Positions 1-64,000 of a stretch of DNA of 64,000 nt are shown here, in pieces (positions within the stretch are counted from its first letter, which is position 1; each line of letters begins with the position of its first letter). Source of the DNA: Solirubrum puertoriconensis (GTDB lineage: Bacteria; Bacteroidota; Bacteroidia; Cytophagales; Hymenobacteraceae); the NCBI RefSeq assembly GCF_001483135.1, contig NZ_LNAL01000005.1:186001-250000 (forward strand). The letters run 5' to 3'. A program made the translations under genes and the position numbers. The notes below the pieces were generated by a model. The model saw only the letters and a list, made by a program, of their open reading frames with translations, did no database searches and had not been told where the DNA came from.

Positions 1-2
1 AA

Positions 3-2033
3 GTAGCTCTGTTTCTCTACCGCTCCAACCTGCTTGGGGCCGATTTGCGCCTCACCAACTACGCCGGCGGCAATACCTCCTGCAAAATTACCGCTACCGA
101 CCCCGTGACGGGCGAGCCGGCCGACGTGATGTGGGTAAAAGGCTCGGGCGGCGATATTGGCACGCTCACCAAAGCCGGCTGCGCCAACCTCTACGTAGAC
201 AAGCTGCACGCCCTGAAAAACCGCTACCGCGGCCTCGCGCACGAAGACGAAATGGTGGCTTTGTTCGACCACTGCCTGTTCGACCCGAAGTGCGCTGCGC
301 CTTCCATTGATACCCCGCTGCACGGCCTGCTGCCCTTTAAGCACATCGACCACCTGCACCCCGATGCCCTCATTGCCATTGCCGCCAGCAAAGACGGCGA
401 GCAGATTATGAAGGAAATCTGGGGCGACACAATGGCCTGGATTCCGTGGCAGCGTCCCGGTTTCGACCTGGGGCTGCAGCTCGAGGCTACCGTGAAAAAC
501 AACCCCGGCATTCGGGGCGTCATTCTGGGTGGGCACGGCTTGTTTACCTGGGGCGAAACCTCCTACGAGTGCTACCTGAACACGCTGGAGGTAATTGAGC
601 AGGCGGCTGCTTACCTGCAGGAGAACTTCGGCCAAAAGCGCCCGGTGTTCGGCGGGGTTAAGCTGCAAAACGGCCCCGATGCGGCTACCCGCCGCAAGTA
701 CGCCGCCGAAGTGCTGCCTACCCTGCGCGGCCTGGCCTCGAGCCACCGCCGCATGCTGGGCCACTACACCGACGATGCCCGCGTGCTGGAGTTTGTGAAC
801 TCGCACGACTTGCCGCGCCTGGCCCGGCTGGGCACCTCCTGCCCCGACCACTTCCTGCGCACCAAAATCCGGCCGCTGGTGCTCGACCCGGCTCAAATGC
901 ACCAGCCCCTGCCGGCCGTGAAGGAGTACCTGCAGGAGCAGTTCGAGGCCTACCGCCAAGATTATACCGCGTACTACGAGCGCTGCAAGCACCCCGATTC
1001 CCCGGCCCGCCGCGACCCTAATCCGGTGGTGATTTTGTGGCCCGGCGTGGGCATGTTCACCTTCGCCAAGGACAAGCAGACGGCCCGGGTATCAGCCGAG
1101 TTCTACACCAACGCCATCAACGTGATGCGCGGGGCCGAGGCCGTGTCGGAGTACCAGGGCCTGCCCGAGCAGGAAGCCTTCGACATTGAGTACTGGCTGC
1201 TCGAAGAAGCTAAGCTGCAGCGCATGCCCAAGCCCAAGTCGCTGTCGGGCCAGGTGGCCTACGTGACGGGCGGCACCGGCGGCATTGGCAAGGCTATCTG
1301 CGAAGTGCTGCTGCAAAACGGCGCCTGCGTAGTGGCCGTCGACCGCGACCGGCTCGAGGAAACCCAAACCGAGCTGCGCCAGCGCTACGGCAAAGACCAC
1401 GCCCTCACCGCGGCCATCGATGTAACGAGCGCCGAGGCCATTGCCAGTTCGCTGCAACAAGCCGTGCTGCAGTTTGGCGGCGTCGATGTGGTGGTGAACT
1501 GCGCCGGCCTGAGCATCTCTAAGCCCCTAGGCGAAACCAGCCAGGCCGACTGGGACTTGCTGCAGGATGTGCTGGTGAAAGGCCAGTTCCTGGTAACGCA
1601 GCAGGCCGTGGAAATTCTGCGGGCGCAGCAGCTGGGCGGCCACGTGGTAAACATCGCCAGCAAAAACGGCTTGGTAGCCGGCCCCAACAATGTGGGCTAC
1701 GGCACCGCCAAAGCAGCCCAGCTGCACATGTCGCGCCTGCTGGCTGCCGAACTGGGTCCCGATAAGATTCGCGTGAACACCGTGAACCCCGACGCCGTGC
1801 TGCGCGGCAGCAAAATTTGGGAAGGCGACTGGGCCGCTGGCCGCGCCAAGGCCTACGGAGTTTCGGTAGAGGACCTGCCCGCTCACTACGCCAAGCGCAC
1901 CCTGCTCGGCGAAGAAGTACTGGCCGAAGACATTGCCAAGGCGGTGCTGGTCTTCGTGGATGGCTCGCTAAGCAAATCGACCGGCAACGTGCTGAACGTA
2001 GACGGCGGCGTAGCCATGGCTTTTGTGCGCTAA
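3..2033 (+). CDS. rhaEW: Bifunctional L-rhamnulose-1-phosphate aldolase / L-lactaldehyde dehydrogenase (5' end outside window)
   Basis: The frame is open from base 3 and encodes aldolase sequence (LYRSNLLGAD) before the first possible start, a TTG at 45, so the gene begins left of the window. Roughly the first 400 residues counted from 45 are a class II aldolase domain (NYAGGNTS, GGHGLFTWG). From about residue 400 there is a short-chain dehydrogenase with the nucleotide motif TGGTGGIG and the catalytic YGTAK near residue 551. Fusions of this kind cleave L-rhamnulose-1-phosphate to DHAP and L-lactaldehyde and oxidize the aldehyde to L-lactate in the cytoplasm. The rhamnose isomerase and kinase downstream and the lactate genes beyond them support this role. 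Assignment to rhamnulose rather than another deoxyketose phosphate rests on context. Confidence 0.93.
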   Translation, partial: VALFLYRSNLLGADLRLTNYAGGNTSCKITATDPVTGEPADVMWVKGSGGDIGTLTKAGCANLYVDKLHALKNRYRGLAHEDEMVALFDHCLFDPKCAAPSIDTPLHGLLPFKHIDHLHPDALIAIAASKDGEQIMKEIWGDTMAWIPWQRPGFDLGLQLEATVKNNPGIRGVILGGHGLFTWGETSYECYLNTLEVIEQAAAYLQENFGQKRPVFGGVKLQNGPDAATRRKYAAEVLPTLRGLASSHRRMLGHYTDDARVLEFVNSHDLPRLARLGTSCPDHFLRTKIRPLVLDPAQMHQPLPAVKEYLQEQFEAYRQDYTAYYERCKHPDSPARRDPNPVVILWPGVGMFTFAKDKQTARVSAEFYTNAINVMRGAEAVSEYQGLPEQEAFDIEYWLLEEAKLQRMPKPKSLSGQVAYVTGGTGGIGKAICEVLLQNGACVVAVDRDRLEETQTELRQRYGKDHALTAAIDVTSAEAIASSLQQAVLQFGGVDVVVNCAGLSISKPLGETSQADWDLLQDVLVKGQFLVTQQAVEILRAQQLGGHVVNIASKNGLVAGPNNVGYGTAKAAQLHMSRLLAAELGPDKIRVNTVNPDAVLRGSKIWEGDWAAGRAKAYGVSVEDLPAHYAKRTLLGEEVLAEDIAKAVLVFVDGSLSKSTGNVLNVDGGVAMAFVR

Positions 2034-2064
2034 CAGTTTAGCGCGGTTTTCTTTAGTGGTTTGG

Positions 2065-2098
2065 AAAAAAGCAGGCTGGTTTTCGGCCTGCTTTTTTT
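2065..2098 (+). terminator. Rho-independent terminator after the aldolase/dehydrogenase gene
   Basis: A GCAGGC/GCCTGC stem with a short loop is flanked by an A tract on the left and seven T on the right. It lies about 30 bp after the stop codon. The A and T tracts can extend the stem. Confidence 0.85.
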
Positions 2099-2139
2099 GT
2101 ACCTGCTGCGCCCTGGATGCTGCTCGTTGCCTTGTCAAT

Positions 2140-2151
2140 GAGAACGTTCCC
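2140..2151. promoter_or_regulatory. Candidate operator GAGAACGTTCCC
   Basis: A 12-bp near-palindrome with core GAACGTTC and one mismatched pair. It lies 8 bp upstream of the -33 element of the promoter before the GntR gene. GAACGTTC-centred palindromes are typical of sugar-responsive repressors of the LacI group. The cognate factor is not visible in this window, so the assignment is inference. Confidence 0.4.
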
Positions 2152-2158
2152 GGCATCG

Positions 2159-2189
2159 TTTGCGGAAAAATATACTTCCGCTATGTTCG
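2159..2189 (+). promoter_or_regulatory. Bacteroidota-type promoter of the GntR/rhamnose genes
   Basis: TTTG at 2159-2162, exactly 19 bp of spacer, then TATGTTCG at 2182-2189. The Bacteroidota consensus is TTTG-N19-TAnnTTTG, so only one defined position deviates. Transcription would start near 2195 and leave a leader of about 175 nt before the ATG at 2371. Confidence 0.6.
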
Positions 2190-2318
2190 GGGTTAGCGCA
2201 GATTTGGTAAGTTTTAGTGCTCCCAACCCTCCACCACCACTGTGAACTGCTTGCAGCATTGGCTCTCTTCTCAACCCGCGAGAGATTGTGGGTGCTGCCA
2301 TGCTGCAATGGCTTGGCG

Positions 2319-2330
2319 GTAGCATGCTAC
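2319..2330. promoter_or_regulatory. Perfect palindrome GTAGCATGCTAC in the leader of the GntR gene
   Basis: A 12-bp perfect palindrome 40 bp upstream of the GntR start codon and downstream of the predicted transcription start. Short palindromes with outer GT/AC are typical GntR-family operators, so autoregulation by the downstream protein is possible. The same leader holds a 9-bp inverted repeat TTGCAGCAT (2251-2259) / ATGCTGCAA (2300-2308). Confidence 0.4.
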
Positions 2331-2370
2331 AGCCAGCCGGGTTCACCTCTATTGCTTCCGCGTACCTGGC

Positions 2371-3384
2371 ATGTATAAGCTGCAGTTCAAGCCCTTTGAC
2401 AAAACCCCCAAGTACAAGCAGATAGTGCAGTCGGTTATAACCGACATCGAGCGCGGCGTACTGAAACGGGAGGATCAGCTGCCCTCCATCAGCGAGCTGA
2501 GCGCCGAGTACTACCTGGCCCGCGACACCGTCGAGAAGGCCTACCGCGAGCTGCGCGCCCGGGGCTTCATTACCTCGGTGCAGGGCAAGGGCTACTACGT
2601 GCAGGCCACCGACGCAAGCAAGCTGAAAATCCTGCTGGTTTTCAACAAGCTCAGCTCCTATAAAAAGATCATCTACTACGCCTTCCTGAACGCCCTGGGT
2701 GACCGGGCCACGGTGGATCTGCAGATCCACCACTACAGCGCCAAGCTGTTTCAGGACATCATGGAGAAGTGCCTCGGCAAGTACAACCACTACGTGGTGA
2801 TGCCGCACTTTACGCAGGACACCGAAAAGGCCGATTATAAAGCTATCCTGAACTCCATCCCGACGGGCGAGCTGGTGCTGCTCGACAAGGATATTCCGGA
2901 CCTAAAGCACCCCTGCCTGAGCGTGTACCAGGACTTCGACAAGGACATTTTCGGGGCACTGGAGGGCGTTACGGATTTACTGCAGAAGTACCACAAACTG
3001 GTACTGGTGCTGCCCAGCGTGGGCAATAACTACCCCGTCGAAATTGCCTGGGGCTTCCGTACGTTTTGCGGCAAGCACGGCAAGGAGTTTTCGATTAAGG
3101 AAAACGCTATGAATGAGGTGCTGGAAGCCGGTACCGCCTATATCGTGGTCGAAACCACCGACCTGGCCGAGCTCATCAAAAAAGTGCGCCAAACGCCCTA
3201 CCTGCTCGGCCGCGAAATCGGCATTCTGTCGTTTAACACCAGCACGCTCAAGGAGCTGCTGGGCATCACGGTTATTTCTACGGACTTCGAGGCCATGGGC
3301 CAAACCGCTGCCAATATGCTGCTGCAAGGCCGGCAAGAGAAAGTGAAAAACCCTTTCTACACCATTCGGCGAGGGTCGTTGTAA
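2371..3384 (+). CDS. GntR-family transcriptional regulator with sugar-sensor domain
   Basis: 337 residues. The first 75 or so form a GntR winged helix-turn-helix (LPSISELSAEYYLARDTVEKAYRELRARGFI). The remainder, from about residue 85, resembles a LacI/periplasmic-binding-protein sensor rather than the FadR or UTRA effector domains. Regulators of this build commonly sit in Bacteroidota L-rhamnose and L-fucose operons. The gene lies between the aldolase/dehydrogenase and isomerase genes, each boundary marked by a terminator, so it is probably transcribed from its own promoter at 2159-2189. The inducer, perhaps L-rhamnose or a phosphorylated intermediate, is inferred from position only. Confidence 0.88.
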   Translation: MYKLQFKPFDKTPKYKQIVQSVITDIERGVLKREDQLPSISELSAEYYLARDTVEKAYRELRARGFITSVQGKGYYVQATDASKLKILLVFNKLSSYKKIIYYAFLNALGDRATVDLQIHHYSAKLFQDIMEKCLGKYNHYVVMPHFTQDTEKADYKAILNSIPTGELVLLDKDIPDLKHPCLSVYQDFDKDIFGALEGVTDLLQKYHKLVLVLPSVGNNYPVEIAWGFRTFCGKHGKEFSIKENAMNEVLEAGTAYIVVETTDLAELIKKVRQTPYLLGREIGILSFNTSTLKELLGITVISTDFEAMGQTAANMLLQGRQEKVKNPFYTIRRGSL

Positions 3385-3395
3385 GGCCCCATGTT

Positions 3396-3436
3396 AGCGG
3401 CTCCTCTGCGTTAGGCACGGGAGCCGCTGTTTTTTG
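3396..3436 (+). terminator. Rho-independent terminator after the GntR gene
   Basis: A perfect 9-bp stem, AGCGGCTCC (3396-3404) with GGAGCCGCT (3420-3428), is followed by G and a run of T. It separates the regulator from the isomerase-kinase operon, which therefore needs a promoter in 3437-3595. A TACTTTGC string at 3508-3515 is a possible -7 element there, but no convincing -33 element was found. Confidence 0.85.
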
Positions 3437-3595
3437 CAGGCGACACATTTCTCGCAATTAGTGCTCTTAGCAGGAGAGTTCAGAAGAGTTCGGGGCCGAG
3501 GGCGCTCTACTTTGCTTACCGTTAGCTATGTCCCATTCGGCTACCTAGGATTTGCCCAATGCAGCGCCTAGGTGGTTGCTACCCATCGCCTGCTT

Positions 3596-4876
3596 ATGAT
3601 TGACTCCCAACGCATCCACGACTTCAACCAAAGCCACTTGGATGAGCACCGGTTTCGGCTGGGCTACGTGCGCGACCTGCTGGCTCGCCGCGGTCTCGAC
3701 GCGCAGCACATCATCCAGCAGCTGGTTGCGTTTCAGGTAGCCATCCCGAGCTGGGCGCTGGGCACGGGCGGCACGCGCTTCGGCCGCTACCCGCTGGGTG
3801 GGGAGCCGCGCAGCCTGGAAGAAAAGATCCAGGACGTAGGCCTATTGAACCAGCTCAACGGCTCGTCAAATGCTATTTCGCTGCACATTCCGTGGGACAT
3901 TCCGGAGGATGTGCCCGCACTGCAGCAGCTTCTGCAGGAAAAAAAGCTGACCATCGACTCGGTCAACTCCAACACCTTTCAGGATCAGCAAGAGCAGGCT
4001 TACTCCTACAAGTTTGGCTCGCTGTGCCACACCGAGCAGGCGGTGCGCGAGCAGGCCATTCAGCACAATGTTGAGTGCGTGCGCTACGGCGAGCAGCTAG
4101 GTGCCAAAACGCACACCGTGTGGCTGGCCGATGGCTCTAACTTCCCCGGTCAGCAGCACTTCCGCCGCGCCTACCAGCGCACGCAGGAGTCGCTGGCAGC
4201 TATCTACGAAGCGCTGCCCTCCGACTGGACAATGCTCATTGAGTACAAGCCCTACGAGCCGCACTTCTACTCCATGATTATCCCCGACTGGGGCACCTCC
4301 TACTCGCTGTGCCAGCAGCTGGGTCAGCAGGCGCAGGTGCTCGTCGACCTAGGCCACCACCTGCCCAACACCAACATCGAGCAGATTGTGGGCCGCCTGC
4401 TGCACTTTGGCCGCCTAGGTGGTTTCCACTTCAACGGCTCGATGTACGGCGACGACGACCTGACCACGGGCAGCATGAAGCCCTTCCAGCTGTTCCTGAT
4501 TTTCAACGAGCTGGTAGATGGCGCGCAGGACGCGGCGGTGCAGAACCCCGCCGTGGCGTACATGATCGACGCAAGCCACAACACCAAAGACCCGCTCGAA
4601 GACCTGCTGCAATCCGTCGATAACATCCTGGGTGCTTACGCCAAAGCCCTGCTCGTCGACCGCACTACCCTAGGTGAGCTGCAGCAACAGAACGACGTGG
4701 TGCGCGCCGAGGAGCTGCTGCGCGACGCTTTCCTGACCGACGTGCGCCCCTTGGTGCAGGAAGCGTACCGCCAGGCCGGCGGGGTGCTCGACCCCGTTTC
4801 GGCTTACCGCACGCAACGCATTCGCGAACAACTTATTCAGCAACGCGGCAAGCTTAGCCTCTCGACCGGACTATGA
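3596..4876 (+). CDS. rhaI: L-rhamnose isomerase
   Basis: Converts L-rhamnose to L-rhamnulose in the cytoplasm with divalent metal ions. The start is placed at the ATG at 3596 (426 residues); a GTG at 3572 would add eight residues with no family support. The length and sequence fit the RhaI type (Pseudomonas stutzeri-like) rather than E. coli RhaA. Recognisable metal/substrate segments are the glutamate in EYKPYEP, the aspartate in DLGHHLPNTNIEQ, the histidine in FHFNGS and the aspartate in MIDASHN. The stop overlaps the start of the kinase gene by four bases (ATGA), so the two are translationally coupled. Three CCTAGG sites lie inside the gene. Confidence 0.93.
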   Translation: MIDSQRIHDFNQSHLDEHRFRLGYVRDLLARRGLDAQHIIQQLVAFQVAIPSWALGTGGTRFGRYPLGGEPRSLEEKIQDVGLLNQLNGSSNAISLHIPWDIPEDVPALQQLLQEKKLTIDSVNSNTFQDQQEQAYSYKFGSLCHTEQAVREQAIQHNVECVRYGEQLGAKTHTVWLADGSNFPGQQHFRRAYQRTQESLAAIYEALPSDWTMLIEYKPYEPHFYSMIIPDWGTSYSLCQQLGQQAQVLVDLGHHLPNTNIEQIVGRLLHFGRLGGFHFNGSMYGDDDLTTGSMKPFQLFLIFNELVDGAQDAAVQNPAVAYMIDASHNTKDPLEDLLQSVDNILGAYAKALLVDRTTLGELQQQNDVVRAEELLRDAFLTDVRPLVQEAYRQAGGVLDPVSAYRTQRIREQLIQQRGKLSLSTGL

Positions 4877-6201
4877 AAAAGACTATCTACGCCGTGTTCG
4901 ATGTGGGCAAGACGAACAAGAAGTTGATCCTGTTCGACGAAGACCGCCAGATCATCGAAGAAAAGCAGCACATCTGCGTCGATACCGTCGACGACGATGG
5001 CTTTCCGTGCGAAAGCGTAGCGCGCCTGTCGCAGTGGGTGCAGGATCATTGGCACGCCCTGCGCACCAACCCGCACTACTCCGTTAAGGGCATCAACTTC
5101 ACCTCCTACGGGGCCAGCTTTGTGCACCTAGGGGCCAACGGCCAGCCGGTGCTGCCGCTCTACAATTACCTCAAGCCTATGCCCGAGCAATGGGCCGAGC
5201 GGTTCTACGCCGCGCTCGAGGAGTCGGCAGAGGAGTTTGCGGCCGTTACCTGCTCGCCGCAGTTGGGTATGCTGAACTCGGGCCTGCAGCTATACTGGCT
5301 AAAGTACGCCAAGCCCCAGCAGTACTCGCGCATTCGCACCTCGCTGCATTTGCCGCAGTACCTCTCCTACCTGATTACGGGCGAGGCGTTTAGCGACTAC
5401 ACCTCGGTGGGTTGCCACACGGGGTTGTGGGATTTTACGAAAGGCAATTACCACGATTGGGTGCTGCGCGAAGGCATCGACGATAAGCTGGCGCCGCTCA
5501 CGCAGGACTCCGTAGCCACGGTAGTCGATGGCGTGCTGGTGGGCGTGGGGTTGCACGACTCCTCGGCGGCGGTGCTGCCTTACTTGCTCGAGTGTTCCGA
5601 TCCGTTTCTGCTCGTATCCACGGGTACCTGGGCCATTACGCTCAACCCCTTCAACGATCAGCCGCTCACGCCCGAGCTGCTGCGCCGCGACTGCCTGAGC
5701 TATCTGTCGCCGAAAGGCCGCATGACCAAGGCCGCGCGGGTGTTCTTCGGCCGCGAGCACGACTACCAGGTGCAGCGCATTGCCAACCACTTCCACGTTA
5801 AGTCTGATTTCTACCGCTCCATCGTGCTGGCCCGCCCCTACGATGAGGCCTCGGCGAGCTTTAAGCCGTGGTGCATGGCCGGTACGGGCCCCTTCCCCGA
5901 TGAGCCGGTGCTGGAATGGGAGCTCGACGGCTTCAAAACCGCCGGCGAAGCCTACCACCACCTCATTCACGGCCTGATGGATATTCTGACCGAATCCATC
6001 AACCTGGTGCGGCAGGATGAGCGCATCATCTACGTGGACGGGGGCTTTGCGCGAAACCCGCTCTTTATGCAGGTACTGAGCTGGAATTTTCCGCAGTGCG
6101 ACATCCGCACGCTGGAGGTTCCGCAGGCCACTGCCCTTGGTGCACTTACCCACCTGGAGCAGGGCGAAGCCTGGACGAAGACGCAGTTGCTGTTTACCTA
6201 A
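4873..6201 (+). CDS. rhaK: L-rhamnulokinase-like FGGY carbohydrate kinase
   Basis: 442 residues, the usual FGGY size. The N-terminal ATPase fold opens with FDVGKTNKK, the phosphate-binding segment. Later landmarks are VSTGTWAI and DGGFARNPLF, the latter being the ATP-binding signature of the C-terminal half. The predicted reaction is phosphorylation of L-rhamnulose at C1, giving the substrate of the aldolase fusion at the left edge. The gene overlaps rhaI by four bases. Fuculokinase activity is a possible alternative, because FGGY sugar specificity cannot be read by eye, but the adjacent rhamnose isomerase favours rhamnulose. Confidence 0.88.
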   Translation: MKKTIYAVFDVGKTNKKLILFDEDRQIIEEKQHICVDTVDDDGFPCESVARLSQWVQDHWHALRTNPHYSVKGINFTSYGASFVHLGANGQPVLPLYNYLKPMPEQWAERFYAALEESAEEFAAVTCSPQLGMLNSGLQLYWLKYAKPQQYSRIRTSLHLPQYLSYLITGEAFSDYTSVGCHTGLWDFTKGNYHDWVLREGIDDKLAPLTQDSVATVVDGVLVGVGLHDSSAAVLPYLLECSDPFLLVSTGTWAITLNPFNDQPLTPELLRRDCLSYLSPKGRMTKAARVFFGREHDYQVQRIANHFHVKSDFYRSIVLARPYDEASASFKPWCMAGTGPFPDEPVLEWELDGFKTAGEAYHHLIHGLMDILTESINLVRQDERIIYVDGGFARNPLFMQVLSWNFPQCDIRTLEVPQATALGALTHLEQGEAWTKTQLLFT

Positions 6202-6202
6202 A

Positions 6203-6379
6203 GCCTCACCCCCTAGCCCCCTCTCCAAAAAGAGAGGAGGAACTAGCTTGTAGTTACGCTTGAGCTAGGTTTCTGAGTGAGTCGACAAAGTTTGCGGTGA
6301 GGCCTGGCTTTAATTTCTAACTCTAATAACCAAAGCTAGTTCCCCCTCTCCCTTCGGAGAGGGGGCTAGGGGGTGAGGC
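6203..6379. repeat. MITE-like element with long imperfect inverted repeats
   Basis: Left arm 6203-6249 and right arm 6333-6379 are imperfect inverted repeats nearly 50 bp long. The outermost 24 bp (6203-6226 / 6356-6379, core CTAGCCCCCTC) are perfectly complementary, and the inner parts share the GCTAGTTC end. About 80 bp of AT-richer DNA lies between. No ORF is present. Its right end stops 2 bp before the lutA ATG, so it forms the whole intergenic region and the lutA leader. As RNA it could fold into one long hairpin. Confidence 0.75.
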
Positions 6380-6381
6380 AC

Positions 6382-7188
6382 ATGAAAGTAGGATTGTTCA
6401 TTCCGTGCTACGTCGATCAGTTTTTTCCGCAGGTGGGCATTGCGACCTACCAGCTGCTCGAGAAGCTGGGCGTGCGGGCCGACTTTCCGGGGCAGCAAAC
6501 CTGTTGTGGGCAACCCATGGCCAACACCGGTTGCGAGCGTGATGCCGTGCCGGTGTACCAGCACTTTGTGCGCACCTTCCAGGACTACGACTACGTGGTA
6601 GCGCCTTCGGGCAGCTGCGTGCACCACGTGCGCAAGCACTACGACATCGTGGAGCAATCGGGCGCGGTGCAGCACGTGCGCACGGCTACTTACGATCTGT
6701 TCGACTTCATTACCCAAGTGCTGGGCGTAACGGAGCTGACCGGCCGCTTTCCGCACCAAGTGGGGCTGCACCTCAGCTGCCACGGCCAGCGCGGGCTGCA
6801 CCAGGCCAACGAGTCGGAAATGACGCCGGTGCGCGATGGGCAGCTTAGCCGCCTGCTGCGCTCCATCGATGGCCTGGAGCTAACGGAGCTGACGCGCAAC
6901 GATGAGTGCTGCGGATTTGGCGGCACGTTTTGCGTAACAGAGGAAGCCGTTTCGGCGCGCATGGGCCACGACCGCGTGCACGACCACCTGCGCAACGGCA
7001 CCCAGGTGCTTACCGGCGGCGATATGTCTTGCCTGATGCACCTGCAAGGCCTAGTACGCCGCCAACAGCTGCCCATGCGGGTGCTGCACGCGGCGGAAAT
7101 CCTGAACGAAGCGCTGCAAACCACCGTGGTACCCGCAGCTATTGGCGCGGAGCAAGTGGTTGCGGCGGAACAACAAGTTACTGACTGA
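6382..7188 (+). CDS. lutA: L-lactate utilization protein A, cysteine-rich iron-sulfur subunit
   Basis: 268 residues from the ATG at 6382; a GTG at 6373 lies inside the inverted-repeat element and is unlikely. The family start (MKVGLFIPCYVDQF) is intact. Two cysteine-rich CCG-type domains are visible: CCGQPMANTGC near residue 40 with the later C in LSCHGQRG, and ECCGFGGTFC near residue 175. LutA works with LutB and LutC in a cytoplasmic complex that oxidizes L-lactate to pyruvate. Placement directly after rhamnose genes that make L-lactaldehyde and L-lactate fits. The stop lies inside the upstream extension of the lutB frame. Confidence 0.93.
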   Translation: MKVGLFIPCYVDQFFPQVGIATYQLLEKLGVRADFPGQQTCCGQPMANTGCERDAVPVYQHFVRTFQDYDYVVAPSGSCVHHVRKHYDIVEQSGAVQHVRTATYDLFDFITQVLGVTELTGRFPHQVGLHLSCHGQRGLHQANESEMTPVRDGQLSRLLRSIDGLELTELTRNDECCGFGGTFCVTEEAVSARMGHDRVHDHLRNGTQVLTGGDMSCLMHLQGLVRRQQLPMRVLHAAEILNEALQTTVVPAAIGAEQVVAAEQQVTD

Positions 7189-7255
7189 GTACGCAGGCCG
7201 GGTCATTTGTACCCTCGGCCAGGCCTGTACTACCCGCCTTTGGCGCCCTTACGCT

Positions 7256-8623
<1,368 letters not shown>

Positions 8624-8684
8624 ATGAGTGAATAAGTGAAGTAGCCACCCCGCTCATTCGTGCCCTAATCTTATATTCCCTCTC

Positions 8685-9248
8685 ATGTCCTCCCGCGAAA
8701 CCATATTGGCGGCCGTGCGCGCCAACCGCCCCGCTCCCACGTCCCTACCCGGCGTGGTAGATTTTGAGGGCGAAGCTACCGTGGAGCGCTTCACGGAATG
8801 GCTGCACTTCATCGGGGGGCAAGTGGTGCAGCTTGCTCCCGAGCAGCCGCTCGAGGATGTTGTTCGGCAGCTCTATCCCGAGGCCCAGCGCATTGCCTCC
8901 AATTTGATTCCGGCTTCCGTGCCGGTCGATGGGCAAACGGCTATTCCGGTGCTCGAAGCCGTGGAGTTGGCCGTGCTGGCGGGCGAGTTTGGCGTGGCCG
9001 AAAACGGGGCTGTATGGGTGCCCGAGGCCAACATGCTGCACCGCGCCCTGCCCATGATTGCACAGCACCTGGTGCTAATGCTTTCGCGGCAGCGCATCGT
9101 GGCCAACATGCACCAGGCATACGCCCAAGTGGGGCACACCGGCGCGTACGGCGTGTTCATTGCCGGCCCCTCGAAAACGGCCGATATAGAGCAGTCGTTG
9201 GTGATTGGCGCACACGGGGCGCGCAGCCTTACCGTGCTGCTGCGCTAG
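8685..9248 (+). CDS. lutC: L-lactate utilization protein C, LUD domain
   Basis: 187 residues, nearly all LUD domain, with the family signature GEFGVAENGAVW near residue 103 and GPSKTADIEQ near the end. It is the third LutABC subunit and completes the only L-lactate oxidation system in the window. Its stop is only 6 bp from the end of the convergent SDR gene, with no room for a separate terminator. Confidence 0.92.
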   Translation: MSSRETILAAVRANRPAPTSLPGVVDFEGEATVERFTEWLHFIGGQVVQLAPEQPLEDVVRQLYPEAQRIASNLIPASVPVDGQTAIPVLEAVELAVLAGEFGVAENGAVWVPEANMLHRALPMIAQHLVLMLSRQRIVANMHQAYAQVGHTGAYGVFIAGPSKTADIEQSLVIGAHGARSLTVLLR

Positions 9249-9254
9249 TGCCAC

Positions 9255-10043
9255 CTAGGCGTTAGCCAACGCCCGATCGAGGTGCACGTAGCCGCCATCC
9301 ACGTGAATGATCTGGCCGGTGGTGTGGCTGCTGCGTTCCGAGAGCAGAAAGGCTACTGTGTTGGCAATTTCCTCAGGCGTAGTCATGCGGTTGCCCAGCG
9401 GAATTTTACCGCTGATTTCGCGCAGCTTTTCTTCGGGGTTGGGCAGGGTCTGAATCCACGACTCGTACTGCGGCGTCCAGCTCTCCGCTACCACCACGGC
9501 ATTCACCCGAATCTGGTACTTCAGCAGTTCCACCGCCCACTCGCGCGTGAGGGCGTTGCGGGCACCGTTGGCCGCGGCGTAAGCCGAGGTGTTGCCCTGC
9601 CCGGTTTCGGCTGTTTTGGAGGTGATGTTGACGATGGCGCCGCGGTGCTTTATCAACTCGGGCAAGGCGTAGTGCGCCAGCAGGTAGTAGTGCACCACGT
9701 TTTTGTGCAGCGAGGCCATAAAGCTCTCGTACGAGCCGTGCTCCAGCCCTACCCCGTCGTTGGCGCCGGCGTTGTTTACCAGCCCATCAATGCGGCCGAA
9801 CTGCGCGATTACTTGCTGCACGGCTTGCTCGCAGGCCTGCGGGGCGGATAGCTCGGCGGGTACTTGCCCGGCTTTTCCGCCCGCGGCTTCAATACTGGCC
9901 ACCACCTGTTGGTTGTCGGCCTCGTTCCGACCTAGGATAACCGGCACGGCGCCCTCGGCGGCCAGCACGCGCACGATGCCTTCCCCAATACCCTTCGCCC
10001 CGCCGCTCACCACAATTACCTTGTTCTGCAGCTCCAGATTCAT
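9255..10043 (-). CDS. SDR oxidoreductase, probable L-fucose (6-deoxyhexose) dehydrogenase with YxxxN active site
   Basis: 262 residues of classical short-chain dehydrogenase fold: GGAKGIG for NAD(P) binding near residue 15, NNAG near residue 89, and the catalytic serine in NITSKTAE. The expected YxxxK is Y-A-A-A-N here, so asparagine replaces the catalytic lysine. The sequence resembles L-fucose dehydrogenases that oxidize L-fucose to L-fuconolactone, and the neighbours encode the next steps. It is the last gene of the minus-strand operon, 15 bp after the lactonase gene. Its TAG stop is embedded in CCTAGGT. Rhamnose 1-dehydrogenase is a possible alternative. Confidence 0.82.
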   Translation of the reverse strand: MNLELQNKVIVVSGGAKGIGEGIVRVLAAEGAVPVILGRNEADNQQVVASIEAAGGKAGQVPAELSAPQACEQAVQQVIAQFGRIDGLVNNAGANDGVGLEHGSYESFMASLHKNVVHYYLLAHYALPELIKHRGAIVNITSKTAETGQGNTSAYAAANGARNALTREWAVELLKYQIRVNAVVVAESWTPQYESWIQTLPNPEEKLREISGKIPLGNRMTTPEEIANTVAFLLSERSSHTTGQIIHVDGGYVHLDRALANA

Positions 10044-10058
10044 GTTGAAGTAGGTTGA

Positions 10059-10889
10059 CTATAAACGGTAAAAGCGGGCCGCGTTTTCGCCCCAAAACTG
10101 GCGCTGCTCGGCGGCCGAAAAGCTGGTGAGGTAGCGCTGCGCTACGGCCATCACCTCGGTGTAAGTACCTGCCAATTGGCACACGGGCCAGTCGGAGCCG
10201 AACATTACGCGCTGCGGCCCGAACGCCTCAAACACCACGTCGAGGTAAGGCCGAAAATCGGCTGGCTGCCACTGCCGCCAATCGGCTTCCGTTACCAGCC
10301 CCGATACTTTGCAGCTCACGTTGGGCAAGGCGGCCAGGCTACGTACGTCGTAAGCCCACGCGGCCAGCTCGCCCTGCCGGATGTAGGGCTTGCCGAGGTG
10401 GTCGAGCACGAAGGGCAGCTCGGGGAAGGCCTCGACCAACTGCCGACAGTACGCCAGCTGATCGGGAAACACCAGCAAATCGTAGCTGAAGCCCTGCCGC
10501 TGCAGCGCCGCCAGGCCGCGCCGGAACGCGGGGGTCAGCATCAGGCCACGGTCGGTTTCGCTTTGCAGGACGTGCCGAAAGCCTTTGAGCTTGGCGTGCG
10601 GGCGGTAAGCGGCCAGCTGCTCCGCCACGTCGGGCGCCTGCAAATCAACCCAGCCCACTACGCCCCGAATAAACTCGTGGCGGGCAGCTAGTTCGAGCAG
10701 GAACGTGGTTTCGGTAGCCGACTGATCGGCCTGCACGGCCACGCAGCCATCGAAGCCGTGCTGGCGGAGCAGCGGGGCTAGGTCGGCGGGCAGAAAGTCG
10801 CGCCGGATAACGGCCATGTCTTCCGTTATCCAGGCGTCGCGCGCGGGCTGGTAGCGCCAGAAATGCTGGTGGGCGTCAATCCTGACCAT
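10059..10889 (-). CDS. Amidohydrolase-fold sugar lactonase (L-fuconolactonase-like)
   Basis: 276 residues of the amidohydrolase-2 TIM barrel. It opens with the metal-binding IDAHQHFW, has VLDHLGKP mid-protein and closes with MFGSDWPVC, whose aspartate is the catalytic residue of the superfamily. Relatives open L-fucono- or L-rhamnono-lactone to the aldonic acid. The start overlaps the 3' end of the upstream hydrolase gene by 14 bp, so the two are translationally coupled. Substrate is inferred from the operon. Confidence 0.85.
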   Translation of the reverse strand: MVRIDAHQHFWRYQPARDAWITEDMAVIRRDFLPADLAPLLRQHGFDGCVAVQADQSATETTFLLELAARHEFIRGVVGWVDLQAPDVAEQLAAYRPHAKLKGFRHVLQSETDRGLMLTPAFRRGLAALQRQGFSYDLLVFPDQLAYCRQLVEAFPELPFVLDHLGKPYIRQGELAAWAYDVRSLAALPNVSCKVSGLVTEADWRQWQPADFRPYLDVVFEAFGPQRVMFGSDWPVCQLAGTYTEVMAVAQRYLTSFSAAEQRQFWGENAARFYRL

Positions 10890-11736
10890 AAGCCTTTACC
10901 ACCTGCCGGGAGGTGCCCAGGCCATCGATGCCCAGCTCCACCACGTCGCCGGGCTGCAGATACACCGGAGGCTTCAGGCCTAAGCCCACGCCCGCGGGCG
11001 TGCCGGTCGAAATCACGTCGCCGGGCAGCAGAGTCATGAACTGGCTGATGTAGCTGATGAGGTAGGGAATGCGGAAGATGAGCTCGGCGGTGGTGCCATC
11101 CTGCATCAGCTGCCCGTTCACCGACAGCCACAAACGCAGGTTGTCGAGGTCGGGCAGCTCATCGGCCGTGGCCAGGTAGGGGCCTAGGGGCGCAAACGTG
11201 TCGCAGCCTTTGCCCTTATCCCAGGTGCCGCCGCGCTCCAGCTGAAACTCGCGTTCCGATACGTCGTTGTGCAGCACGTAGCCGGCAATGTAGCCCGGGG
11301 CGTCGGCCTCGCTCACGTAGGAGGCGCGCTTGCCAATTACCACGGCCAGCTCTACTTCCCAGTCGGTTTTCACCGAGTTTTTCGGAATCACAATGTCGTC
11401 GTGCGGGCCGACAATGGCGGTGGTCGATTTCAGAAACAGCACCGGCTCGGCGGGCGGGGTGGCGTCGGTTTCGCGGGCATGGTCGGCGTAATTCAGCCCC
11501 ACGCACACCAGCTTGGAGGGGCGCGCCACCGGGCTGCCCAGGCGCACCGAATCGGGCACCACTGGCAGCTTGCCGGCCAGCTGCTGTTCCACCACCTTAG
11601 CCAGCTGCAACAACCCGCCTTGGGCAAAAAACTGCTCGTCGTAGTCGCGCACCAGGGCCGATACGTCGTAGCGCACATCATCAATCAGAACGCCGGGTTT
11701 TTCCAGCTCAGGCTGGCCGAAGCGAATGAGTTTCAT
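10876..11736 (-). CDS. Fumarylacetoacetate hydrolase-family enzyme, probable 2,4-diketo-3-deoxy-L-fuconate hydrolase
   Basis: 286 residues. The C-terminal FAH fold carries the metal ligands in the EVELAVVIGK and DVSEREFQ segments and ends with STGTPAGVG. In deoxysugar pathways this family splits 2,4-diketo-3-deoxy-fuconate or -rhamnonate to pyruvate and L-lactate. That would feed the neighbouring lutABC genes. The gene overlaps the lactonase gene by 14 bp. Ureidoglycolate lyase-type annotations are common for this family but have no support here. Confidence 0.85.
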   Translation of the reverse strand: MKLIRFGQPELEKPGVLIDDVRYDVSALVRDYDEQFFAQGGLLQLAKVVEQQLAGKLPVVPDSVRLGSPVARPSKLVCVGLNYADHARETDATPPAEPVLFLKSTTAIVGPHDDIVIPKNSVKTDWEVELAVVIGKRASYVSEADAPGYIAGYVLHNDVSEREFQLERGGTWDKGKGCDTFAPLGPYLATADELPDLDNLRLWLSVNGQLMQDGTTAELIFRIPYLISYISQFMTLLPGDVISTGTPAGVGLGLKPPVYLQPGDVVELGIDGLGTSRQVVKAYGQD

Positions 11737-11810
11737 AGGTGAAGAAGGAATTGGTGAGGCCGCGGCAACAGCGGCCTTGGGTTGCCCGGAGCGTGGCGGG
11801 CGTTCAAGGT

Positions 11811-12575
11811 CTAATTATTCAGTTTGATAAAGCCGCCGTCGATGGGAAAATCGCAGCCCGTTACGAAGCCGGCTTCGTCGGAACACAGATACAACGCCAA
11901 CGCGGCAATTTCGTCGGGCTGACCCATGCGGCCGATGGGTTGGCTTTTGGAGAGCTTCTCAAAAATCTCAGCCTCTTGCCCGGCGTAGTTTTTGGCGATG
12001 AATCCATCGACAAACGGCGTGTGCACCCGGGCCGGCGAAATGCTGTTGCAGCGGATGCCCGCCCCTAGGTAGTCGCGGGCCACCGACAGCGTCATGGCGA
12101 AGATGGCGCCCTTGCTCATGGAGTACGCGAAGCGGTCGGTGATGCCTACGTGCGCGGCAATGGAGGCCACGTTCAGGATTACGCCCCCGCCCTGCCGTTT
12201 CATCAGCGGCACGGCGGCGTGCAGGCAGTTGTAGGCGCCCTTCACATTTACCTGGTACACGCGGTCGAAATCGGCCTCGGCGGTATTTTCCACGTTGCCC
12301 ACGTGCGCAATGCCGGCGTTGTTGATGAGAATATCGGCTCGCCCGATTGCCCCAAACGTGGCTTGTACCTGTGCCTGCTGGCTTACATCGGCCGCGTGCA
12401 CCTGCACGGCGCCGCCAGCTTGGGAAATTTCGTCGGCGGTGTCCTGGGCTGCGGCGGTGTTTAGCTCGATGATGTGCACCGCAGCGCCCTGGCGGGCAAA
12501 CAGCAAGCTAATGGCCCGGCCAATGCCGCTGCCGCCGCCCGTTACGACGGCCGTTTTGCCACTTAAACTGAACAT
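11811..12575 (-). CDS. SDR oxidoreductase, probable 2-keto-3-deoxy-L-fuconate dehydrogenase
   Basis: 254 residues. A canonical SDR with TGGGSGIG at residue 12, NNAG near 86, catalytic serine in NVASIAAH and a complete YSMSK, unlike the other SDR of this operon. Such enzymes oxidize C4 of the 2-keto-3-deoxy acid before the FAH-family hydrolase acts. It lies 74 bp upstream of the hydrolase gene and 40 bp downstream of the permease gene on the same strand. Role is from family and operon order. Confidence 0.85.
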   Translation of the reverse strand: MFSLSGKTAVVTGGGSGIGRAISLLFARQGAAVHIIELNTAAAQDTADEISQAGGAVQVHAADVSQQAQVQATFGAIGRADILINNAGIAHVGNVENTAEADFDRVYQVNVKGAYNCLHAAVPLMKRQGGGVILNVASIAAHVGITDRFAYSMSKGAIFAMTLSVARDYLGAGIRCNSISPARVHTPFVDGFIAKNYAGQEAEIFEKLSKSQPIGRMGQPDEIAALALYLCSDEAGFVTGCDFPIDGGFIKLNN

Positions 12576-12615
12576 GCAGGAAGAAAAGCGAAGATGAAGA
12601 GAAACGCAGCTTGGG

Positions 12616-13881
12616 TTAGTGGCCGCCGGCCGCCACTAGCGCGGGTTGGCGGGCGGTTTTAAGGTTGGTGAGGGCAAAGAGCAGCACCACCACAAAGCAG
12701 CCGCCGGGTACCACGTAGGCCGTTTGCACGGTGCTTAGGTCGGAAAGCCAGCCCATCAGCACCGGGAATACGGCGCCGCTCACAATGGCCATGATCAGCA
12801 ATGATGAGCCCACTTTGGTGTGGGTACCCAGGCCGCGAATGCTAAGCGAAAAGATGGTGGGAAACATGATGGACATGAAGAACTCCACTCCCATCAGCGC
12901 ATACACCGGCAACTGCCCGCGCAACCCTACAGCCAGCCCAATCAGGGCCATGTTCACGAGGCTGTAAATGGCCAACAGCCGCGCCGGCGGCACCACGCGC
13001 AGCAGGGCCGTTCCAATAAACCTACCGGCCATAAAGCCCAGCAATGCCCCCGACAAATACAGCGTGGCGGTTTTCTCGGCAATGCCGGCTACCTGCCCCG
13101 CAAACCGGATAAAAAAGCTGCTGATGCACACCTGCGCCCCCACGTAAAAGAACTGCGCCACTACCCCCAGGAGCAGGTTTTTCTCCTGCCACAACGAGGT
13201 AGCGCGGCTGCCCTCCTGCTCGGCGGCATCCTCCACAATCTCGGGCAAGCGCGTGAAGTACAGCACCACAGCCACCAGCAGCACTACCGCGCCAATAGCC
13301 AGGTAGGGCAGCTGCACGGCCGCAGCTTCGCGCCCTAGGTAGGCGGAGAGTTCGGCAGGGCTCATGGCCTGCTCCTCGGCGGCCGTCAGCGTGCGGCCCG
13401 ACAGAATGAGCTGACCGCCTACCAGCGGAGCCAGCGTAGCCGCTAACCCGTTGAACGACTGCGCGAAGTTGAGGCGCTGAGCGGCGCTGTCGGCATGACC
13501 AAGTACGGTGATGTAAGGATTGGCGGCGGTTTCGAGGAAGGTAAGCCCGCTGGCAATGATGAACAGCGCCGCCAGAAAGAAGCCGTAGGTGCGCGCCTCG
13601 GCCGCGGGGTAAAACAGAAAAGCGCCGGTAGCAAATAGCGCCAGGCCCACCAGAATGCCGCCTTTATAGCCAAACCGCTGCATAAACCGACCGGCGGGCA
13701 GCGCCATCAGGAAATACGCCACGAAAAAAGCCGAATCGATAAACGCCGACTGCGCATCGGTGAGCTGGCAGGCTTTTTTGAGGTGCGGAATGAGCACCGG
13801 GTTCAGGTTGACGGCAAAGCCCCACAGAAAGAACAGCGAGGTGATAAGCCCCACGGCGAAGAGGTTGCGGCTGGTTTTCAT
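12616..13881 (-). CDS. fucP: L-fucose:proton symporter, MFS permease
   Basis: 421 residues from the ATG at 13881; a longer frame to 13941 enters a terminator and is not used. Twelve hydrophobic segments are evident. Sequence (SLFFLWGFAVNLNPVLIPHLKKA near the start, ETAANPYITVLG in helix 4-5) places it in the FucP/GluP sugar:H+ symporter group of the inner membrane. It is the first gene of the catabolic operon and suggests free L-fucose as the substrate, although related permeases carry other sugars. Confidence 0.88.
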   Translation of the reverse strand: MKTSRNLFAVGLITSLFFLWGFAVNLNPVLIPHLKKACQLTDAQSAFIDSAFFVAYFLMALPAGRFMQRFGYKGGILVGLALFATGAFLFYPAAEARTYGFFLAALFIIASGLTFLETAANPYITVLGHADSAAQRLNFAQSFNGLAATLAPLVGGQLILSGRTLTAAEEQAMSPAELSAYLGREAAAVQLPYLAIGAVVLLVAVVLYFTRLPEIVEDAAEQEGSRATSLWQEKNLLLGVVAQFFYVGAQVCISSFFIRFAGQVAGIAEKTATLYLSGALLGFMAGRFIGTALLRVVPPARLLAIYSLVNMALIGLAVGLRGQLPVYALMGVEFFMSIMFPTIFSLSIRGLGTHTKVGSSLLIMAIVSGAVFPVLMGWLSDLSTVQTAYVVPGGCFVVVLLFALTNLKTARQPALVAAGGH

Positions 13882-13932
13882 GGGCAGTGTACTGAAAACG
13901 GCAAAGGCGCTGCGGCACCTAGGGCAATTGGC

Positions 13933-13970
13933 CAAAAACAACGGAGCCCCGACCTAGGGCCAGGGCTCCG
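13933..13970 (-). terminator. Rho-independent terminator after the GH28 gene
   Basis: On the minus strand CGGAGCCC pairs with GGGCTCCG (8 bp; plus-strand 13963-13970 and 13942-13949) and is followed by TTGTTTTT. The loop contains CCTAGGT. It sits between the pectin cluster and fucP, so the fucose operon should have its own promoter. Confidence 0.8.
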
Positions 13971-13977
13971 CGCGGGG

Positions 13978-15396
13978 TTAGTACTTCATATCGGTGCTGT
14001 TCAGCACGGCCACCGGCTCCTGGTCTTCGGCTTTGATTTGCAGGCCCCTTATGCTCCAGCCCTTCGCGTGGTCGATTTTACCTGCCGAAGCCGCCGTCAT
14101 GGTAATGTTCTCGAAGGTGAAGTTCTCGAGCTGCGACACGGGCAGGCCTTCGGCCGAAATGGCCTCTTTGGCGTTGGTGGCGCGCAGGTTGCGGATGGTA
14201 ACGTTGCGGAAGTGCGGGGTGCCGCGCTCGGGCTCCACCTTGGCCAGCATCTTTTTCCAGTGCTCGGGCAAGGTGGCTTCAGTGTAGCCAGCGGGCAGCG
14301 TGGAGTAGCTGTACGAGGGGTTCCAGTTCATCGTCATGATGATGGGCACGCGCACCGATTCCATTTCAATGTCTTCCACCAGAATGTCCTCGACCACGCC
14401 GCCGCGGTTGGTGGCCGATTTTAGGCGGATGCCGTACTTGGTGCCTTTGGCTTTGAGCCCGCGGGCAATTACGTGCCGGATGCTGCCCGACGTTTCGGAG
14501 CCGCAGGTGAACAGCCCGTCGCCGGCGCCGGCTACGCAGTTCTGAATGAGGATGTACTCGGTGGGCCGGTTCACGCGCAGGCCGTCCCAGTCGCGGCCGG
14601 CTTTCAGGCAAAAGTTATCGTCGTTGCAGTCGATGTCGCAGTTTTGCACCAGCACGTAGGAGCTCGAGTCGATGTCGATGCCGTCGGTGCTGGGGCCGTG
14701 GCCGCCAATGTTGTTGCGCACCACTAGGCCATCGGCCGTTACGTTTTTCGAGTACAGGATGTGCACCGTCCAGAAACCGGCGCGCTGTAGGGTAATGCCC
14801 TTCAGGGTAACGTTGCTGGAGTTGGCTACCAGCAAGGTGCGGGGGCGTTTGGCGTCGTAATCCACAATCCAGCGCAGGCCTTTGGCGTCGTACTCCTTGC
14901 GCATGGCCCAGTACTTATCCCAAAACGGCTTGCCCTGCCCGTCCACGGTGCCTTCGCCGGTAATGGCTACGTTGTCCTGATCGAGCACGTTGATAAGCGC
15001 CGCGGGCCAGGTCATTTCTACGCCGGCAATGCGCGAGGGCATTTCGGGGTAATCTTTTAAGTCCTGGCTGCCGAGCAGCGTTACGCCTTTATCGAGTTGC
15101 AGCGTTACGCCCCTTTTGAGAAAGATGGAGCCCGTGAGGTACTGCCCCGGCGCAAAGGTTACTACCCCGCCCTTTTTAGCCGCAGCATCAATGGCTTTCT
15201 GAATGGCTTTGGTGCTGAGCGTTTTGCCATCGGGCAGGGCGCCGTACTTGGCTACAGCAAACGTAGCTTTGCCGGTGGGCAGCGTTTTGGCGCCTACGTT
15301 CTTGGTCCAGTCCGCTGCAGCCGGGTGCGCGTCGGGCGAACTGAAAGTGCTCAGCCAGGCGAGCAGCGGCAACAGAAAAGAAAGCACGGAATGCAT
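13978..15396 (-). CDS. Glycoside hydrolase family 28 (polygalacturonase/rhamnogalacturonase type)
   Basis: 472 residues with a signal peptide (hydrophobic to about residue 20). The right-handed beta-helix carries the GH28 active-site segments: STDGIDID, CNDDNFCLKAG with the catalytic aspartate pair, GSETSG in place of the usual G-HG, and RLKS equivalent to RIK. It should hydrolyse alpha-galacturonosyl bonds in homogalacturonan or rhamnogalacturonan outside the inner membrane. The surrounding GH106, GH105 and PL22 genes point to rhamnogalacturonan. Exo or endo action cannot be told. Confidence 0.92.
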   Translation of the reverse strand: MHSVLSFLLPLLAWLSTFSSPDAHPAAADWTKNVGAKTLPTGKATFAVAKYGALPDGKTLSTKAIQKAIDAAAKKGGVVTFAPGQYLTGSIFLKRGVTLQLDKGVTLLGSQDLKDYPEMPSRIAGVEMTWPAALINVLDQDNVAITGEGTVDGQGKPFWDKYWAMRKEYDAKGLRWIVDYDAKRPRTLLVANSSNVTLKGITLQRAGFWTVHILYSKNVTADGLVVRNNIGGHGPSTDGIDIDSSSYVLVQNCDIDCNDDNFCLKAGRDWDGLRVNRPTEYILIQNCVAGAGDGLFTCGSETSGSIRHVIARGLKAKGTKYGIRLKSATNRGGVVEDILVEDIEMESVRVPIIMTMNWNPSYSYSTLPAGYTEATLPEHWKKMLAKVEPERGTPHFRNVTIRNLRATNAKEAISAEGLPVSQLENFTFENITMTAASAGKIDHAKGWSIRGLQIKAEDQEPVAVLNSTDMKY

Positions 15397-15609
15397 AGCC
15401 GAAGTAGTTAGTGGCGAAACCTAGGGCGGAGGTAGCTCTGGCTGGCAGCTTGGCAGGCCCGTTGGGCGCAAGTCGCCGCCACTTCCCGATGCCGGCGCTT
15501 GGTATACCAGCCACCAGCCAGAGCGATTCCCACGGTGCCAATTTGGGCGTTGCCGTAGCCTATACCCTCCCGCACCCTCCTGCTATCGGGTACTTTTTGC
15601 CGGCTGCAC

Positions 15610-15924
15610 CTAGGACTGATGAAACACCCGGCGCAAGGGGGTAACTATCGGCGAGTTGTCGGGGTTGGTTTCCATCAGGTCTGCCATGTAGGCCCACCAG
15701 CGTTGCATCACCTCCTGCATCGGCAATTCATCAGCTGTGTGGTTTGGAATGCGCTTCTGAATCGCGAAAAGTTTGCCGCTGGCCTCGTCGAGGAAAATGG
15801 AGTAGTCGCGGATGCCCGCCTGCTGCAGCACTGCCGACAACTCGGGCCAGATTTCTTCGTGCCGGCGCGGGTACTCGACCGCTACCCCCGGCCGCAGCTG
15901 CATGGTAAAGGCTACTTCTTCCAT
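15610..15924 (-). CDS. rhaM: L-rhamnose mutarotase
   Basis: 104 residues from the ATG at 15924, the same size as E. coli RhaM; the longer open frame to 16140 has no family similarity. RHEEIWPEL, DYSIFLDE and WWAYMADLME contain the His, Tyr and Trp residues of the sugar pocket. It interconverts alpha and beta L-rhamnose and speeds supply to the isomerase. Its location among pectin enzymes ties the minus-strand cluster to the rhamnose genes at 1-6 kb. The TAG stop is embedded in CCTAGGT. The 213 bp between its stop and the GH28 start hold no gene; an 11-bp inverted repeat (15435-15445 / 15514-15524) is the only structure seen. Confidence 0.93.
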   Translation of the reverse strand: MEEVAFTMQLRPGVAVEYPRRHEEIWPELSAVLQQAGIRDYSIFLDEASGKLFAIQKRIPNHTADELPMQEVMQRWWAYMADLMETNPDNSPIVTPLRRVFHQS

Positions 15925-16037
15925 TCGGTTTAGAGCATGGGTTAGGTACACCGCCCAAGGCTCAGCCCAGTCAGCGTGAGCTGCGGCCGCGCCTAGGTGG
16001 CGATGATGTAGAATGTACCGTCGGCTGAACCCGAAGC

Positions 16038-17582
16038 CTACAGCTTGCCTTGCGTGGGCGTGCGCCACGTATCGGTGCGGAAGGGCGAAGCTGGCAAGCC
16101 AGCGCCGTTGTAAAAGTTTGGGTACGGCACGTGCTGCCAAGCAAAGCGTACGGCTACGGGCTGTGGCACTTCCTTGCTCCAGACCACTACTTGGTTGCCT
16201 TCAATTTTGGCTTGCGCCGGATGAAATATGCTGTCGGGCCCGGCAATGGTGAACTCGCGCAGCGGACCACCTCGGGCTACCAAGCCGCCGTGCGCGTGCG
16301 AAAACTGCAGGTGCGCCTGCCCGTTTTGCACGCGCAGGCTTTCGTAGAGCGGCCCCGAGTACGGGCGCTTTTTCTCGCCGTATTCCTTCGCCAGCGCCCA
16401 CTGCGCCAGGCGGTGGCCCACCACCTGCTTGTTGCGCGGGTGGATATCGGTGGAGTCGCCGGCATCGGTAATCACGGCCATGCCGGTTTGTGGCACTGCT
16501 AGCATGGTAAGCAATTGGGCTTCCCTGATTTCGGGGTTCTGGCTGCGGTGCGGGGCAATTTGTACGAAGTAAAACGGCAGCTTCGGCTGCTGCCACTCCT
16601 CGCGCCACGAGGCAATAAGGGCCGGAAACAGGCGCCGGTACTGGTAGGCGCGCTCGGCGTTGTTTTCGCCCTGGTACCAGATTACGCCCCGCAAGGTGAA
16701 CGGCACCAGCGGATGAATCATGGCGTTGTAGTTCTTGTAGGGCGACTTGTTGCTGGTGGCACCGATGGGCTCGCGCGGCGCCGAGCGGCGCAAACCGGGG
16801 TTGGCGGCGCGCTCCTGCTGGTACTCCTGCCGCTTGCTGTGGTAGGCGGCCAGGTCCTGCTCGTAGGTTTCGAGGCCACGCTGGTAGCGGGCCAGAATGG
16901 GCCTGAAATCAGCATCCTGCTCCAGCACTTCGCGGCGCGTCCACGACTCGGCCGGCGTACCGCCCCAGGAGGAGTTGACGAGCCCGATGGGCAGCTTGGT
17001 GCGCTCGTGAATTTCCTGGGCGAAGAAGTACGCCACCGCCGAAAACTCGCCCGCGGTTTGCGGGCTGCACGCAACCCAGCTGCCCTCGGCATTGGGCTGC
17101 GGCGTGTCGGCTACTTGGTTTTTCACCGTGAACATGCGAATGGCCGGGTAGTTGGCCTGGGGCAGCACCTCCGCCTCGTTTACCACGCCCGAGTACGAGC
17201 CGCTGTTCGGCCGCTTGCTGATGGGAAACACCATATTCGATTGCCCCGCGCACAGCCACACCTCGCCGAGCAGCACGTTGCGCACGCTCAGCCGGTTTTT
17301 GCCCACCAAGCTCAGCTCGTACGGCCCGCCCGCACGACCGGTAGGCACGCGCACCAGCCACTTGCCCTGCTCATCGGCCACCACGCGCACGGGCTTGTTG
17401 CTCCAGCTAGGCGTTACTGTAACGGCCTCGCCCGGGTCGGCCCAGCCCCACAGCGCCACGCTGGCTTGCTGCTGCAGCACCATGTGGTCGGCAATAAGGG
17501 CGGGCAGCCGAATGTTGGCCGTGGCGGAAAGGCTGAGCAGGCAAGCCGCTAGCAGCGGCGTAAGTAACTGATGATGGCGCAT
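16038..17582 (-). CDS. Secreted SGNH-hydrolase esterase (sialate O-acetylesterase family)
   Basis: 514 residues from the ATG at 17582, preceding a clear signal peptide (LLTPLLAACLLSLSATA). The SGNH landmarks are CAGQSNM with the nucleophilic serine near residue 105, WYQGENNA and the C-terminal DIHPRNK with catalytic Asp and His. The family is named for sialate 9-O-acetylesterase, but in pectin loci members remove acetyl groups from plant polysaccharides, the likelier role here. It lies 55 bp after the beta-propeller gene in the same direction. Confidence 0.88.
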   Translation of the reverse strand: MRHHQLLTPLLAACLLSLSATANIRLPALIADHMVLQQQASVALWGWADPGEAVTVTPSWSNKPVRVVADEQGKWLVRVPTGRAGGPYELSLVGKNRLSVRNVLLGEVWLCAGQSNMVFPISKRPNSGSYSGVVNEAEVLPQANYPAIRMFTVKNQVADTPQPNAEGSWVACSPQTAGEFSAVAYFFAQEIHERTKLPIGLVNSSWGGTPAESWTRREVLEQDADFRPILARYQRGLETYEQDLAAYHSKRQEYQQERAANPGLRRSAPREPIGATSNKSPYKNYNAMIHPLVPFTLRGVIWYQGENNAERAYQYRRLFPALIASWREEWQQPKLPFYFVQIAPHRSQNPEIREAQLLTMLAVPQTGMAVITDAGDSTDIHPRNKQVVGHRLAQWALAKEYGEKKRPYSGPLYESLRVQNGQAHLQFSHAHGGLVARGGPLREFTIAGPDSIFHPAQAKIEGNQVVVWSKEVPQPVAVRFAWQHVPYPNFYNGAGLPASPFRTDTWRTPTQGKL

Positions 17583-17637
17583 AAGCAAAACCGATATCCA
17601 AGTCAGTTTAGGCCGCCGCAATGGCGCAAGCTTGGCC

Positions 17638-18735
17638 TTACCCGATCCGGAAAATAAAAGCCGAAGCCGTTTGGTACTTACCACCTTGAGCGGCGCAAAA
17701 CAGGTATTCGGGTTTACCGTTGCACAGGAGCAACTGCGGCCGCTCAAGCCGGCCGTAGCGCTTGAGGTGCTTGGGCGCGGGCGGCTCTTGCACGCCGTAC
17801 TCGCGCAGCGGCAGGTAAGCTACTTTGGGATAGGCCCAATCGGTGCCGTTCTTCGAATCGAGGTACAGCCCTACTTCGTGGTTGTACACGCCCATGTCGC
17901 GAGCCAACAGGTTGAACTGCTTGTGTTCGCGCCACACAAAAGCATCCTCAAACTGCTTGTTTTCGGCGTTGTCACCCAGGCGCGAGAAATCGATAACCGG
18001 GTTGCCGGGGTGCTTTACGTAAGGCCCCTCCAGGCGCTCGGCAATGGCCAGCCCGTACTTGCGGTTGCCCCGAATGGTGGGGTGCTTGGAGGTTTGGTAC
18101 TCCTGCGTATTCCACGACTTGTAGTACAGCCAGTACTGCCCGTTGGGGTGCTTCACGAAGGCCGGGTTGGTGGTGCAATGGTCGTCCCAGGCGCCAGCTT
18201 CGCCGGGCAGCAGCAAGGGCTGATCGGGGCGCGTCCAGGGTCCTTCCAGTCGGTCGGCAGTGGCCAGGCCGATGCGCTTGGTGTCGGTTTTGCCGTTGGC
18301 GCAGCCCATGAAAAACAGGCAGTATTTGCCATCAACCAACTGGATGTGCGGGTTGTGACAGGTGGTGGCATCCCAGTAGCCGGGGCCACGCGGGGCCAGC
18401 ACCGTTTCGGCGTAGGTAAACGGCCCCTCGGGCGTATCGGCCACGGCGCGGGCTATTTCGCAGCTGTTCAGCCAACCACCCATGCCCTTGCTCTTGGGCC
18501 AGCGCGAAAAAAACAAATGCACCCTGCCGTCGGGCCCGTAAATGGGACTGTTGCACCACACGTAGTAGTCCTCCATTTCGAGCGCCCGGCCCACGGGCTG
18601 CAGGTGCTTGCTGAACCTGGCCAGGCTGCGCTTGGGCACCAGCAGCTTCGGCTGCATATCACCTACTACACCCGCCCAGGCCCGCGCAAACGGCGCCAGG
18701 GCTAGGCCAGCCAAAAAGGTTCGACGCGTGAGCAT
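17638..18735 (-). CDS. Secreted five-bladed beta-propeller glycosidase (GH43-like)
   Basis: 365 residues. The N-terminus MLTRRTFLAG followed by a hydrophobic stretch is a twin-arginine type export signal. Repeated propeller phrases (GPDGRVHLFFSRW, YWDATTCHNPHI, GQYWLYYKSW, GPYVKHPGNPVI) fit the GH43/GH117/GH32-like five-bladed fold. Exact family and substrate cannot be fixed by eye; arabinosidase or another pectin side-chain activity is plausible from context. Only 11 bp separate it from the GH106 gene. Confidence 0.72.
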   Translation of the reverse strand: MLTRRTFLAGLALAPFARAWAGVVGDMQPKLLVPKRSLARFSKHLQPVGRALEMEDYYVWCNSPIYGPDGRVHLFFSRWPKSKGMGGWLNSCEIARAVADTPEGPFTYAETVLAPRGPGYWDATTCHNPHIQLVDGKYCLFFMGCANGKTDTKRIGLATADRLEGPWTRPDQPLLLPGEAGAWDDHCTTNPAFVKHPNGQYWLYYKSWNTQEYQTSKHPTIRGNRKYGLAIAERLEGPYVKHPGNPVIDFSRLGDNAENKQFEDAFVWREHKQFNLLARDMGVYNHEVGLYLDSKNGTDWAYPKVAYLPLREYGVQEPPAPKHLKRYGRLERPQLLLCNGKPEYLFCAAQGGKYQTASAFIFRIG

Positions 18736-18746
18736 GCCCTGGGTAG

Positions 18747-21605
18747 TTATTGCAGTTTATCGGGGTGGGTGCTGGTGGGCGTCAGGGTTACGGGTCCAAG
18801 CAGCCCCGACTCCTTGGGCTCCCACTTGGCGCTGGTGAACAGGCCCTTGTCGTTGCGGTTTTCCTTCAGCTTCGCCGACATATTGATGTTGTAGAACTGC
18901 CGGTACTCCGCGCCGCGGCGGTCCATATCAATAATGCGGTTGGCCATGCCGTTGCTCACGTTTACGGTCAGCGTGTTGGTGGCTTTCAGCTGATCCTTGG
19001 GGATGAACACCTGGTACGTGGGCCCGATGAGCGTGCCCAGCTCCTGCCCGTTTAGCTGCACGCGGGCGCTTTCGCCCACGCGCCCTAGGTCGAGCAGCCA
19101 GCCATCGGCGGCGGCAGGGGCTTGGGGCTGGGCAAACGAAATGGTGTAGGCCGCGGTGCCCGAAAACTTCTGCCCGGCTTCGCCGCCAAAGGTCGTCCAG
19201 GAGGCCAACTGCTGGCGCTGCACCTTGGCCGGCAGCTCGGGCCCACCAGCCACAAAGCTGATGTCCCAGGTACCGGAAATGGCTTGCGCCGCGCCGGCTG
19301 GTTTGGCGTAGGCGTACGCGGGGCCGCTCACCGCGGCTTCGTTGGTTTCCAGAACGCACGATTCGCCGGGGGCCAGCTGCAGATACACCTCGGGCCGGCC
19401 GTTGGCGGCGGTGCGCACGGCGGCCATGCCCAGCTTCTCCGTCATGGGGTTGTAGAGGGCTACGGCCTTGGCGGCGGTTTGCAGCGGCACCCAGCCTTCC
19501 ACGGGTTTGTCGCCCCAATTGGCGAGGTAGTAGTAGTGGCCCTTGGCGTGGCGGCGGCGCACAAACTCCAAGCCGCTGTCAACCATATTTTCGCGCTTTA
19601 CATTAGCAGCGGCGAGCAGCTGATCCACGTCGGTGCCTACCAGCACCGTGCCTTTGCCCACGCTAGCCTTCTGCACCTCTCCCTGCGCGGCGCCGAGCTT
19701 TACCTGACCTAGGAGCTTCTTGAACGCTGCGCGCCGGGCTCCTAGGTTGCCGAGGCCGTTTACATCGGTGGGCAGCTGGTTTTGGAAGATGATGGTAGCC
19801 CCACCCTGCGCCAGCTTGAGGAGCTGCTCGAGCGTAGCCAGGGGCATTACCTGCGCATTGGGCACCACCACCGTTTGGTAAGCCGCACCGCCCGTTTGCA
19901 AAGCCTTGCCCGCGCCTTTTACCTGCAGCAGCTGCTTGTCCGATATAAAATCGAAGCCGTAGCCGCGCTCGAGCAGGGTGCGGCCGGTGGCGCCTACCGT
20001 CATGCCCTTAAAGCCGTGGTCGATGCCGTCGTAGTGCTGCAGCAGCACCTTGCCGGGGCGGGTGTAGGAGTCGTAGATGGGCAGGTACAGCAGCACGTCG
20101 TTGGAGGGCTTGCCGGCCTGCAAAAAGCTTTGGCAGCGCGCCACGTAGCGATTTAGCTGTCCAAAGTCCTGCCAGAACGAGTTGTTGGGGTTGAAGTGCA
20201 CGGCGGCGTAAAACAGCCAGCCCGGCCAGGCCGCTTGCTGCGGCGAGTAGTTGGTGCCGTGGTAAAAGGTGTGGTTGACGCCGCCGAGCAGCATGCGGTC
20301 CATGGCCTTTTTCACGTCGGAAAGCTTCGACAGAAAGTGGTCGTTTTCCCAGGTAGCCGACTCGGCCGAGGTCAGCGGCTTGCCCGTTACGTGCGCCGCC
20401 GACGAGGCAAACTTGATGCGCAGCAAATCCTCCCCTTCGGTTTCCGGAATGTCCGTTACGGCGTACAAATCCAGGATATTGGCCGGCGAGCCGTGCGCCT
20501 GGTTGCGGATGAGCGCGTCGTGCTTTTTGGCCCACTCGCTCCAGGTGCGGGTGTAGTTTTCGAGCAGCAACTCCGAGATGGTTTCGCGGTAGTCGCTGAG
20601 CACGCGCTGATTTTCATCGGTAGCGGCCTTGCCGAACAGGGCGGGCAAGTGCTGCTTCAGGTCGTAGCCGCGGCGCCGCTGAAACTCAGCGAAGAGCTGC
20701 GGCGTCCAATTGCCCTCGCCCTGAGCGTCGTCTACCTCGTAGGAGTCGTTGAAAAACGCCCGGATGGGCTTCACGTCGCGGCCCTTGAACGCCTCGTCGA
20801 AACGGCGCAAGTAATTGTCGGTGGCCTGCTTCGAGAAGTGGTCGATTACGTCGCCTTCGCCGCCGGGGCCGGCGCGCTCCACCATCTTGCCGTGCCAGCC
20901 CTGAAACACGCCGTACAGCGTCCAGGTGCTGCCGGCCGGAGCCGTCCAGTTCAGCTTGCCGTCGACGGCTACTTTGCCCGTGAGGTCCAGGGTTTGGCCT
21001 TTGTCGGAGTAGGCCATCAGGGTTTGCAGCGGCAGCGGCTTTTCAAACCGCACCTGATCAAAGGCGTGCAGCTGCAGGTTCGGATTTTTGGTGATGGGGT
21101 CGGCCAGCTGCTTGAGGTCGATGGGCTGACCCACGGTGCGCAGCAGCGGCTTTTGCACGTACTGCACCGGCTCGGTTAATTGCTGCCCGCCGGGCACGGT
21201 ATAGGTTTGGTAAGCCACGTACTTGCAGGCATCGGCGGGCGAAACCCAGGGTCCGCCGAACGGCCAGCCCGAAGCCTGCGCCACATCAATGCCCAGTCCC
21301 AGGCGCTGCCCTTCGGTAAGGGTGTGCGCCAGCATATCCATCCACTTCGGCGACAGAAAATCGATGAACTGGTTTTCGGCGCCTTTCACCCCGTAGATGG
21401 CGGTAATCTCCAAGCCCCCTAGGCCCGCCTGCTGGTACTGGGTCATCAGGCGGGTGAGGTCCTGCGGATTCACGGCTGAGCCCTGCCACCACCAGCGCGT
21501 CCAGGGTTTGTGCTGCTGCGTTAGCTCGGGCCAGCGGGGCGCCTGGGCCTGCGCTTGCGAAAGCGCCGCGCTCAGGAGGGCCGCCAGGAGGATATGCTTT
21601 TTCAT
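18747..21605 (-). CDS. Glycoside hydrolase family 106 alpha-L-rhamnosidase
   Basis: 952 residues from the ATG at 21605 with a typical signal peptide (ILLAALLSAALSQAQA). The sequence following it (KPWTRWWWQGSAVNPQDL, then GLGGLEITAIYG) is characteristic of GH106 enzymes. A large TIM-barrel part and a C-terminal beta-sandwich region (SGTWDISF, FIPKDQL) follow. It should release terminal L-rhamnose from rhamnogalacturonan or glycosides in the periplasm or at the surface. It is the largest enzyme of the cluster and lies 63 bp after the GH105 gene. Confidence 0.88.
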   Translation of the reverse strand: MKKHILLAALLSAALSQAQAQAPRWPELTQQHKPWTRWWWQGSAVNPQDLTRLMTQYQQAGLGGLEITAIYGVKGAENQFIDFLSPKWMDMLAHTLTEGQRLGLGIDVAQASGWPFGGPWVSPADACKYVAYQTYTVPGGQQLTEPVQYVQKPLLRTVGQPIDLKQLADPITKNPNLQLHAFDQVRFEKPLPLQTLMAYSDKGQTLDLTGKVAVDGKLNWTAPAGSTWTLYGVFQGWHGKMVERAGPGGEGDVIDHFSKQATDNYLRRFDEAFKGRDVKPIRAFFNDSYEVDDAQGEGNWTPQLFAEFQRRRGYDLKQHLPALFGKAATDENQRVLSDYRETISELLLENYTRTWSEWAKKHDALIRNQAHGSPANILDLYAVTDIPETEGEDLLRIKFASSAAHVTGKPLTSAESATWENDHFLSKLSDVKKAMDRMLLGGVNHTFYHGTNYSPQQAAWPGWLFYAAVHFNPNNSFWQDFGQLNRYVARCQSFLQAGKPSNDVLLYLPIYDSYTRPGKVLLQHYDGIDHGFKGMTVGATGRTLLERGYGFDFISDKQLLQVKGAGKALQTGGAAYQTVVVPNAQVMPLATLEQLLKLAQGGATIIFQNQLPTDVNGLGNLGARRAAFKKLLGQVKLGAAQGEVQKASVGKGTVLVGTDVDQLLAAANVKRENMVDSGLEFVRRRHAKGHYYYLANWGDKPVEGWVPLQTAAKAVALYNPMTEKLGMAAVRTAANGRPEVYLQLAPGESCVLETNEAAVSGPAYAYAKPAGAAQAISGTWDISFVAGGPELPAKVQRQQLASWTTFGGEAGQKFSGTAAYTISFAQPQAPAAADGWLLDLGRVGESARVQLNGQELGTLIGPTYQVFIPKDQLKATNTLTVNVSNGMANRIIDMDRRGAEYRQFYNINMSAKLKENRNDKGLFTSAKWEPKESGLLGPVTLTPTSTHPDKLQ

Positions 21606-21668
21606 GGGCGAAGAAGTCGGAGGAAAGAAACCGGGCTGCCCTGCCGCGGCGGGGCAGCCCAAGCGCAC

Positions 21669-22868
21669 CTAGGATTTGGCGGCGGCCTTATCGAGGTTGT
21701 CGTTCAGCTTGCAGAGCTCGGTACCGGCCAGCAAAAAGCAGCCGAGGCCGTAGTCCTCAAAGTCGGGCTTGCTGGTGTAGGTAACCGGCTGGCCGTCCTT
21801 GGGCTCTTTGCCGGTGCCCTGCACGTAGCCTAAAAAGCCGGTTTTGTGCACGCCCTCCGAGGCCATTGCCTGCCAGGCTTTGGTAACAATGGGCTGGTAC
21901 TGCTTGGCATCGAGCAAACCCTGGTTGATGCCCCAGGCCATGCCGTACACAAACAAGGCGGTGCCCGTCAGCTCCTTGCCGCCGAAGTGCGTGGGGTCGT
22001 GCAGGCTCACGTTCCAGAACCCATCGGGGCGCTGCAGCGGCGGCAGGGCCTTCATCATCGTCAGGTACATCTGCTCGTACTCCTGCCGGTGCGGGGCATC
22101 CTTCGGCATAATTTCGAGCACGCGCACCATGGCAGCCACCACCCAGCCGTTGCCGCGGCTCCAGTAGCAATCCTCACCGTTGGGCTCTTTGTAGGGCGGC
22201 ACAAAGTCCTTGTCGCGCCACCACAGGCCATCCTGCGCGTTGAAGAGGCCGTTGCCGCCGTGCCTGGTTTTGGCGTAGTCGTAGAGCTGGTACATCTTCT
22301 CGAAGTACCGGTTGTCCTGGTACATCACGCCGAGGCGGGCAAACACCGGCATGGCCATCTGCAGGGCATCAATCCACCACCAGTCGTCGGCTTGCTCGGT
22401 TTGCATCATCAAATCGATGCTGGCTTTGATGTCGTGAATGCGCTCGGGCTTGGGGTCGATGGCGTGGAGCGCGAGGTAGGTTTGGCCGCAGCACTGGTTG
22501 TCGGCGTTGCGGGTTTCGATGCCGCGGTTGAGGCCCCACTTGTGCTTTTCGCCCCAATCCACGGCGTAGTCGTAGTAGCGCTTTTGCTTATCGATGCCGT
22601 GGAGTGCCATTAGCCCCTCGTAGTACACGGCGCGCGTCCAGATGTTGCTGGGGCGTGTTTTGTTTGTCACGATCTCCTTGCCCGTATCCGGCCACTTCTG
22701 CATAAAGTAGTCGTTGGCCAGCGTCATGGTGCGCAGCAGGTCTTTCTTCTTGGGCAGGCGCTTGGCCGCGGCGGGCAGGGCCGGCAGCAGCAGGCCCAGG
22801 CCCAGCACACCTAGGGTATGCCCGAAGGCGCGGCGGCTCATGGCTTGCGGAGTAAAGGCGGGTATCAT
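21669..22868 (-). CDS. Glycoside hydrolase family 105/88, unsaturated rhamnogalacturonyl hydrolase
   Basis: 399 residues. MSRRAFGHTLG with a hydrophobic run is a twin-arginine type signal (a second ATG at 22841 would start right at it). The alpha/alpha-barrel body carries WWWIDALQMA, whose aspartate is the catalytic residue of the YteR type, and RGNGWVVAAMVRVLE. It removes unsaturated galacturonate from the ends of lyase products. The gene lies 54 bp after PL22. Its TAG stop is embedded in CCTAGGT. Confidence 0.9.
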   Translation of the reverse strand: MIPAFTPQAMSRRAFGHTLGVLGLGLLLPALPAAAKRLPKKKDLLRTMTLANDYFMQKWPDTGKEIVTNKTRPSNIWTRAVYYEGLMALHGIDKQKRYYDYAVDWGEKHKWGLNRGIETRNADNQCCGQTYLALHAIDPKPERIHDIKASIDLMMQTEQADDWWWIDALQMAMPVFARLGVMYQDNRYFEKMYQLYDYAKTRHGGNGLFNAQDGLWWRDKDFVPPYKEPNGEDCYWSRGNGWVVAAMVRVLEIMPKDAPHRQEYEQMYLTMMKALPPLQRPDGFWNVSLHDPTHFGGKELTGTALFVYGMAWGINQGLLDAKQYQPIVTKAWQAMASEGVHKTGFLGYVQGTGKEPKDGQPVTYTSKPDFEDYGLGCFLLAGTELCKLNDNLDKAAAKS

Positions 22869-22922
22869 CGGCTTGGGGTGGTTGGGTTAGTGTCGGGGTG
22901 GTGGCGGCGCAGGCTGCAGCAC

Positions 22923-24155
22923 CTAGGAGGCAGGCTTGGCGAGTTCGACAGCGTACACCTGCGACTGCCCTTCGAAGTTGGCCCGGAAGATGATCCACTT
23001 GCCATCGGGCGAGAAGTGCACGTTGGGCTCGAGCTGGTAATTGTGCTTGCCCAGGTTCACCAGCTTCTCGGCTTTAAACTTGTCGCCCTCGGGCCGAAAC
23101 AAGTAAATCCACTGGCCGTTGGGCGAGTGCGCCACCGAAGTGGGGTAGCCACCGTCGCCGGCAAACAGCTTCTGGTCGGGCGAGGAGGTGTAGTGCACCG
23201 ACCACTCGTCGCGCGTCAGCTCGTACTTGCGCTGCTTGCCGGTTTTCAGGTCGGTACCGGTTACGAAGAAGGTAGCGCCGCGCGGCAGCTGGTGGTCAAA
23301 CCAAATGGTTTTGCCATCGGCGGCAAACCACTCGTGGCCGGCAATTTCGCGCTCCATGGTGCGCTTGTGCACCTGCGTTACCTGCTTGGTTTTGGTATCG
23401 ATCGTCCAGATGCGGTCGACCAGCTCCCAGGGGCCCTCGTGGCAGAACATGAGCAGCCGCGCATCGGTGGGCGAAAACTGCACGTGGTTCAGCCAGGCGT
23501 TGTCGGTGAACAGCTTGGTGAGCTGCCCGCCCTGCGTGCTGATGGTGAACAGGGTGCGCGGCAGCTTGGCGTCGTAGATGCGCCGGAAGTAGTCCTTCTT
23601 CTCGGGGTACTGGCGGTAAATCTCCTTTTCGGCGTCGCTGCCCCAGGCGCCGCCCAGCCGGGTTTCGTCGGCGTTGAGGGTGGTGATGCTGGCCTTGAAA
23701 TCGGCCGTAAAAACGTACACCAGCCGCGTTTTGCGGGTGTCAACGTGGGTGGCGTACACCGTGTCGGCGGTTTGGTAGAACACCTCGCGGCGCTTGGGGG
23801 CCACAATCTCGCCGCTCACCTGCCGGAAGTAGCGCGTAAGCGGCTGCACCTCGCGGGTTTTCAGGTTGAGTTTGCGCAGCTGCTTGCCCTGCTCATCGGT
23901 GTGGTAGTACACCATCCAGTCGCCGCCGGCGCCGCTCACGAAGGGCCGGTTATGAAAGTAAAAGCTTTGGTTGGCGCCATCGGCGGGCGTAAGCCGCACC
24001 ACGCGGTGGCCGGTGTCCGCATCGAGCCACTCGGTGGGCATGGCCGGCTGGCTGCCGGTGGCCAACTTGGCTTGGCCGTGGGCTTGCCCGGCCAGCAGCA
24101 AGCTGCCGCTACCTAGGGCCAACACTAAACTTTTGCGGGTAGCAGCTCGAAACAT
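22923..24155 (-). CDS. Oligogalacturonate lyase, polysaccharide lyase family 22
   Basis: 410 residues. A signal peptide precedes a seven-bladed propeller fold. Diagnostic segments are HNRPFVSG, LNHVQFSPTDARLLMFCHEG with the PWELVDRIW that follows, and LEPNVHFSPDGKWI; the histidines bind the catalytic Mn2+ in the family. It splits short oligogalacturonides to unsaturated monomers by beta-elimination. Classical Ogl is cytoplasmic, but this copy appears exported. The gene follows CE4 by 39 bp. The TAG stop is embedded in CCTAGGT. Confidence 0.88.
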   Translation of the reverse strand: MFRAATRKSLVLALGSGSLLLAGQAHGQAKLATGSQPAMPTEWLDADTGHRVVRLTPADGANQSFYFHNRPFVSGAGGDWMVYYHTDEQGKQLRKLNLKTREVQPLTRYFRQVSGEIVAPKRREVFYQTADTVYATHVDTRKTRLVYVFTADFKASITTLNADETRLGGAWGSDAEKEIYRQYPEKKDYFRRIYDAKLPRTLFTISTQGGQLTKLFTDNAWLNHVQFSPTDARLLMFCHEGPWELVDRIWTIDTKTKQVTQVHKRTMEREIAGHEWFAADGKTIWFDHQLPRGATFFVTGTDLKTGKQRKYELTRDEWSVHYTSSPDQKLFAGDGGYPTSVAHSPNGQWIYLFRPEGDKFKAEKLVNLGKHNYQLEPNVHFSPDGKWIIFRANFEGQSQVYAVELAKPAS

Positions 24156-24194
24156 AGCAGGCGAACGGGTTTGGTGGTGGAGGTTGGCAGTGGC

Positions 24195-25010
24195 TTAGTT
24201 GACTGGTACGGCGGCATTGTGGGCACCCAGGGCGCGGGGCACATCGACGTAGCGGCCTAGCTCGCGTAGGGCAATTACCCGGTAGCGTTTGGCCTTGAGG
24301 TAACGCAGGTATTCTTCGAACAGGGCGGGCGGTGTGCTCACCCAATCGTGGGCCGCATCGGGCACACCATGAATAGTAAGCACCACCACGCGGCCATCCT
24401 TGGCCTGCTTCAGCGCCTCGTACACCTGCTCGCGGTTGTTGCCGGTGGTGGAGTAGCTGGGCACGAGGTAGGGATGGTCGGCGGCCGGGGCATAGGCGCG
24501 GGTGTAGCCTTGCTTGCTGCCGCCGGTACGCGCAAACTGGTAGCCTCGCTCGCGCAGCACCTCCAGGGCCAGCGGGTGCGTGTCGTAGCCGGGGTAGGCA
24601 AACGTGGTAGGCCGGGCAATGCCGTATTGTCGACAGCGCGTTTCTATCGAGTCGAGCTCGGCGGCTATCTGCTCGCGCGAGAGTTTGTTGACATGGCGGT
24701 GCGTGAGGGTATGGCTGCCCACTTCAAAGCCCATGCGGTCGAGCTGCCGGATTTGCTCCCAGCTCATGTACTTGGTTTTGTCGGCAAACGGCGGCTCCCT
24801 GAATTCGCACACGAAGAACGTGGCCCCAAAGCCGTAGCGCTTCAGCAACGGCGCTACGTAGGTAGCGTGGCTGAGCGAAGCGTCGTCGAAGGTGAGCACC
24901 ACCAGCTTATCGGGCACCGGCCGGCGCAACGCCTGCGCCCCTAGGTTGCCCAACGGCAAACTCAGCAAGGCAGGTAGCAGCAGACAGGTAAGCGGGCGAG
25001 TGGCAACCAT
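24195..25010 (-). CDS. Polysaccharide deacetylase, CE4 (NodB) family
   Basis: 271 residues from the ATG at 25010, which heads a signal peptide; the frame extends to 25193 but that part lacks support. NodB motifs are TFDDASLSHA (catalytic and metal Asp) and GSHTLTHRH (metal-binding HxxxH-type). Late motif VVLTIHGVP. It is the first gene of the minus-strand cluster and may deacetylate a pectin-associated or cell-envelope glycan; the substrate is unknown. Confidence 0.87.
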   Translation of the reverse strand: MVATRPLTCLLLPALLSLPLGNLGAQALRRPVPDKLVVLTFDDASLSHATYVAPLLKRYGFGATFFVCEFREPPFADKTKYMSWEQIRQLDRMGFEVGSHTLTHRHVNKLSREQIAAELDSIETRCRQYGIARPTTFAYPGYDTHPLALEVLRERGYQFARTGGSKQGYTRAYAPAADHPYLVPSYSTTGNNREQVYEALKQAKDGRVVVLTIHGVPDAAHDWVSTPPALFEEYLRYLKAKRYRVIALRELGRYVDVPRALGAHNAAVPVN

Positions 25011-25112
25011 GGCGCGGAGCACGGGACGAGTTCGGGGCCAAGAAAAGAAGCTCCCTGGCCGTAACCCTCCTGTACTGTTCCGCCCGGGTGTTTCCGGCTT
25101 TAAACTTCGGCG

Positions 25113-25469
25113 ATGCTTTCCATTTCCGCGGCCGGAGCCTGGCCCCGGTTTGCCCGCCTGCTTACCTGGCCGGTCGGTTTTTTCTGGCCCCATTGCGCCG
25201 GCTTATCCCTGGTTAACTTTTGCGCTGCCCTGGCTGCGGGCCAGCGGGCCCCGGGCGTGCGTATCTTTAGACCGGCGTGCACCGCTTCACCCCCAGCTGA
25301 TTTTTACTTGGACGACTACCCTGCTTCCGCTGCTGACCCGGTTCACCAGCTTTTGCTGCCGGAAGTAAGCCTGACGACGCTGACCCCGGCCGAGGTGGAG
25401 TTGCGCTCCACCCTCGCTTTTACCGCGGTCCGGCGGCCGAACCCTGGCATCCAGGTTGAGCAGCTGTAG
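25113..25469 (+). pseudogene. N-terminal fragment of the SNF2 helicase gene, cut off by an in-frame TAG
   Basis: The frame is identical to that of the helicase ORF starting at 25530 and only one stop, TAG at 25467-25469, separates them. The last 50 codons before the stop have the same GC-rich codon style as the helicase. They read smoothly into the codons after it (EQL-stop-LNYGRFRY), so a single CAG to TAG change would explain the break. The true start is uncertain: ATG 25113 gives an unconvincing first half, and a TTG at 25306 is possible. A sequencing error or a functional downstream restart are alternatives. Confidence 0.55.
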
Positions 25470-25529
25470 CTCAACTACGGCCGCTTTCGCTACCAGGCCG
25501 GGGAAGCTGGGGCGAGCGTTGCCTCGACG

Positions 25530-28500
25530 GTGGAAATACGCCAGTCGAGCTCGGGCCTGCACCTGAGCTGCTCCTGCGACCCCGCGCAGGCGGGTTGGTG
25601 TGAGCCGCAGGTGCAGGTTTTGCTCGCCCTGCTGGCGCGCAAGCCCTGGCGCCTGTTCTTCGACGCTGCCGCCCGCCGGCACTACCTGACTCCCTGCGCC
25701 CGCGATTTCGGCCTGGACGTAAACGGTTCCCTGGAGGAGCACCTGGAGCTTTGCTTTGACGAGACCGAAGGCCTGCGCGTGCGTCCCCGGCAGGCCGGGC
25801 TGTTCGCCGTCAGCGCTGCCGCCAAGCAGGAGCTCATCGGCCAGCTGCTTTCCCCGCCGCGTCCTGCGGCCCCGGCCGAGCAAACCCTCCGGCTGCTGAT
25901 CCTTGGTCGGCACCGCTATTACGGTCACCTGCTGCTGTACCTGGGCGAAGCAGGCCTGAGTTCCACCGGCAAGCTGCGCAACCCAGTAACCCTGCTGAAT
26001 CCCCTGGATGAAGTCTGGCGCCTTGCCGACCCGACGGCTATGAAGTTTTACTCCGGGCTGGCGCGCCTGCAGCAGAACTACGACGACGTCCGCTCGGCCG
26101 CCACCCTTACCGCGCTGCGGGCCGTGGTGCTTAACCCCGAAAACCTGCCGGTGTACGTGCACGACGGCGCAGTGGCGGATAAACCCACGGCCGCGTCCCT
26201 GCAGCCGGTGACGCTGCGCTGCGGGCGGGCGCAGGTGCACCTGCAGGTTGATCAGCGCGGGGAGTTTTACGAAGTCGGCGGCGAGCTGCGGCTGGATGAC
26301 CAGGCCTACCCGCTTACCGAGCTGCGCATCCGCTACGAATACTTCGTGGTCGCCCACGGAGCCTGGCACCTGCTCGACGACCTGGACGTGTGGCGGGTGG
26401 TGGATTTTTTTCAGCGCCGCAACAACACCCTGCTCATCCACCAAAGCAAGTTCGCCGAGTTTCAGGCCGACGTGCTTGCCCGCCTGGAAGATCGGCTTCA
26501 GGTGCGCTACAGCTACGTGCGGCCCGCTACGGCCGAGCAGATCGTCTCCGCCGGCTTTGACGCCCCACCCCAGGGGCTGCTATACCTGACCGATGCGGGC
26601 CCCCACGTGGAGCTGCTGCCGGTTATGCGTTACGGCCCGCGGGAGGTGCCGGTCCTGTCCCACCGGCAGGTTTACGCGACCGACGAGCTGGGCCGGCCCT
26701 TCCTGCTCGCGCGCGACGCAGCTGCCGAAGCCCGCTTTACCGCCGCGCTGCTGCGCCACCTGCCCGATCCCGAGGAGCTGCGCAGCCCGGGCAATGCCTG
26801 GTCCCTGCCCCGCGCTTATCTGCTGCGGGAGGAGTGGTTTATTGCCGCCTTTGAGGAGTGGCAAAAGCTGGACATCACCGTGCTGGGCTTCAACGAGCTG
26901 CGGGGCAACCGCCTGAACCCGCACCGGGCGCAGATTTCCGTGCGCGTAAGCGGGAAAAACGACTGGTTTGACACCGAGCTTAAGGTGCAGTTCGGTCCGC
27001 AGCGGGCCCGGCTGCGGCAGCTGCAGCTGGCCGCGCGCAAACGCAGCCGCTACGTTACCCTCGATGACGGCACCCGCGGCATCCTGCCCGCCGAGTGGCT
27101 GGAAAAGTTTCAGGATTACTTCGCCGCCGGCGAGGTCGTCGACGAGCGCCTGCGCACGCCCAGCGTGAGCTTTGCCACCCTGGCTCGCCTCTACGACGAA
27201 AACCAGCTCGACGCCGCCGCCCGCACGCGGCTGGCCCGCTTCCAGGCCGCCGCGGCCGACTTTACCGGCATTGCCCCGGTGCCCAAGCCCGCGGGGCTGC
27301 AGGCCCAGCTGCGCGACTACCAGCAGCAGGGCTTGCGCTGGCTGAGCTTTCTGGCCGAGTTTGGGTTCGGGGGCTGCCTGGCCGACGACATGGGCCTGGG
27401 TAAAACCCTGCAGGTGCTGGCCTTACTGCAGCACCGCCGCGAGCAGCCCGGCGCCGAAAACCGCGGCCCCAGCCTGGTGGTGGTGCCCACCTCCCTGCTG
27501 TTTAACTGGCAGGCCGAGGCGGCCCGGTTTACTCCCCACCTGCGGGTGCTGGCGCTGCACGGGCAGCGCCGCCCCGGCGCTAATGCCTTGGCCGCCGCCG
27601 ACCTGGTGCTGACCACCTACAACACCCTGGTTTCGGACATCAATTGGCTGCGCCGCTGCGCCTTCGACTACGTCGTGCTCGACGAGGCGCAGGCCATCAA
27701 GAACCCCGACTCCCAGCGCTACAAAGCCGCCTGCCTGCTCACGGCCCGGCAGCGGCTGGTGCTCACCGGCACCCCGGTGGAAAACCAAACCCTGGACCTG
27801 CACGCCCTGCTTTCCTTTGCCTGCCCCGGCCTGCTGGGTTCCCGCGCTTACTTCCGCGACCATTACCTGCTGCCCATCGACAAGTTCGAGGACGAGGCCC
27901 GCGCCCGCGAGCTGCAGCTTAAAATCAAACCCTTCGTGCTACGGCGCACCAAAGCCCAGGTGCTCACCCAGCTGCCCGCCAAAACGGAAATCACCCTGTA
28001 CTGCGAGCTGGGCGCCGGGCAGCGCCACCTCTACGACGCCTGCCGGGCCGCCGTGCGCGCCCGCCTGCTGGGCCAGCTGGAAGAAGCCCCGGGGCGGCAA
28101 GGCCTGCACCTGCTGCGCGGGCTCACCCGCCTGCGCCAGCTCTGCAACTCCCCGGCTCTGCTGCCCGACGAGGAAAGCTACGGCGTTGAGTCCGCCAAGC
28201 TGCAGGTGCTGCTCGAGGAGCTCACGCAGCGCACCCCGCACCACAAGGTGCTGGTATTCTCCCAGTTCGTGGGCATGCTGGAGCTGATCCGCCCCGAGCT
28301 TGACGCCTGCGGCATCCGCTACGCCTTGCTTACCGGCCGGACCCGAGACCGGGCCGCGGTGGTCAGCGCCTTCCAGGAAGACGAGGCCGTGCGCGTGCTG
28401 CTGGTTTCCCTCAAGGCCGGCGGGGTGGGCCTTAACCTCACCGCGGCCGACTACGTGTACCTGGTTGACCCCTGGTGGAATCCGGCCGTGGAAAACCAGG

Positions 28501-28694
28501 CCATTGACCGCAGCCACCGCCTGGGTCAGACCCGCAAGGTGGTGGCCGTGCGGCTAATCTGCCCCGGCACGGTGGAGGAGAAAATGCAGGAGCTGCAGCA
28601 GGGCAAGCGCGCCCTGGCCAGCGAGCTTATCCAGACGGACGCCGCGCTGCTCAAGCACTTAAGCCGGGAGGACCTGCTGCAGCTGCTGAGCTGA
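25530..28694 (+). CDS. SNF2-family DNA-dependent ATPase/helicase
   Basis: 1054 residues from a GTG at 25530. Near residue 10 is a SWIM-like zinc-finger remnant (CSC then CEP, with the last histidine missing). A long family-specific middle follows. The SNF2 ATPase has DDMGLGKT near residue 617 (Walker A), LDEAQAIK near 716 (Walker B) and LTGTPVEN. The helicase C domain has VLVFSQFVGM near 906, LKAGGVGLNL and the arginine-rich QAIDRSHRLGQ. Such proteins translocate on DNA and remodel nucleoprotein; the exact role in bacteria is mostly unknown. The natural protein probably starts upstream of the in-frame TAG at 25467. Confidence 0.88.
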   Translation: MEIRQSSSGLHLSCSCDPAQAGWCEPQVQVLLALLARKPWRLFFDAAARRHYLTPCARDFGLDVNGSLEEHLELCFDETEGLRVRPRQAGLFAVSAAAKQELIGQLLSPPRPAAPAEQTLRLLILGRHRYYGHLLLYLGEAGLSSTGKLRNPVTLLNPLDEVWRLADPTAMKFYSGLARLQQNYDDVRSAATLTALRAVVLNPENLPVYVHDGAVADKPTAASLQPVTLRCGRAQVHLQVDQRGEFYEVGGELRLDDQAYPLTELRIRYEYFVVAHGAWHLLDDLDVWRVVDFFQRRNNTLLIHQSKFAEFQADVLARLEDRLQVRYSYVRPATAEQIVSAGFDAPPQGLLYLTDAGPHVELLPVMRYGPREVPVLSHRQVYATDELGRPFLLARDAAAEARFTAALLRHLPDPEELRSPGNAWSLPRAYLLREEWFIAAFEEWQKLDITVLGFNELRGNRLNPHRAQISVRVSGKNDWFDTELKVQFGPQRARLRQLQLAARKRSRYVTLDDGTRGILPAEWLEKFQDYFAAGEVVDERLRTPSVSFATLARLYDENQLDAAARTRLARFQAAAADFTGIAPVPKPAGLQAQLRDYQQQGLRWLSFLAEFGFGGCLADDMGLGKTLQVLALLQHRREQPGAENRGPSLVVVPTSLLFNWQAEAARFTPHLRVLALHGQRRPGANALAAADLVLTTYNTLVSDINWLRRCAFDYVVLDEAQAIKNPDSQRYKAACLLTARQRLVLTGTPVENQTLDLHALLSFACPGLLGSRAYFRDHYLLPIDKFEDEARARELQLKIKPFVLRRTKAQVLTQLPAKTEITLYCELGAGQRHLYDACRAAVRARLLGQLEEAPGRQGLHLLRGLTRLRQLCNSPALLPDEESYGVESAKLQVLLEELTQRTPHHKVLVFSQFVGMLELIRPELDACGIRYALLTGRTRDRAAVVSAFQEDEAVRVLLVSLKAGGVGLNLTAADYVYLVDPWWNPAVENQAIDRSHRLGQTRKVVAVRLICPGTVEEKMQELQQGKRALASELIQTDAALLKHLSREDLLQLLS

Positions 28695-28748
28695 CGCTGC
28701 TGCCCGCCCGGCGTTGTACTTTCGGGCCGGTTAACCCTTTCTTGCTGC

Positions 28749-29468
28749 ATGCTGCTAATCCCGGGCTCTCCGCTTTCCCCAGCTTCGGAACACCCCCTCG
28801 ACAACCCCATCTGGCACGCCCTGCGCACCGGCAACCAGGCCCTGACCCGGGGCGACGAGTCGGTGCTGGTATTTCCCCGCGACGTGGGTGCCTTTGCCGG
28901 GCTGGCTGAGTACACGCCCGCTAACTTAGGCCGCCTGCACGAGCTCACCCCGGCGGGGGAAGTTGTCATCCTGTTCACGCCGGCAGCCATCGCCCCGCCC
29001 GCGGGCTGGCGGGTCAATCTGCACCGGGACTTGCTGCAGCTGGTATATCCGCACGCCGCCGCGCCGGTCGCGCCGGCAGATCACCTTGTGGCCCTCGGGG
29101 AGGCGGACGTACCTGCCATGCTGGCTTTGACGGCCCTGACCAAGCCGGGCCCCTTTCTCTCCCGCACCATTGACTTTGGCGGCTACTACGGCGTAAAGCA
29201 CGGGGGCGAGCTGGTGGCCATGGCCGGACAGCGGCTGCAGCCATCGCCCTACACCGAAGTCAGCGCCGTGTGCACCCACCCCGACTACCTGGGCCGCGGC
29301 TACGCCGGGCAGCTGGTATGCTACCAGCTCGTCCGCATCCTCGCCCAGGGGCGTGTACCCTTCCTCCACCTGTACGAGGACAACACCCCGGCTTACCGGC
29401 TCTACCTTAAGCTTGGCTTTGTCCGGCGCGGGCTGCTGCAGGTGTACGTGCTGGAAAAACTGGCTTAG
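28749..29468 (+). CDS. GNAT-family N-acetyltransferase
   Basis: 239 residues. The N-terminal half is divergent. The C-terminal half has the GNAT core with SAVCTHPDYLGRGYAGQLV (acetyl-CoA pyrophosphate loop as GRGYAG) and HLYEDNTPAYRLYLKLGF. It resembles the FR47-like subgroup acting on small molecules or amino groups; the substrate is unknown. It follows the helicase by 54 bp and converges with the serine hydrolase gene. Confidence 0.85.
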   Translation: MLLIPGSPLSPASEHPLDNPIWHALRTGNQALTRGDESVLVFPRDVGAFAGLAEYTPANLGRLHELTPAGEVVILFTPAAIAPPAGWRVNLHRDLLQLVYPHAAAPVAPADHLVALGEADVPAMLALTALTKPGPFLSRTIDFGGYYGVKHGGELVAMAGQRLQPSPYTEVSAVCTHPDYLGRGYAGQLVCYQLVRILAQGRVPFLHLYEDNTPAYRLYLKLGFVRRGLLQVYVLEKLA

Positions 29469-29500
29469 CTGCGGCAGTCGCGGCTGAGAAATATCGGGCT

Positions 29501-30604
29501 TCAGGGCGCAGCAAGTCGCTGCTGCAGGCCCTCGGCCACTTTCCGGCTCCAGGCCTCCCCGTTGGGGTCGCCGGCATTGGATAGCACCGCAATGGTGTAC
29601 TCGCCCGCCAGGATCAGGTGGCTGTTGTGGCCGAGCCAGTCCTCCACCCCGCTGTGGCGCAGCTCTACGGTTTGCCCGCCGCGGGTGAGCACTACCCAGC
29701 CGTAGCCGTAAAATACCTCCCGCTCGCCTTCCCGCCGCACCGGCACGGCCGGCGCCCACAGCTGCCGCAGACTGCCTTCCCCCAGCAGCTGCCGGCCGCG
29801 CAGTGCGCTAATCCAGCGCAGCAGATCCCGGGCGGTGCTGTACATGCCCGTGGCACCCCGGTAGCCGTAGTTGGCTTGGCTCTGCCCCTGGCGGTACACC
29901 CGCGAATCAACCCGGCGGGTGCGCTGCTCATCCAAGACCGGGGCCAGCTTAAGGTCAGGCGGCAGCGGCTCGCCCCAGAAGCCGGTTTGCCGGAGCCCCG
30001 CGGGCTCGAGCAGCTGGGTTCGCAGGTACTGCTCGTAGGGCATGCCCGCCGCTTTTTCCACCGCCAGCGCCAGCAGGGCATAGCCGTCGCTGGAGTATCG
30101 GTATCCCTTACCCGGAGCAGCGCTGAGGGGCTGGCGCAGGATGGCGCGCACAGCCCGGTTGAAGTCAGTTTCCCCGTCCGCGGAATAACGGTCTGCCAGG
30201 CCCGCGGTGTGAGTCAGCAGCTGATGCAGGGTGATGCGGCGCTTGTCGGCCGGTACCGCCGCAAAAAACCGCGGCAGCGAGTCCTGCACCTGCAGCCGGC
30301 CCTGCTCGGCCAGCTTCAGCACCGCGGCAGCGGCAAACTGCTTGCTCAACGAGCCTAGCCAGTAGGCCCGGACGGGCCGCGTGGCCGCGCCGGTGGTTGC
30401 CTCCTGCTCCAGCAGAACCTCTGCGCCGCGGGCTACCAGCACCGCGCCGCTAAATCCCTGCCGAGCCTGCTGCTCTACGTAGGCGGCGAGCCCCTCCGGC
30501 TGAGCCGCCGCGGTCCTCGGCGCTGACCCGGCGGCCGTAGCCGCGGGTTGATCGGCGGCAGGCGAGAGCGCAACCAAGAAAGCAAGCAGGTAAGGCATCA
30601 GCAT
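29501..30604 (-). CDS. Serine hydrolase, class C beta-lactamase fold
   Basis: 367 residues with a signal peptide. The nucleophile motif SLSKQF (SxxK) is near residue 87. The tyrosine motif reads YSS instead of the usual YxN, and the third element is HSG (HxG) in LRHSGVEDW. Members are esterases, D-aminopeptidases or peptidoglycan-active enzymes, and few are true beta-lactamases. An ATG two codons downstream (30598) is an equally good start. Confidence 0.85.
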   Translation of the reverse strand: MLMPYLLAFLVALSPAADQPAATAAGSAPRTAAAQPEGLAAYVEQQARQGFSGAVLVARGAEVLLEQEATTGAATRPVRAYWLGSLSKQFAAAAVLKLAEQGRLQVQDSLPRFFAAVPADKRRITLHQLLTHTAGLADRYSADGETDFNRAVRAILRQPLSAAPGKGYRYSSDGYALLALAVEKAAGMPYEQYLRTQLLEPAGLRQTGFWGEPLPPDLKLAPVLDEQRTRRVDSRVYRQGQSQANYGYRGATGMYSTARDLLRWISALRGRQLLGEGSLRQLWAPAVPVRREGEREVFYGYGWVVLTRGGQTVELRHSGVEDWLGHNSHLILAGEYTIAVLSNAGDPNGEAWSRKVAEGLQQRLAAP

Positions 30605-30792
30605 AAGGCCGGTGGTTACAATTAAGCCTCCAAGTTAATCAGCCGCGGTGGGTTGAGCTTTTGAATACTGTCTATCGGGCCCTTCAGGTGCTAGATACCG
30701 GCCCATTTAGCGGTAAGGCTTTATGTCCGAGCTGATTGGCTGGCTGCGCCCTCAAAGCTGGGGATTAGCGCGGGCGGGATCCCACATTATTA
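30605..30792. other. Non-coding stretch upstream of the iron-uptake operon
   Basis: This is the left part of the 325-bp divergent gap between the serine hydrolase and TonB receptor genes. No ORF or RNA gene was recognised. A promoter for the serine hydrolase is expected here, but no convincing element was found. Confidence 0.5.
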
Positions 30793-30831
30793 TTTGGACT
30801 AATTCTAAATTTAATTTGGAACGAGTCTAAG
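30793..30831. promoter_or_regulatory. Tandem Fur-like metal boxes
   Basis: Two 17-bp boxes, TTTGGACTAATTCTAAA (30793-30809) and TTTGGAACGAGTCTAAG (30815-30831), are repeated 22 bp apart, about two helical turns. The first is a near-palindrome whose half-sites approach TTTAGAAT, similar to Fur-family operators. The second covers the -33 element. The downstream receptor operon makes iron repression likely; assignment to Fur is inference. Confidence 0.5.
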
Positions 30832-30846
30832 TAAGCTCCACTTTTG
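30815..30846 (+). promoter_or_regulatory. Promoter of the TonB receptor operon
   Basis: TTTG (30815-30818), 20 bp spacer, CACTTTTG (30839-30846), one mismatch to TAnnTTTG. Transcription should start near 30852, just before the leader hairpins. Confidence 0.55.
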
Positions 30847-30854
30847 CAAAAAAA

Positions 30855-30900
30855 GAGCCCCGTAGTTGGCGCTACGGGGCTCACCCGGGGAAACCCGGGT
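30855..30900 (+). other. Two-hairpin leader RNA
   Basis: The first hairpin is a perfect 11-bp stem GAGCCCCGTAG / CTACGGGGCTC (30855-30865 / 30872-30882). The second follows with no gap: 7-bp ACCCGGG / CCCGGGT closed by a GAAA tetraloop (30883-30900). Both lie in the predicted leader of the receptor mRNA, 30 nt before the ATG. On the opposite strand the first hairpin is followed by a T run and could also terminate antisense transcription. Confidence 0.65.
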
Positions 30901-30929
30901 CGCTTTCAAACAGGGACGTTTAAAAAGCA

Positions 30930-33263
30930 ATGCAAATTCGGAAAAATTTGCTGCTGGTAGTACTGTATACCTACAGTATTGTGGCCAGCGCGCAAAACCT
31001 TGGGTTGGTCCGAGGAACGCTCAAGGACAAATTCGGCGCGGTAGTGCCTTCGCTTACCGTAAGGCTGGAAGGTACACCGCTGGGAGCGGTAACCGACGCG
31101 GCCGGCGGTTTTGCCATCCGCAACGTTCCGCCGGCCTCGTACACGCTGGTGGTTACCGGCATCGGCTACAAGCCGCTGCAACGCACCGTTGCGGTGGCGG
31201 CCGGGCAGGAAACGGTGGTTGCCTTAACGGTGGAGGAGGCCTCGGTGGATATTGCCGGGGTAACGGTGGTGGGCCGCTCGGCGGTGCAGGAAACCAACCG
31301 GCAGGCGTTCAACGTGACGGCCGTTGATGCCAAGCAGCTGTACAACACCACGCTGGACCTGGCCGGCGCGCTCGACCGCGTGGCCGGCATTCGGGTGCGG
31401 GAGTCGGGCGGCGTGGGCTCCAACTTCAACCTGTCGCTCAACGGCTTCTCGGGCAACCACGTCCGCTACTTCATCGACGGCATCCCGATGGATGGCTTTG
31501 GGTCGTCGTTCCAGATCAACAACATCCCGATCAACGCGGCCGAGCGCATTGAAGTGTACAAGGGCGTGGTGCCTATCTGGCTCGGCTCCGATGCCCTAGG
31601 TGGCGCCATCAACATTGTAACCGGCAACCGGCAGCGCAACTACGTCGATGCCTCCTATTCCTTCGGCTCGTTCAACACGCACCGCAGCGTCGTGAATGCG
31701 GCCGCAACCTCGCGCAGTGGCCTGACGGCGCAGATCAGCGCGTTTCAAAATTACTCCGACAACAACTACCGGGTGAAGGTAGACGCAGCCGACATCAACA
31801 CCGGCGCCTACGAACCTGGCAAGCGTGTGCGACGCTTTCACGATACCTACCACAACGAAACGCTGATTGCCAACGTGGGCGTGGTGGACAAGCGCTTCGC
31901 CGATAAGCTGTTGCTGGGCGTGACCGTCGGGAAAAATTACAAGGAAATCCAGACCGGGGCGCGCATGGTATCGGTGTTTGGGGGCTGGCACCGCCGCGGC
32001 AACATCCTGATGCCTACCCTCAAGTACAAAAAGGAGAACCTGGTGAAGGGTCTCGATGTGACCCTCAACGCCAACTACAACCTGGGCAGCGAGCAGAACA
32101 TCGACACGATGAACGTGCGCTACGACTGGCTGGGCAACTACAAGCGCATTGGCACCAGCGGCGAACGGTCGCGGAGCCTGTACAAGTACCGCAACAACAA
32201 CGGCCTGGCCACGGCCATGCTTAACTACCGCCTGGGTGAGCACCATGCCCTGGCGCTGAGCAACGTCTTCAATACCTTCAACCGCAAGGGCGCCGACGCC
32301 CTGAACCCGGCGGTGGTGGATCAGCCCCTGAAAACGCAGAAGAACGTACTGGGGCTGGGCTACTCCTACAACGTCAGCGACGACTGGAGCGCGTCGGTGT
32401 TCGGCAAGCACATCACGCAGCACAACGTGGTGGGGGCGGGCGCCGGCAAGGCTACCACCAACAAGCTCGGCTACGGCGTGGCGGCCACGTACTTTGTGCG
32501 GCCCGAGCTGCAGCTGAAAGGCTCCTACGAGCTAACGAACCGCATGCCGGAGGCGCAGGAGATTTTCGGCGACGTGGAAAACCAGGAGGGCAACCCCGGC
32601 CTGCGCCCCGAAAAAAGCAACAACGTCAACCTGGGGCTGAGCTACAACTACGCCATCGGCCCCGACGACCGCCTGCTGGTAACGGCCAACGCGGTGTACC
32701 GGCACTCGAGCAACTTCATTTACAACCGCCTGAACAATAATCAGTCGCGGCTGGTGGCTGATAACCGCGAAGGCGTACGTACGGTGGGCGCCGATGCGGA
32801 GGTGCGCTACTCGCACAAAACCCGGTTTTCGGCCGGGGCCACGCTTACCTACCAGTACCTGCAAAACATGCAGCGGTACGAGCCGGGCTACACGGGCGTG
32901 AGCCCGGTGTACCACGACCAGTTGCCGAACATTCCTTACCTGTTCGGCAACGCCGATGCCTCGTTTCTGCTGCCCGAATTCGGCGGCAGCGGCAACAGCC
33001 TCAGCATGGGCTACAACCTGCAGTACGTGCACGAATTCTACCTGTACTGGCCCAGCCGCGGCGGCGACAAGCTCAACATTTCGCAGCAGCTAAGCCACGA
33101 CCTGAACGTGGTGTACAGCCTGAAAAACGGCCGCTACAACCTCGGGCTCGAGGGCCGCAACCTCGCCAATGCCCTGCTCTACGACAACTTCAGCCTGCAG
33201 AAGCCTGGGCGTGCTTTCTACGTCAACTTCCGCTGCTTCTTCAACAAAACCACCAACCGGTAG
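30930..33263 (+). CDS. TonB-dependent outer-membrane receptor (XusA-like, xenosiderophore)
   Basis: 777 residues. A signal peptide (LLLVVLYTYSIVASAQ) is followed by a CarboxypepD_reg-like beta-sandwich (residues about 25-110) and a plug domain (VAGIRVRESGGVG, IEVYKGVVP). A 22-strand barrel ends in an aromatic residue pattern (FYVNFRCFF). The next gene encodes a DUF4374 lipoprotein and the operon ends with a PepSY reductase. That is the order of Bacteroides XusA-XusB-XusC, which takes up siderophores made by other bacteria. The substrate here is inferred, not shown. Confidence 0.85.
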   Translation: MQIRKNLLLVVLYTYSIVASAQNLGLVRGTLKDKFGAVVPSLTVRLEGTPLGAVTDAAGGFAIRNVPPASYTLVVTGIGYKPLQRTVAVAAGQETVVALTVEEASVDIAGVTVVGRSAVQETNRQAFNVTAVDAKQLYNTTLDLAGALDRVAGIRVRESGGVGSNFNLSLNGFSGNHVRYFIDGIPMDGFGSSFQINNIPINAAERIEVYKGVVPIWLGSDALGGAINIVTGNRQRNYVDASYSFGSFNTHRSVVNAAATSRSGLTAQISAFQNYSDNNYRVKVDAADINTGAYEPGKRVRRFHDTYHNETLIANVGVVDKRFADKLLLGVTVGKNYKEIQTGARMVSVFGGWHRRGNILMPTLKYKKENLVKGLDVTLNANYNLGSEQNIDTMNVRYDWLGNYKRIGTSGERSRSLYKYRNNNGLATAMLNYRLGEHHALALSNVFNTFNRKGADALNPAVVDQPLKTQKNVLGLGYSYNVSDDWSASVFGKHITQHNVVGAGAGKATTNKLGYGVAATYFVRPELQLKGSYELTNRMPEAQEIFGDVENQEGNPGLRPEKSNNVNLGLSYNYAIGPDDRLLVTANAVYRHSSNFIYNRLNNNQSRLVADNREGVRTVGADAEVRYSHKTRFSAGATLTYQYLQNMQRYEPGYTGVSPVYHDQLPNIPYLFGNADASFLLPEFGGSGNSLSMGYNLQYVHEFYLYWPSRGGDKLNISQQLSHDLNVVYSLKNGRYNLGLEGRNLANALLYDNFSLQKPGRAFYVNFRCFFNKTTNR

Positions 33264-33271
33264 CCACCCCC

Positions 33272-34486
33272 ATGAAGCTCAGAACTACCCTTGCCGCGCT
33301 GTGCGCCGCGGCCGCTTTAACCGCCTGCGACAACAACGACACCGCCACCACGCCCGACAACGCGGGTAACTACATTCTGACGGTGACGCCGGCCGCCTCC
33401 ACCGGCGTGGCCGACTACCTGCTGAACGCCCGCACGCTGGAATCGGGCACTATCTCGACGGCGGGCAACGGCATTGAGCAGGACGGCACCTACCGCTACT
33501 ATGTAACGCACAACAACAAGTTCTTCAGCATGCTCTACGGGCAGGGCAACCCCGGCGCCGTAACGGCCTACGGCAACCAGGGCGGCAAGCTCACGCGCCT
33601 CACCAACTTCCAGACGGAAACGGTTCAGGCCTTTGCGCCGGTGCAGAACGACTTGCTGCTGTTCAAGATTTCGCGCAGCCTGGCCTCGCCTACCTCCAGC
33701 TGGTACAAGGTGAACACCAACAGCCTGCTGATTTCGGCCGAAGGCAGCACCAACACGCTGAACCTGACGCGCAACGGCGAGCTGGCGCATTTCAGCTGGC
33801 TAAAGCAGGTGGGCAACAACGTGTTTGCGCCGTACTTCTGCATCAACGACAACCGCTTTAACACCGCCTACCCCGACAGCGCCTGGATTGCGGTGTACAA
33901 CTACGCCGACATGCGGGTGGAGAAGATCATTCGCGACAACCGCACGAGCTTTATCGGCCGCTACTTCACCGACGGCCTCTCGGTGGTAGAAAACGGCGAC
34001 GTGTACGCGTTTTCGGCGGCTGTGGCCGCTACCGGCGGCATGCTCAGCTCCACCAAGCCCTCGGCCATTACGCGCATCAAGGCGGGCACCACCGAGTTCG
34101 ACCAGTCGTACTACCTGAACTTCGAGTCGATCAGCGGCGGGATGAACATCACCAACTGGCTGTACCTCGGCAATAATACCTACCTGGTGGGCGCCACCAC
34201 GCGGGCCGAGAAGGGCGCGTACGTGGCCGGCCTGAACGTGGGCATCCTGAACGTGGCCGACAAAACCTTTGCCCCCGTAGCCGGGCTGCCGGCCAAGGCC
34301 GATATCCTGAGCCTGACCACCAACAACTACACCCCGAAAGACGGCCGCACCGCCTACCTAGGCGTGAACCTGAAGGACGGCACCAGCTACGTGTACAAGA
34401 TCGACGCCAGCACCAAAACGGCCACGCAAGGCCTGAAAGTAGAAGGCGGCACCATTACGGCGGTGCAGTACCTGGCCGGCGAGTAA
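33272..34486 (+). CDS. DUF4374 surface lipoprotein (XusB-like siderophore-binding)
   Basis: 404 residues with a lipobox (ALTAC near residue 18). The body is a repetitive beta-propeller of the DUF4374 family (ISGGMNITNWLYLGNN, TPKDGRTAYLGVNLKDG). In Bacteroides the homologue XusB is an exposed lipoprotein that captures ferric enterobactin-type siderophores for its partner receptor. Only 8 bp separate it from the receptor gene, so the two should be co-expressed. Confidence 0.85.
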   Translation: MKLRTTLAALCAAAALTACDNNDTATTPDNAGNYILTVTPAASTGVADYLLNARTLESGTISTAGNGIEQDGTYRYYVTHNNKFFSMLYGQGNPGAVTAYGNQGGKLTRLTNFQTETVQAFAPVQNDLLLFKISRSLASPTSSWYKVNTNSLLISAEGSTNTLNLTRNGELAHFSWLKQVGNNVFAPYFCINDNRFNTAYPDSAWIAVYNYADMRVEKIIRDNRTSFIGRYFTDGLSVVENGDVYAFSAAVAATGGMLSSTKPSAITRIKAGTTEFDQSYYLNFESISGGMNITNWLYLGNNTYLVGATTRAEKGAYVAGLNVGILNVADKTFAPVAGLPAKADILSLTTNNYTPKDGRTAYLGVNLKDGTSYVYKIDASTKTATQGLKVEGGTITAVQYLAGE

Positions 34487-34496
34487 GCTCTCGGCA

Positions 34497-34532
34497 GCCC
34501 CGGCCAGCCGCTGCGTAGCCGCCGGCCGGGGC
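34497..34532 (+). other. Intercistronic GC hairpin
   Basis: A perfect 9-bp stem GCCCCGGCC / GGCCGGGGC lies just after the DUF4374 stop, without a T tract, in the 121-bp gap before the DUF4198 gene. It could stabilise the upstream message or attenuate downstream expression. Confidence 0.5.
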
Positions 34533-34607
34533 CTGCTGCTCGCAAACAACGCCCGGCCTCCGCGGAGCCGCGCCCCCAAACAACTAGTAACCAACAGCAC
34601 GCAACAG

Positions 34608-35321
34608 ATGAAATTCGTTGTTCTTTTCCTGGCGGTAGTAGCCGCTTACCTGGTGGGCCTGCCCACGGCCGCCGCCCACGCCGTTTGGATTGAAAGCGCG
34701 GCCAAGGCAACCAAAAACAAGGCCCACGAGGTGAAAATCATCTACGGCGACTACGCCGAGGGCGCCATCGAGCCAACAGCCAAGTGGTACTCCGACCTGA
34801 AAACGCTGGAAGTGTGGGTGGTGAGCCCCTCGCAGCAGAAAACCAAGCTGACGCTGACCGACGCCGGCACCCACCTGACGGCCTCCTTCCTGCCCGAGGC
34901 CGACGGCCTGTACTACGTAACCACCGTGCACGCCACCAAAGAGCTGGGCGGCACCACCAAGTACGAGTTTTCGTCGGTAGCGCCGGTGCTGGTAGGCAGC
35001 GCCCCGCCCGCGCTGGCGGCGCCGGCTTCGCCGCTGGCCATTGTGGCCGCGCCCAAAGCCTACAAAGCAGGCGCGCCAGTGGAGGCGCAGGTGTGGAAAG
35101 CGGGCCAGCCTTTTAAAAATGGCAAGGTGGAGCTGATGTCGCCCGAAGGCTGGGTGAAAACCGTGAAAACCGACGCCGACGGCAAAGTGGTGTTTACGCC
35201 CAAACTCAAAGGCACCTACGTGCTGGAAGCCTCCGACTACCAGGAGCAAGCCGGCGAGTGGCACCAGAAACCCTACACGCATTTCTGGCAGGGCTCCACT
35301 ACCCGCATTCTCATCAACTAA
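34608..35321 (+). CDS. DUF4198 (NikM-like) periplasmic metal-binding protein
   Basis: 237 residues. Signal peptide cleavage after PTAAA would leave a mature N-terminus beginning with histidine (HAVWIE), as in DUF4198/NikM-type proteins where that histidine is suspected to bind metal. The rest is beta-sandwich, with a C-terminal carboxypeptidase-regulatory-like segment (KVELMSPEGWVKTVKTDADG). DUF4198 genes accompany iron, nickel or cobalt receptors. Here it may handle metal released in the periplasm. Confidence 0.8.
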   Translation: MKFVVLFLAVVAAYLVGLPTAAAHAVWIESAAKATKNKAHEVKIIYGDYAEGAIEPTAKWYSDLKTLEVWVVSPSQQKTKLTLTDAGTHLTASFLPEADGLYYVTTVHATKELGGTTKYEFSSVAPVLVGSAPPALAAPASPLAIVAAPKAYKAGAPVEAQVWKAGQPFKNGKVELMSPEGWVKTVKTDADGKVVFTPKLKGTYVLEASDYQEQAGEWHQKPYTHFWQGSTTRILIN

Positions 35322-35346
35322 CTCCGCCAAGCACGCTTCACAACCC

Positions 35347-35673
35347 ATGATCAGCACCCTTTTTCTGCTGCAGCTGCTGGCGTTTCGGCTGTGGTACCTG
35401 GCTTCGCCGCAGGCAAAGCTGCAGCCGGTAGGCTATGCCGCCTACGCCTTGCAAAACCCGCAGCAGGCCCGGGCGGTGGGCACGCTGCTGGCCGCCGCTA
35501 CTGCCGTGGCCCTAGGTATGCACTGGGGCTGGATGACCGGCCTGAGTGCCTGGCTGGTGGGGCTGATGGGCGTGGGCGGCCTGGTGGTAGCCTTGGCGCC
35601 TTTCCGCTACTTCGGCGTGTACTCGGTGCTGGCTCTGTACGGCGTTTTCCTGGGCCTGGAAATCCTTTTCTGA
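35347..35673 (+). CDS. Small membrane protein, DUF3325-like
   Basis: 108 residues with three to four hydrophobic helices and the pattern GWMTGLSAWLVGL, then LAPFRYF. Size, topology and position next to a DUF3649-like and a PepSY gene resemble the DUF3325 proteins of proteobacterial siderophore-reductase operons. It starts 25 bp after the DUF4198 gene and ends 3 bp before the next. Function unknown. Confidence 0.72.
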   Translation: MISTLFLLQLLAFRLWYLASPQAKLQPVGYAAYALQNPQQARAVGTLLAAATAVALGMHWGWMTGLSAWLVGLMGVGGLVVALAPFRYFGVYSVLALYGVFLGLEILF

Positions 35674-35676
35674 GCT

Positions 35677-35955
35677 ATGCCCGCCAACAAGAAATACCTG
35701 ACCAAGTCGCCCTGGCTTCGCTTTTCCAAAATCATGGCCGGCACGGTGGGCGGCTACGCGGTAACGATGAGCCTGCACTTGCTGCTGGCCAAAATATTTC
35801 CGCGCGAAAACGTGGTGGCCACGGCGTTTTTCACGGGCTACCTCCTGTGGGTGTTGCTGCTGCTGTGGGCCTTTCTGGCCAAAAACACCTGGCAGGTTTG
35901 GCTTACCTACCTAGGGCTGACGGTGCTGTTCTTCCTGCCTTACCTGATTTCGTAG
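35677..35955 (+). CDS. Small membrane protein, DUF3649-like
   Basis: 92 residues with three transmembrane helices (SKIMAGTVGGYAVTMSLHLL, TAFFTGYLLWVLLLLWAF, WLTYLGLTVLFFLPYL). The GGYA after a basic N-terminus and the WAF-A..TW.VW stretch match what is known of DUF3649, a companion of PepSY siderophore reductases. It begins 3 bp after the previous gene and ends 4 bp before the PepSY gene. Family call is by eye. Confidence 0.72.
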   Translation: MPANKKYLTKSPWLRFSKIMAGTVGGYAVTMSLHLLLAKIFPRENVVATAFFTGYLLWVLLLLWAFLAKNTWQVWLTYLGLTVLFFLPYLIS

Positions 35956-35959
35956 CTTC

Positions 35960-37657
35960 ATGGACAACCGGAAGTACAACATCTACTTTCACACCCATAC
36001 CGTCAGCGGCATTATCGTGTGCGTACTGCTGTACGTGGTGTTCTTTGCTGGCTCATTTGCCTTCTTCAAGGACGACCTCGCCGCCTGGCAGAAGAACAGC
36101 TCGTACGTGGCCAACCGCGCCACCACGCAGCGCAATTTCAACGGGCTGCTCGATTCGCTGGCCAAGCACCACAACCTGCGCGGGCGCGACATTGAGTTCT
36201 TCCTGAACAGAATCGGCATGGCGGGCTACGTATCGATGCTGCCCTCGAACGACAGCCTCGTGCGCAAGGCCGCCGCGCAAGCCCTTGCCAAGGCCAAAAC
36301 CCAATCCGCCGCCGAAAAGCAGAAGCACGGCCGGGGGCGCGGCCGCGGCAAAGGCGGCGACGCGGCTTATTTCTCGTACGATTTTGCCCAGCGAAAAGCC
36401 GTGGAGTACGAGAAGGGCTACGACATGGGCGAGTTTATGTACCGGCTCCACTTTCTGGCCCCGCTCAACGCCATCCCGCTTCCCATCAACCTAGGGGCGC
36501 CGTTTGGCTACCTGCTGGCCGGCATCGTGTCGTTTATCTTCCTCTTTGCCCTGGTTACGGGCCTGCTGCTGCACTGGAATAAAATCGTTTCCAACTTCTT
36601 CACCTTCCGGCCCTGGAGCAAGTGGAAAACCGTGTGGACGGACCTGCACACCGCCTTGGGTGTGCTGCAGTTTCCGTTTCAGCTCCTCTTTGCCATTACG
36701 GGCATCGTGCTTATCGTCAACTCGGTGCTGCTGGCTCCCTTTGCCAGGTTGGCCTACAACGGCGAGAGTGAGCAGCTGTACGCCGACCTGCAAACCACCG
36801 ACAATACCAAGTACGAATACAGCTACACGCCCTTAGGTGCCCCGTTCGACCTGAACCGGCTGGTGGCGCAGGTAGAGCATAAATGGGCCGGCAGCGAGCT
36901 GACGCGCGTATTCATCCGTAACTACCAGGATGCCAACATGCACGTTATCGTGCTGGCGGCCCCACCTGCCAAGGCCAGCTTTTCGGGCACCGGCAAGCTG
37001 GTTTACCGCGTGCGCGACCAGCACATTCTCCGCGAAGCCATGCCCACCGAGCACTCTACCTACGTGAGCAAGGTGCGCAGCCTGATCTACCACCTGCACT
37101 TCGGCGATTTTGGCGGCCGGCCGCTGCGCCTCATGTATTTCGTGCTGGGCGCAATGGGCTGCGTGGTGATTATTTCGGGCATTCTGATTTGGCTGGTAGC
37201 GCGCGACAAGACCAGCACCCCCGCCCGGGAGCGGGCGTTCAACTTCTGGACGGCCAACATTTTTTTGGCCATCAGCCTGAGCATGCTGCCCGTTACGGCC
37301 TTCACCATGATTGCCCTGCTGTTCGTCGGCAGCCCGGAGCAGTCGGATATCTTCCGGCTGTACTTCTACTCATGGCTGGCCCTAGGTGCCTACTTCATTG
37401 TCCGCCAAAACATTACCCTCACCAACCGCCAAACCCTGATGCTCTCGGCGGGGCTGTGCCTGCTGCTGCCCCTGCTCGATGGCGTGGTGCGCAACAACTG
37501 GTTCTGGAACACCTACGCCAAGGGGCAGTTCGATATTTTGTTTGTCGACCTGCTGTTTCTGGGTCTGGGCGGCATCAGCTCTGCTGTGCTCCTTCGGGTG
37601 AGGAAACGTCAAGCCGCACCGGCAGCTCCGCTGGTAACCGCAGCTGCCGGGGGGTGA
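35960..37657 (+). CDS. PepSY-associated inner-membrane protein (XusC/FoxB-like siderophore-iron reductase)
   Basis: 565 residues. A PepSY_TM architecture: one helix at residues 12-35, a large periplasmic loop, a helix pair near 180-205 and 235-260, a second periplasmic loop, then several helices to the end. Conserved histidines (FHTHTVSG near the start, RLHFLAPL, DLHTALG, YHLHFGDFGG) are candidate heme ligands. The role is reductive release of iron from siderophores at the inner membrane. The first loop carries an unusual HGRGRGRGKGG insertion near residue 125. It is the last gene of the uptake operon. Confidence 0.87.
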   Translation: MDNRKYNIYFHTHTVSGIIVCVLLYVVFFAGSFAFFKDDLAAWQKNSSYVANRATTQRNFNGLLDSLAKHHNLRGRDIEFFLNRIGMAGYVSMLPSNDSLVRKAAAQALAKAKTQSAAEKQKHGRGRGRGKGGDAAYFSYDFAQRKAVEYEKGYDMGEFMYRLHFLAPLNAIPLPINLGAPFGYLLAGIVSFIFLFALVTGLLLHWNKIVSNFFTFRPWSKWKTVWTDLHTALGVLQFPFQLLFAITGIVLIVNSVLLAPFARLAYNGESEQLYADLQTTDNTKYEYSYTPLGAPFDLNRLVAQVEHKWAGSELTRVFIRNYQDANMHVIVLAAPPAKASFSGTGKLVYRVRDQHILREAMPTEHSTYVSKVRSLIYHLHFGDFGGRPLRLMYFVLGAMGCVVIISGILIWLVARDKTSTPARERAFNFWTANIFLAISLSMLPVTAFTMIALLFVGSPEQSDIFRLYFYSWLALGAYFIVRQNITLTNRQTLMLSAGLCLLLPLLDGVVRNNWFWNTYAKGQFDILFVDLLFLGLGGISSAVLLRVRKRQAAPAAPLVTAAAGG

Positions 37658-37690
37658 TCAGCTACCCACAGGTAGGGATTCTGGCGCACC

Positions 37691-39181
37691 CTACCCGTGC
37701 CGGCTCGTCTCCGGGCCGGGAAAGCTACGGGCGTAGGCCGCTTCAATCTCGCTTACCTCCGCTTCCGTCAGCTGCTCAAACTCCCGCTCCCGGGCCCGCT
37801 GGGAAAGCCGCCCTCCGTTCTGCTCCAGAAAGCGCACAAGCAAAGCCACCAGCCGGTCCGGCAACTGAAAGTGCTCGTCCAGCCAGCTTTTCAACTGGTC
37901 GTACTGCTGCAGGTAGGCTACCTCGGCGGGAATGGTGTGCTCGAGCGTGTACGCCACGCAGCGAAACAGAAACTCCGTCTGTGCCGTGGCGTCGAAGTAG
38001 CGGTAGTAGTCGCTCGTGTCGGCGAGCACCTCCACGTTGTGGTCGGGTGTGTTGCGCCAGGAGATAAACTCCAGCAGCGGGTGGGAGTAGCTTTCCAGCA
38101 CCCGGCGGTAATCGTCCAGGTGCTCGAGAATAGCCGCCGACACCGGGAAGATGATGCCCTGCGGGGTAAACCGCAGCTTGGCCAGCAGGTGGTGAATCAG
38201 GTAGCGGTGCACCCGGCCGTTGCCGTCCACGAAGGGGTGAATAAACACGAAGCCGAAGGCCACCGCCGCCGCCGTCAGCACCGGGTGAAAGCCCGCGTGC
38301 TCGAGCTGCGCGGCCGTCGCCAGCAGCCCCTCCATCAGGCTGTCCAGGTCCTGCCAGCGGGCGGAGATGTGGTCCGGCAGCGGCTCGCCCGTGCTGCGGT
38401 CGTGCTCGCCCACGAAGCCGCCCTCGGTGCGGTAGCCCAGGCGCACGAAGCGGCTGTTTTCAATGACGATCTGCTGCAGGCGCAGCAGCTCCTCCTTGCT
38501 CAGCGGCTGCTGCCCCGCCTGCCCGATGGCCCGGCCCCAGCGCACCGCCCGGGTGGAAGTGGGGTTTTCCCCCTCAATGGTAAAGGAGGCTTTGGAATCC
38601 TTGAGCAGCAGAAAGGCCGAGGTGCGCAGCAGCACGTCTTTGTGAATGCCCCGGACAACCCGGCTGGCCTGTTCGCTTAGGTTCCGCGCCAGAAACTCCT
38701 CCAGGACCGGCGTCTTGTGCACCAGCGGGCAGAAGCCCACCGTGCCGGGCAGGTTGTTTCGGATGCGGTGGCGGCCGGAGGCTGGGCCGCTGGCCGCCGC
38801 GTACTGCAGCTTGTCGCTGAGCAGCGGCGCGTAGTTGCCCTCCCGCAGGTCGGGCACGGCCAGCGAACGGCCCATCAGCCACTCGTAGAGAAACCACACC
38901 CGGCGCGCGTACTGGCCCAGCGGCTCCCGGCGTATCCACTCCTCCCAGGTGGCCGCGGGCACCCGCTCAAACAGCTTCTTGAAGAACAGCAGGTCGACGC
39001 CCTCGTACTTCAGCGCGAAGGTCAGCTGGCCCGGCAGGGAGTCCTCCGGCGCGTGACGGGGGGTTAGCACCCGCCAGCCCTCAGTCTGGTACTGCCGGTG
39101 CTTGCGGCTGATGAGCGCCAGCTGCCGCGGCACGGGCACGGGCAGCTGCAGCCCCTCGATCAGGGCGCCGTAGCCGACCAA
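37691..39181 (-). CDS. Fic-family protein (class II, with N-terminal inhibitory motif)
   Basis: 496 residues from a TTG at 39181. The frame stays open to 39367, but that part would overlap the esterase gene and contains repeated GTGAAAA boxes, so it is read as promoter. The catalytic loop HPFVDGNGRVHR fits HxFx(D/E)GNGRxxR for AMP transfer from ATP. SFTIEG upstream fits the (S/T)xxxE(G/N) inhibitory helix that blocks ATP gamma-phosphate binding. It is expected to AMPylate, or reverse the modification of, an unknown protein. No antitoxin gene is adjacent. Confidence 0.85.
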   Translation of the reverse strand: MVGYGALIEGLQLPVPVPRQLALISRKHRQYQTEGWRVLTPRHAPEDSLPGQLTFALKYEGVDLLFFKKLFERVPAATWEEWIRREPLGQYARRVWFLYEWLMGRSLAVPDLREGNYAPLLSDKLQYAAASGPASGRHRIRNNLPGTVGFCPLVHKTPVLEEFLARNLSEQASRVVRGIHKDVLLRTSAFLLLKDSKASFTIEGENPTSTRAVRWGRAIGQAGQQPLSKEELLRLQQIVIENSRFVRLGYRTEGGFVGEHDRSTGEPLPDHISARWQDLDSLMEGLLATAAQLEHAGFHPVLTAAAVAFGFVFIHPFVDGNGRVHRYLIHHLLAKLRFTPQGIIFPVSAAILEHLDDYRRVLESYSHPLLEFISWRNTPDHNVEVLADTSDYYRYFDATAQTEFLFRCVAYTLEHTIPAEVAYLQQYDQLKSWLDEHFQLPDRLVALLVRFLEQNGGRLSQRAREREFEQLTEAEVSEIEAAYARSFPGPETSRHG

Positions 39182-39208
39182 CTGCCCCGGCTCCGGGGCC
39201 GTGCGGCC

Positions 39209-39265
39209 GTGAAAAACACTTACTTCCCGTGAAAAGCTGTTATAATCCGCCAACTCTGGTGAAAA
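39209..39265 (-). promoter_or_regulatory. Three phased GTGAAAA repeats upstream of fic
   Basis: GTGAAAA occurs at 39209-39215, 39229-39235 and 39259-39265, with starts 20 and 30 bp apart, so all lie on one face of the helix. They occupy the 125-bp gap between the fic start and the esterase stop. An operator for an unknown regulator is the simplest reading. Confidence 0.45.
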
Positions 39266-39306
39266 TCGTTTGCCAAAGATGCGGATTTCACCCCATCGCT
39301 CCAAGG

Positions 39307-40038
39307 CTAGGGCCGGCCGGGGGGCTGCTCGGACGGCTGCCGCAGCAAGGGCTGCAGGGTTTGCCACACGGTGCGGGCAATAATGCGGTGCCCCTCGGCG
39401 GTGGGGTGAATACCGTCGCGCTGGTTGAAGCGGGCCACCCCGCCCACGCCCTCGAGCAGAAAGGGAATCAGCGTCAACTCGTTTTTCGAGGCCAGCTCTA
39501 CGTACAGCTGCTTGAACTCCCGGGCGTAGTCCTCGCCCAGGTTGGGCGGGATCTGCATGCCCGCCAGCACGATGCGGGCGCCGGGGCTTAGCTGCCGCAC
39601 CGTGTCGATAATGGCCTGCAGGTTACGACGGGTAGCGCTCAGGGGCAGGCCCCGCAGCCCGTCGTTGCCGCCGAGCTCCAGCACGAACACCGCCACCGGC
39701 CGGCGCAAAACCCAGCCAACGCGGCTGCGCCCGCCGGCCGTGGTTTCCCCGCTTAGGCCGGCGTTAACCACCGAATAGCCCAGCCCCGCCGAATCAATCT
39801 TCTGCCCCACCAGGGCGGGAAAGGCCTGCTCGGGCTCCACGCCCAGGCCGGCGGTCAGGCTGTTGCCGAAAAACAGCACCGTGTTGCTGGCCGGGCGGGG
39901 GGGCGCGGCCTGATTTGCGGAGCCGGTTGTGGCCGGGGGCGGCGCCTGCGCCGTCTCCGCGGAGTTGCCCCCGCAGCCGGTCAGCAGCAGAAAACTTAAG
40001 CTAAGCAGCAAACCAAACCGGGTCGGGCGGATTTTCAT
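39307..40038 (-). CDS. GDSL/SGNH lysophospholipase-arylesterase lipoprotein (TesA type)
   Basis: 243 residues from the ATG at 40038. A lipobox (LLTGC, near residue 20) indicates a lipoprotein. Catalytic blocks are FFGNSLTAGLG (Ser), NAGLSGETTAGG, ELGGNDGLRG and DGIHPTAEGH (Asp, His). It is divergent from ybbA-ybbP-type genes, an arrangement shared with E. coli tesA. The lipoprotein form differs from soluble periplasmic TesA. Confidence 0.9.
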   Translation of the reverse strand: MKIRPTRFGLLLSLSFLLLTGCGGNSAETAQAPPPATTGSANQAAPPRPASNTVLFFGNSLTAGLGVEPEQAFPALVGQKIDSAGLGYSVVNAGLSGETTAGGRSRVGWVLRRPVAVFVLELGGNDGLRGLPLSATRRNLQAIIDTVRQLSPGARIVLAGMQIPPNLGEDYAREFKQLYVELASKNELTLIPFLLEGVGGVARFNQRDGIHPTAEGHRIIARTVWQTLQPLLRQPSEQPPGRP

Positions 40039-40182
40039 GGGCAAAACATTTACTTCAACAAAGTGCGTAACGGCCTAAGGTACGCGTTGGGTTTAAGCGT
40101 CAGCCCTAACACTGCCTTGCCGGTCCCGTATCGCCCGGTCCCAGGTTCCGGGGCCTGCACCCTGAGTCCAAACCCCAAGCCC

Positions 40183-40878
40183 GTGCTCAAAGTCGAAAAC
40201 CTAACCAAAACCTACCGCAGCGGCGGCCGCGAGCTCACCGTGCTCTCGGACGTGAGCTTCGAGCTGCAGGCCGGCGACACTTTCGCCATCGTGGGCCCCT
40301 CGGGCAGCGGCAAAACCACCCTGCTGGGCTTGTGCGCCGGCCTGGACCGGGCCAGCCGCGGCAGCGTATGGCTGAGCGGCATCCGCCTCGACGAGCTCAG
40401 CGAGGACGAGCGCGCCGCCGTGCGCAACGAGCACGTGGGCTTTATCTTCCAGAACTTCCAGCTGCTGCCCACCCTCACGGCCCTGGAAAACGTGCTGGTG
40501 CCCCTGGAGCTGCGCGGGGTGCGCGGCGGGGCAAAAACCGCGCTGGCGCTGCTGGAGCGGGTGGGCCTGGGCGGCCGCGGGCACCACTACCCCGCCCAGC
40601 TTTCCGGCGGGGAGCAGCAGCGCGTATCGCTGGCCCGGGCCTTTGCCAATGAGCCCCGCATTTTGTTTGCCGACGAGCCCACCGGCAACCTCGACGCCGA
40701 CACGAGCGAGCGGGTCGTGGAGCTGCTCTTCGCCCTTAACCGCGAGGCAGGCACCACCCTGGTGCTGGTCACCCACGACCTGGAGCTCGCCGCCCGCACG
40801 GGCCGGGTAGTGCGCCTGCGCGGCGGGGCGTTGGTGTCCGATTCGCTAACCGAGGCGGCCGCCGCCCCGCCGCGGTGA
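40183..40878 (+). CDS. ABC transporter ATP-binding protein, YbbA/LolD type
   Basis: 231 residues from a GTG at 40183, close to E. coli YbbA; an upstream GTG at 40063 would leave no promoter room between the divergent genes. Walker A is GPSGSGKT, signature LSGGEQQR, Walker B ILFADEPTGNLD, H-loop VTHDLELA. The ATPase energises the neighbouring FtsX-like permease. The stop overlaps the permease GTG start by four bases. Confidence 0.9.
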   Translation: MLKVENLTKTYRSGGRELTVLSDVSFELQAGDTFAIVGPSGSGKTTLLGLCAGLDRASRGSVWLSGIRLDELSEDERAAVRNEHVGFIFQNFQLLPTLTALENVLVPLELRGVRGGAKTALALLERVGLGGRGHHYPAQLSGGEQQRVSLARAFANEPRILFADEPTGNLDADTSERVVELLFALNREAGTTLVLVTHDLELAARTGRVVRLRGGALVSDSLTEAAAAPPR

Positions 40879-43439
40879 GCGCGGCCCCGCAAACCCGGCC
40901 GGGGCTGGGCTGGCTGCTGCGCATGGCCTGGCGGGACAGCCGCCGCTCCCGCGGCCGCCTGCTGCTCTTTTTGTCGGCCATCGTGCTGGGCATCGCCGCG
41001 CTGGTGGCCATCAACGGCTTCGGCGACAACCTGGCCCGCAGCATCGACGAGCAGGCCCGGGAGCTGGTGGGCGCCGACCTGGTGCTGTCCGCCCCCCAGC
41101 CGTTTACCGCGCCGCTGAGCCCGGCCTTGGGCCGGCGGGTGCGCGCCCGCAGCGAGGAAGTAGCCTTTGCTTCCCTGGTGCAGTTTCCCCGGGGCGAGGG
41201 CGTGCGCCTGGCGCAGGTGCGGGCGCTCACGGGCGGCTTCCCCTACTACGGGGACTGGCTCGTGGAACCTAGGGAAGCTGTGGCCGCTTTCCGCCGGGCT
41301 GGAAGCGAGCAGCGGCTGGCCTTGGTGGACGACGCGCTGCTGCTGCAGTTCAACGCGCGGGTGGGCGACTCCATCAAGGTTGGGCGGCTGCGGTTTCTCA
41401 TCGCCGGCCGGGTGACGAAGACGCCCGGGCAGTCGGGGCTCAACGCCGCCCTTGCGCCCACCGTGTTTATTCCGCGCTCCTGGCTTGCCGCCACCGGGCT
41501 GCAGCAGCGCGGCAGCCGCCTGCAGTACCGCCAGTACTTTCAGCTTAGCGCCGGCACCCCGGTCGACCGGCTGCTTCGACCCCTGCAGAGCCGCCTGGAC
41601 GAGGCCGGCATCGACGCCGACACGGTCAGCGACCGGCAGCGGCAAACCGGCCGGGCCTTCGGGGATTTAACCCGCTTTCTGAGCCTGGTGGCCTTCGTGG
41701 CCCTGCTGCTGGGCTGCGTGGGCGTGGCCAGCGCCGTTAACCTGTACGTGCGTGACAAGATTGCCGCGGTGGCCGTGCTGCGCTGTTTAGGCGCCTCCGG
41801 GCGGCAGGCCCTGCTGATTTACCTTTTGCAAACCGCGGTGATGGGCTTGCTCGGCGCCGCGCTCGGGGCCGCGCTGGGCACCGGGCTGCAGTGGCTGCTG
41901 CCCCGCTTGCTGGCCGACTTCCTGCCCGTGGGCATTCGCATTACCGTGTCCTGGCCGGCGGTCCTGCAGGGCCTGCTTTCCGGGCTGCTCGTCGCGGTGC
42001 TGTTCGCCCTGCTGCCCCTGCTGGCAATCCGCCGGGTGTCGCCCCTGCGCACGCTGCGCGGGCCGGTTGAGGAAGAGGGGCGCCGCGCACCGGACCCCCT
42101 GTGGCTGGGCGTGTACGGGCTGATTGGGCTGCTGCTGCTGGGCTTTGCCTACTGGCAAACCCGGGAAATCAAGCTGGCCCTGGGCTTCGTGGGCGGACTG
42201 CTGCTGGCCTTCGGCGCCCTGGCCGGGCTGGCCGCCGCGCTGCGCTACCTGGTGCGCCGCCACCTGCCCACGGGGGGCTCCTTCGTGCTGCGGCAGGGCC
42301 TGGCCAACCTGTACCGCCCCAACAACCAAACTATCACCCTCACCGTGGCCGTGGGCCTGGGCGTGCTGCTGCTGGCCGTGCTATTCCTCCTGCAGGGTTT
42401 GCTGCTGGGCCGGGTAGAGCTGGCCGGCGGCGGGCGCCAGCCCAACCTGGTGCTCTTCGACATTCAGCCGGGGCAGCGCGCGGGCGTGCAGGCCCTGCTG
42501 CGGGAGCAGCGCCTGCCCGTGCTGCAGCAGGTGCCGGTCGTAACCATGCGCCTGCAGGCCATCAACCACCGCCCGGCATCGTTCTACCAGCAGGACAGCA
42601 GCCGGGGCGTGCCGCGCTGGGCGTTTCGCCGGGAGTACCGGGTAACCTACCGCAACACCTTGATCAGCTCGGAAAAGCTGGCCGCGGGCCGGCCCCCCAC
42701 CCTGGAGGCGGACGGGCGGCCGCGCATCTCCCTGGAGGAGGGCTTTTTCCGCCGGCTTAAGCTCCAGCTCGGCGACACGCTCACCTTCAACGTGCAGGGC
42801 CTGCCCCTGGAAACCATCGTGAGCGGCACCCGCACGGTGGACTGGACCCGGGTGCAAACCAACTTCATCGTCTTGTTTCCGGCCGGGGTGCTGGAGCCCG
42901 CCCCGCAGTTTTACGTGCTCATGAGCCGGGTGCCGGACAACGCCGCCCTGGGCGCAGTGCAGCGGGCGTTGGTGCAGCGCTTTCCCAACGTGTCGGCCAT
43001 CGACCTGGCGCTTATCCTGCGCACGGTGGACGACATCCTGGACCGGATCGCGGTAGTAATCCGCTTTATGGCCTTCTTCAGCATGGGCACGGGCCTGCTC
43101 GTGCTGGCCAGTGCCGTGGTCGTGAGCCGCTACCAGCGGGCCCGGGAAAGCGTGCTGCTGCGCACGCTGGGCGCCGCGCGGCGGCAGGTGCTGCTCATCA
43201 CCCTGGTGGAGTACGCCGTGCTGGGCTGGCTGGCCGCGCTGACCGGGCTGCTGCTGGCGGGCGTTGCCGGCTGGGCCCTGGCCTACTGGGTGTTTGAGGT
43301 GCCCTTCCGCCCCGACCCGCTGCCCCTGCTGGCCCTGGCCCTGACGACCACCCTGCTCACGGTCATCATCGGCCTGCTCAACTCCCGGGCCGTGCTCACG
43401 CGGCCCCCGCTGGAAGTGCTGCGCAGCGAGGCGGTGTAG
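40875..43439 (+). CDS. FtsX-like ABC permease, YbbP type
   Basis: 854 residues. A helix near residues 35-55 is followed by an extracytoplasmic MacB/PCD domain, then two FtsX-type blocks of three helices around residues 270-400 and 730-850. A central four-helix region lies near 415-520. This ten-helix layout is that of YbbP. The partner ATPase gene overlaps it and a TesA-type lipase gene is divergent. Such transporters are thought to move lipids or lipid-modified molecules out of the inner membrane; the substrate is not known. One of only two CCTAGG sites in the 37.7-64 kb segment lies here (41268). Confidence 0.9.
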   Translation: MSAAPQTRPGLGWLLRMAWRDSRRSRGRLLLFLSAIVLGIAALVAINGFGDNLARSIDEQARELVGADLVLSAPQPFTAPLSPALGRRVRARSEEVAFASLVQFPRGEGVRLAQVRALTGGFPYYGDWLVEPREAVAAFRRAGSEQRLALVDDALLLQFNARVGDSIKVGRLRFLIAGRVTKTPGQSGLNAALAPTVFIPRSWLAATGLQQRGSRLQYRQYFQLSAGTPVDRLLRPLQSRLDEAGIDADTVSDRQRQTGRAFGDLTRFLSLVAFVALLLGCVGVASAVNLYVRDKIAAVAVLRCLGASGRQALLIYLLQTAVMGLLGAALGAALGTGLQWLLPRLLADFLPVGIRITVSWPAVLQGLLSGLLVAVLFALLPLLAIRRVSPLRTLRGPVEEEGRRAPDPLWLGVYGLIGLLLLGFAYWQTREIKLALGFVGGLLLAFGALAGLAAALRYLVRRHLPTGGSFVLRQGLANLYRPNNQTITLTVAVGLGVLLLAVLFLLQGLLLGRVELAGGGRQPNLVLFDIQPGQRAGVQALLREQRLPVLQQVPVVTMRLQAINHRPASFYQQDSSRGVPRWAFRREYRVTYRNTLISSEKLAAGRPPTLEADGRPRISLEEGFFRRLKLQLGDTLTFNVQGLPLETIVSGTRTVDWTRVQTNFIVLFPAGVLEPAPQFYVLMSRVPDNAALGAVQRALVQRFPNVSAIDLALILRTVDDILDRIAVVIRFMAFFSMGTGLLVLASAVVVSRYQRARESVLLRTLGAARRQVLLITLVEYAVLGWLAALTGLLLAGVAGWALAYWVFEVPFRPDPLPLLALALTTTLLTVIIGLLNSRAVLTRPPLEVLRSEAV

Positions 43440-43445
43440 GCACCG

Positions 43446-44156
43446 CTACAGGGAGCGGTCGCGGATGGCTGCAAGAAAAGCATCCCGGTACTTGGCGCTG
43501 ATGGGCAGGCGCGCCGGGGGCAGCAGCACGTGGTTTTCCTCGATGCTGCGGATGGCGTCGAGGTTAACGATGTAGGACAGGTGCACCCGCTTAAAGCAGG
43601 CAGGCAGCAGGGCTTCCATTTCCTGCATGCGCTTGTAGACAATGATTTTTTCCGCGTCGGTTACCAGCATCACGTAGGACTTGAGGCCCTCGACGTAGCG
43701 GATGGCGTCAAAGCGCACCCGCACGATCTGCTTGCCGGACTTCACGAAAAAGTAGTCCCCGGCCGGTCCGGGCAGCTCGGCCGGGGCCGGGGGCAAGGGA
43801 CGCAGCCGGTCCGCGGCTTTGCTTACCGCCTGCAGAAAGCGCCCGGGCGTAATGGGCTTAAGCAGGTAATCCACTGCCCCGGTTTCGTAGCTCTGCACGG
43901 CGTAATCGGCGTAGGCCGTGGTAAAGATCACCAGCTGCCGGGGCATGAGGGTGCGGGCCAGCTCCATGCCGCTGAGCCCGGGCAGGTTGATGTCCAGCAG
44001 CAGCAGGTCAACGGCCTCGCGCCGCAGCCAGTCCAGGGCCTCGCCCGCGTCGTAGCAGCAGGCCACCAGGTGCAGGTAGGGCACCTGCCGCACGTAGGCC
44101 GTGAGCAGGTGCACAGCGTTGGGCTCGTCGTCGACGATCAGGCAGTTGATGCGCAT
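43446..44156 (-). CDS. LytTR-family response regulator
   Basis: 236 residues from the ATG at 44156. The receiver domain has the DDE pocket at the start (IVDDEPNA), the phosphoacceptor in LLLLDINLPG and the lysine in YLLKPITPG. The C-terminal 100 residues are a LytTR beta-sheet DNA-binding domain (RVRFDAIRYVEGLKSYV, FKRVHLSYIVNLDAI). Start and stop of the kinase gene share one base (TGATG), so translation is coupled. Likely targets are the paired direct repeats at 45256-45340. Confidence 0.92.
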   Translation of the reverse strand: MRINCLIVDDEPNAVHLLTAYVRQVPYLHLVACCYDAGEALDWLRREAVDLLLLDINLPGLSGMELARTLMPRQLVIFTTAYADYAVQSYETGAVDYLLKPITPGRFLQAVSKAADRLRPLPPAPAELPGPAGDYFFVKSGKQIVRVRFDAIRYVEGLKSYVMLVTDAEKIIVYKRMQEMEALLPACFKRVHLSYIVNLDAIRSIEENHVLLPPARLPISAKYRDAFLAAIRDRSL

Positions 44157-45175
44157 CACAGGGGAATGGTCAGGCGGGCCGTGAACTGGCCGTGAGCCGG
44201 GTGGGCGGAAAGCGCGTAGCGCGCGCCGTAGAGCAGGCGCAGGCGCTCGCGCAGGTTGGGCAGGCCGAAGCCCCCGCCGGCGGGGGCAAGCGGAGCCGGG
44301 GGCAGCGGGTTCACCGCCTCGAAGTGCAGGCAGCCGTCCTGGGTCCACAGGTGCAGCGCGGCCTCGTTGCGCTCCGCGCGCTTGTCAAAGCCGTGCTTGA
44401 ACAGGTTTTCCACCAGGGGAATCAGCAGCATGGGCGGGACGGGCAGCTCCCCGGCCGCGTCCACGCGCAGCTCCACCCGCAGCTCGTGGCGGAAGCGGAT
44501 CCGCTCCAGGGCCAGGTAGTTGCGCAGAAAGTCTACCTCCGCGCTCAGCGGCACCCGCTCCTGCCGGCTCAGGTCCACGAAGTAGCGCATCAGCGCGGCC
44601 AGCTGCTCCACCAGCGCGGCCGTGCGCGGGGCTTCCCGGTAGGCCTCGTAGTAGATGTTGTTCAGGGTGTTGAACAAAAAGTGGGGCTGCACCTGGGCCT
44701 TAAGCAAATCCATTTCGGCCCGCAGCTGCCGGTGCTCGAGCTCTTCCTTCTGCTGCTGCAGCTGCGCGCTGCGCATGGCCGCCAGGGCGAGCAGACCGAA
44801 GCCGAAGGCAAAGCAGATGGTGACCACTACGTAGCCCAGGTGCCCGCGGTCCCCGTTGAGGAAGCCCCGGTGGGCGGAGGGAAACAGCGGGCGCACGACG
44901 TAGGCTTCGAGCCAGAGCCGCAGGGCCCCCACCCCCACGAGAAAGGCCAGCACCAGCCCGGCAAACGCCGGGCGGGAAAGCCGCCGGTACAAGCGGGGGT
45001 ACAGCCCGTACACGTAGCCGTAGATCGTGGCCGCGTAGGACAGAAAGGCCACGAGGGTAAAAGCTACCACGTAGGGCAGGTTGTTGATGCGCTGGGCCAG
45101 ATAAGCCACGACGATGCCGAAGCCCAGCAGCCAGGCAGTTAGCTGAAACAGCACGAAGTTGCGAAGGGTCGGCAT
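44156..45175 (-). CDS. LytS-type sensor histidine kinase
   Basis: 339 residues from the ATG at 45175. Four transmembrane helices (about 10-30, 40-60, 70-95, 120-140) lead into a coiled coil (LQQQKEELEHRQLRAEMDLL) and a His_kinase domain with QPHFLFNTLNNI. The ATP-binding N-box is PLVENLFKHG and the G-box is GGGFGLPNLRERL. No large extracytoplasmic sensor domain is present, so the signal is probably sensed within the membrane. It forms an operon with the response regulator. Confidence 0.92.
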   Translation of the reverse strand: MPTLRNFVLFQLTAWLLGFGIVVAYLAQRINNLPYVVAFTLVAFLSYAATIYGYVYGLYPRLYRRLSRPAFAGLVLAFLVGVGALRLWLEAYVVRPLFPSAHRGFLNGDRGHLGYVVVTICFAFGFGLLALAAMRSAQLQQQKEELEHRQLRAEMDLLKAQVQPHFLFNTLNNIYYEAYREAPRTAALVEQLAALMRYFVDLSRQERVPLSAEVDFLRNYLALERIRFRHELRVELRVDAAGELPVPPMLLIPLVENLFKHGFDKRAERNEAALHLWTQDGCLHFEAVNPLPPAPLAPAGGGFGLPNLRERLRLLYGARYALSAHPAHGQFTARLTIPL

Positions 45176-45222
45176 GGGCAAAGAATTGGCCGCGGCCGGG
45201 CGGTAGTGCCGGCAGCCTGAAG

Positions 45223-45230
45223 CAAAGCTG
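45223..45230 (-). promoter_or_regulatory. -7 element for the kinase/regulator operon
   Basis: On the minus strand CAGCTTTG, one mismatch to TAnnTTTG, 25 bp downstream of the proximal direct repeat. No -33 TTTG is visible, as expected for an activator-dependent promoter. Confidence 0.35.
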
Positions 45231-45255
45231 GGTTTTGCCGCCCTAATTACCCAAC

Positions 45256-45290
45256 TTCTTCAACGCCTGCCCGCATTTCTTCAACGCCTG
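45256..45290 (-). promoter_or_regulatory. LytTR-like direct repeat pair, kinase side
   Basis: The 14-mer CAGGCGTTGAAGAA (minus strand) occurs perfectly twice, at 45277-45290 and 45256-45269, with a period of 21 bp. LytTR proteins such as AgrA bind two GTT-centred 9-bp repeats with a 21-bp period, and the core here is GTTGAA. Autoregulation is the natural inference. Confidence 0.55.
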
Positions 45291-45310
45291 GCCCGGCAAG
45301 CGGCGCGGCG

Positions 45311-45340
45311 GCGGTTTAAAAATCCGGCTCAGCGGTTTAA
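45311..45340 (+). promoter_or_regulatory. LytTR-like direct repeat pair, NTF2-gene side
   Basis: GCGGTTTAA occurs at 45311-45319 and 45332-45340, again with a period of exactly 21 bp. The GTTTAA core aligns with GTTGAA of the pair on the other strand. It points toward the secreted-protein genes starting at 45419. Confidence 0.55.
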
Positions 45341-45418
45341 GCGCTTTGCCGGCCCCGCGGCGGCCGGCCTCCTTTGGCGGCAGATCGGCGGGTTGCTTCC
45401 CCGCCCTCCCAAGCTGCC

Positions 45419-45889
45419 ATGCGTTACCTGCTGCTGACCTTTCCCTTGCTGCTGCTGCGGCCAACTCCGCTGCGGGCCCAGCTGACCGCCGAGCCCGCGC
45501 TGCAGGCGCTGCTTTCCCGCTACGAGCAGGCCTGGCGGCAAGCCGACACCGCCGCCCTGCGCCCGCTGCTTTTGCCGGCGCTGCGCTACGTCTACCTGGG
45601 CGCCACGCCCCCGCTGGAGCTCCGCGGCCGGGACTACCTGCGCACCCTGCCGACCCCGGCCGGCCGGTTTAGCTACTCCCAGCTGCTCTCGCTCAGCCAG
45701 CGGGGCGACTCGGCCCGGGCCGAGCTGCACCTGGATCGGGCTTACCGCCGTGAGCGCACCACCCTGCAGCTGCGGCGGGTCGGCGGGCGCTGGCTGATCA
45801 GCGCGGTAAGCTGCGAGTTAACGATGGTGCCGGTCGAGGAGCGCCGCATTCCCGGCGACAAGCCCCGCGACGCCCGCTTTGCCCAGTAA
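45419..45889 (+). CDS. Secreted NTF2-like (DUF4440-type) small protein
   Basis: 156 residues from the ATG at 45419 with a signal peptide (LLLTFPLLLLRPTPLRAQ). The rest has the alpha+beta cone pattern of SnoaL/DUF4440 proteins: helix LQALLSRYEQAWRQADTAAL, then strands ending in GGRWLISAV. No catalytic residues are evident, so it may bind a small ligand. It is divergent from the LytS/LytTR operon across a region with LytTR-like repeats and may belong to that regulon. Confidence 0.75.
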   Translation: MRYLLLTFPLLLLRPTPLRAQLTAEPALQALLSRYEQAWRQADTAALRPLLLPALRYVYLGATPPLELRGRDYLRTLPTPAGRFSYSQLLSLSQRGDSARAELHLDRAYRRERTTLQLRRVGGRWLISAVSCELTMVPVEERRIPGDKPRDARFAQ

Positions 45890-45925
45890 GCTTTCTGTTT
45901 CTTCACCCTGCTGCCTTACTTCGTC

Positions 45926-46363
45926 ATGACAAACCACGTTCTGCGGCTGGCCTGCCTGGCCGCCCTGCTGCCCGCCGCCGCCTGGGCCCAAACCGCGGCC
46001 AGCGACGAGGCGCTGATCCGCGCGACCGTCAACACCTACTTCGAAGGCTGGAGCACCGGCGACACCACCAAGCTGTCATCGGCCATGCACCCAAGCTGCC
46101 ACCTGAAGTTCGTGCGGGACGGCGCCTTCGGGCAGGTAAACAAAAACACCTACCTGCGCGGCTTCAAGCCCCAGCCCCGGGGCGAGGTGCAAACCCGCAT
46201 CCTGCAGCTGCACCACACCGGCCACGCGGCGGGGGTGGTGTCGGAGATCCGCGTCGGCGGCAACCGCTACACCGACTACTTTAACCTCCTGCGCATCAAC
46301 GGGCGCTGGTACATTACCGACAAGGCGGCCATCCGCGAGGAAGCGCCGCTTACCGCCCGCTAA
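45926..46363 (+). CDS. Secreted NTF2-like / putative lumazine-binding family protein
   Basis: 145 residues with a signal peptide ending at AAAWAQ. The mature part has the NTF2-like pattern: helix DEALIRATVNTYFEGWSTGDT, SSAMHPSCHLKF, and C-terminal strands DYFNLLRINGRWYITDK. It follows the previous NTF2-like gene by 36 bp; the pair is probably co-transcribed and related in fold. Ligand unknown. Confidence 0.82.
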   Translation: MTNHVLRLACLAALLPAAAWAQTAASDEALIRATVNTYFEGWSTGDTTKLSSAMHPSCHLKFVRDGAFGQVNKNTYLRGFKPQPRGEVQTRILQLHHTGHAAGVVSEIRVGGNRYTDYFNLLRINGRWYITDKAAIREEAPLTAR

Positions 46364-46382
46364 AGCGGGTCGCCACAAAGAG

Positions 46383-46426
46383 AGCGCCCCCGCGCGATCC
46401 CGTTAGCGGAACCGCGCGGGGGCGCT
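46383..46426. terminator. Bidirectional GC-rich terminator hairpin
   Basis: A perfect 14-bp stem AGCGCCCCCGCGCG / CGCGCGGGGGCGCT (46383-46396 / 46413-46426) lies between convergent genes. No T tract follows on either side, so it is a strong hairpin rather than a textbook terminator. Confidence 0.65.
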
Positions 46427-46442
46427 GCCTGCACAAGGCGGA

Positions 46443-47348
46443 TCAGCCCGCCAGGCCCAGGTCGGTTTTCAAAAACACGGAGGCAATGCGCAGCACGGTA
46501 ACCATGTCCAGCGGCTCGTCAAAGGCTTCGGTGGCGGCGTCCATGGTGACCTTGCTCAGCTCCATCACGTTGATGCCGGCCTGCACCACGTTGGCCTCGC
46601 TGGGAAACCGGCGCGGGTCAACCCCGGCCCCGTACACCGGCGCCGTGAGCGGGGGCTGCGGGCCGCCCTCGTCCTCGCTTACAATCCAGCTTTTCGGGTC
46701 AAAGCGGCGCGTGCCGGCTACTTCCTGCGGCCCGCCCCGCCGCATGGTGCGCAGGCGGGAGGCGTGCCGCGCCTCGACGGCGTGAATCTGCAGGGCGGCT
46801 TCCAGAATCTGGTTGGTACCCACCAGTTCCGGGGCGGCGCCCTTGTAAGCGCGCACGCCGGTGTCCTCCAGGGCCTGGGCTACGGCCAGAAAGGCGTAGT
46901 AGTTCGTGAATACGTCCGGCACCGGGGACGCCGAGCGGCTGGCGGTAAAGTCGTAGGCGCGCCGGCCCGGATCCGGCGTCGCGCTGCGGCCCAGCACGGA
47001 GCGCAGAAAGTTGACGTGCGCGCGCTCGTCGTTGGAAATCTGGGTGATGTCCGCGCGGGCCTGCCCGGTGATCATGCCGGGCACGGCCAGGCCCAGCTGG
47101 TAGAAGTTGGACTCGAGGTATTCCAGCTGCAGGGCGTAGTTGAGAATCACCCGGATGCGGTTGTTGAGGGCGGGCGTCTGGGCGTAGGCGCGGTTGAGCA
47201 GGCCGCCCAGGGCAACGGGCACGGCGGCCGCGGTTAACTTGCGGCCGAAGCCGGCAAAGTGCTTGAAGATGGCGCGGCGCTGGTCCAGGCGGCCGTAGAC
47301 TTCGGGGTCTGCCTTTTCGATTTCGTGGAGTATGGCAAGTAAGTTCAT
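46443..47348 (-). CDS. Ferritin-like domain protein
   Basis: 301 residues. After about 60 N-terminal residues with a hydrophobic stretch (AAAVPVALGGLLNRAYAQ, possible export signal) comes a ferritin-like four-helix bundle. Candidate metal-binding carboxylates and histidines are in LQLEYLESNFYQL, NDERAHVNFL and EARHASRLR. The family (ferritin_2, related to desiccation-associated proteins) has no settled function. It lies 36 bp downstream of a second member. Confidence 0.82.
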   Translation of the reverse strand: MNLLAILHEIEKADPEVYGRLDQRRAIFKHFAGFGRKLTAAAVPVALGGLLNRAYAQTPALNNRIRVILNYALQLEYLESNFYQLGLAVPGMITGQARADITQISNDERAHVNFLRSVLGRSATPDPGRRAYDFTASRSASPVPDVFTNYYAFLAVAQALEDTGVRAYKGAAPELVGTNQILEAALQIHAVEARHASRLRTMRRGGPQEVAGTRRFDPKSWIVSEDEGGPQPPLTAPVYGAGVDPRRFPSEANVVQAGINVMELSKVTMDAATEAFDEPLDMVTVLRIASVFLKTDLGLAG

Positions 47349-47384
47349 CGTTGCTGCGGTATGGGGTGAAACAATGCGCCGGCC

Positions 47385-48149
47385 TTAGCCCCGGCTCAGG
47401 CCGCTCACGTTGAGCTTGGAGCCCGGCTGCAGAAAGCGGTTGGCCAGGGCCGCTACCTGCGCCGGCCGCAGCGACTGGTTAAGCCCGGTGCGCAAATCCA
47501 CCACGTCGGGCCCCACGAAGGTGCCATCCTGAATGATGTCGCGGATCAGGGCGGCGTGGCGGGCCTCCACCGAGACGATCTTGCCAGCAATCGTGAGCAG
47601 CTCCGGGCTGCGCAGCAGCGGCCCGGCCCCGTTGTAGGCCGCGACGCCCAGGTCCTCAAAGGTGCGGGCGGCCGTGAGCACGCTCGTGCGGTTGTCAAAG
47701 TCAATGCCTGAGAAGTCCGGGGCCAGGTTGGGAATGGGCGTGCCGCCCAGCGCGGCGATGGCCGCCTTGAAAAAGTCACGGTGCACCTTCTCGTGCTCGT
47801 GAATGTCGAACAGGGCGTAGTTCTCGGCGGCCGAGGCGCGGCGGTGGTAGCTGCCGGCCAGCACCCGGTCGTAGAAGGCCGACTCGAGCTGCTCCAGGGC
47901 GTAGGCGTAGTTGAGCACGCCAAAATCGCCGCTGCCCACGTCGATCAGGGCGTTTTCCCCCTCGTCCTGGGTGGCGACGGCGTTGAGCTCCAGCTTGTCG
48001 GCCGGGTCCTGCCCGCAGCCGGCCAGGGCCAGGCCGGTCAGCGCCAGGGCTGCGCTCCCGTAGCGCAGAAACGCGCGGCGCTGCAAGGGCGTCGGCAGTT
48101 GATCCGGCGCAGCTTCGTCCGGGGCGGGATTGGGTTGAGCTTTCAGCAT
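47385..48149 (-). CDS. Ferritin-like domain protein, probable exported lipoprotein
   Basis: 254 residues. The N-terminus has RRAFLRYGSAALALTGLALAGC, combining a twin-arginine-like stretch and a lipobox cysteine. The ferritin-like bundle has LEQLESAFYDRVL, HEHEKVHRDFF and EARHAALIRD, the same metal-site pattern as its neighbour. Such tandem pairs are common in Bacteroidota and may handle iron or oxidative stress outside the cytoplasm. It is divergent from umuDC across a palindrome-rich gap. Confidence 0.82.
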   Translation of the reverse strand: MLKAQPNPAPDEAAPDQLPTPLQRRAFLRYGSAALALTGLALAGCGQDPADKLELNAVATQDEGENALIDVGSGDFGVLNYAYALEQLESAFYDRVLAGSYHRRASAAENYALFDIHEHEKVHRDFFKAAIAALGGTPIPNLAPDFSGIDFDNRTSVLTAARTFEDLGVAAYNGAGPLLRSPELLTIAGKIVSVEARHAALIRDIIQDGTFVGPDVVDLRTGLNQSLRPAQVAALANRFLQPGSKLNVSGLSRG

Positions 48150-48253
48150 AACGGTGTTTTGGTTGGTAAAAAGAAACTGGGCTTACCTACGAAACTCACG
48201 GCGTTAACAGATTGCTCAACAGTTTGATATTTAGCTTATTGTCGAGTGAAAAA

Positions 48254-48341
48254 CCGTATTTATACGGATTAACTCCATGGAGCCTAGGCTTTAGCGATTG
48301 CTATTTATTTTAGCCAGCATTTGTACTAATACTATTAGCAC
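48254..48341. promoter_or_regulatory. Palindrome array upstream of umuD
   Basis: Four palindromes in under 90 bp: CCGTATTTATACGG (48254-48267), CTCCATGGAG (48273-48282), AGCCTAGGCT (48281-48290, overlapping the previous by two bases) and CTAATACTATTAG (48326-48338, extended with one mismatch to 48323-48341). The last lies between TTTG (48320-48323) and TATACTTG (48346-48353, a -7 with one mismatch), where a bound repressor would block transcription. It is a candidate damage-response operator. Confidence 0.5.
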
Positions 48342-48378
48342 GACGTATACTTGCGCAGATCATCCCTCTGCTGCAACC

Positions 48379-48852
48379 ATGTCCGAAGTTGAAATTCTGG
48401 ATATTGCCCGCGACCCCGTTTGGGTAATCGAGTGCCCCGCGCCGGTGCCCGCGGGTTTTCCCTCCCCCTCCGACGAGCACCGCGGCGAGAAGGTGGACCT
48501 GAACCGCATTTTGCTGCCTCACCCCGACTGCACCTACCTCGCCCGGGTTGCCGGGGACTCCATGGCCGGGCCGCCCGGGCACATCGCCGACGGCGCCCTG
48601 CTAACGGTAGACTGCACCCTCAAGCCGCAGCCCGGCCACGTGGTAGTCGCCGCGGTGGACGGGGAGTTTACCGTCAAGCGCCTGGAAAAGCGCGGACTGG
48701 GCTGGTGGCTCGTACCCGACAACCCCCGCTACCCCGCCGTGGACGCGGCCAGCTACGGCCGCTTCGAAGTGTGGGGCGTGGTCACCCACGTGGTGACCGA
48801 GCTGATCAACGGCAAGCTGCACGACCGTGTACGCGCTCGTCGACTGCAATAA
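48379..48852 (+). CDS. umuD: UmuD-like translesion polymerase V autoproteolytic subunit
   Basis: 157 residues from the ATG at 48379. A LexA/S24-type peptidase with serine in VAGDSM and lysine in [10 protein letters not shown] as the catalytic dyad. The probable self-cleavage site is Ala-Gly in PVPAGFPSP. RecA-stimulated cleavage would activate the protein as partner of UmuC. It overlaps umuC by 26 bp. Confidence 0.92.
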
Positions 48853-50131
48853 CTTCTACGTGTCCTGCGAGCGGGCCTTTAACCCCGCCCTGGAGCAGGT
48901 GCCGGTGGTGGTACTTTCCAACAACGACGGCTGCATCATCTCCCGCTCGGCCGAAGCCAAGGCCCTGGGCATCAAGATGGGCGAGCCTCTGTTTCAGGTT
49001 AAGGCCCTGCTGCGCGAGCAAGGCGTGCAGGTGTTTTCCTCTAACTACGCCCTCTACGGGGACATGTCCCAGCGGGTCATGAACTACCTGGCCGCCGTGG
49101 CCCCCGCCGTGGAGATCTACTCCATCGACGAGTGCTTTCTCGACCTGCACGGCCTGCAGCGCTGGCAGGCGCCGGACCTGACCTGCTACGGCCGGCAGGT
49201 GCAGGCGGCGCTGCTCCGGCGCACCCACATTCCCACCTGCGTGGGCCTTGGCCCGACCAAAACCCTGGCCAAGGCCGCCAACCGCCTGGCCAAAAAGCTG
49301 CCGGCGTTCGGGGGCGTGCTCAGCCTGGTCGACGAGTCCATTCGCCGCGAACTGCTGGAACAGCTGCCGGTTGAGGATGTCTGGGGCATTGGCCCGCGCT
49401 ACGGCGGGAAGCTGCACGCCCTGGGCATCCGCACGGCCGGCGCCCTCAGCCGGGTAAGCGAAAGCTGGGCGCGCGAGCAGCTCGGCGGGGTGGTGGGTGC
49501 CCGGCTGGTCCGCGAGCTGCAGGGCTTGCCCTGCCAGGGGCTGGCCCCGAGCGAGGACGGCACGCTGGCCCGGCAGCGCATTGCCTGCACCCGCACCTTC
49601 GGGCAGCCGCTGACCGGCTACCCGGACCTGCTGCGGGCCGTCGCGCACTTCACGGCCCGCGCCGCCGAAAAGCTGCGCCAGCAGGGTTCCGCGGCCCACC
49701 TGCTCACCGTGTTCCTGTGCCCGGGCCGCTTCGGCGCGGACGCCCAGCCTTCCCGGGCGGCCACGCTCACGCTGCCCGCGGCGTCTAATGACACGGGACA
49801 GCTGCTGGCGCTGGTACGGGCCGCCGTGCGCAAGCTCTGGCGGGCCGGCACGGTCTACCACAAAGCCGGGGTCCTGCTCGCCGGGCTGGAGCCCGCCGGC
49901 CGGCAGCAGCTGGGCTTGTTTGACGACCCCGCGTTAGCCGCGCGCCGCGCCCGCCTGCTCCGGGAGATTGATGCGCTCAACCAGCGCTTCGGCCGCCACA
50001 AGGTGGCCTTCGCCACCATGCTCGCCCCGGTGGGCAGCGCCACTCCGCGCTGGCAAACCCGCCACGAGCGGCGCAGCCCGGCCTACACCACGAGCTGGGA
50101 CGAGCTCTGGACCGTGCCTGCGGCCGGTTAA
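48827..50131 (+). CDS. umuC: UmuC-like Y-family DNA polymerase
   Basis: 434 residues from a GTG at 48827 inside the umuD 3' end. The metal-binding carboxylates are in [14 protein letters not shown] and [10 protein letters not shown]. The helix-hairpin-helix region ([15 protein letters not shown]) and little-finger domain follow. The enzyme copies damaged DNA with low fidelity. An operon with umuD is certain from the overlap. Confidence 0.94.
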
Positions 50132-50192
50132 CTTACCGCCCGGCCCGGGCGTACACCCGGGCTTGATTTGTCGCTGATTTACTTTCTGCCGC

Positions 50193-50549
50193 GTGTCTTC
50201 CACCCCCATTCCCCTGCCAGAGCCGGAGCGGCAGGCCCTGCGCCGCCTGCTGGCCCAGCGCCGCCGCCACGAAGCCGCAGTCCGGCTGCGCGGCCAGGCC
50301 CCGCCCCCCGAGCAGGTCTGGCAAACCCGGGCCCTGGCCGCGCTTGAAGCCTGCCTGACCCGGCAGCAGCCCGGGTTTGCTGCCGCGCCCGCCGAAAGCG
50401 CGGCGCTGCTGCGCGCGGCCGAGCTGCTGGAGCACCTGGGCTTGCTCCCGCCCCTGCCCGAGCCCGTGCGTTGCCGGCAGCAGGCCCGCGCCCGGGTGCT
50501 AACCCGGCTGCTGAGCAAGTGGCCGGCCCCCGGCCCGCGGCCGGCTTAG
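50193..50549 (+). CDS. Hypothetical protein, 118 residues, downstream of umuC
   Basis: Starts at a GTG 61 bp after umuC. It is rich in Arg, Ala, Pro and Leu, with likely helices (ERQALRRLLAQRRRHEAAV, AALLRAAELLEHLGLL) and no recognisable domain. Between it and umuC is a hairpin CGCCCGG-C-CCGGGCG (50137-50151). The stop overlaps the end of the convergent GH3 gene by 4 bp. It may be a real small protein or a chance frame in GC-rich DNA. Confidence 0.42.
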   Translation: MSSTPIPLPEPERQALRRLLAQRRRHEAAVRLRGQAPPPEQVWQTRALAALEACLTRQQPGFAAAPAESAALLRAAELLEHLGLLPPLPEPVRCRQQARARVLTRLLSKWPAPGPRPA

Positions 50550-52927
50550 TTGGCCGCGGTGGGCGAGTCGACTAGGGTGAAACGCTTGACCTGATCCCCG
50601 ACGCGCACCTCGAAGTCCCCCGCTTCGAGGATTTTCTCGCCCTTAGGGCCGGCGTAGGCCAGCTCCGCCACCGGCAGGGTAAAGCGCAGGGTCTTGGTTT
50701 CGCCCGGCTGCAGGCTAACCTTGTCAAAGCGGCGCAGCCGGCGCACGTCCGGGGCTACCTGCGCGGCCACCAGGTCGGAAGTGTACAGGTGCACGGCTTC
50801 CTTGCCTTCGCGGCGGCCGGTGTTGGTAACCTGTACCGTGACGGTCAGGGTTTCCTCCCGGGCCAACGAGCTTTTATCCAGCTGCAGGCCCGCGTAGGCA
50901 AAGGTGGTGTAGCTCAGCCCGTGGCCAAACTCCCACTGCGGGTTATAGTCTGCCTCGTAGTGGTAGGCCCCCTGCCCGCGCTTCTGCTCCTCGCTGTACT
51001 TGTGAATGTAGGTTACCAGGGCGTTGGGGTAGCGCGGGTACGTGTAGGGCAGCTTGCCCGAGGGGTTGACGTCCCCGAACAAGATATCGGCCAGGGCTTC
51101 CCCGCCGTGATTGCCGGGCAGGTAGGTTTGCACGATGGCCGGCACGAGGGGCTCAAGCCCGCTGATAATGCGCGGCCGGCCTTCGTTAAGCACCAGCACC
51201 AGCGGCTTGCCGGTGGAAGCCAGGCGGCGGGCCAGCTCCAGCTGCAGGGGGGACAGCGTCAGGTCGTTCAGGTCGCCGGGTTTTTCGGCGTAGGAGTTTT
51301 CCCCCACGCAGAGCAGCACCGCGTCCACGTCCCGGGCGGCGGCCACGGCCTGCTCGAGCTGGTCGGCGCTTTCCTCGTAGTACTTGCCCTCGGGCTTCAT
51401 GTTGTAGCTCACACCGGGCACGTAGCGCACGTTGGCGGGCCCGATTTCCCGCTGCACCGCCTCGAGAATGGTGTGGTAGCGGCCGGCAAATTCCTCGACT
51501 TTCTCGCCCTGCCAGGAGTAGGTCCACGCCCCGTTGAGCGTGCGCATGGAGTGGGCGTTGGGCCCGGTGACCAGCACCCGGCTGGACTTGGCCAGCGGCA
51601 GCAGCCCGCCCTGGTTTTTCAGCAGGGTGATGGCCTCGGCGGCCGTTTCGTAGGCGGCGCGCTCGTGCTCGGCGCTGCCAAACTTGGGGTAGTCCTTTAC
51701 CCGGGTAACCGGCGTCTCAAACAAGCCCAGGGCAAACTTTACCCGCAGAATGCGGCGCACGGCGTCGTCCACCCGGGCCTGCGGCACCCGCCCTTCTTTA
51801 ACCAGGGCCACGAGGTTGTCGCAGAACTCCTCGTACTGGTAAGCCAGCATGCCCATGTCAATGCCGGAGTTGATGGCCAGGGCAATGGCTTCCTTGACGT
51901 TGGGTACGAGGCGGTCGCGCTTGTAGAGGTTGTCGATGTCGCCCCAGTCCGTTACCACCAGGCCCTTGAAGCCCAGCCGCTCCTTAAGCAGGCGGGTCAG
52001 AATCTCGTAGTTGGCGTGCACGGGCACGCCGTTGATCAGCCCGGAGTTGATCATGATGGTGTGGGCCCCGGCGTCAATGGCCGCCTTAAAGGCCGGCAGG
52101 TGGTACTCGTAGAGGCTCTCGTCGGGCACGAGGGCATTGGTGCGGTCCTTGCCGGAGCTGGGCACCTGGTAGGCCAGAAAGTGCTTGACGCTGGCCGCCA
52201 CCCGCACCGGCTGGCTGACGTCGTTGCGCTCGCCCTGGTAGCCCTTCACCACCTGCACGCCCAGCTCGGCGCCGAGGTAGGGGTCCTCGCCGTAAGTTTC
52301 CCAGTGCCGGGGTGAGCGCGGGTCGGAGCCCAAGTCCAGCACCGGGGAGAAAGCCCAGGGAATGGCGCTGGCCCGGGTTTCGTAGGCGGTGATTTCCGCC
52401 GCCCGGCGCACGAGGGCGCGGTTGCGGGTGGCCGCCTGGGCGATCTGCTGCGGGAACATAGTTGCCCCCACCGTGTAGGTTTCCCCGTGCACGGCGTCAA
52501 TGCCGTAGAGCACCGGAATCTTTAGCCGGGTTTCCTTGCGGGCCAGCTGCTGAATGCGCCCCACAATGCCTTCCCAGACCTGCGGGGTGCGGGCCCGGTT
52601 GTTGGCCGCGTTCAGGATGGAGCCCACCTTGTAGCGCACCACCGCGTCGCGGAGCTTGGCCTCGTCCAGGGCGAAGGGCTCGTCGGAGGCAAACCGCGAT
52701 TTGCCGCGGCCGACCACGTCCAGGGTGATCTGCGCCATCTGCCCCACCTTTTCCTCCAGGGTCATGCGGGCGAGCAGGGCTTCGGCCCGCGCGTCTGCGT
52801 CGGTGGCCGGCTGCGCGGCCGGCGGGGGAGCAAGGGGAATGCGCGGGGCCAGCGCCGGCTGCGGGGGCCAGGCCAGGGCCGCCGGCAGCAAAGCCAGGAG
52901 CGCGCAGTGGTGGAAAAGCTTCGGCAT
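50546..52927 (-). CDS. Glycoside hydrolase family 3 beta-glucosidase (BglX type)
   Basis: 793 residues from the ATG at 52927; the open frame to 53392 lies inside the MFS gene and is ignored. A signal peptide is followed by the GH3 barrel (MTLEEKVGQMAQ, GIDAVHGE, KHFLAY) with the nucleophile aspartate in VVTDWGDIDNL. The alpha/beta sandwich domain and a C-terminal fibronectin-III-like domain (TVQVTNTGRREGKEAVHLY) complete it. It should cleave beta-glucosyl ends of oligosaccharides made by the GH16 enzymes, in the periplasm. It is the last gene of the beta-glucan operon. Confidence 0.92.
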   Translation of the reverse strand: MPKLFHHCALLALLPAALAWPPQPALAPRIPLAPPPAAQPATDADARAEALLARMTLEEKVGQMAQITLDVVGRGKSRFASDEPFALDEAKLRDAVVRYKVGSILNAANNRARTPQVWEGIVGRIQQLARKETRLKIPVLYGIDAVHGETYTVGATMFPQQIAQAATRNRALVRRAAEITAYETRASAIPWAFSPVLDLGSDPRSPRHWETYGEDPYLGAELGVQVVKGYQGERNDVSQPVRVAASVKHFLAYQVPSSGKDRTNALVPDESLYEYHLPAFKAAIDAGAHTIMINSGLINGVPVHANYEILTRLLKERLGFKGLVVTDWGDIDNLYKRDRLVPNVKEAIALAINSGIDMGMLAYQYEEFCDNLVALVKEGRVPQARVDDAVRRILRVKFALGLFETPVTRVKDYPKFGSAEHERAAYETAAEAITLLKNQGGLLPLAKSSRVLVTGPNAHSMRTLNGAWTYSWQGEKVEEFAGRYHTILEAVQREIGPANVRYVPGVSYNMKPEGKYYEESADQLEQAVAAARDVDAVLLCVGENSYAEKPGDLNDLTLSPLQLELARRLASTGKPLVLVLNEGRPRIISGLEPLVPAIVQTYLPGNHGGEALADILFGDVNPSGKLPYTYPRYPNALVTYIHKYSEEQKRGQGAYHYEADYNPQWEFGHGLSYTTFAYAGLQLDKSSLAREETLTVTVQVTNTGRREGKEAVHLYTSDLVAAQVAPDVRRLRRFDKVSLQPGETKTLRFTLPVAELAYAGPKGEKILEAGDFEVRVGDQVKRFTLVDSPTAAN

Positions 52928-52968
52928 GGGAGCTAACAATTGCGGTGAGAAATAGCGAAAGCGCGGGC

Positions 52969-54240
52969 CTAGCCGGCCGCGGCAGGCCAGACGGCGGGGC
53001 GGTGTCCCAGCAGGCCGTACCAAAGGATGTAGAGGTAGCAAAGCACCGGCAGCCCGAAGGCCAGGCGCAGGGAGGCCGCGTCGGCAACGAAGGCAAACAG
53101 CAGGGGCACTACCGCCCCGCCCACGATGGCGACGTTGAGCAGGCCCGAAGCCTGCTCCGTGTGCTGGCCCAGCCCGGCCAGGGCCAGGGTGAAGATGGTA
53201 GCGAACATGATGGAGTTCATCAGCCCCACGGCCAGCATGCTGGCCATGGCCAGCTGCCCGCGGCTCAGCACGGAAAACAGCACCAGCAGCACCGCCCCGG
53301 CGGCGTTGAGCGCCAGCAGGCGGCCCGGGGAAAAGCGGCTGAGCAGGTAGGCGCCCGCGAAGCGGCCGAGCATGGCCCCGCCCCAGTACCACGCCACCCG
53401 GTCGCCGGCGGCCTTGGGCGAGAGGCTCAGCACCTCGGGCAGGTGCAGGTAGTTGACCAGGTGGGAGCCGATGGCAACCTCCGCGCCGACGTAGGCGAAA
53501 ATGGCTCCTGCCCCCAGCAGCAGGTGGCGGTGCTGCCAGGCGGAGCCGGCGGCGCCCGCCGCGTCTGGGGCGTGGGGGATGCGCGGCAGCGGCCGCAGGG
53601 CCAGCAGCAGGCTGATAAGCAGCAGCGCTCCCCCGATTACGAGGTAGGGCAGCTGCACGGCCCGCACATCGATGACGGCGGCCGGTGCCGCCTCCAAATC
53701 GGGCAGGCGCGCGAGAATGAGCGCGGCGCCGAGCAGCGGGGCCACCGTCGTGCCCAGGGAGTTAAAGGCCTGGGTTAGCGTCAGGCGGGCCGGGGCCGAG
53801 CGCGCCGGCCCGAGCACGGCCACGTAGGGATTGCCGGCCACCTGCAGCAGCACCACCCCCGCGGCCAGCACGAACAGCGCCGCCAGGAAAAAGGGGTACG
53901 AGCGGGAAGCCGCGGCGGGGTAAAACAGAAAGGCGCCGAGCGCGGCCGTGACGAAGCCGGTGAGCATGCCGCCCTTGTAGCCGACGCGCTGCACGAGCAG
54001 CCCGGCCGGGATGCCCAGCAGAAAGTAAGCCCCGAAAAAGCAAAGGTTAACCAAGTTGGCCTGGGTGTAGCTTAGCCCGAAGATGGCCTTGAGGTAGGGA
54101 ATCAGGATGTCGTTAAGGCAGGTGATAAAGCCCATCATGAAAAACAGCACCGTCAGCGATGCCAGCGCCGGCCGGTAGCGGGCGGCGGGCTCGTGGGCGG
54201 GCGCCGGGGCTTCAGGAGCGCGGAGTACGGGAACAGCCAT
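52969..54240 (-). CDS. Sugar MFS transporter, FucP/GluP-like
   Basis: 423 residues from the ATG at 54240. Twelve hydrophobic helices; FFMMGFITCLNDILIPYLK and VVLLQVAGNPYVAVLG are characteristic of the glucose/galactose:H+ symporter branch. In this operon it would import the glucose released by GH3. Its sequence parallels the other FucP-like gene at 12.6-13.9 kb but the two differ clearly. It follows GH16 by 44 bp. Confidence 0.88.
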   Translation of the reverse strand: MAVPVLRAPEAPAPAHEPAARYRPALASLTVLFFMMGFITCLNDILIPYLKAIFGLSYTQANLVNLCFFGAYFLLGIPAGLLVQRVGYKGGMLTGFVTAALGAFLFYPAAASRSYPFFLAALFVLAAGVVLLQVAGNPYVAVLGPARSAPARLTLTQAFNSLGTTVAPLLGAALILARLPDLEAAPAAVIDVRAVQLPYLVIGGALLLISLLLALRPLPRIPHAPDAAGAAGSAWQHRHLLLGAGAIFAYVGAEVAIGSHLVNYLHLPEVLSLSPKAAGDRVAWYWGGAMLGRFAGAYLLSRFSPGRLLALNAAGAVLLVLFSVLSRGQLAMASMLAVGLMNSIMFATIFTLALAGLGQHTEQASGLLNVAIVGGAVVPLLFAFVADAASLRLAFGLPVLCYLYILWYGLLGHRPAVWPAAAG

Positions 54241-54284
54241 AAAGCAGGATTGCGGGTAAAGGAAGTCAGGCGAATGCGGCCCCG

Positions 54285-55157
54285 TTAGCGGGTGCGCAGC
54301 CGGTAAAAGCGCACGTAGTCCACGCGCAGCTGCTGGGGAAAAGCTTCGGCGGCAATGCCGTGCCTGCCGCCCCACTCCCCGCCCACCGCCACGTTGAGCA
54401 GCAGGTGAAAGGGGTGGTCCCAGGGCCAGGCCCGCCAGCCGGCGTGCTCGTTGCGGCTGGTGAAGTAGGCACGGTTGTCCACGAAGGCCGTAATGGTTTC
54501 GGGCGTCCACTCCACCGCGTACACGTGAAAGGCCGTGGTGGCCGTGGGCACGGCCACGGAGTCGGTTTTCTGGTTGTTGGTGCGGAAGTAGTATTGGCGA
54601 CAGTGGGTAGAGGCCTGCACCACCCCGGGCCGGTAGCCCACGTACTCCATGATGTCGATCTCCCCGTTGTCGGGCCAGCTTTTGTCGCCGTACTTCCACT
54701 CGTCGGGCAGCATCCAGATGGCCGGCCAGGTGCCGCGGGCGGCGGGCAGCTGGGCCCGCACCTCAACCCGGCCGTAGGTTAGGCTGCCCCCGCCGGCGGC
54801 TTTGGACACGAGGCGGGCGGCGGTGTAGGGGTTGTTGGGCGTCCAGGCTTCCCGTCGGGCTTCGATGATTAGCTGGCCGTTTTCCACCCGGGCATTTTCC
54901 CGCCGGGCCTTGGTGTAGTACTGCAGCTCCTGGTTGCCCCAGCCGTGCCCGCCCACGTCGTAGCCCCACTTGCTGGAGTCCGGCAGACCGGCGTAGTTGA
55001 ACTCGTCGCGCCAGATCAGCTCCCGAAAGGAGTAGCGCGGGGCTGCTCGGGTCGGGCGGGCGGGTAGCGCGGCGCCGTCGGGGCGGAAAAAAAGCCCCGG
55101 TAACGGCAGCAGGCCGCCGAGCAGCAGCAGGGTAAACCAGGAGGTGATGGCGTTCAT
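54285..55157 (-). CDS. Glycoside hydrolase family 16 beta-glucanase (laminarinase type)
   Basis: 290 residues. A hydrophobic N-terminal signal, then a jelly-roll GH16 domain with LIWRDEFNYAG, WPAIWMLP and catalytic GEIDIMEYVG. The two glutamates of ExDxxE are nucleophile and acid/base, and the extra residue between them marks the laminarinase/lichenase branch. It should cut beta-1,3 or mixed-linkage glucan. It shares the operon with a second GH16. Confidence 0.92.
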   Translation of the reverse strand: MNAITSWFTLLLLGGLLPLPGLFFRPDGAALPARPTRAAPRYSFRELIWRDEFNYAGLPDSSKWGYDVGGHGWGNQELQYYTKARRENARVENGQLIIEARREAWTPNNPYTAARLVSKAAGGGSLTYGRVEVRAQLPAARGTWPAIWMLPDEWKYGDKSWPDNGEIDIMEYVGYRPGVVQASTHCRQYYFRTNNQKTDSVAVPTATTAFHVYAVEWTPETITAFVDNRAYFTSRNEHAGWRAWPWDHPFHLLLNVAVGGEWGGRHGIAAEAFPQQLRVDYVRFYRLRTR

Positions 55158-55186
55158 GGAAAATATGCGTGGCGGGTGGCAATGGT

Positions 55187-55993
55187 TTAGCGGGTCGACG
55201 GGGCAGGGGGGACTAGCCGCAGCCGGCCGAAAATGCCGGCGTCAATCCAGCCGCGGTTTTTGTCTGCGCCCGCGACCGGCTCGCTGCCGAAAAAGTTTTC
55301 CCGCTCGGCGCTGCCGTCGTTGTCGCAGTACGCCAGGGCAAAGCCGATGGGCTGGCCCGCCCGCAGCGGGAGCGGACGGCTGGCGGCGGGCTTGTGCTCA
55401 TCGTAGGTGTCCGGGTACAGGGCCACCGCGGCTTCCCAGGTGCTGACCTGACCCCGGCGGGTGCGCCGGCTGCGCACGTGCTCGTCGAACAGGTGCCCTT
55501 GCCGATCCCGCCCCAGGTCCACCACGTGCCCGTCCAAAGCCACGTGGTAAGCCCAGGCGTTGTGGTTATACTGGTGCTCCCCGCGCGAGCGGTCGGGGTC
55601 CACGAAGATTTCCAGGCAGTCGTCGTCCCACCAGCGCTCGAGCGGGTCCGCGTGGGTGTCCTGCTCCACGTCGTCGGTGATCTCGGCCAGCACGTACAGG
55701 CGTTCCGGCGTCCAGACCACTTTGTAGCGCCCGCTGAAGTCCGCGGCCGTGGTGGCGGGCCCCAGCCAGCGCTGGTCAAGCGGGCGCCACTCTGCCCGGG
55801 CCCAGGCGGCCTCGGTGCCGCGCCCGTCGATAACCGGGGCGGGTGAAGCCAGCGGCACCTGGCATTCCGGCCCCGCAGGGGCGGCCCCGGCCAATGCTCC
55901 CACTCCCAGGCTGGCGACAAGCCGTCGCCACCCCCTGCTGCATTGTCCGCGGACCGCCCTTTGGGCCCGGTGCTGTTGCTGATGCTGTTTCAT
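55187..55993 (-). CDS. CBM9-like carbohydrate-binding protein
   Basis: 268 residues. A basic N-terminus and an apolar stretch (LVASLGVGALAGAAPAG) probably form a signal. The body is a CBM9-type beta-sandwich (APVIDGRGTEAAWARAEW, LYVLAEITDD, DDDCLEIFVDPD, then STWEAAVALYP). No catalytic module is attached, so it probably acts as a sugar-binding protein for the GH16 products. It lies 29 bp upstream of one GH16 gene and 20 bp downstream of the other. Confidence 0.8.
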   Translation of the reverse strand: MKQHQQQHRAQRAVRGQCSRGWRRLVASLGVGALAGAAPAGPECQVPLASPAPVIDGRGTEAAWARAEWRPLDQRWLGPATTAADFSGRYKVVWTPERLYVLAEITDDVEQDTHADPLERWWDDDCLEIFVDPDRSRGEHQYNHNAWAYHVALDGHVVDLGRDRQGHLFDEHVRSRRTRRGQVSTWEAAVALYPDTYDEHKPAASRPLPLRAGQPIGFALAYCDNDGSAERENFFGSEPVAGADKNRGWIDAGIFGRLRLVPPAPSTR

Positions 55994-56013
55994 GAGGTCA
56001 GGGATTACGGCTG

Positions 56014-56880
56014 CTATTCAGGGTACTGGTAGAAGCGTACGTAATCCACCACCATTTCCTTGGGGAAGGGTTCACTGGCGGCGGGGTCGCCGTCGAAGTG
56101 CCCGCCTACGGCCACGTTTAAGATCAGGTAGAAGGGCTGGTTGAAGGGGTAGTTCGGCACCTGCGCCGCGCCGATGGAGTACACCGGCTGCCCGTCCACA
56201 AACCAGCGCAGCCCGTCCTGGCTGCGGATAAGCGAAAACACGTGAAAGTCCGCGCTGAAGTCCCCTGAGGGCAGGCGGTACGTGCTGCCCTGGTACTGGT
56301 GGCGGGCAAGGTCGGGGCCGTAGTGCACCGTGGTGACGGTGGCCGCCGGGTCGCTGCCGCGCAGCTCCATGATGTCAATCTCCCCGCAGGCCGGCCAGCC
56401 CACCTGCGCCTCGTTGGCGCCCAGCATCCAGATGGCGGGCCAGATGCCCTGGCCTTTGGGCAGGCGCGCACGCACGTCCAGCCGTCCGAATTCGTAGCTG
56501 ATCTTGTTGCGGGTCACGATGCGCGCCGAAGTAAACTGCTTGCTGCGCAGGGGCTCGCGCCGGGCCTGGATGTGCAGCTGACCGGAGCTCAGGTACAGGT
56601 TGTTGGGCGAGCTGGTCGTGGCCTGCTTCTCGTTGTTAAACCAGTCGTCGCGCACCTCGTAGCTCCACTTGCGCAAATCCAGCCCGCCCCCGTCGAATTC
56701 GTCGCTGGCTTCGGCCACGAGCCGGGTGTAGTCGGCGTAGGGCCGGGACGCGGCGTTGACCACCGGGGCCGGCGCCGGCGGCAGGGGCTTGGGCGGCTCC
56801 TCGGTGCAGCCGGTTAGCAGCAGGCCGAAAGCAAGCGGGGCAAGGGAAGCCGGGCGAAACCCCGGCAGAAGGCGCAACAT
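56014..56880 (-). CDS. Glycoside hydrolase family 16 beta-glucanase, lipoprotein
   Basis: 288 residues from the ATG at 56880 (a GTG lies two codons upstream). A lipobox (LLLTGC) suggests anchoring in the outer membrane. The GH16 core has EASDEFDGGGLDLRKW, WPAIWMLGANE and catalytic GEIDIMELRG. As the surface-anchored member of the pair it probably makes the first cuts before SusCD import. It is separated by 32 bp from the PKD lipoprotein gene. Confidence 0.92.
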   Translation of the reverse strand: MLRLLPGFRPASLAPLAFGLLLTGCTEEPPKPLPPAPAPVVNAASRPYADYTRLVAEASDEFDGGGLDLRKWSYEVRDDWFNNEKQATTSSPNNLYLSSGQLHIQARREPLRSKQFTSARIVTRNKISYEFGRLDVRARLPKGQGIWPAIWMLGANEAQVGWPACGEIDIMELRGSDPAATVTTVHYGPDLARHQYQGSTYRLPSGDFSADFHVFSLIRSQDGLRWFVDGQPVYSIGAAQVPNYPFNQPFYLILNVAVGGHFDGDPAASEPFPKEMVVDYVRFYQYPE

Positions 56881-56912
56881 AATCACGAAGGTGGATTGGC
56901 TTGATCAGGGGC

Positions 56913-58187
56913 TTACTTAACCCGCAGTTTGATGGTGTGCACCACCGACCCGGTGGGCGGTCCTACCCGCAGCACCAGCCGCTCGTTGCTGATGGAGATG
57001 ATGCGGTAGGTGCGATTAGCCGCGTCGGTGATGCCAATAAAGGCGCCGGGCTGGCTGAGGGTAAACTGGGCGATGCCTGCTCCCGTAGCCGCCCCGAAGG
57101 TGAAGGCCGATTTACCGGAGCGCGGGGCCGCGCAGGCGCCCGGGCTGCCGGCCACGAAGGTCTCGGCGCCGGCTTCGTAGGTGAGCTCATCGCTGGCCGT
57201 GAAGGTAAACTCGTCGTCGGCCTGGCAGGCGGGCAGGGTGTTGGGGTCTCCGCCCGGGTAGTAGCCCGTGGGGTCGGCGTCGCCGGGGCCCACCACGATC
57301 ACCGCCGGCGCGGCGTTGTCCAGCACCCAGGTGCGCGCGGAGCCGCCGGTCAGCAGGGCCTTGGCCCGGTCAATGGCCGAGGGCAAAGGCATGAGCGTTA
57401 CTTCGGTCAGGGTGTTGTCGGGCCGGGTGCCGCGCAGGCGCAGGCGGCTGGGGCTGGCCTCGACGATGTCGTAGGTTTTGTTTTTCACCGAGTCGGGCAG
57501 GCCGATAAAGGCACCCTTGCCTTGCAGCACAATCTGCCCAAGCCCGGCGCCGGGCCGGAACACAAACGGGGAGCTGGCGGCCCGGGCCGGCCCGCAGCTG
57601 CCGGCGGCGTAAGTGCCGCCCGCCGCGTCGTAGCTGTAGGCGAAGGTGTTGGCAAAGGAAAACTGATCGTCGGCCTGGCAGGCCGGCAGCGGCGCGGTGG
57701 AGGCCGTCAGCACCGTGCCGTCGGCTGCCAGGTGCTTGATGGCCCCGGGCTGGTTGCTGAAGGTCCAGCTCGTGGAGCCCGAGCCGGCGCAGGCCGCCAG
57801 CACGGCAAAGGCCGGCTGCGGGCAGGCCGAGGGAATGCTCACCTTCTGCGGGGCGAAAGCCGTGCCCCCGCGCCCGCCCACGGCGAGCTGCACCTGGTAC
57901 TCACCCGACCGGGTGTAGGTGTGGGTGGCGGAGGGGCCGGTTTCGGTGGCGGAGCCGTCGCCGAAGTCCCACTGGTACAGAAAGGCATCCCGGCTCGCGT
58001 TGGTGAACGTGGCCGTCACCGGGTACTGCGAGGTGTTCAGCTGCACGGTAAAGCCGGCCTGCGGGGCGGGGCCGTCCAAGGTATATTCCTCCGGCTCGCA
58101 GGAGGTCAGGCTTAGTCCGGCGGCGAGCAGCAGCCCGCCGGCGGCGCCCCACAAGCGCCGGGCTCCAAGGGTAGAAAGTAAAGTCAT
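56913..58187 (-). CDS. PKD-domain lipoprotein with duplicated C-terminal module (surface glycan-binding type)
   Basis: 424 residues from the ATG at 58187. Lipobox LTSC at residue 30, one PKD domain at about 40-118 (YQWDFGDGSATETGPSATHTY), then two related modules at about 136-270 and 281-424. Each module contains ACQADD(Q/E)F near its middle and GAFIG(L/I) further on. Position after SusD matches surface glycan-binding proteins of laminarin loci. Binding function is inferred. Confidence 0.8.
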   Translation of the reverse strand: MTLLSTLGARRLWGAAGGLLLAAGLSLTSCEPEEYTLDGPAPQAGFTVQLNTSQYPVTATFTNASRDAFLYQWDFGDGSATETGPSATHTYTRSGEYQVQLAVGGRGGTAFAPQKVSIPSACPQPAFAVLAACAGSGSTSWTFSNQPGAIKHLAADGTVLTASTAPLPACQADDQFSFANTFAYSYDAAGGTYAAGSCGPARAASSPFVFRPGAGLGQIVLQGKGAFIGLPDSVKNKTYDIVEASPSRLRLRGTRPDNTLTEVTLMPLPSAIDRAKALLTGGSARTWVLDNAAPAVIVVGPGDADPTGYYPGGDPNTLPACQADDEFTFTASDELTYEAGAETFVAGSPGACAAPRSGKSAFTFGAATGAGIAQFTLSQPGAFIGITDAANRTYRIISISNERLVLRVGPPTGSVVHTIKLRVK

Positions 58188-58282
58188 AGAAGTAGGTTTT
58201 TGGGGAGGTCCGGGCAAGGGCCACCCTACCCGCGCCCCGGGGCGGGCCGCGGTGGGATAGCAAGCCGCAGGGTTGAAGGCGG

Positions 58283-59791
58283 CTAGTAGCCCGGGTTCTG
58301 GCTTAGGTTGGGGTTGGCGTCGCGCTCCGACTGCGGGATGGGCAGCACGAGGTTGGTGGGCTTGGCGCCCTTGGCCACCAGGGCAGGCAGGGTGAGCAGC
58401 TTGCCGGTACGCTTTAAGTCAAACCAGCGGTCGTTTTCAAAGGCCAGCTCGTAGCGCCGCTCCCGCAGCACGGCTTCCTTGAAGTCTCCCTGCGCGGGGT
58501 TGAAGTCGTGCGTTGAGGGTTGGTTGAGGTCGGCGCCGAAAGCGCGGCGGCGCACTTTGTTCAGGGCTTCGAGCCCTTCGGGCGTGGCGCCCACCGCCTC
58601 GGCCAGGATCAGGTACACCTCGGCCAGGCGCAGCACCGGGATGTTGAGGCCCGAGTCCCAGATGTTGGTGTTAACCTTACCCACAAACCACTTCTTCACC
58701 CCGTAGCCGTTGGGCGAGCCGGGCAGGGAGGCCGGCTGGGCGGTGGCGGTGCTGCCGGCGGGGTAGGCATCTCCGGGCTTCCAGATGGTCACGTCGCGGC
58801 GCTGGTCGCCGGCCTCGTAGCCGTTGACGAACTCCGCCTCGGGAATGTTGAAGCCGTAGCCGCCCTGGGGGGTGAGCCCCTGCCCGCGCGGGCCGAAGAA
58901 CTCGTTGCCCACGAAGCCCAGCCCGTCGAAAGTGTAGCCGTTCAGGCCCGAGACGAACTGCACCTCGAACAGCGACTCGCGGCCGTTCTCGTTTTCAATG
59001 CGGAAGTTGTCGCCGTAGCTGGGCCACAGGCTTTTGCCGCTGTTCTGCAGCACCTCGCGCGCCCAGCGGGCCGCCTCGGCGTTGTTGCCACGGGTGAGCT
59101 GCACCTTGGCCAGCAGGCCGGCCGCGGCCCACTTGGTGGCCCGGCCCAGGTCCGCCCCGCTGTAGGAAGCGGGCAGGTTGGTGAAGGCCTCCTCCAGGTC
59201 TTGGACAATGCGGGCGTACACCTCCTCGGCGGGGGTGCGGGGAATATTAACCTGCGCCAGGGAAGTAGGAGGTACGGTAAGCAGGGGTACGTCGCCGAAG
59301 GCCCGCACCAGGTCGAAGTAGTACTTGGCACGCAGAAACTGCGCCTCGCCCAGGCAGCGCTTGCGGATGGCCTCGCTCATGTTGGTGATGCCCGGCACGC
59401 GCTGCAGCACGAGGTTGGCGCGGCCGATGCCCACGTAGCAGCCGCCCCAGAGGCGGTTGGTAAGCGGGTTGGTGGCCGGGATGTTGAAGTTGTCGAGCTG
59501 CTGGTGCTCGATGCCGTCCCCGCCCCCGCCCCCGCCGGTGTACGAGTTGTCGGACATGATGTCGCCGATGCCCCACAGGGCGTAGTTGTACTGCCCGCCC
59601 TTGCCCAGCTCGCTGTAAGCCGCGTTCGTGGCCTGAATGGCGTCGGTTTCGGTTTGGTAGAAGTTGTCCTCGGTTACCGAGTCGTTGGGCTGCACGTCCA
59701 GAAACTCTTTGCCGCAGCCCGCCAGCAGGGGGGCGAGCAGCAGGGTCGCGCCCAGGGTTTGCTTAAGCAGGGATTTCGCTAGCGTGATCAT
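58283..59791 (-). CDS. susD: SusD/RagB-family glycan-binding lipoprotein
   Basis: 502 residues with lipobox LLAGC near residue 25. SusD features are the N-terminal DVQPNDSVTEDNFYQTETDA, TPR helices in the middle (EAQFLRAKYYFDLVRAFGDVP) and the C-terminal LRERRYELAFENDRWFDLKR. It caps the SusC barrel at the outer membrane. The gene lies 33 bp after susC and is followed by the PKD lipoprotein. Confidence 0.95.
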   Translation of the reverse strand: MITLAKSLLKQTLGATLLLAPLLAGCGKEFLDVQPNDSVTEDNFYQTETDAIQATNAAYSELGKGGQYNYALWGIGDIMSDNSYTGGGGGGDGIEHQQLDNFNIPATNPLTNRLWGGCYVGIGRANLVLQRVPGITNMSEAIRKRCLGEAQFLRAKYYFDLVRAFGDVPLLTVPPTSLAQVNIPRTPAEEVYARIVQDLEEAFTNLPASYSGADLGRATKWAAAGLLAKVQLTRGNNAEAARWAREVLQNSGKSLWPSYGDNFRIENENGRESLFEVQFVSGLNGYTFDGLGFVGNEFFGPRGQGLTPQGGYGFNIPEAEFVNGYEAGDQRRDVTIWKPGDAYPAGSTATAQPASLPGSPNGYGVKKWFVGKVNTNIWDSGLNIPVLRLAEVYLILAEAVGATPEGLEALNKVRRRAFGADLNQPSTHDFNPAQGDFKEAVLRERRYELAFENDRWFDLKRTGKLLTLPALVAKGAKPTNLVLPIPQSERDANPNLSQNPGY

Positions 59792-59824
59792 CGTGTGGGA
59801 AGGTCTCGTTGAAAGGAAGGCGGC

Positions 59825-62800
59825 TTAGAAGCCCAGGTTCAGGCCGGCCAGCAGCACGCGGGGCTGCGGGTACACGCCGCGGTCAATGCCGCTGGCGCCA
59901 ACTTCCGGGTCGTAGCCCGAGTAGTTGGTGAGCGTCACCAGGTTCTGCGCGCTCAGGTACACCCGCACCTGGGAGGCGGAAACCCGCTGCAACAGGCTTT
60001 TGGGCAGGGTGTAGCCCAGGGTGAGCAGCTTCAGCCGGGCGTAGGAGCCGTCCTCCACGAAGTAGCTTGACACGCGCAGGTTCTGATTGGGGTCGCCGGC
60101 GATGGCGCGCGGTACGTCGGTGCTCGTGCCCGGCCCCGTCCAGCGACCCAGCACCCGGGAGATGCCGCTGCCGTTGCCGTACAGCGCGCCCTCGGTGTAG
60201 AAGCGGTTGAGGTTGTAGATGTCGTTGCCCTGCGAGCCCTGGATAAACACGTTCAAGTCAAAGCCCTTCCAGCTCAGCGTGTTGGTCAGCCCGTAGGTGA
60301 AGTCCGGCACCGGGCTGCCGATGTAGCGGCGGTCGTCGGCGTTCACCACCCCGTCGCCGTTGGCGTCGCGGAAGCGCAGATCCCCCGGGGAAGTGCCGGT
60401 CTGCTGGGTCGCGTGGCGGCGCACCTCCTCCTCGGTTTGAAACAACCCATCGGCCTGGTAGCCGAAAAACGCGCCGAAGGGCTGGCCCTCGTTGTAGCGC
60501 ACGATTACCCCGCTCCGGGAGTCGTAGCCGTTGTAGGGCGTGCCCAGCCCCAGCGATTCCAGCTCGGACTTGTAGTGGGAGAAGTTCAGGGTAGTGGTCC
60601 AGCTAAGCCCGCCGTCCGTTCCGCGCAGGTTGTGCGAGGTCAGGGCCAGGTCCAGGCCCCGGTTGGTGGCGGAGGCCGCGTTCGTGCTGATGGGCTCGTA
60701 GGTGCCGGACACGAGCGAGGGCGTCACCGGGGCAATGAGGTTGGGCGAGCGGCGGTGGTACAAGTCCAGGCTGGCCTCGAAGCGGTTGTCGAGCAGGCCC
60801 AGGTCCACCCCGACGTTTACCTGCACGTTTTCCTCCCAGAAGAGCTCGGTGTTGGGCAGGCGGGTGGGCGCGGCGCCCACGTTCACCGTCGGCGTGGCCC
60901 CGAACGGGTACTGAATGCCGGAGTTGATGATGTACAGCCCCTGGAAGGGCAGCGCGTTGAGGGCGTTGCCCACCTTGCCGTAGCCGGCGCGCAGCTTCAG
61001 GTTGCTGACCGTGCGCTGGTCCTTGAGAAAGGCTTCCTCGGAAACCCGCCAGCCGGCCGATACGCCCGGGAAAAACCCGAACTTCTTGTCCCGGTCAAAC
61101 ACGTAGGTGCCGTCGTAGCGGGCAATGGCCTGCAAAAGGTAGCGCCCGGCAAACTCGTAGTTGACGCGCCCGAAGTAGGACGCCAGCCGCGACGGGGGGC
61201 TCACGTAGCCGTTGGCCGCGCGGAAGTCGTTGATGGGGCCGTTGTTGATGTTCTGCAGGTCGTTGCGGGTGTAGCCCGCCCGCACGGCCTCGACGAACTG
61301 CTTGTCAAACTGCTGCCCCGACTGGCCTACCAGCACGGTCACCTGGTGGCGGTCGGCGAACAGGCGGTCGTAAGTGAGCGTGTTCTCGATCAGGTAGCTC
61401 GGCTGGTAGGTAACGTTGGCCGTGCGCCCGGCCAGGGTGTAGCGTTGGGAGTTGGCCAGCTTGGGCCGGAAGGAGTTGTAGTTGTCAAAGATCAGGTCCG
61501 CCCCCACGTTGGTGCGCAGGCGCAGGCCCTTGAGCGGCTCGAGCTCGGCGTAGAGGGTGCTGATAAGCCGGTTGCGGGTAAACTTTTTGTTGTCGAGCAG
61601 GGCCACGGCCAGCGGGTTTTCCTCCACGAAGTTGTCCACGTTGCCCAGGGGCTCGTACCAGCTGCCGTCGGCCCGGTAGGCGGGAATGGTCGCCGGGATC
61701 TGCGAGGCAAAGCTGATCACTCCGTACTCGCTGCCCCCGGCGTCCACGCGCCGGTCGTTGAGGTGGGTCAGCGAAAGGTTGTTGCCCACTTTCAGCAGGC
61801 GGCCGAGCTGCAAATCGCCGTTGGCCCGCAGGGTAAACCGCTCAAACCGCGAGCCCACGATGGTGCCGTCCTGCTGGAAGTACGAGCCGGAAAGGGCGTA
61901 GCGGGCCTTGTCGCTGCCCCCGGTGGCCGACAGCGAGTAGTTTTGAATGGCGGCCCGCCGGAAAATCAGGTCCTGCCAGTCCGTGCCCCAGCCCAGGGCG
62001 GCCGGGTCGCGCAGCTTGTCCACCACGATGGGCTGGTTGGCGGCCAGGCGGTTTTCGTTGTTGATTACGGCGTACTCCTGGGCCGTGAGCATGTCGAGCT
62101 GGCGCCACACCTGCTGCACGCCCCGGTAGGCCTCGAAGTTCAGGTTGGTTTTGCCCGCCTTGCCGCGCTTGGTGGTAATGATGACCACCCCGTTGGCAGC
62201 GCGCAGCCCGTAGATGGCCGTGGCGGAGGCATCCTTGAGCACGTCGATGCTTTCGATGTCGTTGGGGCTGATGGCGTTGAGCTGGTTTTCGTCCGTGGAC
62301 GAGGGCAGCGGAAAGCCGTCCACCACGTACAGCGGGGCGTTGTTGCCCGCCGAGGTTAGCCCGCGGATGCGCACCGAGGTGCCCGCCGCGCCCCCCGGGT
62401 CGCCGCCATTGCCGGTCACGGTTACGCCCGCTACCCGCCCCTGCAGGGCCTGCGTGGCGTCGGCCAGCGGCTGGGCCTTGACCTCGGCGGCGCCCACCGA
62501 GCCCACGGCGCCGGTCACGCTCGCTCGCTCCTGGGTGCCGTAGCCGACCACCACCACTTCCTGCAGGGCCTGCTGATCGGCCTGCAGCTTAATGGTCAAG
62601 CTGGTTTCCGGCCCGCTGATCACCACTTCCTGCTTAAGAAAGCCCACGGAGCTGATCACCAGCGTGCTCCCGCTCGGCACCGACAGCGAGAAGGTGCCCT
62701 CGGCGCTGGTGCTCGTGCCTTGGGTTGTTCCCTTCACGATAACGGTAGCGCCCGGCAGGGGCGTGCCGTCGGCCTGCGTTACCCGGCCCGCCACGGGCAC

Positions 62801-62938
62801 CTCGGCCCGGTAAGCCAGCATGGCCGCGCCGCGTTCGCCGGCGGCGGCCGCGGCGGGCAAACCCAGCGTCAGCAGCCCGCAGGCGGCCAGCGGCACGCCG
62901 CGGCGCAGCACGGAACTAGGGTAGAAGTGATAACTCAT
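59825..62938 (-). CDS. susC: SusC/RagA-family TonB-linked outer-membrane transporter
   Basis: 1037 residues from the ATG at 62938; upstream frame to 63199 is leader. After a signal peptide comes a CarboxypepD_reg-like domain (AGRVTQADGTPLPGATV), the TonB box region (EVVVVGYGTQERASVTGAV), the plug (VRIRGLTSAGNNAPLYVVDG, SIDVLKDASATAIYG) and the barrel, ending in aromatic Phe. It imports glycan oligosaccharides, here probably beta-glucan fragments given two GH16 and a GH3 downstream. It is the first gene of an eight-gene operon. Confidence 0.96.
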   Translation of the reverse strand: MSYHFYPSSVLRRGVPLAACGLLTLGLPAAAAAGERGAAMLAYRAEVPVAGRVTQADGTPLPGATVIVKGTTQGTSTSAEGTFSLSVPSGSTLVISSVGFLKQEVVISGPETSLTIKLQADQQALQEVVVVGYGTQERASVTGAVGSVGAAEVKAQPLADATQALQGRVAGVTVTGNGGDPGGAAGTSVRIRGLTSAGNNAPLYVVDGFPLPSSTDENQLNAISPNDIESIDVLKDASATAIYGLRAANGVVIITTKRGKAGKTNLNFEAYRGVQQVWRQLDMLTAQEYAVINNENRLAANQPIVVDKLRDPAALGWGTDWQDLIFRRAAIQNYSLSATGGSDKARYALSGSYFQQDGTIVGSRFERFTLRANGDLQLGRLLKVGNNLSLTHLNDRRVDAGGSEYGVISFASQIPATIPAYRADGSWYEPLGNVDNFVEENPLAVALLDNKKFTRNRLISTLYAELEPLKGLRLRTNVGADLIFDNYNSFRPKLANSQRYTLAGRTANVTYQPSYLIENTLTYDRLFADRHQVTVLVGQSGQQFDKQFVEAVRAGYTRNDLQNINNGPINDFRAANGYVSPPSRLASYFGRVNYEFAGRYLLQAIARYDGTYVFDRDKKFGFFPGVSAGWRVSEEAFLKDQRTVSNLKLRAGYGKVGNALNALPFQGLYIINSGIQYPFGATPTVNVGAAPTRLPNTELFWEENVQVNVGVDLGLLDNRFEASLDLYHRRSPNLIAPVTPSLVSGTYEPISTNAASATNRGLDLALTSHNLRGTDGGLSWTTTLNFSHYKSELESLGLGTPYNGYDSRSGVIVRYNEGQPFGAFFGYQADGLFQTEEEVRRHATQQTGTSPGDLRFRDANGDGVVNADDRRYIGSPVPDFTYGLTNTLSWKGFDLNVFIQGSQGNDIYNLNRFYTEGALYGNGSGISRVLGRWTGPGTSTDVPRAIAGDPNQNLRVSSYFVEDGSYARLKLLTLGYTLPKSLLQRVSASQVRVYLSAQNLVTLTNYSGYDPEVGASGIDRGVYPQPRVLLAGLNLGF

Positions 62939-63196
62939 ATGCGTGGGAATGAAGGTGAGGGTATGGTTGTGATGCTTTCCCGTCCCCGGCAAGGAAAAGA
63001 ATGGCTGGACCTGGCCACTGTAAGGAGGCCGCGGGTAGGCGGAAAGCTGGGGGTAAGCGCAGGCTAAGCTTGGGCTGCTCCGGCCGGCGGGGGGCGGCGG
63101 GCAGGTAAGCGAACTGGGCAACGGATGCGGCGCGACCGGGACCAGAAGGAAGTCAGCCGGTGGAGAAAGGCGGCCGGGAGGGCCGGCGGCGATGGC

Positions 63197-63204
63197 CAAA
63201 TATA
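63197..63204 (-). promoter_or_regulatory. susC promoter -7 element
   Basis: TATATTTG on the minus strand is a perfect TAnnTTTG. The spacing to candidate -33 elements is not ideal (CTTG 21 bp upstream), suggesting activator dependence. The start would be about 250 nt before the susC ATG. Confidence 0.55.
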
Positions 63205-63267
63205 TCGGCGCTGAATTTCAAAAAGCAAGGGGCAAACCCACTTTCCAGCCCCGTAAACGCCGTTTTT

Positions 63268-63302
63268 CGCTTAGCTCGCACGTTGCCGTGTACGCTTAGC
63301 TC
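63268..63302 (-). promoter_or_regulatory. Direct repeat upstream of the susC promoter
   Basis: CGCTTAGCTC occurs at 63268-63277 and 63293-63302, period 25 bp, 64 to 98 bp upstream of the -7 element. The position suits an activator site. Confidence 0.4.
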
Positions 63303-63384
63303 ACCCACTTCCAAGCGGAAAAATGGCTCCACTGCAATCGTTTGCAGCTTGGGCCCGGCACCGGCGTGACGGGTAAAAAACACT

Positions 63385-63416
63385 AAAAAAAATGGGCCTA
63401 AAGCCCACTTTTTTTG
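63385..63416 (-). terminator. Terminator after the zinc-ribbon gene
   Basis: A TGGGC/GCCCA stem with a five-base loop is flanked by long A and T tracts on both sides, so it can act in both directions. It lies 27 bp past the zinc-ribbon stop. Confidence 0.75.
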
Positions 63417-63442
63417 ATTTGTTTGCTGGGCTAACGGTTGAG

Positions 63443-64000
63443 CTAGCCGGTGGCGCGCAGCGCCTGGGATTCTTCCTCCTCGGGCTCACCGCCGGCGGAG
63501 TCCAGCAGCAGCTGGGTCCAGCCGGCTTCCTCCTCCCCCGCTTCCGCCTGCCGGCGCAGGGCTTCCAGCACCTTCTGGCTGAAGCTCCAGCAGGTGGCCC
63601 GGCGCAGCTCCAGCACCCTCGAGAGCTCCTGGGCGGGGTAGCTGCCCTTGTGGGTGTGCAGTAGGAACACCGCGTAAAAGGCCTTGACGATGGAGAATTT
63701 GCACTTCTGCAGCAGGGTGTAGGCCGTGGCCGACTCCACGTAGCGGCAGCGGGTGCAGCGCCGGGAAAAGGGCTCCCGGCCTTCGCAGTAATTGTCGTGC
63801 CCGCACTTGCGGCAGGCGTACCCGGCGGTCCACTTCAGCTCGGCCAGGTGGCGCAGGCAGGAATCCTTGTCGGGGTAGATCTGGCTGAACTCCCCGAAGT
63901 TTACTTCCCGGGCCAGCACCCGGGCCGTCTGGGCCTGCTCCAGGTCGCGCTGCAGCTCTCCGTTCAGCTTGTCAATGGCGGCCGACTGCAAAGCCAGCAG
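63443..64000 (-). CDS. Zinc-ribbon protein related to the N-terminus of IS1595-type transposases (5' end outside window)
   Basis: The frame is open to the right edge; a TTG at 63991 is only the first possible start inside the window. The visible part begins with a coiled-coil-like stretch (AAIDKLNGELQRDLEQAQ). A zinc ribbon with CRKCG and CTRCRY follows, then a helical segment (CKFSIVKAFYAVFLL, RRATCWSFSQKVLEALRR) like the DNA-binding start of ISXO2/IS1595 transposases. The DDE catalytic domain is absent; the protein ends in an acidic tail (GEPEEEESQ). It faces away from susC across the regulatory gap. A role as the DNA-binding end of a membrane or cytoplasmic regulator of the beta-glucan locus is a guess from position. 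Confidence 0.7.
   Translation of the reverse strand: MLALQSAAIDKLNGELQRDLEQAQTARVLAREVNFGEFSQIYPDKDSCLRHLAELKWTAGYACRKCGHDNYCEGREPFSRRCTRCRYVESATAYTLLQKCKFSIVKAFYAVFLLHTHKGSYPAQELSRVLELRRATCWSFSQKVLEALRRQAEAGEEEAGWTQLLLDSAGGEPEEEESQALRATG

What the first reader, a model, noticed from the sequence alone, without database searches (positions are those of the whole stretch)
1526..37386. Highly iterated palindrome CCTAGGT / ACCTAGG
By-eye count gives 34 CCTAGG sites in 1-25.0 kb plus 30.9-37.7 kb, about one per kb and roughly three times the chance rate at this GC. Of these, 31 extend to the heptamer CCTAGGT or its complement ACCTAGG. Every site inside a gene falls in one frame and encodes Leu-Gly with the uncommon codon CTA. 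Others lie between genes or at stop codons. This recalls HIP1 of cyanobacteria, a species-specific iterated palindrome of unknown use. Methylation, repair or nucleoid binding are possible roles.
Basis: partly seen in the sequence, partly recalled or inferred. Interest (0 to 1): 0.8.

Follow-up and report, generated by a model that had tools for sequence, protein, structure and literature searches.

The report
Lineage-specific genome watermark in Hymenobacter
A seven-letter DNA word, ACCTAGG, is repeated almost six thousand times in this bacterium but is rare in its nearest motif-poor relatives, while some other species of the family repeat different words instead, as if each lineage stamps its own DNA.

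Summary
Genome-wide, ACCTAGG occurs 5,823 times, its reversed control 72. Of 204 genomes of the family, 8 carry 5,096-8,746 copies and 196 at most 666. Fourteen others carry 2,284-6,650 GGGTAGG instead. Samples show other dominant words: CCCTAGG, GGCCTAG, and TATACCT in Pontibacter.

It is not codon bias: 2.8-3.6 sites/kb outside genes, 1.0-1.1 inside. In the window's clade the unit is not a palindrome: 278 of 308 noncoding sites have exactly one flanking A. Sites arose by varied changes, some altering proteins, and are kept better than control words.

None of four methyltransferase families tracks the word. No type IV pilus ATPase passes the cut-off in 25 genomes. So it is neither a shown HIP nor a classical uptake sequence. 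Best reading: a sequence-specific drive spreads and keeps the word, resembling DNA-uptake dialects, by an unidentified machine. The window's motif-poor end belongs to a conjugative-type plasmid; its motif-rich part is chromosome-like.

The parts
1526..37386 (.). motif-rich stretch: 34 CCTAGG, 31 of them ACCTAGG/CCTAGGT; chromosome-like DNA; its first ~25 kb is largely collinear with low-motif relatives G002/G006
3543..3573 (.). two sites just before and overlapping the start of the gene called at 3572-4876
4347..4353 (+). ACCTAGG encoding Leu-Gly (gene 3572-4876)
9254..9259 (.). CCTAGG supplying the TAG stop of gene 9255-10043 (-)
13952..13958 (+). intergenic ACCTAGG in the loop of a hairpin seen by eye in the printed sequence
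15419..15998 (.). three intergenic sites (15420, 15609, 15992)
21668..21673 (.). CCTAGG supplying the TAG stop of gene 21669-22868 (-)
22922..22927 (.). CCTAGG supplying the TAG stop of gene 22923-24155 (-)
31595..37387 (.). six further heptamers, all Leu-Gly in frame
37700..64000 (.). motif-poor stretch (2 CCTAGG in 26 kb), GC 0.64-0.69 in 4-kb steps; lies on contig C5, which carries conjugation genes elsewhere; partial matches to a Hymenobacter plasmid

Best explanation
ACCTAGG is a lineage-specific self-DNA watermark. Shown: it is a genome-wide asymmetric 7-mer, about 1.2-1.3 per kb. It is shared by a clade of three genomes and nearly absent from the nearest genomes outside it, sits more densely where function constrains DNA less, is kept better than control words, and is replaced by other words in some other species of the family. 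Inferred: it was gained on the branch to that clade, and it accumulates because some cell machine recognises the word and favours DNA that carries it, a molecular drive, rather than because each copy has its own function. Most likely step, not shown: preferential import and recombination of self DNA, as with DNA uptake sequences and their dialects, through a machine that is not a type IV pilus, with ComEC as inner-membrane channel. Confidence in a sequence-specific drive of some kind is about 0.8; in the uptake version, about 0.4.
For: Copy number and on/off pattern. Other words in other species. Asymmetric word with no strand bias: 2,861 against 2,962 in an assembly whose GGGTAGG count is skewed 452 to 221. 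Convergent gaps 6.0-6.7/kb, co-directional 2.4-3.7, divergent 2.0-2.5, genes 1.0-1.1. Sites kept in G004/G007 0.69 and 0.68 against 0.42 and 0.48 for pooled control hexamers. Created by transitions and transversions, often in several steps. Motif-coded Leu-Gly is Leu-Gly in 144 of 253 comparisons with low relatives against 527 of 665 for other Leu-Gly pairs; within the clade 300 of 310 against 521 of 570. Plasmid contig C5: 10 CCTAGG in 160 kb of sampled stretches. ComEC in 30 of 30 genomes. One Bacteroidota species, Riemerella columbina, was inhibited by its own competing DNA but not by equal amounts of foreign DNA in transformation (PMC7965970, section 16).
Against: PF00437, the ATPase family of type IV pili and T2SS, passes the cut-off in 0 of 25 genomes (one sub-threshold match, G019, E 8.9e-4). 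ComEC is equally present in genomes without any of these words. I saw no report of transformation in Hymenobacter in one search (listing only). The word is short and sharply read: one-off variants at positions 2-7 sum to 1.1 times expectation (1,428 against 1,284, summed), which looks more like an enzyme site. Patchy presence between sister clades suits a mobile enzyme at least as well as a core uptake machine. The R. columbina paper listed only AT-rich k-mers, no clear uptake word.
Confidence: 0.4

Rival explanations
1. HIP-type origin: a DNA methyltransferase marks the word and methyl-directed repair or strand discrimination keeps mutations that create it (the model of Elhai 2015).
For: Same density and similar sporadic alternative words as HIPs of cyanobacteria (PMC4390886, sections 7 and 18 part 1 read). 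Sharp hexamer core with few near-misses. CCTAGG cores in three separate clades. PF02384 and PF07669 matches occur in 7 of the 8 ACCTAGG carriers, all but G000 (the G004 match to PF07669 is below the cut-off).
Against: G000 itself has no PF00145, PF02384 or PF07669 match and only one PF01555 enzyme, on a 12.5-kb mobilizable plasmid. Non-carriers have the same families as often: PF02384 in 15 of the 17 other genomes. G004 has no PF01555 or PF00145; GGGTAGG carrier G019 has no PF00145, PF02384 or PF07669. Several words are not palindromes. Masked stretches of the genomes cannot be searched, so a missed gene is possible.
Confidence: 0.3
2. Organism-level selection for binding sites of a nucleoid or repair protein that needs a site about every kilobase.
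For: Sites are kept above control words. Placement is permissive.
Against: Spacing is as random as uniform placement (CV 0.95-1.02), with no consistent strand bias. Plasmid contig C5 largely lacks the word. Relatives at about 72-86% DNA identity in aligned segments do without it. Thousands of sites, some changing proteins, would each need a selective benefit.
Confidence: 0.15
3. Codon-pair or Leu-Gly dipeptide bias.
For: 319 of 343 in-gene sites of the G000 sample are xxC CTA GGx, Leu-Gly.
Against: Density is 2.5-3.3 times higher outside genes; 21 of 125 TAG stops of the G000 sample lie in the word; TATACCT in Pontibacter occurs in five of six phases.
Confidence: 0.02
4. Context-dependent mutation or a single-chemistry repair bias (Vsr-like).
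For: The commonest inferred change is G to A at the fourth base of CCTAGG.
Against: Creation also needed C>A, G>C and A>C changes, and 16 of 21 resolved C5 sites (window plus the 20 kb before it) differ at two or three bases from the relatives.
Confidence: 0.05

Closest known systems
Highly iterated palindromes (HIP1 GCGATCGC and alternative HIPs of cyanobacteria; PMC4390886)
   Same: About 0.5-2.5 copies per kb, lineage-specific, alternative words in some genomes
   Different: Here the word is asymmetric in the window's clade, other species use non-palindromes, and no tested methyltransferase family tracks the word
DNA uptake sequences and their dialects (Neisseriaceae, PMC3630211, passages seen; USS of Pasteurellaceae)
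   Same: Non-palindromic, thousands of copies, both strands, permissive positions, several words in one family; low on a conjugative-type plasmid
   Different: No type IV pilus ATPase over the cut-off; words of about 7-9 bases instead of 9-12; on/off between sister clades; no uptake data
Chi sites (properties recalled)
   Same: Short, asymmetric, over-represented
   Different: No strand preference, and near-total absence from sister genomes
AvrII/BlnI/XmaJI recognition site CCTAGG
   Same: Same hexamer (named in PMC1939737)
   Different: The site is accumulated, not avoided; I did not have the cognate enzyme sequences to compare

Membership tests
HIP (highly iterated palindrome) | copy density of order 1 per kb, far above Markov expectation | tested here: met
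   5,823 in 4.80 Mb; 489 CCTAGG against 70-79 expected in 360 kb
HIP (highly iterated palindrome) | the word is a palindrome | tested here: not met
   The core CCTAGG is palindromic, but 278 of 308 noncoding and 596 of 666 coding sites of the clade have exactly one A flank. H. cavernae (G030) is nearer to a palindrome: 32 of 60 sites are ACCTAGGT
HIP (highly iterated palindrome) | cognate solitary methyltransferase in carriers | tested here: inconclusive
   None of PF00145, PF01555, PF02384, PF07669 is in all 8 carriers or tracks the word; PF02086 and methylation itself not tested
DNA uptake sequence | asymmetric word, thousands of copies, no strand bias | tested here: met
DNA uptake sequence | dialects among relatives | tested here: met
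   CCTAG-centred words resemble each other, GGGTAGG and TATACCT less so
DNA uptake sequence | enriched in permissive DNA, depleted in mobile DNA | tested here: met
   one plasmid contig only for the second half
DNA uptake sequence | type IV pilus machine with a sequence-reading minor pilin | tested here: not met
   PF00437 over the cut-off in 0 of 25 genomes, in 13 of 14 control genomes; pilins were not searched
DNA uptake sequence | the word promotes uptake or transformation | not testable with these tools
   needs an assay
Chi site (feature recalled) | strand orientation bias relative to replication | tested here: not met
   2,861/2,962 genome-wide; local counts in 180-kb runs

The most novel reading that the evidence does not exclude
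Hymenobacteraceae have an undescribed self-DNA recognition system, perhaps DNA uptake without type IV pili, whose specificity switches fast. It has written at least four distinct words or word groups (CCTAG-centred ACCTAGG, CCCTAGG and ACCTAGC; GGCCTAG; GGGTAGG; TATACCT) into genomes of related species.
Probability: 0.35. Interest if true: 0.92.

Novelty: new variant of a known kind. Interest (0 to 1): 0.8.

Why it matters
HIP1 has lacked an accepted function since the 1990s (my recall; the paper cited for it is dated 1995). Hymenobacter offers a natural experiment: related genomes at roughly 80% DNA identity with about 5,800 or fewer than 100 copies, and several words in one family. That makes the cause mappable by comparing gene content, methylomes and uptake across related species. 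If it is an uptake system, it would be sequence-specific DNA import in a lineage without type IV pilus ATPases. It may also serve as a residence mark: DNA without the word, like most of this contig, would be a recent arrival.

Tried and rejected
Codon-pair bias: rejected by the intergenic excess. One-chemistry mutation or Vsr-type repair: rejected by the mix of changes. Chi or KOPS-type polarity: no strand bias. Even spacing for repair or compaction: spacing is random. Terminator hairpins: stems of 7 or more around 9 of 145 noncoding sites in G000 and 5 of 82 in G004, so not the general cause. Shared ancient sites between G000 and G030: 13 of 36 aligned sites are identical against 0.11 for controls; after conditioning on Leu-Gly it is 10 of 18 against 7 of 32, p = 0.03, with no association for G036, G123, G088, G104 in small tables, so separate gains are likely but shared ancestry with G030 is not excluded. 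Maximum-order Markov tests hide the word because its sub-words are inflated too; order 2 shows it. Among loci L095-L174 of at least 12 kb, only L098, L101 and L102 held a word at z of 11 or more, so breadth outside the family is not shown. Against uniformity: the 20-kb sample of G087 held 1 GGGTAGG although its genome has 4,498. Against a general protein effect: Leu-Gly excess is seen in G000, G004 and G007 but not clearly in the other five carriers (0.94-1.02). Literature: the listings of searches showed no paper describing these words in Hymenobacter or Pontibacter; subscription papers and preprints are not held.
Full report
The observation. The window holds 36 CCTAGG and 32 ACCTAGG on either strand, against 16.6 and 5.4 in shuffles; none of 100 shuffles reached either number. 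Of 26 sites inside called genes 24 read Leu-Gly and 2 read Pro-Arg; three sites at gene ends supply a TAG stop. Genes were called by a home-made ORF scorer, so frames at gene starts are uncertain.

The genome. The window is bases 186001-250000 of contig C5 of a 4.80-Mb genome. ACCTAGG occurs 2,861 times on one strand and 2,962 on the other; the reversed control word occurs 33 and 39 times. Contigs C3, C6, C7 and C8 carry 18-33 CCTAGG per 20 kb in nine stretches. Most of C5 that I sampled does not: 10 in eight 20-kb stretches and 0 in the last 9 kb, while the 20 kb just before the window hold 17. C5 carries TraG, TraJ and a RepM-like replication gene (the RepM match is below that model's cut-off), so it looks like a conjugative plasmid, and the motif-rich piece of about 55 kb is DNA of chromosomal kind. 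Window bases 1-25 kb are largely collinear with motif-poor relatives at 75-86% DNA identity.

On/off in the family. Of 204 genomes, 8 have 5,096-8,746 ACCTAGG (G000, G004, G007, G030, G036, G088, G104, G123); the remaining 196 have at most 666. Within the genus it is 3 of 8. In an atpA tree of 24 rows G000, G004 and G007 form a supported clade; its sister group (G002, G003, G005, G006, H. gummosus; support 91/85) and the next relative G001 are motif-poor; G030/G036/G123 and G088/G104 are two other clades. For H. gummosus this rests on one 21.6-kb locus. The simplest reading is several gains, though losses are possible.

Dialects. A scan of samples for over-represented words found CCCTAGG in G072 (47 against 3.1 expected), GGCCTAG in G041 and G043, GGGTAGG in G019, G034, G044 and G075, and TATACCT in two Pontibacter (49 against 4.2 in one). 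G030, G036 and G123 carry ACCTAGC beside ACCTAGG. A family-wide count of GGGTAGG gave 14 of 204 genomes with 2,284-6,650 copies; none is an ACCTAGG carrier. The cut at 2,000 is mine: G061 with 1,660 is next, and carriers G088 and G104 have 1,414 and 1,333. In the samples GGGTAGG, GGCCTAG and TATACCT are each high in their own group; the CCTAGG-centred words overlap one another, and GGCCTAG is moderately raised (6-10 per 20 kb) in G088, G104 and G072. Of the 15 usable stretches, 9 have none of the six words at 10 or more per 20 kb, and neither have five of the six named Hymenobacter loci, all but H. cavernae.

The word itself. In the clade of the window, exactly one side of CCTAGG carries an A (a T when read on the other side) in 278 of 308 noncoding and 596 of 666 coding sites, where independence predicts 154 and 332. 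The other flank is mostly G or C. So the unit is the asymmetric ACCTAGG, not a palindrome. H. cavernae differs: 32 of 60 sites are the full palindrome ACCTAGGT, as independence of flanks predicts. Single-base variants at positions 2-7 sum to 1,428 against 1,284 expected (sums), so near-misses are hardly enriched.

Where it sits. Density outside genes is 2.82, 3.63 and 3.08 per kb in G000, G004 and G007; inside genes it is 1.11, 1.09 and 0.98. It is highest between convergent genes (6.0-6.7 per kb) and lowest, among gaps, between divergent genes (2.0-2.5). Inside genes 319 of 343 sites of the G000 sample read Leu-Gly; the third frame would give a stop. Of 125 TAG stops in that sample 21 lie in the word. 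Spacing over three 180-kb runs is random and orientation shows no consistent bias.

How sites came and stay. At G000 chromosomal sites the word is identical in G004 in 155 of 224 and in G007 in 149 of 219 alignments, against 0.42 and 0.48 for five pooled control hexamers; in the five low relatives it is 0 of 193, against 0.20-0.38 for controls. For the window and the stretch before it, it is 2 of 103. Of the 43 chromosomal and 27 C5 sites with at least two low relatives aligned, 29 and 21 had a consensus; the inferred changes are G>A, C>A, G>C, A>C and others, and 14 of 29 and 16 of 21 differ at two or more bases (direction is inferred from relatives, not proven). Motif-coded Leu-Gly is Leu-Gly in 144 of 253 comparisons with low relatives, other Leu-Gly pairs in 527 of 665. 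These pool several relatives per site; with one relative each it is 21 of 35 against 64 of 82 (p = 0.07) and, for the C5 stretch, 14 of 27 against 75 of 86 (p = 0.0003). Leu-Gly is 1.08-1.13 times expectation in the three genomes and 0.88-0.92 in the five low ones, but 0.94-1.02 in the five other carriers. So in this clade the word seems to have altered proteins.

Machines. DNA methyltransferase families do not track the word: PF01555 in 14 of 22, PF00145 in 11 of 24, PF02384 in 22 of 25 and PF07669 in 27 of 30 genomes (24 over the cut-off). The sets differ, and PF01555 and PF00145 were not searched in G043, G044, G075 or G034. PF02384 and PF07669 are in 7 of 8 ACCTAGG carriers, all but G000, and about as often in the other genomes. 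G000 itself has one PF01555 enzyme, on the 12.5-kb mobilizable plasmid C4; its best solved relative by sequence is CcrM, at E 1e-20. PF00437 is over the cut-off in 0 of 25. ComEC is in 30 of 30. PF02086 and pilins were not searched, and masked stretches cannot be.

Reading. The evidence excludes codon bias and a one-chemistry mutation bias as full explanations, and speaks for a process that recognises the whole word and favours DNA with it. Two known processes do this: uptake-sequence drive and, in Elhai's model, methylation-directed repair. The genomic signs (asymmetry, dialects, permissive placement, scarcity on a conjugative-type plasmid) resemble uptake sequences more; the missing pilus ATPase and the patchy, sharply read hexamer core speak against the classical form. 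I put 0.4 on an uptake-type drive and 0.3 on a methyltransferase or repair drive. By strict membership it is neither a HIP (not a palindrome in this clade) nor a DUS (no pilus machine found).

Papers. PMC4390886: outline and sections 7 and 18 (part 1) read. PMC3630211 and PMC1939737: passages. PMC7965970: passages and section 16. Others were seen only in search listings.

Noticed in passing
window 37700-64000 and C5 of G000: Contig C5 (259 kb) looks like a conjugative plasmid (TraG, TraJ, RepM-like) that carries about 55 kb of chromosome-like, motif-rich DNA including sugar-use genes (an aldolase/dehydrogenase, a carbohydrate kinase and a rhamnosidase by Pfam).
   Followed up: partly
window 48298-50131: umuD/umuC-type polymerase V pair, in a match of about 84% to a Hymenobacter sp. 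YIM 151858-1 plasmid.
   Followed up: no
L065 5493-6386: Solitary PF01555 methyltransferase on a 12.5-kb mobilizable plasmid (C4); the same protein stretch appears at both ends, so it is probably circular.
   Followed up: partly
family survey: The control word GGATCCA is nearly absent (0 or 1 copy per strand in G023, G037, G075, G082, G084, G091, G121) but has tens to over a hundred in others: a second on/off pattern, perhaps BamHI-type avoidance.
   Followed up: no
G053, G099, G106, G127, G047: Intermediate GGGTAGG counts (2,284-3,815) that could be gains or losses in progress.
   Followed up: no
G036 and G123 samples: CTAG, avoided in the low relatives, is above first-order expectation here (324 against 239; 296 against 251), only partly through CCTAGG (34 and 33).
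   Followed up: no
L249 (G067): TATTACAA-type words are strongly over-represented in this 20-kb sample; may be a local repeat.
   Followed up: no
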